From: Chondrosia reniformis
Taxonomy: Eukaryota; Porifera; Demospongiae; Chondrillida; Chondrillidae
Reading direction: 5' to 3'
DNA: 64,000 bases
Assembly: GCA_947172415.1 (NCBI GenBank)
Contig: OX359201.1
Coordinates: 868,001-932,000 of the forward strand
Shown in pieces: positions 1 through 64,000 of the stretch. Below the pieces are notes generated by a model. It worked only from the letters and a program-made list of their open reading frames with translations, had not been told where the DNA came from and did no database searches. Made by a program: the position numbers and the translations under genes. Each line of letters begins with the position of its first letter. The first letter of the stretch is position 1.

Positions 1-965
1 AATTGAATATGTCATTGTACTGTACGTATATAGCTGTGTATATGACCACAAGTTTGAAATCATACTCATAGAGATACCGACATGATTGGTACATCAAGGT
101 ATTACAAGTCCTATTTTATAGCTATGTCTATCCATATCTGTGAAGTCTTCTGCAAAGGTTGAGATGTCGACAAAGAGACAGAATAACAAGATACATATTG
201 ATACACATTGGTATAGTTCGATTTCTGATAAATTAATGGGCACACTCGTACATTGGATTCACAAAATATCAAAAAGACAAAGATTCCTGGGGTCACTAAT
301 GAAGGGTGGAATTCCCAGAAATAACGTTGTCTCGCCCAGTAGAGCAGATAAGGAAAGAAAAGACTCCTGTATCTTAAATCCAAAGCTGCAGGTTTAGTCC
401 TTTTTTAGGAATAAAAAAATGGTGTAGCTATTAATTTCTCATTGGTATTTTGGTATTGGCGTTTAGCTAATATAATATATAAACTAGTTTTTAATGTCAG
501 TCCTGGTATTCTCAAGTCTAGTTTATAGCCTTCTAATTATAATGGACACGTGTAGCTATAGCCGTACCTTGCTTTAGCGCTGTATGATACGGTTGGCGGG
601 AAGCCCAGAAGTCTTGTCGTCGTGAAGTGTCTAAGTTGAAGCCTTCGGGGATTAGAAGTAATAAAAGCATACAGGAATACGTTAAAAACTGGTTATTTGA
701 CTTAAAAATATCTACCATGTTAACTATAAAGTTCTAACCACAAAAATGGATATATATAATTAGCTATAGGCTACATGAAATTATTGATATAGGCTACATG
801 AAATTATTGATATAGGCCTATATATGAATTATATATATATTATATATATATGTACTTCGAGTTCTCTGTCCAATAAAGTAACTAAATATACATAATTAGC
901 ACATGCAGTCTACTGATCATGGTGAGCCCATGCAACGTATTTGATGGAAGTCATTGCTCAATTGT
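1..965. other. Intergenic stretch with one dispersed-repeat copy
   Basis: I see no supportable gene here. Positions 262-395 hold a diverged copy of a dispersed repeat found at least four more times in the window (12.8, 22.5, 47.5 and 51.1 kb). The rest is AT-rich, with short duplications such as the repeated 'aggctacatgaaattattg' near 767-805. Short open frames at 140-397 and 533-718 have no splice context or recognisable domain. Confidence 0.6.
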
Positions 966-967
966 GC

Positions 968-1212
968 AGTATATATATAGCCCAATGGTGTTAGTGTATG
1001 GGCACATTCATATACTATATATATAGCCCAATGGTGTTAGTGTATGGGCACATTCATATACTATATATATAGCCCAATGGTGTTAGTGTATGGGCACATT
1101 CATATACTATATATATAGCCCAATGGTGTTAGTGTATGGGCACATTCATATACTATATATATAGCCCAATGGTGTTAGTGTATGGGCACATTCATATACT
1201 ATATATATAGCG
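968..1212. repeat. 46-bp tandem repeat, five copies
   Basis: Nearly identical 46-bp units carry the core 'gcccaatggtgttagtgtat'. The core recurs at about 980, 1026, 1072, 1118 and 1164. The array lies just downstream of the minus-strand gene that ends at 1354. Copy-to-copy identity is very high, which suggests recent expansion. Confidence 0.95.
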
Positions 1213-1353
1213 CTTCACTGGCCACAATGATCCACTTACTTCAAATTTAGTCCAATGTCCAAGTTACAAAAAATAGAATACATACATGACCTATTTAACA
1301 GTTATAATTACAACTAATATAATTGGAAAGCATACAAAATGAAAATGTTTGCA

Positions 1354-4097
<2,744 letters not shown>

Positions 4098-4384
4098 CGA
4101 TATCTGGGCGATGATCTTGGATATATGGAAAGTAGTGATCGATCCTTAATGTACTAAAACTAATTAAATGTCGATTTTATAAACACGATCAAGGGAATAC
4201 ACCTTCTCCTCTGTTTTCTGGTGTCTTGTGGTTTATAAAACCGCAAAGATCACACCACAAACTGAAAGTGATTTGCTTATGGTAAAATCCATTTGCAATC
4301 AGTGTATAAGTGAATTCATATTACTAGCTTTAGTAATCATGCATGCACATTCATATGCATATAATTATAATGTAACAGGGATCT

Positions 4385-4808
4385 GGACAAGCCGGTGCTT
4401 AAGCCAAAAAGTGGATTAAGCACCAGGAGGCAGATAGGAACTGCAAGGTGTTAATTCAAGTCACCTCGATTGCATTTTCCAATAGTACCAGGTTTGCTGG
4501 TGCTTAAGCCAAAAAGTGGATTAAGCACCAGGAGGCAGATGGGAACTGCAAGGTGTTAATTCAAGTCACCTCAATTGCATTTTCCAATAGTACCAGGCTT
4601 GCTGGTGCTTAAATCAAAATGTGGATTAAGCACCAGGAGGCAGATAGGAGCTGCAATGTGTCATTTCAAGTCACCTCGAAGCATTTTCCAATAGTAGAAG
4701 GCTTGCCGGTGCTTAAGCCAAAAAGTGGATTAAGCACCAGGAGGCATATAGGAACTGCAATGTGTCATTTCAAGTCACCTCAATTTCATTTTGCAATAGT
4801 ACAAGCCT
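4385..4808. repeat. 105-bp tandem repeat, four units, each with an internal hairpin
   Basis: Units start near 4394, 4499, 4604 and 4708. Each contains 'ggtgcttaagcc' followed by 'ggattaagcacc', which can pair as a short hairpin, then a shared tail with 'aagtcacctc' and 'cattttccaatagta'. The units differ by point changes, so this array is somewhat older than the 46-bp one. Confidence 0.93.
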
Positions 4809-5079
4809 TACATATTGCTTGCTGCAATCGCAATAATGATGTTGCAATTTAAATGAGTCATGTTTTCTAATGTCAATTGAAAACTGCTATACAGATTTAA
4901 ATCCCTTAGTAAAAGAAAGTTTTGCTATAATATAGACTTATGACAGAAATTAATAAGTAATATAAAGGTAAAGGCCATGTGCTGATCATAATTGCTCACT
5001 TTACATGAGTATAAGTATGATCGATCAGTTTTAGAAATTTTGATGGATCCGGAGTTAACCTAAAATTTGCCCTATCTCC

Positions 5080-5560
5080 TCAATGCATATTAAATTCTGG
5101 TATACAAAGTTAATGTATGGAGAGATCGAGATATAGGGCAAATTTTAAGTTCAAGCAAAATTTCAAAAACTCATTGGACATGCTGTATAGGTGTCTGTGA
5201 ATGCTGACACAAAGTAGTAGCTTCATATCCTAACTTGTGATAGAGTTACAACCATCAATGTACATTAAATTCTGGTACACAAAGTTAATGTATGGAGAGA
5301 GATAAGGCAAATTTTAAGTTCCATCAAAATTTCAAAATCTGATTGATCATGCTTAATATATAGATGTCTGTGAATGCTGACACAAAGTCACAGCTTAATA
5401 TATGTCCATTTGATAGAGTTACAGCCCTCAATGTACATTAAATTCTGGTATACAAAGTTAATGTATGGAGAGAGATAGGGCAAATTTTAAGTTCAATCAA
5501 AATTTCAAAAACTGATTGATCATGCTTAATAGATGTCTGTGAATGCTGACACAAAGTATT
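5080..5560. repeat. 174-bp tandem repeat, three units
   Basis: The phrase 'ttaaattctggta' recurs at about 5090, 5264 and 5438. It is followed each time by 'gttaatgtatggagag', 'ggcaaattttaagtt' and 'tgtctgtgaatgctgacac'. Units are diverged by substitutions and small indels. No coding potential is seen. Confidence 0.9.
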
Positions 5561-5993
5561 CACTTCTGAAAAATTGCAGATTGGCTATATGCACATTTAT
5601 GTAATTATAAGCAGCATCCAATCCCCAATCGGCATCCTTATAAATGTCAGCCTATATCATGAAAATGTTAAATGTTTTATATATATAGGTGGTCGATCGT
5701 GAGTTAAAGATCTTTGTCTGGTACATGTGGCATGTGGTAATGTTGCTCAGTCAGTAGTCATGTGACATGTCCAGTCAGTAATAGTCATGTGACACATGTG
5801 ACAGGCCAGTTAGAAAGCTATGAATATGTACAGTCAAATATTATTATAATTTTACAAAAACCACAAAGTACATCAATATTAATTGTATTTTTTATTATAA
5901 CAATTTATAAACAAATCTTTTGTGAAGCTGCATATAACTTCTCTAGCAGCGTCGCTAAAACAGAAATATTTTTTAAGTTTCATTTTTAATTAA

Positions 5994-8900
5994 TTACAGT
6001 ATTATTTTCGCAGCTAAAGCCTGGTTGTTGTTATGACCATGCTCTTTTAAAACGGTTTTCAATTTCCCCATATTCTTGTCAAAGACATCTTTTGACCACT
6101 GACAAACTATTTGATAGAAATAGTCAGCCTTTTCAGACTTTGTTGCTTTTTGTTGATTCTGCATACTAATCAGCTTTTCATTTTCTTTCTCTTCCAACAG
6201 GCCATTACCAAACATGCTAGCTATTAAATCTCCATCGATCACAATGTCATTTGAAATTCGTAGATCAGCACAAATCTGTCTCTTCTTGATTTCTAAATTC
6301 ATTTAACAAAATATATAGATTATATAGATTAGAATAGAATAGTAATTAATTGGGTCTAATGGCAAGCAGTGTATACCACTCTCCTCACCAAAAGGACCCT
6401 CTGAAGGCTGGCTCGCATCACCTGTGTAAAAAAAACAAATTGAGTTACTTAACTGGGCTTATATCATTTAAACATATTTATACACACAACAGAAAGGCCT
6501 TTATCACAAACTCCAATAACTTGCTTCTTATACCATAAAATTGGACGGCATGATATTTTGAAGAATGTTTAATTGCAATTTTTGGCAGATATTGTTTAGA
6601 ACCACTGTACCTGGCTATGTATACTTCATGCCAAACAACCTCAATCCCCCTATGTAGCAATAGTTCATAGTTCCATACAGTAGACTCTACTTAATTGCAA
6701 AATATTTAAATGTTTGTTAGCATAAAATTCTCGGGAACCAATATATTTTGTATAAGGAAGATCTCCGGATATTTGCATATCAGCTCTAAGGCTTTGCAGT
6801 TAATTTTACAAGAGGAGTCCCATGCACTATATGCATGGTTAGCATATATAATACATCTGCATATAATATATAATACTCTTTAAACAATGAAATATACAAG
6901 GTGCCTATATTATTACACATACACAAATACATACGTACGTATGTTACCGTAGATCTTTTGTACATCTATGTATATCATTATTTACCACTTCCAGTGCTCC
7001 TATCTCCTTCAAGCTCTCTTTTATTTATATTTTGTCTCTTGACATCATCTTCAATTATTCTGCCACCTGTTTCTGATCTGCTACTGTTAGCAGCTGCTAG
7101 TGGCTTTTCTAGAATAATTAAGATTCATGTAACTGCATGTGTGTATTATAGACTATATAAAAAGATTAAGCGCATTTCTCACCTTTTGTTGGCTTGAATT
7201 TTGATGAACATTTCTTCTTGTGGAGCATAATAAGAAGCATAATAAAAAGAAAAATAATAAATGAAACCAAGACCAACAAGAAGGCAGCTAGAAATCCAAT
7301 CTCTTTCGGTGTAAAGGGCTTCCCATATTGCTGCATGTTGGTCACAATAATCAACTGACCAAATGGCTGAAGACTGCCAATCACTGGATCAACCCCTTCA
7401 CATTGATAGTTTCCTGTAATATTAGTGGTTACTTGAAGTCCTCTATTGATTGGCCGGTTTGACACATCCTCGAGTAACCATGGACAGGTTGCAGTGAAAG
7501 TACTACAGCAGACAATTTCTTCTTGTGGTGGTATGTTTAAACACTTTCCTAAAGTAGAATCACTGACTCTACAAACTTGTATTTCTCTTCCAAAGGGAAT
7601 ATTGTCAGTGACACATTTAAAAGAAGCAATGTGGGAGGAGTTCATCTCTATCACACCAGAGGACTGAGACTGAAGGGCATTGTAAGCATTCAATACATCT
7701 GCTGTGAAAAGGAGATAAATTAATGGAGTCTATAACATTTAGAGGATGTAAATAAAATATTGTTAAAATAATTCATTTATACGTACTTTGGATATTCAGC
7801 TGTCTCAATCCACATATAGTATCAATACCATTAGTAGCAGTACATTTTACTACAGTACTAGAACTATACTTATCAAGCAATTGAGTTGAAAATCCCAGTG
7901 TAACTGTCTAGATGTATAAAGAAGATATTTAATTTCAAAAGAAATTGTATATATGTGCTACGTCAAACTAGTACTCTCACCTGGTTGTCCTCGGAATAGG
8001 TGATACAGTCATAGTCATTAAAGTATCCAAGATCCCATGTTATACTCTGTACTGGAGGATATCCAGTAAAATGACAACTGAAGGTGAAGTTGACAGATCC
8101 ATTGAATATGATTAGTTGACCATACAGAGTGTAACAACGTGTCACGATTGATGGAGGAAACTCTGTCTTCTCAGTGAAGTTGAGGGGAATGTGATTTTCT
8201 ACCAAAAGCTGAAAAATGTAGTACAGCTGAAACTGAAACTGACAGACTACACAAGTTCCATTTTGACTAATTTTAAGATTTGTCATCTCAAATGTTTTGC
8301 CATGACTCTTTTCTTCTTTATCAATAAACCAGATGCAAGTTTCAGGTGATATAAACAGTGCATTGAATCCTGAGACGCCAAATGCTTGAGTGGTATAATT
8401 TCTAACTGTCTCATTCGTACAAGACGGGACACCATCTACAAATAATTAGCAAATTGATTCTAGAAAATTACTTAACCTAATGAAGGTTCTTGGATCAAAA
8501 TACTAGAAACCTTATAGTTTCAACCAAGTGTCTAGATAAGTTGGACACAGAGAATCTCTTAACATGTCTGTGGGCAATTAAAATGTCCGTCCAATGTTCA
8601 AGTGAGCCAGACCTTACATCCGCTCTAGGTGACACCCCCAAATAGGTCAATTGCGCATTGAATTCTTAAAAATGATACACAATTAGATAAAAGTGTACTG
8701 GTTACGTGGGCAAAAGAAAATCTCCGTCCATAACTAAATTAAATATCTACGAGCTCCAAATATATTAGCCTCTAATCGTAAATATTATCCGTAATCCACG
8801 TAGACTGGTGCCTCTCCCATTAACATTAAGACCAACGGATCAATGCAATAATAGTAATATGAAGAGACTTAATCATGAAGACTACCTTTTTACGGGCTAG

Positions 8901-9116
8901 AATGTTACGGTGATACTAAATACACGTAAATGGTTGTATCAGAAAGTAACAACCTTCGGGACGTATACGTAGCTCGGACTGTCATTATCCGAATATGAAC
9001 AAACCTGGGTCAATCAAAGCTTCAGTTTTGGGAGAGAAGGTCTGATTTTGCGTACTTTCCGATAACCGGGTTAAAAGACTAAAAATTAAGAGACTCCAAA
9101 CTAGTCTCATTCCCAT
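5994..9116 (-). CDS. Ig-domain membrane receptor with a CARD-like cytoplasmic domain (receptor C)
   Basis: Seven exons: 9116-9005, 8435-7981, 7907-7787, 7698-7183, 7108-6986, 6421-6389 and 6292-5994. Boundaries and phases agree, giving 552 aa. Exon 1 encodes a signal peptide (MGMRLVWSLLIFSLL). Residues about 38-120 form a CUB-like domain with four spaced cysteines ending CVVC. About 121-229 is an Ig-like domain (FSCHFTGYPP, then ITWDL, then VKCTATNG). About 230-355 is a second Ig-like domain ending in NYQCEGVDPV. A strong transmembrane helix at about 370-393 (FLAAFLLVLVSFIIFLFIML) is followed by a polar tail. Residues about 455-550 form a helical CARD-like death fold (KSEKADYFYQIV, KTVLKEHGHNNNQALAAKI). 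Exon 2 fuses two exons that are separate in the three paralogues. By analogy it is an adhesion or immune-type receptor signalling through death-fold contacts; this is inference. Confidence 0.82.
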
Positions 9117-9292
9117 TTCATGCAGGGGACACATTCCTAGCTCTTGATGACGTCAGTTTATACTAGGATGGCCCGCTTAGTTCTTCAACTATGTAAAAGG
9201 TCAAAACGATATATGGAGACCTTATGCAACTAGATAGACCCAGTAAGACTTTAATTATTGATAATTTATTACACTCCATTATATATAGCTAC

Positions 9293-12200
9293 TCATTTAA
9301 CTGTTCTGGACTTTGTTTCTGATTTTTGAACTGCAAAAGAAAACGAAACATATAATAATGTATGATGTATGAATATGTATATAATGTTCATGCTTGTAAT
9401 ACTTTTATATAAATGAATTATGATATTTAATAAAGTTCAATACCAGAAAAGCTGAGATCAAACCAGTATCATGAACATAAATTCTGGTTACTATAATCTA
9501 GTCTTGCAATTGTATTTAACACCATATATGACCTGCTACTGTTCTAAAATGAAAGTTATATACATGTATAATCTATACAGCTACTGTATATAAAGTTAGC
9601 AATTATATTCAGTGTCCTGTACACACTTACTTCCTAGGAGTGAATCAGTCTCCGATGAAGCTTTAGCATCTGTCTCTTTTACCTGAAGCAAACCTACATA
9701 TAACAAAATAACAATAATATATATAGCATTTACTAATAGCAGTGTCTTCCCCAATTTTATTAAACTGGCCACTATATCAAACCTGATATACTATATATAT
9801 ATAAGCACAATCTAACATGACAGTTATGTATTCCCTCATGTATAGGCTTTACAAATACCTTTTGCACTGTTATCCTCACATGGTAGACTCCTGTACTTCC
9901 ATCTGCTGCATGTTATACACAAGCATATTAAAAGTAACATCATTTGCACCAGTATCACTACTCCCATCACCGCTAATCCTATTGCATATCCCACTGGAGT
10001 CTCAGAAGAATGGCCAACCACCATTTTCACCACTAATATTGGTTCCCCAAGAGGTTGGTACTCATTTATCACAGGATCATACACTTCACATTGATAGTAT
10101 CCTCTACTGTCAGTGGTGACTGTACAATAACTACTGAGAGCTGTGCTGGATCCATCCTCTACTGTCCATGGACAAGAAGGATCATAGTATGAACAGCTGC
10201 AACAGGTGTAGTTCCTCTCTGGCTGTCTGTTTAGACACTCTTCAGCTTTTGAGTAATCCACCCTACACACTCTCATTGTCTCCTCGTAAGATAACTTGTT
10301 TGTAGAACAGTTGAAAGAGGAAGAACCAGTGGAGTTCATCTCCACCTCACCAGAAGGTTGAGATTGTAGGGGAAGGTAGAACTGTAAGCTGCTTAGGTAA
10401 CCAACTACAAGACAAATATGTACGTATATACAGATATTTAATACTTTCCATTACACACATATAGCTATAATAATTCAGCTCACATGTATAGTAAAGATGT
10501 CTCATTCCACATATAGTATCAATACCATTAGTAGCAGTACATGTGACTACAGTATCTAAACTGAAGTCCTCCACTAGAGACTCTGACAGACCCAATGTAA
10601 CGGACTACAAAATGATATATAGTGAATATTGTAGTGTTGCAATTGTCTAATGCAAATCTCCCAAATATTCATGTATATACGTGAGATATACATATATATA
10701 TACTCCGTTACCGGGGCAACCGCCTGTGTTTAAATTTCGTAACCGTGATATAACAGGATTTAAGAAGCTATATACTGCATCGGCTTCTTAAATCCTGTTA
10801 TATTCCTGCCCAAATATGGTAAACTAAGACATTTCTTCTTGGGGGGTGGACAATTCTCCTTACATTTAGGACAGTTGGAGTAGTCAGGGCAAGAGTATTC
10901 TATGAAGTCGTCAGCGTTTAAGCAAAACTAACCAGACGCTAGATGAGCCATCCTGAAAGTCCCGCCAAAATAACGATAAGAAGCGATGGAGTATATATCA
11001 CTCATACCACGGTGCTTCGGTGTACATGGATTTTATACATACTCGCTTACGTGCCCTCGTGACTCCTATGTATAAAACCCCCAGTGCCGTGGTATAACTA
11101 ATAGATATATATGTACAAGGCATAATAGCATGATTCAGATTTTATTGTTAACAGATATATTATGTATAATGTTTATGTACTTTGAACAATGAACAGTATG
11201 GAATTATAATACATATCATAAATCACCAATTGTGGCATATGAATATTATATTGTGGTAAAAACCTAATTGTTTAATTCAATAATATAATCTATTAAGTTA
11301 TTTCTGTTGACAAAAAGTTGTTACAATTATATATCTATGTACATACAAAGTCTTCCATTAACTCTCAATTGCATTTAATGACATGCATGAGCTCACTCAC
11401 CTGGTTGTCCTCGGAATAGGTGACACAGTCATAGTCATTAAAGTGTCCAAGATCCCATGTTATACTCTGTACAGGAGGATATCCAGTAAAGTGACAACTG
11501 AAGGTGAAGTTGGCAGATCCATTGAATATGATTGGTTGACCATACAGAGTATAACAAGGTGACAGATCTGATGGAGGAGACTCTGTCTTCTCAGTGAAGT
11601 TGAGGGGAACTATTTAGAGAATAAAATATTAGGGAGGTAGGTGTTTTGTCTATAAATAGGTGGGTGTATACCAGGTGTATTTATATTTCAATATAGTTTG
11701 GGTACGCCCACTTCATGCTTTAAATACTTCTATCTCAAGAGATATTCATTGTACATTAGAACTCCTCTACCTTCGTCTTTCACTACTACGAGGAAGATGT
11801 AGTAAAATTTCTTTATTGCTTCAAGTTGACAGAGAATGCAAGTATTATTGTCAGTTGCTTGAAAGTCCTCAAAGTAGAGAGCTGTCTTGTTGTGATTGTG
11901 TGCTTCATGACTGGTAGACTGTACCATCCAGGTGCACCTCTCTCCTCTACTGTGGAACACTCCACCAAATCCCTCAGCAGCATGGGCCACTGTTATAAAC
12001 TGCAGTGTTGTGAAGTTGGAACATCTAGGAACATCTGAACACACGTGAATAAATATATACTATATTCCTTATTAGGAGATTTGGAGTCAGAGTTAGGTGT
12101 AAGTACATATACAGTATATACAGATTCTAGTGTTTATATATATATCATACAGTTGAAAGTAAGTTCAAATACGTACGTATATACCAGCAAAAACTGTAGA

Positions 12201-12327
12201 CTCTATATAGATCAATGCACATACCTGGTGAGTTGCTGTGGTAAGGGGTTCCCGGATAAAACTCTTGATATTCCGCGACTGATAATAGACACAGCGTCTC
12301 CAAAAGTAAGACTCTCAAAGCGAACAT
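9293..12327 (-). CDS. Ig-domain membrane receptor with a short tail and no death fold (receptor B)
   Basis: Seven exons: 12327-12225, 12034-11771, 11609-11401, 10604-10484, 10404-9859, 9693-9631 and 9330-9293, giving 447 aa. The chosen start gives a clean signal peptide (MFALRVLLLETLCLLSVA); an in-frame ATG 14 codons upstream (12369) is possible. Layout: CUB-like domain (about 35-122), Ig-like 1 (about 123-232), Ig-like 2 (about 233-350, GYYQCEVYDPV), one transmembrane helix (GLAVMGVVILVQMMLLLICL) and about 50 cytoplasmic residues. The tail holds ETDSLL, a match to the acidic dileucine sorting motif [DE]xxxL[LI], and ends SETKSRTVK before a stop. The paralogues continue into a CARD-like or Death domain at this point. 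It could be a decoy or ligand-binding partner for its neighbours. It lies 176 bp upstream of the start of receptor C, in tandem. Confidence 0.82.
10748..10803. repeat. Perfect 21-bp hairpin in a receptor B intron
   Basis: Arms at 10748-10768 and 10783-10803 are perfect reverse complements (atataacaggatttaagaag...), separated by 14 bases. A second, looser inverted repeat follows at about 11008-11096 ('ataccacgg' versus 'ccgtggtat'). Both lie in the intron between 10604 and 11401 and look like small foldback/MITE insertions. Confidence 0.75.
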
Positions 12328-13323
12328 CGGATGGTCCTGCTGAATCGCGATCGTGTTCCACGAATGCACGTTCGATTTCGTGAGAACGATTGCGAAAGGT
12401 GGATCATGTTGATGGGAAATCCCTAATTGTTTCTTAGCTACATGGCCATGGGAATCATTAATTGTCTTTTTCTTGATCTTTCGTTAGCTCATGCTGCATG
12501 TCTGGCCAGTAGCTAGAAAGAGGAGACTCCTGTATCTTCATTCATAGCTCTCTTTTTAGTTCAGAGTATGTAGGCATAGAATGTAGGAAATTGGTATATT
12601 AGACTATATATACATATTGTATATAAGGCTGAGACCTTGAATGCATGCAATGCATGCAACCAGCCATCGGTATTCCTGTATATAAAGTTAACTATATAAA
12701 AACATTCAAAATTGAAGTTAAAAGTAGGAATGGCACAATAACAGTGCATGATTGGCACATCTAGAAAAAAAAAACAAGACAGTGATCATATTCAAGCCAA
12801 GGATTCACAGAAGATCAAGATAAAGAAAAAGATCAAGACTCCCAGGATCACTGATGAAGGGTGGAATTCCCAGAAACAGTTGTCTGGCCCAGTGGAGCAG
12901 AAGAAAAGGAGACACTTGTATCTTCATCCAAAGGTTTAGTTCTCTATAGGCTTTTTAATTAGGCATTAGGCATGTAGGAAAATGGCGTACAAGATTATTC
13001 ATGTACAGTGATCATCTAACCATGCAGAAGTGGCATACTGAAACCTAACTATATATATACACATCACTTCTATGTTTGGCACATCATGGATATATATATA
13101 TAGAACTTTACGGTAGGGATCGATGCACCCAAGCATATATATATAGAAGTGATGTGTATAGTTAAGTCTGCTACCTAATACATATATAGAGAATCAAGTA
13201 CATACTGAAAATAACCCATGCATCATGTACAGTATGTTACATAAAATTTAATTATATACAAAGAGACCAGAAAGTGACTCAATTACAAACATGCAAACGA
13301 GTTTTTACATTCATGTCTGCCAA
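12328..13323. other. Spacer between receptors B and A with repeat insertions
   Basis: No gene is supported. The stretch contains a small repeat remnant at about 12495-12580, a dispersed-repeat copy at about 12795-12955, and flanking text at 12719-13075. The flanking text resembles one arm of the large palindrome at 44.9-45.3 kb ('agtaggaatgg' and 'cagaagt' landmarks in the same order). It presumably also holds the 5' control region of receptor B and the 3' end of receptor A. Confidence 0.6.
12795..12955 (+). repeat. Dispersed repeat copy ('actgatgaagggtgg' family)
   Basis: It shares the ordered landmarks 'aagactcccaggatcac', 'tgatgaagggtggaattccc', 'agaaacagttgtctggccca' and 'ggctttttaat' with copies at 262-395, 22505-22655 (minus), 47535-47720 and 51055-51235. 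One frame reads [16 protein letters not shown] in several copies, but the copies lie in introns or spacers with no shared gene context. It is best read as a non-autonomous repeat. Confidence 0.8.
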
Positions 13324-16300
13324 TCATTCTTGTGTTGGTTGTTTATGTATAGTCTGTATTTTCCTAGCCAAAGCCTTGTTGTTGGCATCGCTATGTTCTT
13401 CCAGCACCACACGTAACTTCTCCATCTTATCTCGACACACATCCACTGACCAGTCACTTACAACTTTATAAAAATAATCAGCCTTTTCACATTTTGATGA
13501 TTTCTTCTTGTTAACCATGGAAATAAGTTCACTGTGTTGATCATCATTTAAAATTTCTTTTACTTTCATTTTAGCCATCAATAACACATCAATCATTATC
13601 TCTTCTCTTATATCAACAAGTAATTGTGACATTCTTCTCTTATATTCTTCATTTTCTATGCATAAATATTAATTAATTAATTATCCAATGCAATAAGTAT
13701 GGATAAATAATATTTATACCTCTTTTTTTTCTGTTAGAATGAGAATCCTTAGGTGTAGTCCTTGAAGCAGTGGAACTATAATCTGTATTCTGAGGATCTT
13801 AAGGACAAAAACGGGTATGTACGATATTATCAAGATAATACAAATGTATATTATGTACGTAACTCTTAAATCCATCAAATTTAAAACCTCAGTACTTATT
13901 AACCTAGATCTACTTGCAAGGCCTCAGAACCCTGAAACCTGGGGATTTCCCTTCCTGATTCCCCTAACCTTTATTACAATTTTACCATAATCCTTTTCGC
14001 TGACTCCACAAGTTTCCCTTGCCTGATGTAATACATATTCTATTGTACTCAATTATACTTTTTAAAGTAGCAGAGGTCAAACTGATACTGCGCTGCGCTT
14101 TGGAGATAATGATTCCCTATAATCTATAACTGCAAACTTACTACGAAGAAGTGGATCAGATTCAGAAGGACCATTTTCAATGTCTGAACTATTACCTCCT
14201 GAAGTCTTGTTTTCTTTCTGACTGTGAGTACCTTCATCAAAGGAATTAAAATAGTCATACCATAGCAACCAAGCATTAGAGAAGACAAAGGGACTATTAT
14301 TGGAATAGGATTACATGTATACCTATGTCTTATACGTAAGCTATACAGTACTTTTGGGTTGTCCAGACCGGACATTGCAATTAATAATTTGTACAAACTT
14401 TCCCACTAGAATGACATCACCATGCATGGGGCGATAACCTTTTATGATTACCAATTGCAATGTCCTGTCTGAACAACCAAAACGTATTGTGTTGCCATTT
14501 ATAACCATATGCACCAGATTAAATTCCCAGACAGGCCTATTAATTAAAATAAGCAGCACAAAAGTGTCACGATGATTACCAGGATGTAGACATTAGGCTG
14601 CGTGATGATATTGATTATACGTATATAGGTGGATGGATGAATGAGGAATAATGTACATAATGTACCCATACGTACATACACATGTATGTGTCTATATACG
14701 TATGTATACACACACATATATAGCCTTAAGAAAAAGTTTATCTTAAAAATGTATACAAATACATAGGTATAACAATGTAAATGCATGTTCTTCACCTTCC
14801 ACTTTACTTCTATTCTTTTTCCTTTTTATATATTGTCTTCTACATATTATTAATTTGATTCCTATAAGTAAAGCTTTTATTAGGAGAGCAGCTCCTCCCA
14901 AAGCGGTAGCCAAAATTAGAATAATATTAATTCCACCACGATGTTCCACCACTTGTATTGGTTCCCCAAGAGGTTGGTACTCATTTATCACAGGATCATA
15001 CACTTCACATTGATAGTATCCTCTACTGTCAGTGGTGACTGTACAATAACTACTGAGAGCTGTGCTGGATCCATCCTCTACTGTCCATGGACAAGAAGGA
15101 TCATAGTATGAACAGCTGCAACAGGTGTAGTTCCTCTCTGGCTGTCTGTTTAGACACTCTTCAGCTTTTGAGTAATCCACCCTACACACTCTCATTGTCT
15201 CCTCGCTAGATAACTTGTTTGTAGAACAGTTGAACGAGGCAGAACCAGTGGAGTTCATGACTACCTCACCAGAAGGTTGAGAATCAGTTGGTATGTAAAA
15301 TTTGAGGCCATCAATATAGCCCTCTACAACAACATACACAACAGTATCTAAATAAATGTGAATATTAAACTCAATTTTTATAAATACGCTGTGAATGACT
15401 ACTTGTGGATTCTACTATTTAGACTTTTGGACACAGTGAAAGGTACAAAAGTAGAATTTATGAAACTTTGCCAAGTATTCTACATTAGAGCAATGGATAC
15501 AAATGCATGCATGTAATCTTATATATCCTTTCATCCAAGCAGTAATAAGGTTTTATGTACATATATACAGTTAAATTTGGGTATATAGTCTCACCTGTGT
15601 AGTAGAGGTGTCTCTGGCCACAGATATCATTGCTATGGATACCATTGCTGGCACTACATTTTACAGCGTCACCATTACTGAAGTCAGTTTTGAGAGACTT
15701 GGACAAACCAAAGGTCACAGTCTGGCAAAGAGGAAGTTGAATCAGCATAAAGATTAACATAATTCCCTTAAAAGGTTAACCACAAGTATGCATATTCGCA
15801 CTATCACATACTTGTGACTCAATCAAAGCTTATAGAAGTCAACTTGGAGGAGGATTGAACCATGACACTTATCACAAAACACATGACTCACCTGATTATC
15901 CTCAGAATAGATGATACATTCATAGTCATTAAAGTGTCCAAGATCCCATGTTATACTCTGTACTGGAGGATATCCAGTAAAGTAACAACTGAAGGTGAAG
16001 TTGACAGATCCATTGAATATGATTGGTTGAGCTTTTAGAGTATAACAAGGTGACTTATCTGTTGGAGGAGACTCTGTCTTCTCAGTGAAGTTGAGGGGAA
16101 CTAAATATAAAAAGTTAAAAAAGTTATAAAATTAAAGTATGATGAATGGAGCTACGGGTTGTGCAAGGAGAATACTAAATGTTCCCATACGGGACCTCAA
16201 ATGAAGAGAGCTTTACTCAAGGGAGCTATCTGCCTCAGCATTGAAGGAATTAGAGCTATCAAAATGGATAGGCTAAACGTTTTGTCTACATAATACACTA

Positions 16301-16840
16301 CATCACAGGAGGAAACGACTCACCTACTTCACTAACGAGAAGTTGGTAGATGAGGTATGATGTAGCTGATGATTTCAACTGACACACTGTACAAGTGCTA
16401 TTATCATCAGTTACAAATTGACCAATCAGTAGCTCAGTTGAGTTCGAGAAGAGTTTTACTTTTCTATCTGGCAAAATCCATTGGTTGCAAGCTTCCGTCG
16501 AATGAAATAATCCTTGATATCCAATAGCTCCGTTGGCCACGGTGACATATTTCCGATGTACATTGTGGCAATTGAATCTTTCCCCTATACATACAAATTT
16601 TAGCCGAAATACGTACTTATACGAAAGAGAAATCACATAGCGAAATTAAAACAAGTACCGCTACGCTATATTACAACTTGTTGTATAGGCAATGAATCAG
16701 TTTCCATCTCTTGTAAGGTTAGTATTTTGTAGTAACTAACCTTCCGGTGAATCGTAGATTTGACTTTTTGGCCAAAATTCTTGTCTTTCCGATGCAAGGA
16801 CTGAGCATAAGGTCGCCAGGAAGACGAGAAAAAGGTCCAT
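13324..16840 (-). CDS. Ig-domain membrane receptor with a CARD-like cytoplasmic domain (receptor A)
   Basis: Eight exons: 16840-16741, 16584-16324, 16100-15892, 15721-15595, 15323-14796, 14231-14142, 13797-13720 and 13655-13324. All join in phase, giving 574 aa. Signal peptide MDLFLVFLATLCSVLAS. A CUB-like domain spans about 34-120 (GLFHSTEACNQW, CTVCQL). Ig-like 1 is about 121-232 (VNFTFSCYFTGYPPVQSITW, then VKCSASNG). Ig-like 2 is about 233-355, cysteine-rich (NYTCCSCSYYDPSCPW) and ending GYYQCEVYDPV. One transmembrane helix follows at about 363-392. The cytoplasmic linker carries ESDPLL, an acidic dileucine motif. The last exon encodes a CARD-like death fold (about 465-565: CEKADYFYKVVSDW, VVLEEHSDANNKALARKI). 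Most internal introns are phase 1. The start lies 112 bp from the PPIL3 start on the other strand, so the two probably share a promoter region. Confidence 0.85.
14344..14486. mobile_element. MITE copy with 'tacagtacttttgggttgtcc' ends
   Basis: The left end 'cagtacttttgggttgtcc' and the right end 'gaacaaccaaaacgta' are approximate inverted repeats about 40 bp long, with 'gacattgcaatt' and 'caattgcaatgtcc' inside. A second copy lies at 47116-47283. There is no coding sequence. It sits in the intron between the transmembrane exon and the first linker exon of receptor A. Confidence 0.75.
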
Positions 16841-16952
16841 ACTTAGGCGTCAGATTTCAGGTTTACTGATATATAGCGAGGAAGTACACATCTCAGTAAT
16901 AGGCGGTTTCCCTTGGAAATTACCCAACCCTAGTCTTACGCAATCATACAAA
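16841..16952. promoter_or_regulatory. Shared divergent promoter, receptor A / PPIL3
   Basis: Only 112 bases separate the start codons of two oppositely oriented genes, so both 5' UTRs and core promoters must lie here or overlap. The interval is less AT-rich than nearby introns and has no obvious TATA box placed for either gene. It is inferred from gene geometry only. Confidence 0.5.
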
Positions 16953-19900
16953 ATGGTGGGTTGTATCTAAATTACATCGCTTTGACTTCCGACATGTGTT
17001 TCACTTTATATGTAGTCTGTAACACTTCATACGGATCTCGGAGATATAAAGATAGAGCTACATTGCGATCTTGTACCCAGAACTTGCGAAGTAAGTTTGA
17101 TGTAACATTGATATCTTTAGAAAAAGGTAACTTTGGTGTAAAACTATCCTCATCCAAATGTCTTCATTATTATTATTGCTATACTGTCTCATGTACTCTG
17201 CGCACTAGGGCCATTTTGCCTTGTGTAGCACTGTACAAAAGATTTAAGGATTTTCCCTATATACTAATAGGTGTAGAAAAGTAGACTATTCTAAGTATTA
17301 TGATAAGGGTGGACCCTAGGCTTGAAGAGTATTTGGAGATGCAATTGGTTCTTCTTCTTCTTGAGTTCATGGTCAAACGTTTCAATCCTGTGGATCGTCA
17401 CTCCTTCAAGCCTAGGGTCCTACCCTTATCATAATTTGGATACAGTGAGAAGAAATCCCTACCCCATTATTCCAAGTATGTTCCTTAACCTTATTAACGG
17501 CAACCATGGCTCTAAGGAGATTGTATCTTTTAATCTTGTGACTCTGATTGGTTAGTCTCTTTCTAAGAAGGAATGTTATTGTGAAAATTTGGGATGCATC
17601 ATTCGTAGCTAATTTAGTTGATAGCTTACTCAATTATAATTAAGATATGTTTATTTATTCATTAATTCATGTTATAACTACAACTCATTTAGCTTCTGTT
17701 CTCCTTCATTTCTTTAGAATTTTCTTGCTCTCTGTGCAAGTGGCTATTACAATGATTGTATATTTCACAGGTAAGCCTTTGGAGGCTCAATATGTATGCT
17801 AGTCAGAAATATTTGATTACTCTTCATAGATCCTTCTTAACACAAAAATACTTAATAGAAATCATTTTTTACTGTTTTAACTGCGTCGAACTTATCTTTT
17901 GAAAGGATCATCTTTCGACTTTACAGCATCTAAAGATGTAGTTTTGTTGTCTCTTCTTGAATGTCAGACATTTTGACCCCGAGGGAGGGTCTTCTTTAGT
18001 CATGCGTCTTTAGAAGCTCTAAAAGTTGAAAGATGATCCTTTCAAAAGACAAACATAATAATGCAAGTTTTATAAGGTTAATAATTCTACTGTAATATTA
18101 AAGATAAACTAGTTAGAAAGAAAAGGGTTGACTGTTGCGTTCATTGAAAATAGCATGAGCCTCGACTACACAATATTTCAGTAATTGAACATTTCAACCC
18201 CAAGGTCTTCATCGCCAAGAATTATTATAACTATTTTGTATAGTGTATATTTCTTTTAAGTAACCACTTTTGGTGCTTTAGAAATGTGAAGGCATTCATG
18301 GCGCAGACAGGAGATCCAACTGGTAAGGAAGAGATGGCATTTAATTCATTAAAAACCTCTTTTTCGTAATGTTGTATGTTTGTGTGTAATATGTTGTGTC
18401 AAATCCAGGCCGTACTCTCCACACCATTGTCCAATTGTAGTGACAAGCTGTTCGTACCGGTTATGCAATCATAGTGATACGGAGGATATAGGGGCTGTGT
18501 TTAAGACTATAGATTGATGTATTCAATAGAATGAACAATTTACAGCTGCTACCATTTAGAATACTGATTTTACAATACAGCTGTACTTTCTAAAATGAGT
18601 TTTACATTTTACATGCTAAATCTAAGATTAATCTTATAATTGTATTCTGTTTGTACATAACATGTAATTTAAATGTAACAAGAGATTACCTGATTCACTG
18701 TATTACTAGTGCTGTATAAATATTATTAAGATAATGCATACCTACGTATATAATATGCATAAAAATATAGTGTCAATTTATTATTAAAACATAGTGATGT
18801 GTTGTGTATAATTCAGGCACTGGTAAAGGAGGGCAAAGCATTTGGGGAAAGAGATTTGAAGATGAGTTTCATGAATCCTTAAAAGTATGTCTAGATCTTT
18901 TATGTTCATTTTCATTGGACATCATATTTACAGTCGTTCTTGCATTGTGTATGTTGTTGCCATGGTTTTACTCCCCCTCAAATCTGCTATTACTTCTTTC
19001 TTGATTATACAATTGATGGAATACCCTTCACATTAGTAGTTGTGGTTTGGTTATCACTGATGGTTGAATGTGATACTCCTCATATAAGTAGTTGTGGTTT
19101 GGTTATCACTGATGGTTGAATGTGATACTCCTCATATAAGTAGTTGTGGTTTGGTTATCACTGATGGGTGAATGTGATACTCCTCACATTAGTAGTTGTG
19201 GTTTGGTTATCCCTGATGGTTGAATGTGATACTCCTCATATAAGTAGTTGTGGTTTGGTTATCACTGATGGTTGAATGTGATACTCCTCATATAAGTAGT
19301 TGTGGTTTGGTTATCACTGATGGTTGAATGTGATACTCCTCATATAAGTAGTTGTGGTTTGGTTATCACTGATGGTTGAATGTGATACTCCTCATATAAA
19401 TAGTTGTGGTTTGGTTATCACTGATGGGTGAATGTGATACTCCTCACATTAGTAGTTGTGGTTTGGTTATCCCTGATGGTTGAATGTGATACTCCTCATA
19501 TAAGTAGTTGTGGTTTGGTTATCACTGATGGTTGAATGTGATACTCCTCATATAAATAGTTGTGGTTTGGTTATCACCAAGGTTGAACACCTGCCAGACC
19601 TGTTTATTGTCAATGAAGTTTTATTCACTGACTGACAGCAATTAATGCTCAGAACAAGTCATTAAGTCATTAGGAAATTCCCAACTTTAAATATAGTAAC
19701 CATTTTAGATGAACTTTTAAGTTTTGTCTTCCTTTCTAGAGGTTCCATATATTGATTTCTTACCCACATTACTACCTTCCAGAGTCCATACAACATAGAC
19801 ATTGTTATAAGACTTCACTTTATTCATTGCTATAAGACTTCATTATATTTATTATATCTATGTTGGCAATGTGTACATCATATCAAATTAGTAGCAAGGT

Positions 19901-20852
19901 GAATTTGATGAAATGTATAACATTTATAAATTTCAATTGATGAATTTTGAAAGTTTCTCAGATTTGTATAATGTAACACTTCCCTAGCTACTAAGAAAAC
20001 TTTCAACAGTAGAAACCTGTACACTACACATATGTATCCTGTAATCTTTTTTCAACATACTATATTCTACAGCACAGCACTAGAGGAGTGGTCTCCATGG
20101 CAAACAGTGGACCAGATTCAAATGCCTCGCAGTTCTACATCACATATGCTAAGCAACCTCATTTGGACATGAAGAGCACCATATTTGGAAAGTCAGTCAA
20201 AATGCATGTCACTTTACTGTAAGACCCAGATGTCTGTACAATAATAATATTAATGCTATCCTCATCATTAGACTCTGGATTTACCCCACCCACTCACTCT
20301 TTTGAGGGGCACAATGTGCAGGAAGTGGAACCAAAGTTCACGTATGGAAATTCCCCCATGTCTCATTGTGCTCCTCAGCAGACATGAGTGGGCGGAGAGA
20401 GATCCAGAATCATATGATGATATATATCAAAGTCCCCTGTTTTTCTAATATTAATATTGTTTGATGACTTTCACACACAAATCGAGAGAGTTGAATTGTA
20501 TATATATATATTTAATATTAAGCATCTAAATGCTCCATCTAAAAAGATTAGTTTGACACAGTATGTTAGAAGAAATCCTTATCTTGTTAAATGTTCATGC
20601 GTGTTATCCATATATACTTGCATGCCATCATGGAGATCCTTAGCTTAATCATGTGTGTGTATATATATACGTGCTCAATTATACATGCGTGGTCACACTC
20701 TTTTCTCAATATTTATGATTAACAGAGTTATTGATGGTTTTGATACACTGGATGATTTGGAAAAGGTTCCCGTTGAAGAAAAGACATTTAAACCGAAAAC
20801 GGAAATCAGAATCAGGAGAATTACTATTCACGCAAATCCAATAGCTTCATGA
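16953..20852 (+). CDS. PPIL3: Peptidyl-prolyl cis-trans isomerase PPIL3 (cyclophilin)
   Basis: Seven exons: 16953-16955 (the ATG alone), 17016-17090, 17718-17770, 18282-18322, 18817-18884, 20073-20191 and 20726-20852. The product follows human PPIL3 closely: [69 protein letters not shown] and [18 protein letters not shown], ending [10 protein letters not shown]. Cyclophilin active-site landmarks (FHR, QTGDPTGTG, MAN and SQFYIT) are present. PPIL3 is a single-domain spliceosome-associated cyclophilin, 161 residues in human, and this model is essentially full length. A first coding exon of only the initiator codon is unusual but is supported by 'ATG|gtgggt' and an acceptor directly before TCT. 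Introns hold an inverted-repeat element, a second hairpin element and a 52-bp minisatellite. The gene is nested in the receptor cluster, converging on receptor D with 136 bp between stop codons. Confidence 0.93.
17297..17436. mobile_element. Hairpin/MITE-like insertion in PPIL3 intron 2
   Basis: Arms at 17297-17330 and 17400-17436 pair almost perfectly ('ttatgataagggtgg' and 'ctaggcttgaag' with their complements), around a central unique region of about 70 bp. There is no coding potential. It is probably a non-autonomous foldback element. Confidence 0.75.
17886..18056. mobile_element. Hairpin/MITE-like insertion in PPIL3 intron 3
   Basis: 'cttttgaaaggatcatcttt' at about 17896-17915 is mirrored by 'aaagatgatcctttcaaaag' at about 18030-18049, with roughly 110 bp between. 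The outer text 'actgcgtcgaacttatc' resembles the end of the inverted-repeat element at 62947-63099, so the two may be related. Confidence 0.65.
19030..19585. repeat. 52-bp minisatellite in PPIL3 intron 5
   Basis: About 11 copies of a 52-bp unit containing 'gtagttgtggtttggttatc' and 'gaatgtgatactcctcat'. Two variant units ('cctcacattagtag' and 'ccctgatgg') recur as a block, which suggests higher-order duplication of several units at once. Confidence 0.95.
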
Positions 20853-20988
20853 TCATATTGCATGTGTACATGTTACATATGCATTGACATACGTACATGT
20901 TGATTTATAAGTATAGTATATACATATGAGTTGGAATAATCAATTCTTCGTACAGTTTGTATATATAGTATGCAACCTATATTTAAAA

Positions 20989-23900
20989 TTACACAACATC
21001 CGTATGTATGGAGGCTTTCACATCTTTGGCTAGTTCATTAAGCTTCAATACATGAAGGACATCCAGTAGTTTGCTCCAAGTAGCTGAGGGATCCTTCTTG
21101 ATCCACTCTCCCAGCATCTTTGAGCACATTGTACGAGCATCTCCGTCTCCCTGACTGGCCTCCAGTGCCATAGCCTCTGTGCCCATGCTGAGCCCACAAG
21201 CAATGATAAACCAGTAGGGGGCCATCCTGGGGACAAAGTCTGCCAGATCCACAACTGTAGGCACTGCATGTATTAGTATATAAATATAATTTGAAAAAGG
21301 GGAGTTAATTGCACTGAGCCGTGCAAAGGCTATGATGATAAGCAAAAATATACAAGATATTACGCCAAACCAGCCAAGTGACCGAAGTCTAATCATGCAT
21401 GGCTTTTAATAGGACTTTGGTCCCCAGCCAAGATTAGACTTCGGTCACTTGGCTGGTTTGGCATAATATCTTCCAGTGAATATTTTTGCTTATCATAAAT
21501 ATAATATGTACATATATGTATAGAACAACTATAATAAGAGGCTAAAGTGCCTCTTATTATAGTTATACTTCAGCTGTGGATATAACTGGCCTTGGTTGCC
21601 CCAACAACGGAGTGTATATTTTTGATATATACACATGCAATAATGTAGTAAATAGCTCTTTGATTTACCTCCGTCATGTGTTTTATTGGAGACAGACTTA
21701 ACATCTATAATAAGTGCTATGTAAAGTAAAAGAATATATACAGTACATATACATGCATGTTTTCTATACATAGATGGTATATACATACATGTACATTTAT
21801 ACATACTTATATGAAACGATATGGGATATTTGTTGCATCCATAATGAAAAGGTATATATTTGAGCATCGACAATACTTATATTCAAGGAACAGAGATTTG
21901 AACAATTCAACCCCGTAGGTCTTCTTCAGCAATGATTCCTTTTCACATTGTGTGCTGCATGTACTTATATAACATAATATTGAATGCTTACATCTCTCAT
22001 ATAGATAAGCTTTAATAACTTTAGCTACTCTTTTGAGGCCCTGTTTGGAGAGAACAGTCAGAAGCTTCTCCCATGTGACGTTCTTCCCTTGATCAATCCA
22101 TTGTATCAGCACTTTGGAACAGAGAGTGGCAGCATTGCAGCCACTTTGACTGGCCCTGATTACCGTAGCCTCCTGTTCCATATCAAGACCACAAGCAATG
22201 AGATACCAACGATGACAGATACTTGGAATGAATCTTATTAATATCTCCATGGTAACCTCTCTAGCATGCGCAGTATCTGCACACATACATATACATGTTA
22301 TAAGAGCATTTTATATTGCACATGAATACTGGAACCAAAAGTTAGCGAAACTGGATTTTACCCAACATAGGGGAATTTAATTTTAGTGACTTACAAGATG
22401 CACGGAAGTTTTGTTAGCAGTGAAAATACAGTATAGTTATATATTGAATTAATCTAACACACCATTTTTCTTACATATATACAAAATCTACTTTAGAGTA
22501 AAGTCCTATAGGGAACTAATTATAAACCTATATAGCTTTGGATGAGTATACAAGAGTATTCTCCTTCTACTTCTCCACCGGGCCAGACAGCTGTTTAACC
22601 CTTCATCAGTGACCCTAGGAGTCTTTGTCTTCTTCTTAGTCTTTCGTAGGCCTTGGCATGTATGATAATATGCATATATACATATAAGATAATATGTATA
22701 CATGACGTATATATGATAATATTTTTATAGGTCAACTACAGCTTTATTATAAACAAAAGTTAGGCCCAAAGGTGAAGACTATAGCCAAAATATAAATACA
22801 AGGTCAAGGTGGAGCCAATAATTATTTTAGCAGAGGTCTGAAGCGATGGGTTATAATCCTGTTGTCATGTATTCAGGCACAGCCCGTGATTGAAACAGCT
22901 AAAAATTAAATTTTGTTGTACATTGATAGCAATTAGTAAAATTAACACAACCAGATCAAGGAATATAAAATGTGTAAGTGGAAGATCGTATTAGACTATA
23001 CGTGCACACCCTACCACATTATATAAACATCTACGAAGTATAATAAATGGATGATTATTTCTGTTCGTAGGAATCTGTAAATTCAAAATAATATAATTAT
23101 GGTTTATTTGAATGTTTTGAAATGTTCTCATTGTACTATTTATTTATTCACATACGTATATATATAGGTACATTTTTTTCTAGTTAAGCATACAGTTTCA
23201 ATGTAATGAAATTCTCATTAAACAATAAAATGTTGGACGGACATGATATGTGCATGCATTTTATAATATAATCTATTGTGTGAATATTGCACTTTTAAAA
23301 TTGTTATTTTTAAACGTTATTCTGATATTTGTGTTGGAGTATATGTCACACAGAATATATACTCACCTTTTCCCTGGAAGTATTCTTTGTTGTTTAAAGG
23401 ATTTGTGGTAGCTAATATATATAATTATACATATGTATAAGAGTGTATTTGCTTGTATTATACATACGTACGTATATGTAGTGTTCAGTATAATTGTATA
23501 TACAGTGCAAGTTACAATATACTAAGGTAATCTAATATAATATAATTAAATAATTCATATGGCTCCAAGAAAGGACCTAGAAACAAAATGGGCATATCAT
23601 CATAAAGTTTAGGGTATAAAACTCATTTTAAATTAAGGGATTTTTGATTTAGGCCTCCGTTTCTTAGAAAACGGAGGACAAAGTTTGCATATAAAAGGCC
23701 ATAGGACTATAGAAAACCTATGGGAAATTTATATGCAAACCATGTGTTATATTGATTAAAATTTTCAGTTTGTCCGATAACTGTGAAATCAACATATATC
23801 ATGGTACATGTGTATAAGAAACGTCTGGCGAAGTTTTGCTTAATTAAATGAGCAAAATAATCAAGATATAATGAAGAATTCAAAGTTACGATTGCGCAAG

Positions 23901-26900
23901 CTGGTGATGTATTGTGATGTTTTTCTAATGCGTCACCAACACCTTCATATGTCGCTCCGTACACACATTTTGTGAATCATGTGACGTTGCCAAAACGTCA
24001 CCGCCTCGTTGCTAAAGAAGATCATCCTTTCGAGAACGGCTATGACAAGTCGACGCTCTCCTACGAGAAGGAGCTACCGAATAAGCGAGTTGGTTGCATG
24101 CATTGGCATAATCAACAGGGTTAGAGACCATTTTGTAACTTGTACACAAGGGACATCATATACGTATATAAAGGCCTTGGCCTTTTATGTCCCTTGTGTA
24201 CAAGTTACAAAATGGTCTCTAACCCTGTTGATTATGCCAATGCATGCAACCAACCGTCGGTGTTCTTAGCTCCCTCACAAGGCAAATCAAATCTGTTGTG
24301 GTTATTAGCTGAGACCCCTTTAATACTGGAGCCTTTGTTGATATATGGCATGCAGATGCATCATCTTCAGTCTATACTAAGGTGTGAAAAGGTAATTGGT
24401 AGGCCATGTGTTCTACCTTGCAATTGGATGATCTGTATCAACTACTACTCTCTATGCAGTAGTTGAGGATTTCAAAGCCTGCAACAGTACTAGTGTGACT
24501 AAAGTCTTGTACTGTTTAAAATACTGATTATCCTAGGGGTCACTTGGATCTCTTTAAATTTGTAACTTGCACTGTGTAGCTAGTACTTGATTGTAATTTT
24601 AATATTACATAGTCACTATATAATATACAGATACATGGTTATTATACATATATAATATGTACCTATTATACTGATCACTGCAATCATGCAGTGATATTGA
24701 TGTCATGTAATAAAATACATATTGCATTTGATTTAAATCGTTTAAAAGTCAAAAACTTCTAAATTATACCAATTGCAACACATTATAATATTACATAAAT
24801 TTACTTACCACATCTCATAGTCTTGTATTTTTGCTGTATTCTATTCTTAAGTAGAATGATTGCAATGAGTACAGCCAGCAGAACAAGACACAACACTATT
24901 ACTGTGACTACTACTACAGTAGTAATCACCTCCACTGGAATGGATGTATTTGCTTCCGTGAATGTAGACAGATTAAAAGTGGTGGTAGTAACTTCATCCA
25001 GCCTAATTACCTGAATTGGATCACCGAGCGGTTGATATATTTTGAAGACTGGATCATAGACTTGACATTGGTAGTTTCCCGGGAGTGAAGTGGTAACTTG
25101 GCACATACTGTTGACATCTGTACGAGTGTGAAGTAACCAGGGACAAGAGCGATTGTAGTACTCACAACTGCAGCACCTGTAGTTGTGTTGTCTGTTTAGA
25201 CACTTTTCAGCTTTTGTGTTTACGACCAAACACACTCTGAAATGCTCTCCAAAGTCAGTGAATCTTGCTGTAGAACAGTTGAATGTCACTTTCCCTGTTG
25301 AATTTATCTCAATTTTGCCAGAAGTTTGTGACAGCAATGGTTGGTAGAATTTAAGATTATCTCGGTAGCCAACTATATGTACACACACAAATAAGTATAT
25401 CAAATGAGTGCATAGATATAGTATTAAATGCTAAACTTTTTTGATATGTAAACTTGTATTTTAGCTCTTCTATTAGCAACAAAAGTGAGTGATTACTTTC
25501 TCTAGTCATACAGACTAATTAGTGGTGATTCTACAAATCTATCAGTATCAATACAAGCTAATAAACATGCCCATTTCAAGTGAGTATGTAAACTGTTTAA
25601 TTGTGGTATGCATTAACTCACAAAGGTTATATATATTTTGTTATTAAGGCTCTCATGTCCTAATATCCAAAGCTTACACAATTAGTATATAACTATATAC
25701 ATACGTATGTATATAAATTGCTCTATAGTATATATACATGTTGCTGAGGCCTATATATAGGCCCATTTAAGCTAAAGCTATTCTCAATAAACGCAACAAA
25801 CAAGCCCTATATTGCTATATAATATTATTGCAACATTTTGAGTATACACCAATAGCAATTGATTGTATATATCGTAAAAGTTATTAGGCATGCTGAATAG
25901 ATAATAGTACAGTTACTTTTGGATGATTGAATACACCAACAAGTTATTTTTACCTATTGTGTGCCTGACAAAGCCCGTGATGGGTGGAACGTTGCCTTGA
26001 ATTAAAAAGTGACTTGTTGGTGTGCTCAATCGTCCAAAAGTAATCGTTCTATTATGATTGTATTATATGTATGTTTATAAGCTTACATGTAAACCCAACT
26101 CCTCTGATTCCACTAAATGATTGAATACCATTTCTACCAGTACAGATCATGCTTGAGGGACTAGTATATTTTGGGGCCGTCAGTAACGATGATAAACCAA
26201 TAGTGACAGTCTATATAGATATGAATTGAAATGATTGGTGGACATTAGTATATCTGTTTGCTGTACTCTCTAAGTATGGGAAAAATATGGCCGCCCTATA
26301 TTCATTGTAATAGTTATCACCCTAAAAATCAACAATGAATACATTTTTGGCTTTTTTAAGCTCTCAAAACATACCTATATATAGGCACATATCTAATTAA
26401 TAATTAGTATGTCAGTTGGTAAGTTTAAACTTTTATGATATTGATATATATTCGTGTTGCTAATAATAACAAAATTGAAATCTAAGTTTTAAAACTTAAA
26501 GGATATTACTCACATTTTATACAGACAAGATTCAGAAACCTGTTTAAATATGGTATTATTAAAATTAATATAATAATTAAAAATTACCTTCCATATATGG
26601 ACAAACATAAATCATCACTCTCACCTGGTTATCCTCGGAATAGGTGACACAGTCATAGTCATTAAAGTATCCAAGATCCCATGTTATACTCTGTACTGGA
26701 GGATATCCAGTAAAGTGACAACTGAAGGTGAAGTTGACAGATCCATTAAAAGTAATGATGGCTTCTTTCAGAAGTACAGGATAAGAGTGGTCAGATTCGA
26801 CTTCTTCTAACCGGAGTGAAACTAAATCAAAGTTGAATAATTAAAATTGTATAGTCATAATTTGTGTACTGTGAATTCTATTCAACAGATAACATTGAAC

Positions 26901-27798
26901 GTGATGATATCACACCAATATTACTTCCTAATCAACAATCTAAAAATTTAACATCTCACCCATCATAGGCCTTGTTAGGTATACAATAAAAAAGGTGAAT
27001 TAACTGCGTTGAAGCAGGTGACATCTATTATACAGTAGTTCTGTAAATGTCTGATTAGTTAATTATCATACGTACATGTATGAATAGTATGTATTTATAT
27101 ACCTATATCTTGTACTGTAACTTCAAATAAGTAGAATGAGAAGGATGAATTGCATATAATACATAGTCCATCATCACCAGCTTCAAATTGTCTATACCAC
27201 AATGTGGTTGCGTTTGTGTCATATCTTGCTGGATCCACATTGTAGACTGTCCAGTTGGAACAGCTCTCATTAGTGTGAAAACTTCCATTATACCCAGTTA
27301 CGGCATAGGATTCAGTAATATACTGAGTTGGTGTAGAGTTACAACTGGGAATTCCATCTATATATTTATATATAGTCATGTGCATAATTTACTTACATAA
27401 ACTTTTGTAGTACTGACTATAGAGTATATTGATTGCTTTTTCACTATCATAAGGTTTAAGCTATTCTATACTTTCTATTAAAAGGAGATGTCATTGTAAA
27501 GGCGGATGGTCAAACTATATATGGTCTATAATTATTGGACACACAAGCTATACTGTACTGGATAAATTGCTACTTGTATGGGCTAACAGGCCTTAATTCG
27601 TCCCAAATGTATACGTATGTCACCACACGCGCAACTATAAATCTATAATAACATTCACACATTGTATAGAGCTAGTAACATGCAAACGTACGTATACGTA
27701 CCTGAATGTCGGATGAAAGACGGCTTTACTGACCAGAATGTTTGAGGGAACACTTCTAGTGCCGTCAATAATAATAAGATAGAGGATTTGAAAAACAT
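20989..27798 (-). CDS. Ig-domain membrane receptor with two cytoplasmic Death domains (receptor D)
   Basis: Nine exons: 27798-27702, 27357-27103, 26821-26625, 26210-26087, 25372-24809, 23411-23367, 22276-21992, 21704-21669 and 21263-20989. Phases agree throughout, giving 625 aa. Signal peptide MFFKSSILLLLTALEV. A CUB-like domain (about 33-117, CIIC) is followed by Ig-like 1 (about 118-223) and Ig-like 2 (about 224-345, GNYQCQVYDPV). A Thr-rich stalk leads to a transmembrane helix (TVVVVTVIVLCLVLLAVLIA). Death domain 1 lies at about 427-520 (HRWYLIACGL, CSKVLIQWI, VTWEKLLTVL, VAKVIKAYL). A 12-residue linker exon separates it from Death domain 2 (about 534-625: YWFIIACGLSM, CSKMLGEWIKK, ATWSKLLDVL, LAKDVKASI). 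The two domains are clearly related, implying internal duplication. Death domains recruit adaptors by homotypic contact, so an apoptosis or NF-kB-type output is plausible inference. Confidence 0.83.
21331..21497. mobile_element. Inverted-repeat element in the last receptor D intron
   Basis: Arms of about 64 bp (21331-21394 and 21433-21497) pair with few mismatches; the longest perfect part contains 'ccaaaccagccaagtgaccg'. The arms flank about 38 bp. It lies between the linker exon and the second Death-domain exon. A smaller hairpin ('actataataagaggc' with its complement) follows at about 21527-21566. Confidence 0.8.
22505..22655 (-). repeat. Dispersed repeat copy, minus orientation
   Basis: The reverse complement of this interval carries the 'aagactcctagggtcactga', 'tgaagggttaaacagctg', 'tctggcccggtggagaagta' series that defines the dispersed family. 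It lies in the receptor D intron between exon 6 and the first Death-domain exon. Confidence 0.75.
24090..24253. mobile_element. Perfect 67-bp inverted repeat (hairpin) in a receptor D intron
   Basis: Arms 24090-24156 and 24187-24253 are perfect reverse complements by eye (outer end 'ttggttgcatgcattggc', inner end 'cacaagggacat'), around a 30-base loop. There are no mismatches, so the insertion or fold-back duplication is recent. It lies in the long intron between the transmembrane exon and the first tail exon. Confidence 0.9.
25911..26046. mobile_element. Hairpin/MITE-like element in a receptor D intron
   Basis: 'acttttggatgattgaatac' with 'accaacaagt' is mirrored by 'acttgttggtgtgctcaatc' and 'gtccaaaagta'. 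The arms are about 33 bp with several mismatches and flank about 65 bp. It sits immediately downstream of receptor D exon 4 in the coding direction. Confidence 0.75.
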
Positions 27799-29106
27799 TC
27801 TGTATATACGTACGTAGCTATAGCTATAGACGATAATACTAGTACTGCGTTTCAAACTTCAGCGTATATACTTCCTATACATTCGTGCAGCCATATAGGG
27901 GTACAAATTCATGTGGTTGCGGAATATACTGCAATAACAACACTTTAGTCAAGTAGAACATATATGGCATCCATCCAATAGGTGTTACATCCGGACTTCA
28001 GGACATGCAGGAAAAACTTAAAGACAAGTGGAACATAAAATTGCATGGTATATAGCTGTATATATATATCCTCATCCAAAGTTCTATATATATAAGGATA
28101 AATTATCATAATATATACATATAGGAGGTCCATTATAAAAACTTCAAATTTGTAAATAGATTGTATGTATGTACGTATTCACTTTACATACTTATTAGTG
28201 GTGATTAGATTTTATTGACTAAAATTCATTCCTAACTTATATATACAACACATCAAACTAGTATCCCAAAATTCTATATAGATAAATACATGTAATTATA
28301 TAAATTGTCACTGAAACTAAAAGTGACTCAATTAGTCCTTCACTGCATACTGATCCTGCATCGGTGACTTCAGTATTCATCAATCTCCACTTATGCGTGA
28401 AACAGTCATATACTTTCAGTATATATTATATATTTTGCAAATAATATTATAAATGATTATATACATAAAGCTATAATATAGCTAGACACTGCAGGAATAT
28501 GCACCTGAATATATATGGTATATTATACCGTATGTACATAAAATGACAGAAACCAAAACATGAAGCTATATATATCTGCATGTATGTAACTTATTGGAGG
28601 AGCAATATATATATATACTATCATAATTCAACATCATGTACATTTACGTATATACGTCAAGGCAAAGTTTGGTATATAACAAATTTCAAGTTCTAAGGTA
28701 ATAATCATTTATTTAACATGTACAATGTGCTGAATTCAGTCAGTCATTTTCAAGCAGAAGTTCATAAAGTGTAAGGAAATACATACATTGGCTCATTTGA
28801 GAAGTCTGGCTGAAACATTTGCATTTCCTTCAAAGGAGTATATTATTCCTAATTCATAAACACACAACTTGCTTTCAGATTATTGTTAATCCATGCATGG
28901 TCATCATAGTTTGGAGGCTACAGTCTATGTATATAGGCAAGACTGAGTGCTCACAGCAGAGGTTCAGTGCCATTAATATACGTTTATGTACATACACTTC
29001 CATATTAATTCCTTAAACGAAACAGTAAGTTACTGAAACTTGTAAATTGTCCTATACACCTCATGTATTAATTCTATAAATGGATGTATATATGTTTACA
29101 TATTAC
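27799..29106. other. Intergenic region upstream of receptor D
   Basis: I see no supported gene here, and the 5' control region of receptor D presumably lies in its first part. The stretch is very AT-rich, with many short TATATA and TACGTA runs. A minus-strand open frame near 28.8 kb lacks a confirmed partner exon. Confidence 0.5.
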
Positions 29107-29244
29107 CTCTTGAAAATTTTTATTCTCTTTATTCTGAATTAACAGGTACGTATATCTCTTATTCATTTTCCCACCATAAGGAGAGTAAAGCTCAGAGGTT
29201 ACGTATTTGTTTTTCACCAGTCCTAGGCTTGGGAAAATTTGTCC
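29107..29244 (-). pseudogene. Decayed exon of the 34-40 kb paralogue family
   Basis: This 138-base segment aligns with exon 5 (143 bases) of the genes at 34049 and 37759. It keeps an acceptor-like start, the phase-1 opening TNFPKP (paralogue: ANFVFKP), the motif ELYSPYGG and a donor-like end. TNFPKP and ELYSPYGG lie in different frames here, so the exon carries a frameshift. No partner exons were found nearby, so it looks like a relic of a third copy. Confidence 0.55.
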
Positions 29245-32200
29245 CTACATGTATAGTATTATGTACGTACCTTGCTTGAAAAAAATGATTTTCTAAAATA
29301 GATCTCCTATACACGCAATAAAGAGCATATGTAGATATAAGACTGCATAATACATATTATACTTCACTGTATACAAACATTATATATAAAAATGGCATTC
29401 ATATGTACACCTTAAATAATATATAAAAGGATAATACATAATATATATAAGGAATTCAACCAGTGGAAAGTTCCTCTATTATATATGTCTATTGGTTGCA
29501 TCCAATCAAACGCACATCAACTGCTGGGTATTTCCTAATTTTGCCTACCAGTGACCATGGACATTGCTTGGCAACAACTACCTATAGGGAGAGGTTTATA
29601 TATACGTCCCCCAAAAGCCCCTTACACATATATACATATATAGTTCATCGATCATCTTGCATGTAGCTATGCATGTAGGTATGCATGATTTAAAAATGTA
29701 TGTATGTTACATATATATATATACATATATAGGAGGTCTATTAAATCTATATACAAATGGACTTCTTCACACTTCCACTACTAAGAAATAGAGATGTTTG
29801 TCATTAATTCAAATTTGATAAAATTGATTAATTATTACAACACATCTGAGATTATACGTATATTACATATACCATTTCTATAGGAACACAAGATGGCAAT
29901 TCTAGGTCTGGTGCTAGAACAGTCAACACTCATAGATAATGCACAAGGAGAGATCAAAACAAATCTTTTAGTTCTTGAAAAACTACTCTAGAAGGATAAT
30001 AAAGAGTAAAATCTCATTCAGAAGATGGTATAAAGTCAGCTTTGACAATCATAACTCTGTAACAATGATGGAGCTATAATGTTTAGAAACAACCTTATTG
30101 CTGCTACCATGGCAAATGTATGTACTTGGTTGTTATGGTCCAATAAAATTGTTATTGAATTGTTCCCATGGTAATAAATATCAAAAGAATTGCTATTCAA
30201 TTATTTACAGCTTTACCCTGCTATTGATGTTTGCTATTGCCTGCTCCTCATAACACCAGATCTAATAAAAGATCCTAACAATTGTATTAATACAACTGCA
30301 ATACAACATGCATGACCAGAACATTCTAACGAATAACCTCTCTAATTAAGCACTTTAGCAAACACATGAGATTATTAAAATAAACAAACTCTGAAATTGA
30401 TAGTAATAATTCAAACTGACATGCTATACTTTAAAACTAATAAAAATTCTGACTATTGAATTGTCTATAATATTCATCCAGTTTAAATTCGAATCACTGA
30501 CAATAGAAAACTTTGAAAATGATACAATACAGTCAATCCTTTATTTATACTACCTTTCTTGGACTGTCATTGTAACAGGAGAAATACTTTCCTTCTAGTT
30601 TGAAGGAAAATTGTCTGAGAACAAGCACAAATTACCATGGCAACCCTCAATTGACAACATTGCCATAGCAATGGCTACAATCAATTAATTCAAGGACTAC
30701 AACTGAACAATTATATAGAACACCTATAGCTAGCTGGTCGCATAAACCTGTGAGTATATAATTCATCAAAATTATATCTAATAGCTGACCTGCATGGGGC
30801 ACTTACACTTGGAAATGCAACAAACATTAGATTTTAGCTATGTACAACTACTACATACAATATGTATAGTTCCTTGTCTACAGTAACTTGCAAGTGCTAA
30901 CTGGGTTAGTTAGTGCAATCTCACTGTCCTACACATCTCCCCAATTGAACTATGGTAGCTAGGAGTTATATTAGTTACTATAGGGACTGGTAAAGATGCT
31001 AAATCTGGTGGTCCCACTGTACAAATGTAACCCAGATCCTTTAAAGTTGTTATACTCACAGCTGATTCCATGCAAATTTCTCCCTTAAATCTAATACTTT
31101 CTTTCACTATCTTTCCCAACTGAAAGGGTTGAGTCCTGTAATGATTCCCTACCATTCAATTCTTCTTTCAACTTAATTGGATATGTTGCTAGGCAACTGA
31201 CCTTTGATTCCATGACAATTCTTCTGCAAATAGAGCAAATAAAGTCAAGGTTGCGCAATAAGCAATCAAATGCTGGTTTGTATAAATTGTACCTACAGTG
31301 ACAAATTACATTTTGAGCAATCTCACAAATTAGTATTCTGTAAAGATGCTGATTAATATGCTAATCATGGAACTTAAAAGAATCATTTGTCTGATTCTCT
31401 AAACAAGATTTTGGATTCATAAATTGATTGAGCAATAGCGCAGAAGGATTTAGCCGAGGATTCATCTACTTACGTATATATATGCACGAATCGGACTTTG
31501 GTTTTCACTGTGCATGAAACATCGATCTGGATGGTTTGTGTTTATACAGGAGGAAGGTATATAAGAAGAAAATATAAAAACATATATGACCTTTTAATGC
31601 ATGCATGGTGCATCTTTTTGAAATTTATTTGTAAATATTCAAAATGAAAATAAAAATGGTGGAATATGGAATATGCACTGGTATAAAATGGGTGGCCACA
31701 ACACCAAAAAATTTGTAATGGGAATTAACACCATTTAAAGGTGGCTGTACTGGTCAAGGTATTTTGGTGATTAGCTCCTCCAATGATTTTTACAGTGTAT
31801 ATGTATATCGATTCATGCGCTCGCAAGAGCCTGTTATAAGATAAATAATTTCTGCTGAACAATTGAGTTTCATCGAAATATTAATAGTTAATTTGTGTAA
31901 GCACTTCCATTCATGGGGTCACTGTACATTTTATGATTTGCTTCGCCGGATAGCCATCAATGATTTCTAGTCGAAACTCAATAACAATACCAACTTGCTG
32001 AATAGGCCGGGTCATGTTCTGCATGTTGTCTATTGTTCTTGAACATGACCTCGAAAACAATAAAAAAAATTTTAGTTTCACGATTTTTCGGCCAAGTTCA
32101 TGATGTTTCCCGCCGACGATTTTTAATAAATAGTCGAGGAAATTTTCATTCTTTGGCCTCCGGGCTATCAACTCTGGAGGTCTACTTTGGTGTGGATCGA

Positions 32201-34048
32201 TGCGCCAACCGTGGTAGGAGCACGACCATGGTACCATGCGACAAAGGGTCATCGGTGTCCGTATAGTGGGGTCATCTCTCTACCTATGGGTTAGTGCCTG
32301 GAGATGTATCTCACTATTAATCCTGCTAGTGTGCAGATTCTCACTATATGACCCGTACCTGGAGGAGCGTGGGTCCAGTGCCACTATGTAGTCGGTCAGG
32401 AACCCCTGTTGTAGGCTGCAGCTTCAGGTTGGTTGGGAAGGCATGCATTTGCATTTCAATTTGTATATATTCATTTTTTTCGTATCCATGCATCAATGTA
32501 GTATTTCATTGTACATCATGTATTTTCCGTTCTTTCCCTATAGTTCATTGAACTGATGGGTCCCTACTCTAAAGCACCTGGCCAATCCCAATGAGCTATA
32601 TAAAGTCTGTGTGCAGTGTTCCCAAGCTACGTTGTGTGCACATGATGATTCTCATGGTGGGAGTTTGTGGTCCGCCAGGGTCGGGCTTGTTCTGTTCGTA
32701 GCGTGGCAGGGCAAGACTAGTAACTGGTCAGAGGTCGGTCAGGTATGCCAGATCGCTCCCGTCCAACTTCTCTTATGACGCAAGTAGTGGAAGTGTCAAA
32801 CAGAGTTGAGAAACCGGAGGCCATTTGGGGCACGAAGTATACTTCTACCTCCACGTAATGTGCCATGGAATCACTTTTACACTTAGTAAAGTGATGCAAA
32901 ACGAAGTAATACAGCAAACCAATCCACAGAAGAAAACAAAGCTAGAACATGGTCTCTTTACAACCATGAACATTTTAAAAAACTAATATTTTTGAACATT
33001 TTTCTCTTTTTTAATTTGAAGTATATATATATATGTACATTGCAAAATGATTATTGATTATATATTCAATCCCAATTGGTGATAGTGATAAATATAATAA
33101 ATTCTATAGCTTTTTATAATGCATCCATTCTATAAGCATTCAGTATACTCTTGTGTAAATTCTTGCATAACAGGCATATATACATATAAAGAGCATTGAA
33201 TTTAACAATACATTAAGCAAAAATGTTCACATATGAACTCCGTATATAACTTGTGCACCATTAATCTGTTTGATCTAAAAGTTTAAAACATATAGCTCTT
33301 GTGATCCACATGGCCTTAAAATACACTGGCGTATATATATGTATAACTTGCACTGTATATATCTGAGATTCCACTATATATATTCGGCTACTCATGTTCA
33401 CCTAATATAATTATGGTCAGGTATTTGTATACCTGACTTGCATTATTATATGTAAATGTATATGTTATTATTTACATAGCTGAAATTCCCCTGCATGTTT
33501 TGATAGAGGAGACAGGATTCTCTCTCACTCAGAAGGTCAGACCAAACGGATAAACAGGCCTTACATACATGAATAATTAATGACTTGAGCTCCTAATTAA
33601 AGCAAGCTTAAGAATTGTGCCAGTCCTATTCTACTACTGATGTATAAAATACATTTAGCAATCATTTATCACAGAATATACATAGCCCATGTACCTCCTA
33701 TGGGAGTACAATAAAGTGATAATACTTCCAATTTGGTATGTACGTAGTAGTGATATATATATACATACATAACATACACAAAGAAATTAACTACAGTCAC
33801 TTTACTTCACTTTACTTCACGGATGTCATGGATGAACTCTATAGAGAAGATATTCTTAAACAGTACAAAACTCCAGTATATAAAACTACGGGATCAGATG
33901 GATAACGCTACAACAAAAAACCAAAGAACTACAACAAAGAATAAAAGGTAGTGTGTGGGGGGCGCAAACAGGAAGGATTAAATCATGTGTGAGGAAAGTG
34001 TAAATTGTTAATATATTATAGAAATAAACACACTAGGATAGAAGTGTT
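29245..34048. other. Gene-poor region, nothing confidently coding
   Basis: I could not build a gene here. Minus-strand open frames at 30910-31155 (81 aa) and 31911-32252 (113 aa) have somewhat protein-like composition but no convincing splice partners or domains. The stretch at 32250-32760 is less AT-rich and non-repetitive, and may be a diverged mobile or gene remnant. The rest is AT-rich spacer with short hairpins such as 'catatatatatatacatata' at about 29700-29730. Confidence 0.4.
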
Positions 34049-36647
34049 TCAGTTGCCTTTTATGGTTAGGCACTGCAGCTGCTCTAGACTGTCTTTATTG
34101 ACAAAAGGTCCAATGGCAAACATTACTCCATTGTCAAAGAGAGGCTCTATTTTGGGAGCACTGTAAACAGGTCCTCCATGGACAGTATCAAATTTGATGG
34201 GCCTGTTATTGTCCATGTCTGTAAGAGTTCCACCTTCACCAGAGTACTTGAGTCGAAGATCTAGAGCCCTTCGACCTCTTTCATTCATAATCTATAAACA
34301 GTGAATATATATATAGTTATACCCCATTGCCATGGCAATGATCCAAAAACCAGGGAGAATTATCTATACTGTATAAAGCATGTAAGTTGCTGAATAATAC
34401 ACTAGTTTTAACAGGAAGTTTGTTGCTGGCAATTTCTTAGACTGTGAAACAAATTTCACGCCTTAATCCTTCACTTTTTAGCGATTTCAAACCCTGGATG
34501 CCCAAAAGCCATGGCAAAGGGGCATAACTCAGTTATATAATAGAGTCCATATCCTTGGTCTTCCACTGAATTACTTGGCATTGTGTAGCCGTTGTATGGC
34601 GCCCCAGTGAGAGGACCATCCTCTAGTTTTTATAATTGGCCAATATGCATCAGCCACAAATCTGGGTAAATCTATTAAGTAAACGAGAGCCTATGCATAT
34701 ACTATATTACATGTACCTCTAGAAAAGTGTACACTCTTCTCTCCTCTTTATCTAGATCTATCCCTCTTATTCCCAAGTTTGTTCTGCCTCCATAAGGAGA
34801 GTACAGCTCAAAAAGAATATCGCTTTCATCAATCTTGATTGGCTTGAAAACAAAGTTTGCTGTTAGACGTGATATAATAAATAAATAAAATGTCATAAGA
34901 CAAATAATATATATATAATAAAGTATATCCCCCATGCATGTAGCTCCTGTGTCTCTCAAATATGTTTTACCATGAAAGTTACAAAATACTGTGACTCCTA
35001 GGATCGTCATGCAATATATGCAAGTTTAGTTACAGTGCATTGAGGCATTATACAATATATTTATGCTATGATCTAGAAAATTTTCATTGAGGCATTAATA
35101 TTGAGATCATCATATGCACTTGTGCACATAGCACATGCAGTACTTCAGTGATAGATGTACCTTGACTCCAGAAGTTTCCGGCTGACTTAATATTTTTAGA
35201 CTCAATAGCATTCTTTGTGCCATACAAGCCATGTAGTGTGTCATTAATGAAAGTCAGTTTTGGAGATTTGTGTGGCTTAAAAACCAACAAAGTGCCAACT
35301 TTCAGATTATCCTGCATGGGTTAGTATGTAATATAATAATGGTGTTTAGCATGGACACCTTATATAGCCAATATTGTACATTGTATGATATAATTATATA
35401 ATTATTGAAGCATGCAGTTCTGTACTTTGTTTTTAAACTTACCCCCTTAGATTTATCATTAAAAAGTATCGGAAGTCTCTTTTTTATATAATTTTGGGTT
35501 GGTTTGGGAAGAGTAGAAAGGTCTTTCCATTGAGGCCTACCAGAGTTCCAGTATGGTAAACATTTCTGTATGTATAAGAAGCATTATAACTTAAGAATAC
35601 AAATATATATATAATTAATTATGAGTATTGCACCTAGTAGTAGTACACAGTGTAAGTTGCAAATGCTTCGACTTCTAAATATAAGATACAAAACTACAAT
35701 CTAGTTTAATTATAAAATAGTAGTACATGTATTAGGGTCACCATATGGCCTATATAAATGCACTCCTACCAGCACCTGACATTGAGACATATCATCTAGA
35801 TCTCATTTATGCAAAGAGCAATAGCTACAGAATGCAAGCTAGACCAAATGGATTACCAATTACATTTAATTTTCACACCTAGCAGACTCAGAATCTGAAG
35901 GTTCTCTGTGTTACATTAATTCCCAAAGGAGCTGTGTCTCAGGCAGTTAATGACAACAGTAGATTTTACATGCACCATGAATTTTGACTGCATCACACAT
36001 AATTTGCAAATGACTACTACACGAGAGCATTTTTGTGGTTTAAGAAATCAATTAGTCTTCAATGCATGTCTATATACCCCTGGCCAGATTTTAGTGCCCC
36101 ATTCCTTTATATATATGTAAGTATAATTTTTGTAGAGTATACGAGTGATACAAGTACATATACCAACTGAGTTGAAAATCTATAATATCAATTATATATA
36201 TATACAATGTATATTATATATAAACTATATATATTAGCTATACACACTCACATATCCACCAAGGCCTTCTGTGACCTTCTGTGTTTGTATTTCCTGGCAC
36301 ACTAAATATGATGGAACATCCGTGGCCTCAATTCCGGAAGTAGATTCTTGAGCTAGACTCGCTGAGGACATTCTTTCCTTCTTGCCACCTGAAAATATAG
36401 TAGGGTGAGCATTATATTATCAACTGAACCTGCAGACCCGTATAAACGTAGACATCTTGGCCGCGTGCCCTGGAAGAAGTGGAGAATTAGCGTTCTACAG
36501 CTGATTATAGAGGTGTTCTGATTTTCAGTGGCCCGTTGCATATGGCATAATATTTATTGTAGATATATTTCTTGCATGACACCTACCTTTTTCGTCGTCC
36601 GAAGGAGTCGCGGTCCCACCATTAAGATTGCTAGGTTGATTTTCCAT
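34049..36647 (-). CDS. Unrecognised six-exon gene, 285 aa (tandem paralogue 1)
   Basis: Exons: 36647-36587, 36388-36252, 35565-35443, 35311-35161, 34859-34717 and 34291-34049. All boundaries are GT-AG and in phase. The protein starts MENQPSNLNGG and has no signal peptide or membrane helix. Recognisable stretches include YWNSGRPQWKDLSTLPKPTQ, TLHGLYGTKN, SAGNFWSQG, ELYSPYGGRTNLGIRG and GGPVYSAPKIEP. I know no family for it. Its neighbour at 37759-40606 is a close tandem copy with the same exon structure and similar introns. The gene at 1354-4097 shares the phase pattern and an NFVF exon start. It may be a lineage-specific cytosolic protein. The function is unknown. Confidence 0.72.
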
Positions 36648-37758
36648 CAACGACGTTAACAGTCGCCACGTCTTAATTCAGATCCCCTAAGAGATAACAG
36701 AGGCTAACTACGTACATTACGTCATTGGATACTGAAGGTACTTTAAATTATTCTCCCACGTAGGCGGCTAGATGGAAGGTCAACAAGCCACTAATTTATA
36801 TGTGTATGACTTGTCTAAACATGGCTGTATATGTTTTGTTAATAATACGTATAAGTACATATACCAAATTTAGATTTGGATGCACATGTGCATATATGCA
36901 AGTGCTTATGGTCATTAATTATTCTGAGGAATTAATATTGCTATTACTTGTTGCTATGGCCACTCCATCCCTGTTGTGCAACTGTTATTGACTCTTCCTT
37001 ATTGTTGAAATCATAAAACATCACAACAAATATGCAATAATATGAACCATATAAAACAGTACTAGTTCTAAATAATAAAATATAGGTTGATTGAAGATAT
37101 TACATTTATGTGGCTTTGAGCTAGCACGATTGGAGGTGGTCCGGAAAAAATGGCAACTAGGACTAGCTATCATATCGAGACACGGGTCTCTATATATGAC
37201 TTGAATGCATGCACCTATCTATATTACTGACAACTTTAGATCTGATATATAAGAATCACGAATTCGAAATATGCTGATTCAGCAAAGTTGTTTAATTTAT
37301 TGCATGTTGTTTACATATATACTTAGAGAAAAACTTTACATCTTCAGAAATATACAGCTGTACGTACACATGCATTGAAATAAATGATTCATAAAACCAC
37401 TAGGTTGTTTATAGCACTGTATACATGGACTATATATACACATGCTATATTAAACTAGACTATAAAGAAGATCTGAAAGATAAGTTTGATGGAATTAATC
37501 CTATTATACGTATAGCTATATGTATAACTGCTATAGTTGTATATATATATACTGTATATACTGTATATACATGTACATATAGCAGGTTCCATGTATTGTC
37601 TATCTACATAATATACTCTATATATATAATAGTGCACTACAAAAACCAAACTAAATATGTAAATGCCAAATAAGTTATTGTATATAGTTTGAAGGTATAT
37701 CAGCTTATGTATTATGTATTACGTTTCAGTTGTCTTTTGTAGTTAGGCACTGCAGTCG
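36648..37758. other. Spacer between the tandem paralogues
   Basis: No gene is seen. 'ccactccatccctgttg' near 36961 recurs near 41006, upstream of the second copy. The duplication unit therefore extends past each start codon into the promoter side. The remainder is AT-rich. Confidence 0.6.
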
Positions 37759-40606
37759 CTATGGAATGACATTTGGGAGAAATGGTCCAATGGCAAACAT
37801 TACTTCATTGTCAAAGGGAGGCTCTATTTTGGGAGCACTGTAAACAGGTCCTCCATAGACAGTATCAAATTTGATGGGCCTGTTATTGTCCATATCTGTA
37901 AGAGTTCCATCTCCACCAGAGTACTTGAGTCGAAAAGCCCTTAGACCTCTTTCATTCATAATCTATAAACAGTGAATATTATATGCATGTGCATATTTAT
38001 ACTCCATTGCCATAGCAACAAACTGATAATGGGGGGCTTTATCACTATACACATAGTGTGAATTGCAGATTAGTAGGATATGAAAAGTTAAGTTTAAACA
38101 GGAAGTAAAGTAAATCATATATGCATTATAATTTCTTTGTTACTGGTAATTTCTTTAGTCCATCTATGCCTTCCTTCACTCTTTAGCCATTTCAATCCCT
38201 AGATGCCCAAACGTCATGGCAAAGGGTTATAAATCAATCATAGCATCACCTCCGACTTCCACTGAAATACACATAATTTTACTTTGGCATTCATAAATGA
38301 AGTCATTTACATTCCTTGATTAACCACAAAAATTAGGCTGCCGCCATTTTACAAATGATGCTAAATTTGTTGAATTTATATTTTATAATACTATTTAGAG
38401 GGCCCACAATTTCACATTGGTTAGTTTGCATCAGCGGGAAATCTATTATGTTTAATTAAATTGATGCTATTCTACTCTAGAGTGTATATACGTATGTACA
38501 TATGTATACATATATACAGTGCAAGTTACAATATATACTAAGGTAATCTATATAAATAATAGAATTAATTATATATATAAATATACTGTATATACCTCTA
38601 GAAAAGTATACACTCTTCTCTCCTCTTTATCTGGATATATCCCTCTTATTCCCAAGTTTTTTCTGCCTCCATAAGGAGAGTACAGCTCAAAATGAATATC
38701 GCTTCCCTCAACCTTGATTGGCTTGAAAACAAAGTTTGCTGTTATAGAATATTAGACATGATATATATAATAAATAAATAAATCAAAAAGAGAAAAAATC
38801 AGGTTAATATCCCCCATTCCATATATTTATATTATATATTATATTATACCTCCTACGTATGTCTCTTAAAAGCTATATTTCACATATATATGAAAAACTG
38901 GGAATCCTATATACGTAGCATTTCTACATACGTATATATACATACATACAGTTAAATACACAATATATTATATACGTATATATATATAGTTTTGTCACTG
39001 CAAAATACTGGGAATCCTATACATATATACAGTGCAAGTTACAATATTAATACTGTGTTAAGTATGCATAATATGTGAAACATGTAGTACTTCAGTGATA
39101 GATGCACCTTGACTCCAGAAGTTTCCAGCTGATTGAATGTTCATATATTCAATACTATTCTTAGTGCCATACAAGCCATGTAGTGTGTCATTAATGTAAG
39201 TCAGATTTGAAAGTTTTAATTCCTTAAAAACCAACAAACTGCCAACCTTCAGATTATCCTGCATGGGTTATGTGAATATAAGGTGCTTAGCATGGGACAC
39301 TTTATATAGATATATAGCCTTTATTGTACATATTATTTAACTTGTACATATAAATTGCATGATAGCAAAATGGTGTTTTATACAATTATTCAGTGCTGTA
39401 CTTTGTTTTTAAACTTACCCCCTTAGATTTATCATTAAAAAGTATAGGAAGTCTCTTTTCTATATAATTTTGGGTTTGTTTGGGAAGAGTAGAAAGGTCT
39501 TTCCATTGAGGCACACCAGAGTTCCAGTATACCAAAGGGTAAAATGACTGTATGTATAAGAAACATTATCATAATAATGCAAATAAAATTAAGTATGAGC
39601 ATTACACCTACACAGTTACAAACACTCGGACTCCTAAATATAAGATTAAACAATTATCATAAATGATGCAAATTTTCACATCTAGTAGACTGCAGGTCAT
39701 GTATATGTGTTGCATTAATAATTAATTAATGACCACAGCAGATTTGCATGATGTATATACATCCACCATGAATTTTGACTGCATTCACACACATAAATTC
39801 CAATGACTAGTATACTGTACAGAGCATTTTTGTGGTCATTGAAAGGCTTCAATAATGTCTACTCAGTACTTGATAGGATTTCAGTACCCCATTCCTTTTT
39901 AAATAATGTATTATATGATTTCCCAGTGATGATCTCGGTTGGTTGTTCATAACTCAGGGGTAACTCTCTTCCAACCAGCGACAAATGAAATTTCAAATAA
40001 TTCACAACCTGACGTTTCGACCACTTATAATATACTGTGGTCTTTTTATAGAGTATAATATATGAGTGAATATCCATGATATAATATAGACTATGTCCCT
40101 ATTTATAGTACCTATAGGTACCAACTGCCAGTTAAATATCTCTAATTTATGTATACAAACTAGCATACACTCACATGTCCACCTAGACCTTCTGTGGACT
40201 TCAGCGTTTGTATTTCCTGGTACACAAAATGTGATGGAACATCGGTGGCCTCAATTCCGGAAGGAGATTCTTGAGCTAGACTCGCTGTGGTCATTCTTTC
40301 CTTCTCGCCACCTGAAAATATAGTAGGGTGAGCATTATATTATCAACTGAACCTGCATATGCATTGGAGACCCGTGCCCTGGAAGAATTGAGCGTTAGCG
40401 TTCTACAGCTGATTATAGAGGTGTTCTGATTTTCAGCAGTGGTCATTATACTAACTGCAAATTGTCTTAGATTATGCGTGTACATATGGTAGACTGCTAC
40501 ATTTGTTGTATAAAATATTGCTTGCATGACACCCACCTTTTTCGAAGGAGTCTGAAGGAGTCGCGCGCGCGGACCCACCGTTACGATAGCTAGATTGATT
40601 ACCCAT
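37759..40606 (-). CDS. Unrecognised six-exon gene, 277 aa (tandem paralogue 2)
   Basis: Exons: 40606-40537, 40311-40175, 39547-39419, 39258-39108, 38738-38596 and 37962-37759. The protein parallels the copy at 34049-36647 exon by exon (TLHGLYGTKN, SAGNFWSQG, ELYSPYGGRKNLGIRG, GGPVYSAPKIEP). It has a variant N-terminus (MGNQSSYRNGGSARA) and a shortened C-terminus ending FLPNVIP, where the sister continues for about a dozen more residues. Several replacements cluster in exon 4. The frame is intact throughout, so this copy may be functional. MGNQSS has Gly2 and Ser6, a weak N-myristoylation match that the sister copy lacks. Confidence 0.72.
38513..38552. repeat. Short dispersed motif 'cagtgcaagttacaatata'
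   Basis: The string 'acagtgcaagttacaatat' followed by 'actaaggtaatcta' occurs here and at about 23502-23538, in part at about 39027-39050, and in reverse at about 45905-45942. At roughly 35 bp it may be the conserved end of a small mobile element or a dispersed regulatory sequence. Confidence 0.6.
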
Positions 40607-41518
40607 CTACAGTCGCCACGTATATAAATTCAGATCCCAAAATATGAAGATTTCAGAAAGTAGCACCAGTTTATTATACGTATATAATTTGTCGGCTGCC
40701 GTTTGTTAATTACGTATATATATATACTATTTATAGTAACTACTACTAATGCATGGCCATGGTCGATTATAACTACGGTTTTAAGAACTAGCATATTGAG
40801 ACACATGTCTACTATATAATTATAAAGGGTATCTACTGCAGTACACATGGGTAATAATAATGAAATGAAGTCATTTACCAATTAATGCACAGCTGGTTTT
40901 CAAAAAGGAGCTGAGATCATGCATGAGAGATAAGATGTACTGTGGGTACATCTCCCACTCAGGCAGCCAGATGGCCAGGTCAAATCAATCTTGTTGCTAT
41001 GGTCACTCCATCCCTGTTGCACAATTGTTATTGATCCTGACTCTATTCAATAATTGTTAAAATCATAAAGCATCACAGTGTCACAAAAACAATTCTAATT
41101 ATATAGTAAAAAGATCTAGTGTATGTACACATCGATTGAAGACATTACATTTGAGCTATATAGGTGCTCAGTGTTAACTTTGATTTTTGCTAATGCATTT
41201 TTTAGGTTTGTCTGTATGATCTCACAACTATATATGGGAAAAATAGGGGACATAAAGATCTGAAGCTCGACCTGATATCCTCATTGCTCGGATATGCATG
41301 AAACATGATACAGCTATGTAGGCAGAGGGGACTATATGAACGATATACTTTAAGAACATTTTGGAGGTATATAATGAAAGAGGAGTTTTGGAGTGACAAG
41401 AATATTAAAACATATATATACTAATAGCTAGAATGGATTTGAATGCAAAAAATCAACTAATTGCTAATTTAAGCAAGATTGTATTAGTAATAAAATGGAC
41501 TAGTTTAAACTTTTGTGT
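40607..41518. other. Spacer between paralogue 2 and the FIRRM-like gene
   Basis: No gene is supported. The left part duplicates sequence found upstream of paralogue 1 (see 36.96 kb). The right part is AT-rich and would contain the FIRRM-like 3' UTR. Confidence 0.55.
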
Positions 41519-44500
41519 TTAAAAGGACACTTTAGATTGTTCCTCTACTAGTAAGGTCATTTCTTTATAGAGTTGTTCTATATCTTTATGGTCTCTATTA
41601 TTCCAATGCTGTTTCACAACACCCCATCCTTCTTGCATCATCAGCACACCCTCATTGTAAGACTGCAGTAAGAACAAACATGCAATTTTAACTATCAGAT
41701 ATAAGGTCCTACAACACAAATGTGCAATACAGTTGACCCCTTGTTACCACAAAATTGCTTGCTATGAAGAAATTCCACAACAAAAAGTCCACAAAATTGG
41801 ATGTCATTAAATATTGGTGAAGAATTTATCACATACCTGAAAGTGCCAGACATATATATGTACACTTGTTTGTTTACAATTCTGGACTCCCAAAAGGAAG
41901 CCATCTTATTCCTGTGCATGTATGTTAGGTTTCTTTGTGCATGTGATTTTAAACAACACAAATGTGTACAGGTAAACAACAACAATTCAATAGACAGACA
42001 TTCATAGCAGCGCCATCATTACATTCAATTGACTAATTGTATACTAACTGTATATGTACTTTATAGAATCCAGCTATTCCAATCAAATTAGAATATATAT
42101 GTAAGTAATATAAGAGTATAAATATTATATATATAAAATTTGTCTAAGGTTATTATCACTTCAGGGTTATAGATAGGTATCCTAATTAGCTAATTTATTG
42201 AGACTCAGTAACAATTGTATTTAAAAACAAATTGAATGTTTCAACCTGGAGGTCTTCATCGGCATTCATAATTCAAACAAATTGAAGTCTCAATAAATTA
42301 GGATACTTATTATGAACGCAACAAAAACCCTTATCACTTCAGGGTTATAGATGTATGGTATCCAACCACAAGATGCTCAGTGGAGAATTGGTATGAAAAC
42401 TGTATGCTTAAATATATTATACGTACATATATCTATGTCAGTACATACAAATTATATTAGGCTTTCCCGAAATCATAAGTCTAGTCTATTCTTCAGTAAG
42501 TCTCATCTACACGTTAATACACGTTATGGACAGGAATATGGCACATTATAGATTATCTTTCAACCAACCTTGTCCTCTTCAGGATTGCAGTCCGTATTTA
42601 CTTCCATGGCATGCAGGATCTCCTCATTAAAATCTGTCAAATCAGCTGTTTCATTATTGACGTTGACATGATTGTCTTCATTTGAGGTCATAGCACTCAA
42701 CTCTTTAAACTTCTTGTACCCTCTCCTCAGCCCATTTACAACATTAATCTAACATTTCAGTGTCAAGTGTCATTATGAGTGTTAGTATCACTGTCAGTGG
42801 CAAGTCATGTGCATACAGTACCTGATAGCAATAGCCTAAGGGTAACAGAATTTAGATTGCCCTATATATATAGAGTAGTAGAGTTACAGTAGACCACCAT
42901 CTCCTGTGGCTGATGGTGGCCTGCGACCAATTGGCTATAGGAGGTCTCTCCCACTGGAATTGGTGTTATACAGTATAACTATGTTTTGATAACCTGACAT
43001 TACCGCTAATTATGTAGGAATGACAACCAATTACTTACGTACTTGAAGGAGGGGAAACATCAATGGAACATTGCTGTGGTAATTGTAGCTAGTGCCAGAG
43101 CACTGGTGGTCATAACCAGCTGTCCTGGGTTCAATTTTCAGCAATTGCTTCTTTTGTGTTTTCCCTCTTCATGATGTTTGAGAATTGTTTGATTGTTACT
43201 ATAATTTTTGATGTTTGACTATGTACCGTACGAACACCTGCATATATACTGTATGTAGTTAATATGATCTCTATAATATTCACTACTCCTAATGATATAC
43301 CCTAAAGATAGTCAAGATAGTTAAGATGGATACATCAGACATTTTTGTCGTATCTTTACTACAGTGATAAGGAATCTACAGTAGGATATAAGATTATTAA
43401 GATAGACAATTATATCTCACATACACAAACATGCAAGTAGTCACATAATCATAGAATACAAGCGAAGAATCTTTAAAAAGATATTTATTATGGCTTTCCA
43501 TAACTCTATAACTCTTTCTTCTCATCATATATAATTGAGGGAAACAATGGCAATTGGTAATTACATATTTTATAACTTTGAAGGTAATATATTTGATTTG
43601 TTCTAGTTAGGGAACATAATTAATTTTAATTATCATCTATCAAAAACTGTGAAATATGCCTTCTCTATAGTTCATCACATTTTCTTACTTCATTCAAGAA
43701 ATCTACAACTTGTTCATTCATGTGAGCTGGTATACATCTTTCTACCAATTGATCATATGGAGTGCCCTAAGGGTTACCATGGTGATGCAGTACAAACAAT
43801 GATTTGCTCATATACGTATGTTAATATTAATATTGTGAGATATTCACTGTTTTGTTTTATATTAACTGAAAGGTCCTAGCAATTAACTCATACATACTAA
43901 ATAATATGTAGTACATGTGTATGTAGATAAATATTCTAAAAATACAAAATTAATATACATACCATAATTAATATATACTGTAATTACATCGTTACCATGA
44001 CAACTCATATTACCACACATACTTGTGCAAATGTTCTAAATGCTTCTAATCCTCTCTCCTTCACAAGCCAGTTTGAGTGAGAGAGGAGAAGGTGAAACAG
44101 GTTGATCATAAGAACACTGAACTGCTCCTCCAACTCTTTTGGAGACTGGAAGAACTGACACTTCTCCAAGATCATGGCTGCAGACACTAGCACACTGACA
44201 CACTCACTTGAATGACACACATGAGAGAGGTAGCTCAATATCTGAAGAGGAGAAAATATGGGTGGATGGATGGGTGGATGGATGGGTGGATGGGTGGATG
44301 GATGGGTGGATGGATGGGTGGATGGATGGGTGGATGGGTGGATGGATGGGTGGATGGGTGGATGGATGGGTGGATGGGTGGATGGGTGGATGGATGGATG
44401 GATATTGCAGACCTTAACAAACAAGAAAGCTTCAAAACTGTGTACAAGTTGTGCAGACAGTTCAGATAATGACCCAATTATCATTTGAGAAATCTGTAGA

Positions 44501-47500
44501 CAAAATATATAAAAGTAAAAATTGATACCAAATTAAAACGATGGAAGAGATCCTCTGATTACTATATGGAATGGTGTCCTATTTCTACAGATTTCTTAGG
44601 TACCTACAGCACATTTATTGATGTCATACAGTCTCAGCACCCACTGCCAAGTGTGCAAGACTACATCCAAGAGCTCCTTGTGGTGTTGAGGAGAAACTGA
44701 CTGGTGGAGGTTGGTAGAACTGTACACCTGGCAGAGTATTCTCAGTGAGTCATGCTAGCATAGAACATATACAGGATAAGAGATAACCTTAAGGAAGCAA
44801 TATGTACACATATATATGCATACGTATATGTACATATGTATATGAACATACTTGTAACTAAGACTATATAGTAACAAGTAAATAAAAAACATTTACAAAA
44901 ATGATGTTAGAAGTAGGAATGGTAGTGTTCACTAATACATCTGCAAAAAGTATCGAAACAAGACACTGATTATATGATAAGGCTAATCATACAGAAGTTG
45001 CATATATACTAAAATTTAAGTAAATTAACCATACACTTCTGTGTTTGGGCGCACTAACCTTAAGTAGGAATGGTGCGCCCAAACACAGAAGTGTATGGTT
45101 AATTTACTTAAATTTTAGTATATATGCAACTTCTGTATGATTAGCCTTATCATATAATCAGTGTCTTGTTTCGATACTTTTTGCAGATGTATTAGTGAAC
45201 ACTACCATTCCTACTTCTAACATCATTTTTGTAAATGTTTTTTATTTACTTGTATTCCCCCTTTTTTCCTCTTAATATTACTAGTTTTAAATTGATTTGA
45301 AAGTTTTCTTGGCGAAGATCTCAAAATAACGTCTTAGACAAGAGAAATATGCCGAAAACCATGATCTCTTAATTAAAAAATGGCGTCCGAGAAGACCACA
45401 AATTTTCGCTCTTCACAATTAACATGCTTATTGTAGAGCGCATTCAGATTTAGGGCTGTCTATTCCCTAGCTCCGAAATATTTATGACGATTTATAACTA
45501 GTACGTGCCCGCATAAGTTCGCATATTAGCGCTAGTCTATTCAATAAAAGAAGAAGAAGAAGAAGAAGAAGAAGAAGAAGAAGAAGAAGAAAAAATGAAT
45601 TTTGGAAGTGGGTCTATTCCTAGTTAGCCGCTTTTTGAACGCTATAGAGCGTGTAGAGCGTCGAAACATGTTTTGGCATTTAGGAAAGCGTGCATTAATC
45701 GCTGCAAATAACCGAATATAACCGAAAATCGCTTCGTTGGCGATTTATGAGGTGTTGATTGCTAATACATTGGATAGGGCGGCCATTTTTTTTCCGGCCA
45801 TTCCTACTTAGAGAGTACTACCGTACTCTCTGATATATACTACCGTACTCTCTGATATATACATATATATATTATGTACACATATGTATCTATAATATAT
45901 ATATAGATTACCTTAGTATATTGTAACTTGTACTGTATATATAAACTATATATACGTGGGTATACTTTGAATAATCAATATTAATACAAATGAGGACAAA
46001 TTACATTTTCCTTATAGCGACATACATCATATGCAAGTACAGATTGAGTATACAAGATAAGCTTTATTGTACAGACCACATGCGTACGTATACATACTGT
46101 ACACAAGATCTAGGCTACAGTTACACCTACGCATGTATATATTTGTGCATTAGAGGTGAGTGTACTCTACTGTATAGGGGAGTGTATAGGGTGTTATTCA
46201 CCATTTCTATGTAGTCTTCATGATTCTGCTGCACAACATGTTGAACAGATCTCAGTGATAGCACAGTCAGTTTTATGATAATCTGAACAATGTACAAAAT
46301 GTCGAAAATACGCATAAAGAATATATTTTTGTTTATACAAATAAACACACATACTGTATGTATGTACATATACAGTACATACATATACATGTATCACACT
46401 ACATGCTACTATATTGTATATATTTTAAAATCTAAATGTACAGAAACATTACACAAAAGTATAATATATCCTTTAATGTAGCAAACGAATACAAGTTATG
46501 GTACATATATAGAAGACACATTCAAATTCTTGACTATCCATTGCAAGCTGGAGCTACTTACTGGATTGAGTAGCTCTTTGTGGAAGTGTTCCAGCACAAG
46601 AGTTGCCCACAGCCTGAGATGTTTAACTTCAGCTGGGTTATAGTCACTAATGTATTGCACCTTGGGAAACACAAAAGAGTTTGTAATGTTTCAAGGAGAG
46701 TATATTACATAATAATTGTCATCAATACGTATGTGTAGATCAGGCACATAGAAATAATTGACTCTAACAAGATACACAAGTTTCTTCTAACTACATCAAA
46801 CTAATATTTGAAAGGGTTTATATTTTGTTCATGTACAGCTAGGATGATTACACTAATTTGAAGTGGTCTATATATGTAAGTTCCCTCTTGTGGGAAACTC
46901 CTCAGCTTATAAACACTGCTTAAGGTTGTGCATGAACAGTTGGAAGAGGCTTAACTGAACAAACCTTGTGTTTGTCTGCCATAAACTTAACAGCTCTATT
47001 GACCTGACTTGCTACAGAGTGACTGATCACGTGGTTCATGTTATCCGAAAAGCCAAGAAGCTATAGCGGTTGTAACACAGCAATGCTGAAACACACATGA
47101 TGACATCACCTCTGTTACAGTACTTTTTGGGTCGGTTGTCCAAACCAGACATTGCAATCAGTTATCAGTAAAAAGGTTATCGCTGCATGTTGATGTTATT
47201 CTAGTGGGAAAGGGTGGTCGCGAGTGCTAACCGATTACCAATTGAAATGTCCGGTCTGGACAACCGACCCAAAAAGTACTGTATAAATCTTTATTCTATT
47301 ATGATGACATCACCTCTGTTATAAAAGGGGTGACTAGTGATTCTGGTCACTCAAGTAAATATGCAAGTGACACATGACTATGTATGTAATAGCAGCTCAC
47401 CATGTCAGTGAAGAGGTAAGCGTAATGTTTACAGAAGTCTGGAACTCCCCATCTAAATATAATGATAAGCATATGTAGCTAAATGTACCAGTAGGCTATG

Positions 47501-50500
47501 TACGTATGTATAGACGTTTAATACATATAACATACATGAAGGAATCACAGAAGATCAAGATAAAGAAAAAGACAAAGACTCCCAGGATCACTGATGAAGG
47601 ATGGAATTCCCAGAAACAGCTGTCTGGCCCAGTGGAGAAGAAGAAGAAAGAAAAGACTCCTGTATCTTCATTCAAAGCTCTCTCCAGATTTAGTTCCCCT
47701 ATAGGCTTTTTATAGAATAGGCACAGCATGTAGGAAAAGGGTATATTAGATTTTTCATGTATTCTTTAGCAAAACAATATTTTACACAGTACATATGTAC
47801 GTAAGCCTATTTGATATCAACATTATTCATTTTACAAACATTAGACTAAAGTGTCACAGGAGTACATACGTACCTCAGCAGGAAGCTCCATACATCAGCT
47901 GCAAGCTGACTACAGTTGGGATCACCATGGAAGAGATATTTCATTAGAGTGTACTCCTAAAGTACAAGACCAGTATACGTACATGTACTAGGGGATGAGG
48001 TGCAATGGTGGAGGAGATATGTGAATGGATATGATTGGGAAAAACACTTACAATTTTATGAAAGTGTTTTGCATCCAATTTGACTATGAAGGAACACATT
48101 ACAATACCAACATGTTGGTATAGGGACACAGGACTAGAGGGGAGGGAGAGGTAGAGTGAGAGTGAGAGTGAGGGGGAGGGGATAGGGAGGGGGATAGAGA
48201 GGGGGGAGGGGGATAGAGAGGGGGGAGGGGGATAGAGAGGGGGGAGGGGGATAGAGAGGGGGGAGGGGGATAGAGAGGGGGGAGGGGGATAGAGAGGGGG
48301 GAGGGGGATAGAGATGGGGGGAGGGGGATAGAGAGGGGGGAGGGGGATAGAGAGGGGGGAGGGGGATAGGGAGGGGGGAGGGGGATAGGGAGGGGGGAGG
48401 GGGATAGGGAGGGGGGAGGGGGATAGGGAGGGGGGAGGGGGATAGAGAGGGGGGAGGGGGATAGAGAGGGGGGAGGGGGATAGAGAGGGGGGAGAGGGAT
48501 AGAGATGGGGGGAGGGGGATAGAGAGGGGGATGGGGATAGGGAGGGGTAGAGGGATAGGGAGGGGGAGAGGGATAGGGAGGAGGAGGGGAGAGAAAGAGG
48601 GAGTTTATTCTTAACTTTGAGTCAACACAGCATACATCAACTGACCCGTTACATGATTGATGATAAGAGGTTGAGTGCAAGAGAATCGGTAACTGCATCT
48701 CAGCAAAACCTAGCAATAATATCAAATCTAAACGTTCTTCTTTAAACAGGGCAATTATAATATTATAATTATAATAGAGGCACATACAGCTACAGCACCA
48801 GGAATTCCTCCTCGACATACACAAACATACACTGAGGTGCTGTCTTACATGTTTCAACACATTTGAACACTCCCTCTAAAACCATGCACCTTTCTGTACA
48901 AGTCTACAGAATCAGAGAACAGTAAATAGAGTAATCTACCTAAGTAGGGAAAACCTATAGAGCTTTGGGTGAGGACACATCACAGATTTCAGGACTTCTT
49001 TTAGGAGGGAGGGGGACAGGAGGCATACAGAACCCTGGAAAACCTGCGATTCCCCCCTTAGAATTGATTTCCCCTAAAATCACCCCAGAAAGATTCATAG
49101 AAGTTCATATCCTCACCCAGAAATCAGCACAAAAAATTTTCATTAGTAAATTATTATTGTATCGTGACCCTGTAAGTCCCCCCAACTTCAAATCTTGTAT
49201 GGGCCCCTGTACACTATACCTCAGCTCTGCTCTGTGCATCTAAATAGCACTCTTCTTGGATGGCCACTGTATAAAGTGAACAGAGATACCATTACTAGGG
49301 ATGTAACACATAACAATAGTACTTGCATTAGTTCATAATATAAATGATGTATAAATGTCTCACTTGCTATATATGTAATATAAATGATGTATAAATGTCT
49401 CACTTGCTATATATGTAATATAAATGATGTATAAATGTCTCACTTGCTATATACATATGTAATATAAATGATGTATAAATGTCTCACTTGCTATATACGT
49501 ATGTAATATAAATGATGTATAAATGTCTCACTTGGTACTTTATCAAAAATGGTCATAACTTTAATCAGACACATGCACCATCCATATCCCTCGGACTCAT
49601 CTGGTACTGAACATGGAAATAAAGCTTATATACATGTAAGAATATATTGAAGTACAAGTTTGATTTTAACCACATGCACGGATATAGACATGTAGTACAT
49701 ACATTAAGTACCTACCTCTAGGATATAGACATGTAGTACCTATCTCTAGGATATAGACATGTAGTACATACATTAAGTGCCTACCTCTAGGATATAGACA
49801 TGTAGTACATACATTAAGTACCTATCTCTAGGATATAGACATGTAGTACCTATCTCTAGGATATAGACACGTAGTACATACATTAAGTGCCTACCTCTAG
49901 GATATAGACATGTAGTACATACATTAAGTGCCTATCTCTAGGATATAGACATGTAGTACATACATTAAGTACCTATCTCTAGGATATAGACACGTAGTAC
50001 ATACATTAAGTACCTACCTCTAGGATATAGACATGTAGTACCTATCTCTAGGATATAGACATAATAGTACATACATACATTAAGTGTAGACACTACTTGA
50101 CTTACCAGTACTGTCCAGCAGGTGTTTGGAAAACTGCTCCCGTTGGATCAAAATGGCTAACAAGGGCTCCAACTATGTATATGTGCAGTTTAAGTAACAA
50201 TTACACCACGTAACTACTACGTATATATGAATAGACAATATCAACCTTTAAGAAACATGCAATGCAAAATATCAATAAAATGACACATACGTATTTATAG
50301 TACTACGTATACGGTAAAATGGGGAAATCTACATTAAGTTATTATTGTTAAGCTGACATATTACCCAATCAGATAGAGTGTTCCTTATATGGCTAAGCAT
50401 CACCAGGCAACACTCTAATCATACACCTACCACAGACAGGAGGGACACGTGTATGCTCTGAAGAGCTGTGTCATTGAGAGGAGGGGCACCCGGAGCAGGT

Positions 50501-53500
50501 GGCACAGAGCTAAAGAATAGTAACAACACATAGCAACCTGAAACAACAGACACTACATACGTACATACAAATGTAACCACTACATATACAAATCCATACG
50601 TACCTTCACATAAAGTGCACATGAAAAATCTATATGTACCCAGAAACAGCCCAGAGGAGCAATGAGAACAAAGAGAAGATTCTTATATCCTCATTTTGAG
50701 ATTCAAACGTACAGCGCATACAATGTAACCTGTTTACTTGTACAATGATGAACTGGTTAGATACTCTTAGTGAGCTTGATTGTTCTCTAAAACACTCAAG
50801 CTATCAAGCATTAATTATCTGTCCCACTACACTGTATATATATCTCAATACCTACACAGTATGTGTGCATTAATACATGTACATACATACGTATACATAC
50901 TGTAATAATTTCAGCAGTAGCTTGTAGAATGGTAAAGTGTCACAGCTGCCATCATCAATATCCTATAGAAGAGTAACATACGTATGTAGTAATATGCAGC
51001 ACGTGCTTTAGACTGTTCATGTACATACATAGGACTGTATGATCAAGTAATATGTATTGCCAAGGACTCAAAAAAGAGATCAAGAAGAAGACAAAGATTC
51101 CCAGGGTCACTGATGAAGGGTGAAATTCCCAGAAACAGCTGTCTGGCCCAGTGGAGAAGAAGAGAAGTAGAAGGAGAAAAATTATTGTATCCTCATCCAA
51201 AGCTCTCACTAGGTTAATTTCTCTATAGGCCTTATTCTAAAGTAGATTTTGCATAGAAGAGAAATAGTGTGTTAGATTATTAATGTGTATGCATATGAGG
51301 GTAGGCTGTTATTAAGGGACACAAAAGTCAGTCGGTGAAAGGCAGTAAAACAGATCTTTTATAGTATTAGTGTAAATTAAATATTAACTCAATATCAAAG
51401 AGAATCAGTTGCTAAAGTTGTATTAGCAGCAGATCTAGAGCAGACTCACTCTTAAGAATGCTAGCACGCAGGCCAAGAGCTGCTTACAAGCCTTCAAGAG
51501 ACGCTGAAACTCTTGATTCGGGGAGGAAGCTTTGTCTAAGCACTTTTGTAAAGTCAACATAAAAGCAAAGACCATTTTCTCCACGTAGCTCAGTATATCA
51601 ATCTCTTGCGGTGATGAGGAGAGGTTGGAGGAATGATTAAACTTTTGAAGCATTTTTAGTGTACATTTCCACGTTCTCAGCAGCAGGCCAATATCTAAAT
51701 GGACCACTTGGTCACATACACCCAAAAGCACCTTTAAAACTGTAGAAAACACAATTAAACAATTGTATATGACTTCTATGGCAACTAGGCTATGTAGAAA
51801 TTACACTAATTGTCTGATGCTACCAAGTATTGCAGTGGATTTCCAACAATTCCAATTACGTACATACACTGTTGGTATTATATACATACGTATTACAAAG
51901 AACAACAATAAGGTCTTGACATGTAAGGAAATGAAACCACATTGATATTGGAGTGATTGAAGAGCATAAATGATATGTATGTACCACTAAAGTCATTCTC
52001 TCCTTCCAGTTCAAGACTTTCCAAATGCTCGAAACAGTACTAAAGCAAGAAGAGTATGCGTATGTTTAATAAGTGCTTCTACACATAACAGTGCTATTTA
52101 TATATTGGAAGTGCTTCTACATAAATAACAGTGCTATTTATATATTGGAAGTGCTTCTACATAAATAACAGTGCTATTTATATATTGGAAGTGCTTCTAC
52201 ATACGTAAATAACAATGCTATTTATATATTGAAAGTGCTTCTACATACGTAAATAACAATGCTATTTATATATTGGAAGTGCTTCTACATACGTAAATAA
52301 CAATGCTATTTATATATTGAAAGTGCTTCTACATACGTAAATAACAATGCTATTTATATATTGGAAGTGCTTCTACATAAATAACAGTGCTATTTATATA
52401 TTGGAAGTGCTTCTACATAAATAACAGTGCTATTTATATATTGGAAGTGCTTCTACATACGTAAATAACAATGCTATTTATATATTGGAAGTGCTTCTAC
52501 ATAAATAACAGTGCTATTTATATATTGGAAGTGCTTCTACATAAATAACAGTGCTATTTATATATTGGAAGTGCTTCTACATAAATAACAATGCTATTTA
52601 TATATTGGAAGTGCTTCTACATAAATAATAGTGCTATTTACTGTATACGTATATACATATGTAAATGTGAGTGTCTGGAATGCCTTAATATTGATCTACG
52701 AGTTAACCTTCTAATACATATATAATAAAATAACACAGTCTGTGAAATATACTTGGAGATACTTAATGATACAGATACATATGGCAGTCACATACAAATA
52801 ATACAGTACATCTAATAATGTTTCACAATACAAGAGGACCCTCATAATACTAACAAGATGGCAGATCTCCACAAACCTTGAGTACATTTACATTGGATTT
52901 GAAGATATTGCCCAACTCTGAAGGAAACTGACTAAAAGCCCAACCGTGGTCAGCATCAACGTCCTACAGTGGAGAGAAATTGGGATCACTTCAGGCAGTG
53001 GAAGAGAATTGGGATCACTTCAGGCAGTGGGAGAGAAATTGGGATCACTTCAGGCAGTGGGAGAGAAATTGGGATCACTTCAGGCAGTGGAAGAGAAATT
53101 GGGATCACTTCAGGCAGTGGGAGAGAAATTGGGATCACTTCAGGCAGTGGAAGAGAAATTGGGATCACTTCAGGCAGTGGAAGAGAAATTGGGATCACTT
53201 CAGGCAGTGGAAGAGAATTGGGATCACTTCAGGCAGTGGATAGAAATCGGGATCACTTCAGGCAGTGGAGAGAAATTGGGATCACTTCAGGCAGTGGAGA
53301 GAAATTGCGATCACTTCAGGCAGTGGAGAGAAATTGCGATCACTTCAGGCAGTGGAGAGAAATTGGGATCACTTCAGGCAGTGGAGAGAAATTGGGATCA
53401 CTTCAGGCAGTGGAGAGAAATTGGGATCACTTCAGGCAGTGGATAGAAATCGGGATCACTTCAGGCAGTGGAGAGAAATTGGGATCACTTCAGGCAGTGG

Positions 53501-54759
53501 AGAGAAATTGGGATCACTTCAGGCAGTGGAAGAGAATTGGGATCACTTCAGGCAGTGGAGAGAAATTGGGATCACTTCAGGCAGTGGAGAGAAATTGGGA
53601 TCACTTCAGGCAGTGGAAGAGAATTGGGATCACTTCAGGCAGTGGAAGAGAATTGGGATCACTTCAGGCAGTGGAGAGAAATTGGGATCACTTCAGGCAG
53701 TGGAGAGAAATCGGGATCACTTCAGGCAGTGGATAGAAATCGGGATCACTTCAGGCAGTGGAGAGAAATTGGGATCACTTCAGGCAGTGGAGAGAAATTG
53801 CGATCACTTCAGGCAGTGGAGAGAAATTGCGATCACTTCAGGCAGTGGAGAGAAATTGGGATCACTTCAGGCAGTGGAGAGAAATTGGGATCACTTCAGG
53901 CAGTGGAGAGAAATTGGGATCACTTCAGGCAGTGGATAGAAATCGGGATCACTTCAGGCAGTGGAGAGAAATTGGGATCACTTCAGGCAGTGGATAGAAA
54001 TCGGGATCACTTCAGGCAGTGGAGCAGGAGCAGGACTGTATCATTAAATGGTTCCAAATAATCAAAGCATTATTTATTCTAAGCCCACCACAATGTGATA
54101 GGCATAGGAGACAGGCAACAAACAAGAGATGAAAGTGTGTCGTCTGACCGTAGCTATTTAAATCACTGATGGAAATGTTACAACTATTAGAGGAGTATAT
54201 GCAGAACTTGGGGCCGGGGGCGGGGGGGCAATGGTATCGTAGTCCCCCCTCTATGCAGCCCTGACTGGTGTAGCTGCATGCAACCACACCAGTTGGCTAA
54301 TATGAGCTAATAAGGCTGGGTACTTTATGGTGTGAACACTAGATATTTACCCTGCAGAACTCAAATACTGTCTTTATGGATGCAAGAGAATGCGATAAAC
54401 GTTGCAGCTTTGTGGAAGTGAAGGAAAGTGAAGAATCACTCAATTCACTTATCAAGGACTCATGCAGGACCTTAACATAATCTGCGAGTTCCTGTAGAGA
54501 GAAAATGAACATTTAATTTTTTTATGTGCCAAGTCTCAATGCCATTTATTGCATATAAGCAAAAGTGGTAGCTACAGCACTTGCCTGAGTTGCTGTTACT
54601 AGCTGGGATGTGTTCTTATCGACCAACGATTCCTTGAGCTTCAGGACACACGCCTCGACGTCTTTCACTTTTGTGTCGTCCTTTAGAAAAAGAATTCTAT
54701 TGTAAGCCAGTTTTGTGACATATAACTTATAGTTTGCAGACCTCTTTCCAGTCCTCCAT
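41519..54759 (-). CDS. FIRRM: FIRRM (C1orf112) homologue, regulator of recombination and mitosis
   Basis: I assembled 23 in-phase exons giving 757 aa (human FIRRM: 853). They are 54759-54742, 54680-54585, 54491-54351, 52963-52877, 52039-51985, 51739-51450, 50962-50901, 50509-50431, 50172-50106, 49606-49532, 49266-49220, 48903-48831, 48083-48052, 47956-47874, 47452-47401, 47060-46965, 46660-46562, 46282-46202, 44727-44608, 44241-44023, 43766-43689, 42748-42569 and 41662-41519. Matches to the human protein run in order: [13 protein letters not shown] (human NTWKFIIKQSLKH), LEPLLAIL (LDPLISQL), [13 protein letters not shown] (LAMDAWCFLARYG), [18 protein letters not shown] (RSWLLEQHTLEAFTQFAE) and [11 protein letters not shown] (GTNHEEIVPQC). 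FIRRM is an all-helical partner of the AAA ATPase FIGNL1 that limits RAD51 filaments. Exons 11-13 are the least certain, and a small exon between 46202 and 44727 could be missing. Intron 2 starts with GC. Confidence 0.85.
42153..42352. mobile_element. Insertion flanked by 22-bp direct repeats
   Basis: The sequence 'ttatcacttcagggttatag' (plus two more bases) occurs at 42153-42174 and again at 42331-42352. The 156 bp between them carry inverted ends ('taatttattgagact' versus 'agtctcaataaatta'). This looks like a foldback/MITE insertion whose flanks are unusually long for a target-site duplication. It lies in the last intron of the region between exons 42569 and 41662 of the FIRRM-like gene. 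Confidence 0.75.
44255..44403. repeat. Minisatellite of GGATGGAT/GGGTGGAT units
   Basis: About 150 bp of 4-12-bp units (ggatggat, gggtggat) lie next to the acceptor of the FIRRM-like exon at 44241. Frames stay open on both strands, giving false HPSTHPP and WVDGWMD ORFs. Confidence 0.95.
44874..45253. repeat. Perfect palindrome of about 380 bp, arms about 180 bp
   Basis: Arms 44874-45053 and 45074-45253 are reverse complements with no mismatch that I could find, around a loop of about 20 bases. Landmarks such as 'cagaagttgcatatatac' in the left arm are mirrored in the right arm. The loop and the nearby 45790s contain 'agtaggaatgg' or its complement. It lies in a FIRRM-like intron (between exons 46202 and 44727). 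It could be a recent foldback transposon, an inverted duplication, or an assembly or template-switch artefact. Confidence 0.9.
45548..45590. repeat. (GAA)n microsatellite
   Basis: About 14 'gaa' units lie in a FIRRM-like intron, to the right of the large palindrome. Confidence 0.95.
47116..47283. mobile_element. MITE copy with 'tacagtactttttgggtcgg' ends
   Basis: Left end 'gtactttttgggtcggttgt' and right end 'acaaccgacccaaaaagtac' are near-perfect inverted repeats. The inner 'ccaaaccagacattgcaat' is mirrored less exactly. The element shares family with 14344-14486. The phrase 'gatgacatcacctctgtta' flanks it on both sides (about 47099-47117 and 47302-47321), so the flanks look duplicated. It lies in a FIRRM-like intron. 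Confidence 0.8.
47535..47720 (+). repeat. Dispersed repeat copy
   Basis: This is the best-preserved copy of the dispersed family. Ordered landmarks are 'cacagaagatcaagataaag', 'tgatgaaggatggaattccc', 'agaaacagctgtctggccca' and 'cccctataggctttttatag'. It is followed, as in the 12.8-kb copy, by 'catgtaggaaa'. It lies in a FIRRM-like intron. Confidence 0.8.
48135..48592. repeat. G-rich 20-bp minisatellite
   Basis: Roughly 20 copies of a unit near 'gggggatagagaggggggag' form a plus-strand purine-only, guanine-rich tract over 450 bp long. It lies in a FIRRM-like intron, between exons at 48831 and 48083. The minus-strand frames give a spurious Pro/Ser-rich ORF. Confidence 0.95.
49331..49530. repeat. 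About 43-bp tandem repeat abutting FIRRM-like exon 10
   Basis: Five units contain 'ataaatgatgtataaatgtc' then 'tcacttgctata'. The last unit runs directly into exon 10 (49606-49532). On the coding strand each unit reads 'caagtgagacatttatac', essentially the true donor of exon 10 ('ccaa' then gtgagacatt). Confidence 0.93.
49680..50090. repeat. 'aggatatagacatgtagtac' tandem repeat
   Basis: About ten units of 26 or about 40 bp, built from 'ctctaggatatagacatgta' with or without 'gtacatacattaagt', lie in the intron between FIRRM-like exons 9 and 10. Long and short units alternate irregularly. Confidence 0.93.
51055..51235 (+). repeat. Dispersed repeat copy
   Basis: Landmarks 'aagattcccagggtcactga', 'tgaagggtgaaattcccaga' and 'tctggcccagtggagaagaa' place it in the same family as the 12.8- and 47.5-kb copies. 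It lies in the intron between FIRRM-like exons 6 and 7. Confidence 0.78.
52072..52645. repeat. 40-bp tandem repeat
   Basis: About 14 units contain 'gtgcttctacataaataaca' and 'tgctatttatatattgg'. A variant with an extra 'acgt' alternates in blocks. It lies in the intron between FIRRM-like exons 4 and 5. Confidence 0.95.
52970..54025. repeat. 29-bp minisatellite, about 36 copies, abutting FIRRM-like exon 4
   Basis: The unit is 'gagagaaattgggatcactt' plus 'caggcagtg', with 'gatagaaatcggg' and 'gcgatc' variants arranged in higher-order blocks. It fills much of intron 3 and begins at the acceptor of exon 4 (52963). Long plus-strand ORFs here (GITSGSG, DHFRQW) are repeat artefacts. Confidence 0.96.
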
Positions 54760-54813
54760 CGGTGCTTAGTATTACACAGCCAACCTATCCCGTATTGCGT
54801 AATTTTTCTAAAA
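54760..54813. promoter_or_regulatory. Divergent promoter, FIRRM-like / POLR1H
   Basis: Only 54 bases lie between the two start codons on opposite strands, so core promoters or 5' UTRs must overlap the neighbouring first exons. The layout is inferred from the gene models. Confidence 0.5.
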
Positions 54814-55698
54814 ATGGAGGACACCAAAAAAGAGAAGGACTACAGCAATCTCCTATCTCGATTCTGTCCGCGATGTGGCGCCATATATCCCACTGTATCT
54901 AAAGGGGACATGGTTTCGTGCAAAGTGTGCAATTACTCTACTAGTTAGTTTTAATGACTCTCAAAATACTGCATTCACTTGTTTTATATTGTGTCCTTGT
55001 TTCCGAGTAGAGCACAAGTACGTGGAAGAATATTCGTGTGTCGTGTTTGATCATCCTTGGTTGAAGGAAAAGGACATGAAGAAGAGTGTCAACAGTAAAG
55101 ATGCTGGAACAGGTCCTACCGTAAGCACCACTGCCCCCTGTCTCGTTTCCAGACCAGACCTATATACAGACATGTTAGCTGTCCTCAGAGGGTCAGGATT
55201 TTCATTGATCAAGTTTAAGACTCCCCGAGTCACTGATGAAATATGGCACCCTAGAATGCAGCTCGTTGGCTAGTAAGAAAAGGAGAGAGAGGAACTGTTT
55301 CCCAATCATAACATGTGTATATGTTGTGTATTTTAGTTATTGGTGATGTGTATGTATCATTGTGCTATGGGAACTTTGACCTTTGACCTGTGACCAACCT
55401 TAGGTTGAGAGAAAGTGTTCAAATTGCGGTCACACTCGCATGAGCTATGCCACTCAGCAGTTGAGGTCGGCGGACGAGGGACAGACAGTGTTTTACACGT
55501 GTGTGGAGTGCCAGTAAGTCACTAACAGAGTACTTTTGTACTTCATTCCATGAAATATGATTTGCTATTCTATAAAAAAGGCTTGTAGTCAGTTTTATAT
55601 AATAATAATTTTATATATATTGGCATTCCTTATCAATGAATTTTCTTTTATGTGAGACTTTGTGTTGCTGCAGGCACCAAGAGGTTGAGAACTCGTAA
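54814..55698 (+). CDS. POLR1H: RNA polymerase I subunit RPA12 (POLR1H/ZNRD1)
   Basis: Four exons (54814-54943, 55011-55120, 55404-55513 and 55674-55698) give 124 aa, close to the human length of 126. Two zinc ribbons are visible. The N-terminal one has CPRCG (about residue 18) paired with CKVC. The C-terminal TFIIS-like one has CSNCGH paired with CVEC. It contains the family hallmark [14 protein letters not shown], whose DE pair enters the polymerase active site for RNA cleavage. The last exon encodes only the C-terminal HQEVENS. Intron 2 contains a fragment resembling the dispersed repeat (about 55190-55265), with an open frame that continues past exon 2 and should not be read as coding. The gene is head-to-head with the FIRRM-like gene. 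Confidence 0.93.
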
Positions 55699-56299
55699 AC
55701 AACTGCAAATGACTTCTTTATTTATTAACTCACTTATAATTTTTAGTCGCCAGTAATTTCACTAAGTCAAATATTAAGTTGTAATTAAATGTTTCTTGTA
55801 GCAAATGACGATATTGTGCATCAAACAAGATTGATGTTTGATAATCGAAAGTACATATGTATATATATAAAGATTTTGGTGGAACTAGAAACTATGTGGA
55901 AACATGATTTTTGGAAAATTGAGAGGGTGTACAGTCAGCCTAGATTGAGACCCTGTGCAGTTAGAGGAAGCAAACAAGCATGAATGAGACTACATATATG
56001 TATCAATGAGGGTTTTTACTACATTGAAGGGGCATGCAAGGGAGTGTATATATACATAACTCCTTATGATGTATTATATTGTATAGTGCTACATGCATAT
56101 GGGGCCAAGTAGCCCTAGTGTGCATGTCACACGGTGCAATTAAATCAATAAATAATAATAATAATAATAATATACATGTTTTATTATGAATAATTCATTT
56201 ATTCGCAAACTTATATGGTAACTGATATTTATAGTAATAAAACTATAAATATCAGCTACCATATATACGTGGTAACTCCTACTGAAAGGTTCTCTAAGA
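55699..56299. other. Spacer with a promoter-proximal hairpin
   Basis: No gene is seen. At 56213-56268 'atatggtaactgatatttat' plus 'agt' pairs with 'actataaatatcag' plus 'ctaccatat', a strong hairpin with a six-base loop. It ends about 30 bp before the start codon of the TPR gene, so it would lie in its 5' UTR or promoter. An (aat)n tract precedes it at about 56150-56172. Confidence 0.65.
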
Positions 56300-57496
56300 A
56301 TGGCCACTCAAACGTCGTTCTTCAAGCAAGGTATGGACACCTTTACGCAGTGCTTTAAAGCTCCAGCTGTTGAATTATTTACTCAACACTTGCAGAGTCA
56401 TCCAAAACATTTCCTTTCATGGTTGTACCGCGGAATAAGCTACGGAATACTCGAACAACCAGAAAAAGCAATCGCCGACTACACACAAGCTGAATTTTAT
56501 GGGAAAGGCAGCGAAAAATTGGTTGCAAAGGGACACAAACTTAAAGCTCAAATGAAACCTAAGGAAGCTACTACAGTGTTCAAACAAGCAACAGAAGAGT
56601 ATCCTAGAGAGCCCATTGGATGGCATACATATGGAGCTGATCGCTATGGTAATGGACTTGTCGACAAAGAAACATTGACCGCACTGCAGCAAGCGATTGA
56701 GCTGAACTATCAGCTAGTCGGCATAACTCATTATATCCTAGGGATGGTATTAGCTTCTCAAACCAAAACTGCCTTAGCAATTGATCATTTCCAAGCTGCC
56801 CGAAAGTTATTCCCAACATGTACCATTGCTTATATTGCATTGGGAGACTCACTCCTTCAGACTGGTTCCACTAGTGAGGCAGAGGAAAGCTACTTGCAAG
56901 CGTTGGATTTAAACGATACCCAGATTCAAACAAATCTAGGTTTATGTCGGATTTACCTGCGTAAAGGTGACTATGAGGCTGCATCGTTGCAGGCAGCTGT
57001 ATATATCGAAGCTGCCTACCCAACACCAGGCCTGAACTGGGAAGCTAGTAGACAGGGAATAAACACCAGTAGCACTAACACTACAGGTACCGGTGTTTCA
57101 AGAAGAACAGGTGGAGGAAAAAGAAATACTGGTGGTGGTGGCAGTGGTGGCAGCGACGGCGGCAATGGATCTGGAAGTGATGACGATGAGGATCCTTTAC
57201 AAAGAAGGTACGATAACTGGCAGAAGGTGAAGAAGGTGGCTATAGAAAAGGGTAAATATCGCGACACATTATTTTACCTGACAACAATAGAAGATGAGTA
57301 TAAATGGGTGTCCTATGATAAGGCTAGCCATGCTGGATCTGGATTCAAAGTTTGGATTAATAAGGGAGCTACCTTAGAATTCGATTCTTCATATGATGAA
57401 AATTTAAAGAGAATGGATGGCAAGCACGAATCAAATGCTGGCAAAGTTATTAGAAAATCTGACATGGAAATCAAAAAGTTGAATCCTAAGAAGTAG
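56300..57496 (+). CDS. Intronless TPR protein with a polymorphic-toxin-like C-terminal domain
   Basis: A single open frame of 398 codons. Residues about 15-240 hold five or six tetratricopeptide repeats (AIADYTQAEF, EATTVFKQATEEYP, ALQQAIELN, AIDHFQAARKLFP and EAEESYLQALDLN fall at the helix-B consensus). Then comes a low-complexity Thr/Gly/Ser linker with an Asp-Glu end (about 255-300), and a compact C-terminal domain (about 300-398). That domain has YDNWQKVKKVA, DKASHAGSGFKVW and MDGKHESNAGKVI, ending in a basic tail. The His/Lys-Gly and GKHE pattern recalls small tip domains of bacterial polymorphic toxins. This is from memory and unconfirmed, and no catalytic role should be assumed. A gene without introns is out of character for this window and suggests horizontal transfer or a retrocopy. 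There is no signal peptide. Confidence 0.8.
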   Translation: MATQTSFFKQGMDTFTQCFKAPAVELFTQHLQSHPKHFLSWLYRGISYGILEQPEKAIADYTQAEFYGKGSEKLVAKGHKLKAQMKPKEATTVFKQATEEYPREPIGWHTYGADRYGNGLVDKETLTALQQAIELNYQLVGITHYILGMVLASQTKTALAIDHFQAARKLFPTCTIAYIALGDSLLQTGSTSEAEESYLQALDLNDTQIQTNLGLCRIYLRKGDYEAASLQAAVYIEAAYPTPGLNWEASRQGINTSSTNTTGTGVSRRTGGGKRNTGGGGSGGSDGGNGSGSDDDEDPLQRRYDNWQKVKKVAIEKGKYRDTLFYLTTIEDEYKWVSYDKASHAGSGFKVWINKGATLEFDSSYDENLKRMDGKHESNAGKVIRKSDMEIKKLNPKK

Positions 57497-57931
57497 TTTG
57501 CAATTGGTTAATTTAGAGGAGTATAAAACTGTAGTTTAGCTATACATTATAGAGAAAGAGCTATAGATATAGAACAAAATTAATTATATAAGTATATCAA
57601 ACTTTGCTATAATAATAATAGATTTATTGTAGTGACAGATCTAGATGCACATATATATATTAAAGATGGATGCATTATAGAATTATATAAGCTGGCTCGA
57701 GTCACTATTATATTATATGAGTTAAAATTTGATCCATTATGGTAATACTCACTGGACATTATAAATTGCATAATACTCAAATAAAAACTTGATTATATGT
57801 AATTTAAAAGAGGGGGTTCATAGCCTAATAAATGTAATATTGCAGAATAAATGTAAAAATTCAATAATTCCATGCATTAAAAAGTGCATTAAATAATTAC
57901 AGATACAACAATGTAGGTTATATAAAGGGAA
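57497..57931. other. Convergent 3' spacer
   Basis: AT-rich sequence lies between the ends of the TPR gene and the acidic-repeat gene and probably holds both polyadenylation regions. 'aataaa' occurs on the coding side of the minus-strand gene as 'tttatt' near 57623. No further structure was noted. Confidence 0.5.
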
Positions 57932-60064
57932 TTAGCTTGCACTGGGGGGACTTGCATCTTCAGTCTTATCTTCACCGGCAACATTTGAAATCTCTTCAGA
58001 TTTCTCAGTTATTGACTTTTCAGCTGGCTTATCTTCTGATTTCAATTCTTCAACTGGTTTGTCTTCCTCCTTGGATTCTTCAGCTGGTTTGTCTTCCTCC
58101 TTGGATTCTTCAGCTGGTTTGTCTTCCTCCTTGGATTCTTCAGCTGGCTTTTCTTCTGATTTCAATTCTTCAACTGGTTTGTCTTCCTCCTTGGATTCTT
58201 CAGCTGGTTTGTCTTCCTCCTTGGATTCTTCAGCTGGTTTGTCTTCCTCCTTCAATTCTTCAGCTGGTTTGTCTTCCTCCTTCAATTCTTCAGCTGGCTT
58301 TTCTTCCTCCTTGGATTCTTCAGCTGGCTTGTCTTCCTCCTTGGATTCTTCAGCTGGCTTGTCTTCCTCCTTCGATTCTTCAGACGGTTTGTCTTTCTCC
58401 TTCGATTCTTTAGCTGGTTTATCTTCTGAGTTACTTTCTTCTTTACTCCCTGATTGGCTATCTATTTGCTTTGTACTTCCTTTTTTGGAAGATAAACTTG
58501 GTTTTGAACTGGATAATCTAATCTTGGAACCTTTCAAACTAGATTGTGAAGAAGCACGCATCTGCGGATCAACATTTCCTTTATTTGTCCTTTTCTTCTT
58601 CAAGGAAGTCAATGAACTAGAAGCTTGCAGTTCATTTAAGCTTGTTCTAGAGGAGGCTCTTAGAGTTACTTGAGATTTGCTATATATTTGTTGACTTGAA
58701 GAGAGAGCTTTTGAGGTAGCTATGGATGTTCTTTTGACTGACTTTAATCGTAGACTTGTTTTTGATCCACTGCTAGCAATATCATCTTTTCCTTCTGGCA
58801 AACTCTCTTCAGCCGGCTTGTCTTCTGATTTTTGCTCTTCAGCTGGTTTGTCTTCCTCCTTGGATTCTTCAGCCAGCGTATCTTCTGATTTCATTTCTTC
58901 AGCTGGCTTTTCTTCCTCCTTTGATTCTTCAGCTGGCTTGTCTTCCTCCTCTTCAGCTGGTTTGTCTTCCTCCTCTTCAGCTGGTTTGTCTTCCTCCTTT
59001 GATTCTTCAGCTGGCTTGTCTTCCTCCTCTTCAGTTGGTTTGTCTTCCTCCTTTGATTCTTCAGCTGGCTTGTCTTCCTCCTCTTCAGCTGGCTCGTCAT
59101 CCTCTTCCTCAGCTGGCTTGTCTTCTGATTTTATTTCTTCAGGAGTATTATCTTCGGGTAGGATGTGAAATTCTTCAACTTCTGATTTTGTAACTTCACC
59201 TGATCTTAAGACATCTTCCACAACCTCAGCTGCCAAGGATTCAGTATATTCCTGAATTTTGGTGGAATCAGGAGTCTCATTGGAGGGTGAAGGTTGAATA
59301 TTATTAGTTTTAGGTGTGGTAGTCACTGAAACACTTTGCAAGTCAGTGCTAGTGAGAGATTCAACTTTCATTGCTTCAGGGTCGTCTTGTATTTTCTTTA
59401 TCAGGTCACCACTAGACCGCCTCTCGGGGAGGCTTGCTACAGTTTTGTCTTCTGGGACTTCAGTTTTGGGATTTTGAGTTTGCAACTGCTCTGTAGATGG
59501 AGCAGTTGTAGCAAGCTGTTCTTCAATTTGGTTGGTCGAGGAACTTGTCTTCGAGTTATTCTCCATCTCCGTTTTTAATACGGAAGGTTCGGGTTTAGGA
59601 TCTGTACTGCTGGTTCCATTCGTTGTCTTTGCAATGTCCTCCTCTGCCTTAACACTAATCTTAGCTGGGCGAGGAACTTCCTTTGATTCTGAAACATGCT
59701 GTTGAGGTTTAGTAAAGCCCTTTTGAACTACAGCATCTATAGATGATTATTGGAATAGGTACATAGAGTATATATATATTTGCCTTGGGCACAGTAATAA
59801 TAATAAATAATAATAATACTAGCTGAATCGAATTTTATATTTTTTATCATATCTAACAGAAAATAGAGCTAAATTCCAAATACTGAAGTATATAAGTATA
59901 TGTATAAATATGGCAATATTAATCCTTTAGGAATATACTCGGCTATTAACATACAAGTGGCTACTTATCGCTAGATAAACATTAGCAGCTGCAGCTGTGC
60001 TACGGCTATCAACTGACATACTTGGGTGAACTACAGAGGCTGTAGTCGAAGGACCGCATCCCAT
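57932..60064 (-). CDS. Acidic KEEDKPAEE-repeat protein with an MGC acylation signal, 615 aa
   Basis: Two exons: 60064-60022 and 59736-57932. Exon 1 encodes MGCGPSTTASVVHP: Gly2 with Cys3 is a classic N-myristoylation plus palmitoylation signal, predicting membrane tethering. A strong 'gtatgt' donor joins in phase to the large exon. The rest is disordered and low in complexity. Two blocks of the decapeptide ESKEEDKPAE and variants (about residues 225-330 and 450-590) flank a Ser/Lys-rich basic middle (SLRLKSVKRTSIATSKAL, ASSRTSLNEL, SLKKKRTNKG). An acidic-basic-acidic charge pattern results. Exact 30-bp DNA repeats underlie both blocks, so copy number is likely polymorphic. I know no orthologue. 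The start could also be internal at 59566 if exon 1 is not used. Confidence 0.72.
58050..58440 (-). repeat. 30-bp coding tandem repeat (C-terminal block)
   Basis: About 13 near-identical 30-bp units encode (ESK/ELK)EEDKPAE. A second block lies at about 58800-59130 in the same gene, where units of 18 and 30 bp alternate. Two plus-strand shadows, SSSLDSSAGL and QLVCLPPWIL, arise from the same DNA and should be ignored. Confidence 0.93.
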
Positions 60065-60244
60065 TTTATTCCAAGAACGCCTGACGTAAAGAACTCGAAA
60101 AGAGTGGTAGAGATCTGTAATGGTCAACTCTCCGAGAGGGACAAGGTACGTAGTGGTCGTGAGGGTTCGGCCCTTGGAAACGGTAGTAGACTGATGACGT
60201 CATAAATCGTCATGCGAAAAATGCTAGACTGCGGTCAGAGAAAA
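60065..60244. promoter_or_regulatory. Divergent promoter, acidic-repeat gene / POMT1-like
   Basis: There are 180 bases between start codons on opposite strands. The interval is noticeably more GC-rich than the surroundings and contains 'tgatgacgtcat', a CRE/ATF-type palindrome (TGACGTCA), at about 60192-60203. The site is directly visible; its use is inference. Confidence 0.55.
60192..60203. promoter_or_regulatory. CRE-like palindrome TGATGACGTCAT
   Basis: A full TGACGTCA core lies in the short divergent promoter, about 45 bp upstream of the POMT1-like start and 130 bp upstream of the acidic-repeat gene. CREB/ATF factors bind this core in animals. Confidence 0.6.
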
Positions 60245-63200
60245 ATGGCTGACATTACGGGACTGAGACATCGTGGGACCGGTTCGATGGTACGTGTATT
60301 CTCCGGTAAAACTGATTAAAAATTTATAGTAGTATATTGGTGTATGCCTTGAAAATAGTGTTAATAAAATGAAAAATAAAATTTTTAATTTTTGACCTTT
60401 TTAGGAGGAAGATAAGTCGACAAAAAATTCGGAGAGTTTGAAGTCAAAAGCCAAATCTGAAAGGAAATCTGAGGCTTTAGCTAAACGTCAGACGGATGAC
60501 GCAACGGTATCTCCTGCAACGGCTCCATTGCACTCTATACCAAAGGATAGAGTACAGTCAGAACTGCTTAAACCACACGGAATCTCATTTTGGGAAGCCT
60601 TACAGCGGTCTCTGACTAGAATGAAGATTCAGGATCACAATGGTCACTACGAGGTTGATGTCGTTCTGTGGTTTCTAATATTTCTGGCCATTGCAAGTCG
60701 ACTGTGGCTCATAAATGAACCGAAATATACTGTGTAAGATCCTGATGGATGTATATATATATATCTCATGTTGACCTCAAAGGGGCGTGGTTTAGTGGGT
60801 GTGTCTGAAGAGGTCATTTGTGTCATCATTACCAGTATCATGGTCATGGTAGCATGGTGCTGTATAGTTGCTATGTATATACGTGCATACATTATACACA
60901 TAGCGTACAAGGGGATGCCACGAGTGCTTGTGTATAGAGCACTCCACTAAATGAAGACAGTTGTTTAGCCTTCATTGAAAAGGTGAAGGACTTTGAGAGC
61001 TAAAATGGCAAGATTATAGAACCTGGATTTTAACATTTAATGACTCAATATATACCAATTTATTTTATTGTATGTGGGAAATTTAGGGAATATCCCTTTG
61101 CATACCAACCCTTGTCCTGTATCAATATGTCATATAAAATGGCTACTGCATTAAACTTAATGGTGAAGTCAATATTAATGATAATCCTTTTTAGTTGATA
61201 TACGTAGATTAATAAACAGAGACTATAGATTGATTCATATCATTTCACTTCTATGGCTTCTTATCATTTATCTAGTTATACTGAGATCTTATTGTTAATA
61301 GTTTTCAATTTTATTTTTATTTTCTATTTTTATTAGATTTGATGAAGTCCATTTTGGAAAATTTGCAAGTTTATATCTTCAAGGAAAACATTTCTTTGAT
61401 GTTCATCCTCCCTTAGGAAAGCTACTATTTGCTTTCATAGGTGATATTTAGTGCCAAATGTGCCAAGTTACGCCATGTTTCAGTGTGATTATAAAATATC
61501 ACATATATTTGCCACCTTGATACTGATCCAACTTGATGCCATCCCATCTTGATACCGACCCATCTTGATACCATCCTACCTTGATACCATCCCACCTTGA
61601 TACCGACCCACATTGATACCGACCCACCTTGATACCGACCCACCTTGATACCATCCCATCTTGATACCGACCCACCTTGATACCGACCCACCTTGATACC
61701 GACCCACCTTGATACCATCCCACCTTGATACCGACCCACATTGATACCGACCCACCTTGATACCGACCCACCTTGATACCGACCCACCTTGATACCGACC
61801 CACCTTGATACCATCCCACCTTGATACCGACCCACCTTGATACCGACCCACATTGATACCGACCCACCTTGATACCATCCCACCTTGATACCGACCCACC
61901 TTGATACCGACCCACATTGATACCGACCCACCTTGATACCGACCCACCTTGATACCGACCCACCTTGATACCATCCCATCTTGATACCGACCCACCTTGA
62001 TACCGACCCACCTTGATACCGACCCACCTTGATACCGACCCACATTGATACCGACCCACCTTGATACCGACCCACCTTGATACCATCCCACCTTAATTGA
62101 TACCATCCCACCCAATAACAAAGTATATGGAGCTGGTATATATTGTTATATAAAGTCCTTTGAATAAGTTTCAAATGAAATGTCTGGTTGCTGCATTACA
62201 CGATACGTAGTTACCAAATAATTCCATCTGCTGTCATATTATCTGTGCTAGGTTATTTGTGTGGTTTTCGTGGAGAGTTCATGTTTGAACAGATTAATAT
62301 TCCATACCCGCCAATGGTGCCGTATGTAGCCATGAGAAGTGTTTCTGCTATTGCTGGCATATTACTGGTACCGTGTGTATTTAAGGTATGTAAGTAGTTT
62401 GGATAACTTTGGATACTCTCTAGGTATTTCCTGTATACTACATACCTATGTTTACATTGTATTCTCTTGCATATGCTCATGTAATAGTTCTATATATACC
62501 CTCCATTTTGATTTCTATATGCCCTCACAATTCTTTAGATTGCTGTCTTAATTTTTTCCATTTCTCTTTTTCGAATTAGATTATGCGAGAATTGGGTTAT
62601 TCATTGACAAGTAGTTACCTAGCAGCATTCTTTGTTGTGGTTGGTAAGTACAGCGCATCTCTGTGAGTGGTAGTTTGTATGTGGTGAATGTCCTAACAAT
62701 TTAAGAGTGTATCTACGTAAGAACCTGTCACAATTTCAAATAAAGAACACAGCTGATATAAAGACATTTCTAGCTCTGATGGATACTAATCTAACTATAG
62801 ATAGTAGTATATAGTATCACTGATCTATCTTGTTTACTTACCTGTGGAATTACATGTTTTATATTTGATATTTATTTAGATAAACATTTCGATTTTATGA
62901 TGTACAGATGTTTCACTATAAATCCACACGTAAAGTGTATATGTAAGATAAGTTCGACGCCGTTAGAAGAAACCCCTACTCTATTACCAACTGGCTTCAT
63001 CAATACAATTTGTTCGGATATAATTTGTATGAATTAATTGCCGATGAAGGCCTTTGGTAATAGAGTAGGGCTTTCTTCTAACTGCATTGAACTTATCTTA
63101 CAAGAAGAAACAACAAAACTACATCTCTAAACGCTCTACAAGTCAACTTTCAAAAGAGAAGGGCTGTCGGTTTAAACATTCAATTCTAAAGAATTCACTG

Positions 63201-63798
63201 CTGCCGAAGCTCGCTAATATTTCATTTATTATGATCACAACCAATACGTTAAACTTTGCATATACTAGAAGGCTCAGTGAATACTGTCTTCGTTTATGTT
63301 TCATGTTTCCTGTTTCCTGTTTTGTAGATAATGCATTGGCTATTCAGAGTAGAACCATTATGTTGGATTCAATTCTCATCTTATCAACAAATTTAGCCGT
63401 TTTATTTTATTTGAAATTCTGTAATTGTAAAAGGTCAGTGTTAACAAATTGTCACATTTCTCCCTACACAAGAAGGCCTGTCCCTGTTATGCAATTATTC
63501 TTTAAAGGGGGGGGGGGGGGAGATGAAAAAATTAGAAGGGGGAGCAATGGTATGAGGGTGTCAAAGCAGTTTATATTAACTTCCCAAAAGTCTACAAGGG
63601 GACAAAATCAATCCCTGCTCCCCCTCCATGCAACTCTGATTATTTTAAGTACCAATTATTCACAAAATTATACTGGCATAACTGCGGTGCATACCAACCC
63701 ACTTAACTTGTGCCCCCTTGTCTTGTCTGCAGGAGGTGGTCTAGTAGGTGGTACGGCTACTTGCTGATGTCTGGAGTCAGTCTGGGAACACTCTTGGG
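60245..63798 (+). CDS. POMT1: Protein O-mannosyltransferase, POMT1-like (5' part; continues off the window)
   Basis: Exons 60245-60289, 60405-60733, 61337-61440, 62252-62385, 62580-62643, 63328-63433 and 63733-63798 join in phase. The last donor leads beyond the window. GT39 enzymes transfer mannose from dolichol-phosphate-mannose to Ser/Thr in the ER membrane. Visible landmarks are the first membrane helix ([16 protein letters not shown]) and the conserved luminal loop [20 protein letters not shown] with [10 protein letters not shown], where Asp-Glu is the catalytic pair of the family. Next are [10 protein letters not shown] and [14 protein letters not shown], with [13 protein letters not shown] matching human POMT1 ENALITQSRLMLLES and NLLAVLSYLKFFNC. 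The N-terminus has a long charged cytoplasmic extension (about 95 residues) not found in human POMT1. MIR domains would follow outside the window. Confidence 0.87.
61507..62107. repeat. 16-bp minisatellite in a POMT1-like intron
   Basis: About 37 copies of 'ccttgataccgaccca' with two common variants ('cattgatac' and 'ccatccca') lie in intron 3, starting some 65 bp after the exon 3 donor. Long minus-strand [11 protein letters not shown] ORFs are artefacts of the repeat. Confidence 0.96.
62947..63099. mobile_element. MITE-like inverted-repeat element in a POMT1-like intron
   Basis: Left end 'gataagttcgacgccgttag' followed by 'aagaaacccctactctatta' pairs with the right end 'taatagagtagggctttctt' and 'ctaactgcattgaacttatc'. 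The arms are about 44 bp with a few mismatches and flank about 65 bp. Similar end sequences appear in PPIL3 introns (about 17.45 and 17.89 kb). Confidence 0.78.
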
Positions 63799-64000
63799 GT
63801 AAGTGGAGCTGGTAGGTCCATACTACTGAGTAACGTTAGTAGCCAACAAATGTATGGATAGTATAGTCACGTATGGAATACCCTACATACCTACATACGT
63901 ATATAAGTACCACATATATATGGTGAATTAGGACACCAGTAGAGAAAGAGGCCTGATTAATGGAAAAGAACTAAATGTCAATACAACATACGTAAATTAC
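63799..64000. other. Start of the next POMT1-like intron
   Basis: AT-rich intronic sequence follows the donor after 63798. No further POMT1 exon is visible before the window ends. Confidence 0.6.

Follow-up and report, generated by a model that had tools for sequence, protein, structure and literature searches.

A tandem array of predicted immunoglobulin-superfamily receptor genes with varied death-fold tails in the sponge Chondrosia reniformis

Chromosome 13 of C. reniformis carries, at about 0.80-0.90 Mb (C13), 11 receptor genes in tandem, which probably encode single-pass receptors of the immunoglobulin (Ig) superfamily with a divergent head domain, a first Ig domain (Ig1) homogenised by gene conversion, and varied tails, joined in phase 1, that would give a death or inflammatory output. 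Four of these genes (g1 to g4) lie adjacent to each other on the minus strand at 5994-27798 of the window, the whole 64,000-nucleotide stretch analysed, and form one end of the array. The four-gene cluster described in the sequence-only reading was found in its place, but the locus is bigger, extending about 68 kb ahead of window base 1, where seven further genes are located; three of these have a tail with a single Death domain and one has a tail with two. In whole-genome searches, the exon encoding the second Ig domain and the membrane helix (Ig2-TM) and the Ig1 exon were each found in at least 11 places, all of them inside this single array, and the pattern is therefore more than chance. 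The array sequence represents one haplotype. Intracellular death-fold and Roc-like reading frames were also located within it.

The splice sites of g1 to g4 (Table 1) were picked by eye, so that open frames and intron phases are partly by construction. In these models all 26 introns are GT-AG, 22 being of phase 1 and 4 of phase 0, the latter all corresponding to the split inside Ig1. The four models are complete and open, each with a short hydrophobic N terminus (judged by eye) and one strongly hydrophobic membrane stretch, which in g3 shows two overlapping peaks. With the exon joins predicted here, g1 to g4 would be spliced into single-pass receptors. A public C. reniformis RNA run, ERR10177766, is named in the genome paper (PMC12181767).

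Table 1. Features of g1 to g4 and shared tracts, in window positions
Gene	Feature	Position	Strand	Basis
g1	Exon 1, start codon and hydrophobic leader	9005..9116	-	Gene model; leader by eye
g1	Exon 2, head domain and Ig1 first part in one exon	7981..8435	-	Gene model
g1	Ig1 tract common to paralogues	7976-8189	-	Tract comparison
g1	Exon 3, Ig1 second part	7787..7907	-	Gene model
g1	Exon 4, Ig2-like domain and membrane helix	7183..7701	-	Gene model, hydrophobicity
g1	Exons 5-6, cytoplasmic linker	6377..7108 (6986-7108, 6377-6421)	-	Gene model
g1	Exon 7, putative CARD-fold tail	5994..6292	-	44-45% identity to g3 tail; fold by analogy with g3 model
g2	Exon 1, start codon and leader	12225..12327	-	Gene model
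g2	Exon 2, head domain	11771..12034	-	Gene model
g2	Exon 3, Ig1 first part, within shared tract	11401..11609	-	Gene model, tract comparison
g2	Exon 4, Ig1 second part	10484..10604	-	Gene model
g2	Exon 5, Ig2-like domain and membrane helix	9859..10404	-	Gene model, hydrophobicity
g2	Exons 6-7, short tail with acidic dileucine motif, without death fold	9293..9693 (9631-9693, 9293-9330)	-
g3	Exon 1, start codon and leader	16741..16840	-	Gene model
g3	Exon 2, head domain	16324..16584	-	Gene model
g3	Exon 3, Ig1 first part, within shared tract	15892..16100	-	Gene model, tract comparison
g3	Exon 4, Ig1 second part	15595..15721	-	Gene model
g3	Exon 5, Ig2-like domain and membrane helix	14796..15323	-	Gene model
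g3	Exon 5 tract near-identical to paralogues, both ends inside exon	about 14940-15282	-
g3	Exons 6-7, linker with acidic dileucine motif	13720..14213 (14142-14213, 13720-13797)	-	Gene model
g3	Exon 8, predicted CARD-fold tail	13324..13655	-	AlphaFold2 model, Foldseek, VIA, hhalign
g4	Exon 1, start codon and leader	27702..27798	-	Gene model
g4	Exon 2, head domain	27103..27357	-	Gene model
g4	Exon 3, Ig1 first part	26625..26821	-	Gene model
g4	Exon 3 shared tract, beginning mid-exon	about 26620-26750	-
g4	Exon 4, Ig1 second part	26087..26210	-	Gene model
g4	Exon 5, Ig2-like domain and membrane helix	24809..25372	-	Gene model, hydrophobicity
g4	Exon 6, cytoplasmic linker, modelled with the least certainty	23367..23411	-	Gene model
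g4	Possible alternative last exon, giving a tail without Death domains	23055..23074	-	Splice-site reading only
g4	Exon 7, Death domain 1	21992..22276	-	PF00531 E 1.7e-4 alone
g4	Exon 8, second Death domain with the stop codon	20989..21263	-	PF00531 E 4.4e-4 alone

The same extracellular layout had been claimed for the four genes, and they do share a head, two Ig-like domains and one membrane stretch, but the label "CUB-like" given to the head is not supported. The CUB profile (PF00431) matched none of the 11 head domains at E ≤10, and in hhalign comparisons with all 8 own-genome CUB places the head profile did not outscore column shuffles (7 of 40 reached its score), so that the CUB reading finds no support at the sequence level. 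Against the own-genome Ig profile no shuffle out of 40 scored as high as the head, but the match spanned only 18 columns (E 0.0075). The AlphaFold2 model of the head had a low pLDDT (41.5), and a PDB sequence search with the head profile returned unrelated weak rows only (best E 0.32). A TNFR_ELAPOR1_6th match, obtained with one of the 11 heads when searched by itself (E 0.14), was taken as chance. For its part, Ig1 aligned with 20 own-genome Ig_3 domains, out of at least 150 such places, over 58 columns (E 5.7e-5; 0 of 40 shuffles as high), which places it in the immunoglobulin superfamily; Pfam Ig_3 matched the Ig1 of g1 only, under the cut-off (E 0.0059-0.016). For Ig2, 2 of 40 shuffles scored as high against the same Ig profile. 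In the four joined proteins no TNFR match was obtained at E ≤1, and no TIR, ZU5 or thrombospondin match was found.

Among the tails, the Death-domain assignment is firm, as judged by profile matches. PF00531 matched all seven receptor tail Death domains (best E 5.8e-14), and the two Death domains previously read in one gene were recovered in whole g4 as two stretches (E 5.2e-8; 33.3 bits, cut-off 22.6), each exon alone falling just below the cut-off (22.1 and 20.8 bits). Exon 8 of g4 is 39-49% identical to the Death exons of genes A, B and C. Searched against PDB sequences, a profile of the seven Death domains matched THO complex subunit 1 (E 8.3e-9), Fas (0.012) and ankyrin-2 (0.02). Pfam rows such as TFIIE_alpha and Baculo_11_kDa lay below the cut-off and were judged to be chance. 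The gene said to have neither kind of tail is g2, which indeed ends in a complete short tail.

The tails of g1 and g3 are predicted to adopt a CARD fold, according to a confident AlphaFold2 model and profile comparison and without Pfam support. The g3 tail, the last exon of its gene, was modelled as a six-helix CARD-like structure (pLDDT 89.1), that is, a death fold, whose best PDB matches in both Foldseek and VIA were CARDs; hhalign comparison with an own-genome CARD profile (A5, built from 7 of the 25 places found) also supported it, and the g1 tail is 44-45% identical to it. The earlier claim of a CARD-like domain in two genes is thus sustained for the predicted fold and not for the family profile, since PF00619 matched none of the five CARD-like exons at E ≤1, nor joined g1 or g3. 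PDB sequence searches with a CARD-like exon and with its profile gave unrelated weak rows only (best E 0.07 and 0.16).

As read from their sequences, the genes of the array are exon mosaics, a new observation here. In eight genes, residue sharing averages 33% in the head exons, where synonymous change is near saturation, but 85% in the adjoining Ig1 exon, where the median dS is about 0.10. Together with near-identical tracts whose ends fall inside exons, this points to gene conversion homogenising Ig1 between neighbouring genes. The median dN/dS was 0.35 for the head (17 of 28 pairs defined), 0.57 for Ig1 (27 of 28) and 0.23 for Ig2 (28 of 28), the 11 undefined head pairs and one undefined Ig1 pair being omitted. 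The Ig2 set of the substitution analysis comprised 10 of the 11 genes; gene C, one of the three with a single Death domain, was left out because an in-frame TGA, a premature stop, splits its Ig2 exon. The Ig1 alignment (A7) covers 8 of the 11 genes, without D, E and G, the rows of A, B and C being joined by eye, and the Ig2 alignment (A8) covers 5 of the 11. Of the proposal of a receptor family with a common recognition scaffold and interchangeable tails, the locus-encoded family, the shared ectodomain plan and the differing death-fold tails hold; a single common scaffold is doubtful, because the outermost domain is the most divergent and the membrane-proximal Ig1 exon is the shared part.

In the reading that we favour, binding of a ligand by the head would cluster the receptors, and clustered CARD or Death tails would then form homotypic assemblies with intracellular partners, leading to a death or inflammatory output. 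On the partner side, a CARD-caspase gene exists on C2 of the same genome. Short-tailed members may be endocytic or decoy receptors. Alternatively, the death-fold exons could be separate intracellular adaptor genes lying between receptors that are short-tailed only, which we regard as decidedly unlikely. Such adaptors would fit the intracellular death-fold and Roc-like frames within the array, the plausible short last exon of g4 and the 2.5 kb between its TM exon and its first Death exon. However, 7 of the 11 genes have the same exon order on the same strand, with Death or CARD exons downstream of the TM exon, all five CARD-like places follow Ig-TM-like exons, and a gene with Ig and CARD is listed for another sponge (PMC6208332). 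A phase-1 acceptor is also on offer for 9 of 9 receptor tail domains, although this is weak evidence because several AG sites are available and a non-receptor control likewise has one.

An UNC5-like role in adhesion, guidance or dependence signalling, rather than in defence or historecognition, is unlikely in our judgement. UNC5 does couple an Ig ectodomain to a Death domain, but recognition families usually show what is seen here, namely tandem copies gathered in one array, divergence of the heads and exon mosaicism, and no ZU5 or thrombospondin domain was found in the four joined proteins. In favour of such a role, a review (PMC11999971) states that Ig proteins of sponges serve mainly in adhesion and in recognition between cells. 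We give hardly any credence to a decaying array, in which most copies would be pseudogenes and the pattern a by-product of tandem duplication: the stop in gene C and the absence of cysteine in gene F at two Ig2 positions kept by all or nearly all other genes would agree with it, whereas the complete open models of all four window genes and the dN/dS medians over defined pairs argue against it. Going beyond the favoured receptor reading, the array could be a self/non-self or symbiont-recognition locus, in which exon mosaicism would link a polymorphic head to exchangeable death outputs and the homogenised Ig exons would act as a recombination hinge that allows heads and tails to be re-paired; we consider this very unlikely.

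Death receptors of the TNFR type are type I receptors with a Death domain, tail-less members of which can be decoys, and the array resembles them in these respects, but their ectodomain consists of cysteine-rich TNFR repeats, for which g1 to g4 gave no match. The UNC5 netrin receptors combine an Ig-containing ectodomain, one membrane helix and an intracellular Death domain, as in the array; unlike it, they have thrombospondin repeats, ZU5 and UPA, and are not known to form a variable-tail tandem family. The claim that the arrangement is unusual among death receptors is weakened by UNC5 and by two published cases. Already in print is a demosponge gene, Dysidea avara TR154561_c0_g1, listed as "Gene containing Ig domains and a CARD domain" (PMC6208332, Table 5) and upregulated 1 h after exposure to microbial patterns (MAMP-induced); the passages concerned, in which the gene stands as a table row, mention neither an array nor Death-tailed or tail-less siblings. 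Similarly, the lineage-specific membrane proteins described for Crassostrea virginica have a constant ectodomain and variable death-superfamily C termini, but with a cysteine-rich region instead of Ig and a core of DED and TRADD-N (PMC8195603, in the section concerned). Sponge Ig-TIR receptors, as outlined in PMC12909245 and PMC8242945, also join an Ig ectodomain to an innate signalling module, with TIR in place of CARD or Death. The Hydractinia Alr complex, a 41-member Ig gene family for allorecognition, likewise groups Ig genes in one complex in an early-branching animal; the review passage on it mentions no death-fold tails (PMC11999971). An allorecognition role is known for the Alr family; for the C. 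reniformis array it would be hypothetical.

The C. reniformis family is compact: a single extracellular plan is combined with several death-fold interiors, and gene conversion has left a clear signature. Which genes underlie graft rejection and tolerance of symbionts in sponges is, to our knowledge, not yet settled. The array is a concrete candidate for such a recognition system of early animals, and it lies in a genome that is assembled to chromosome scale and for which RNA data are public. Were the recognition-locus reading true, a single locus would supply one receptor in several forms, for killing, for inflammation and as a decoy. If the exon joins hold, sponges would be shown to have used a coupling of Ig recognition to Death and CARD modules within one tandem family, and what the heads recognise would become open to direct testing.

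The predicted exons of four adjacent minus-strand genes, g1 to g4, joined into complete reading frames (see table), bearing out the shared layout that a sequence-only reading had proposed for them: an outermost domain (head), two membrane-proximal Ig-like domains (Ig1 and Ig2), a membrane helix (TM) and a cytoplasmic tail. The models were drawn from genomic sequence alone. All 26 introns were GT-AG, 22 of them in phase 1 and 4, those splitting Ig1, in phase 0, although splice sites were chosen by eye and the open frames and intron phases are therefore partly so by construction. A single strongly hydrophobic stretch was present in each protein (in g3, with two overlapping peaks), as were 9 to 14 N-glycosylation sequons within the first 370 residues, and leader peptides were recognized by eye.

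Predicted genes and other features, in window positions
Feature	Position	Strand	Description
g1	9116-5994	-	557 aa, complete reading frame from joined predicted exons
g2	12327-9293	-	447 aa, complete reading frame from joined predicted exons
g3	16840-13324	-	568 aa, complete reading frame from joined predicted exons
g4	27798-20989	-	613 aa, complete reading frame from joined predicted exons
Candidate alternative last exon of g4	23055-23074	-	gene model
Tandem repeats of ~50 bases	19000-19600		between g4 and g3 (sequence reading)
Inverted-repeat stretches	24060-24320		inside long g4 intron (sequence reading); perhaps mobile element
Long low-complexity tandem repeats	47944-48875, 52922-54061, 61425-62195		open in several frames
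604-aa frame	57932-59746	-	EEDKPAEESK-type repeats abundant

The window corresponds to bases 868001-932000 of contig C13. The genome of Chondrosia reniformis itself was searched (117,379,552 bases, 15 contigs); the published description gives assembly odChoReni1.1 as 117.37 Mb in 14 chromosomes plus a mitochondrion, with chromosomes 13 and 9 of 6.9 and 7.7 Mb, respectively (PMC12181767). In a profile comparison with the Ig domains of this genome, Ig1 reached an E value of 5.7e-5, and none of 40 shuffles scored as high; a Pfam Ig match, under the cut-off, was obtained for Ig1 of g1 only among the four genes. By this comparison Ig1 is an Ig domain, whereas Ig2, which has extra cysteines, was borderline (2/40 shuffles as high). 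For the head, no credible match was found in Pfam or PDB, and its score against the CUB domains of the genome was no better than that of shuffles (7/40 as high). For both reasons, the earlier label "CUB-like" is dropped. Against own-genome Ig domains, the head gave a short match (18 columns; E, 0.0075; 0/40 shuffles as high), and it is better called unassigned and perhaps a divergent Ig domain.

The Ig1 exon and the Ig2-TM exon were each located at no fewer than 11 places in the genome, all on the minus strand of contig C13 at ~801 to 895 kb. Seven further genes, A to G, were named from the adjoining stretch examined beyond the window (C13 790001-868000). Among the 11 array genes, which represent one haplotype, three (A, B and C) carried a single Death domain 3' of the TM exon, two (F, likewise 3' of this exon, and g4) carried two, and two (g1 and g3) had predicted CARD-fold tails. 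No death fold was found in g2 or, using known tail exons and reading frames, a search that another tail type could escape, in D, E and G. An in-frame TGA lay within the Ig2 exon of gene C (C13:813452-813991), and this copy may be broken. Acidic dileucine motifs, which have a role in sorting, were present in g2 and g3 (ETDSLL, ESDPLL), and similar strings occurred in frames 3' of the E and G TM exons. Between receptor genes, frames at C13:824.7-827.5 kb resembled retroelement gag-pol by eye.

This sponge has many death folds: the genome search gave at least 150 Death places (of 220 candidates, 150 were scored; g4 and F are missing from the matches listed) and 25 CARD places. A chance death-fold neighbour was therefore a fair concern. 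All seven receptor tail Death domains in the array matched PF00531 (best E, 5.8e-14). The single Death exons of g4 scored just under the cut-off of 22.6 bits, and the joined protein exceeded it with 33.3 bits over two stretches, in agreement with the two Death domains claimed for this gene. The second of these shared 39 to 49% of its residues with the Death exons of A, B and C, which scored 51.7, 39.2 and 35.8 bits, respectively. More Death frames (E, 0.0025 and 2.5e-4) and CARD-like frames, partly duplicated, were observed between C and D at C13:830-846 kb.

Genome-wide, the g3 tail gave five matches: two within the window, another two at C13 1.40 Mb and a single one at 4.48 Mb of contig C9; the match at g1 crosses a stop located upstream of the modelled g1 exon. 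By eye, the frames preceding the three outside copies resembled Ig-like stretches plus a membrane helix, and three frames tested from an outside CARD-tail locus gave no Pfam match. In this genome the predicted CARD-like tail appears to be an Ig-receptor module. The loci at C13:1.40 Mb (L033) and C9:4.48 Mb (L034) appeared by eye as Ig-TM-like genes with the same tail plus an extra, unassigned intracellular exon. Five modules in frames between C and D aligned to the CARD-like profile (E, 1e-4; 0/60 shuffles reached the score), and the three that were scanned as single frames had no Pfam match; the receptor tails may have been captured locally. Also inside the array, at C13:819277-822522 (array positions 29277-32522), a predicted intracellular death-fold neighbour, a frame with a weak CARD match (E, 0.004), adjoined a frame with a weak Roc GTPase match (E, 2.1e-4).

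Eight genes (g1 to g4 and D to G; 28 pairs) were compared exon by exon, with Ig1 represented by its first exon. Mean residue identity rose from 33% in the head to 65% in Ig2 and 85% in Ig1, and median dS was 2.5 in the head (17/28 pairs defined) versus 0.097 in Ig1 (27/28 pairs defined). Ig1 was less different than the head in all 28 pairs (Fisher p at most 1.9e-6, with neither sites nor pairs independent). In the head, dN/dS was below 1, with dS near saturation. DNA matches ended sharply. Around the Ig1 exon they spanned ~212 to 238 bases in most pairs; the g4 tract was shorter (131 to 145 bases) and began mid-exon, a tract of 587 to 609 bases among D, E, G and g2 covered Ig2 together with the second exon of Ig1 and an intron, and a g3 tract of 341 to 348 bases lay within the Ig2 exon. 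The A-B-C group showed the reverse pattern, the heads of A and C being 93% alike, against 50% for their Ig1. Gene conversion or unequal exchange best explains the mosaic; selection acting only on exon sequence would leave the low synonymous divergence, the mid-exon breaks and the shared intron unaccounted for.

UNC5 is an earlier case of an Ig ectodomain and a Death domain in one receptor. Given this case and the precedents from Dysidea avara, sponge Ig-TIR genes, oyster and amphioxus, the idea belongs to a known kind. According to the respective papers, one Dysidea avara gene combines Ig domains with a CARD and is upregulated 1 h after microbial patterns (PMC6208332), Ig-TIR genes occur in sponges (PMC12909245, PMC8242945), and oyster membrane proteins are constant outside and variable, of death type, inside, like the Chondrosia array (PMC8195603); novel domain combinations are likewise described for amphioxus immunity. 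Together with UNC5, the Dysidea and oyster cases weaken the claim that coupling a non-TNFR ectodomain to death folds is unusual. In open-licence PMC papers, no report of this locus or of such an array in Chondrosia was found. New, as far as these papers go, are the array itself, the coexistence within it of CARD, Death, double-Death and tail-less genes, and the exon mosaic.

The architecture, the array and the mosaic are established at the level of predicted genes. In the proposed working, ligand binding by the head would cluster the receptor, the tails would nucleate homotypic assemblies, and the output would be death or inflammation. A single open frame at C2:1728999 (L008) encodes a CARD (E, 1.7e-7) and a caspase domain (Peptidase_C14; E, 1.8e-63), and its product is a possible partner of the receptor tails. 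Since the tail introns are in phase 1 in the gene models, splicing could switch tails. Short-tailed members may take away ligand or damp signalling.
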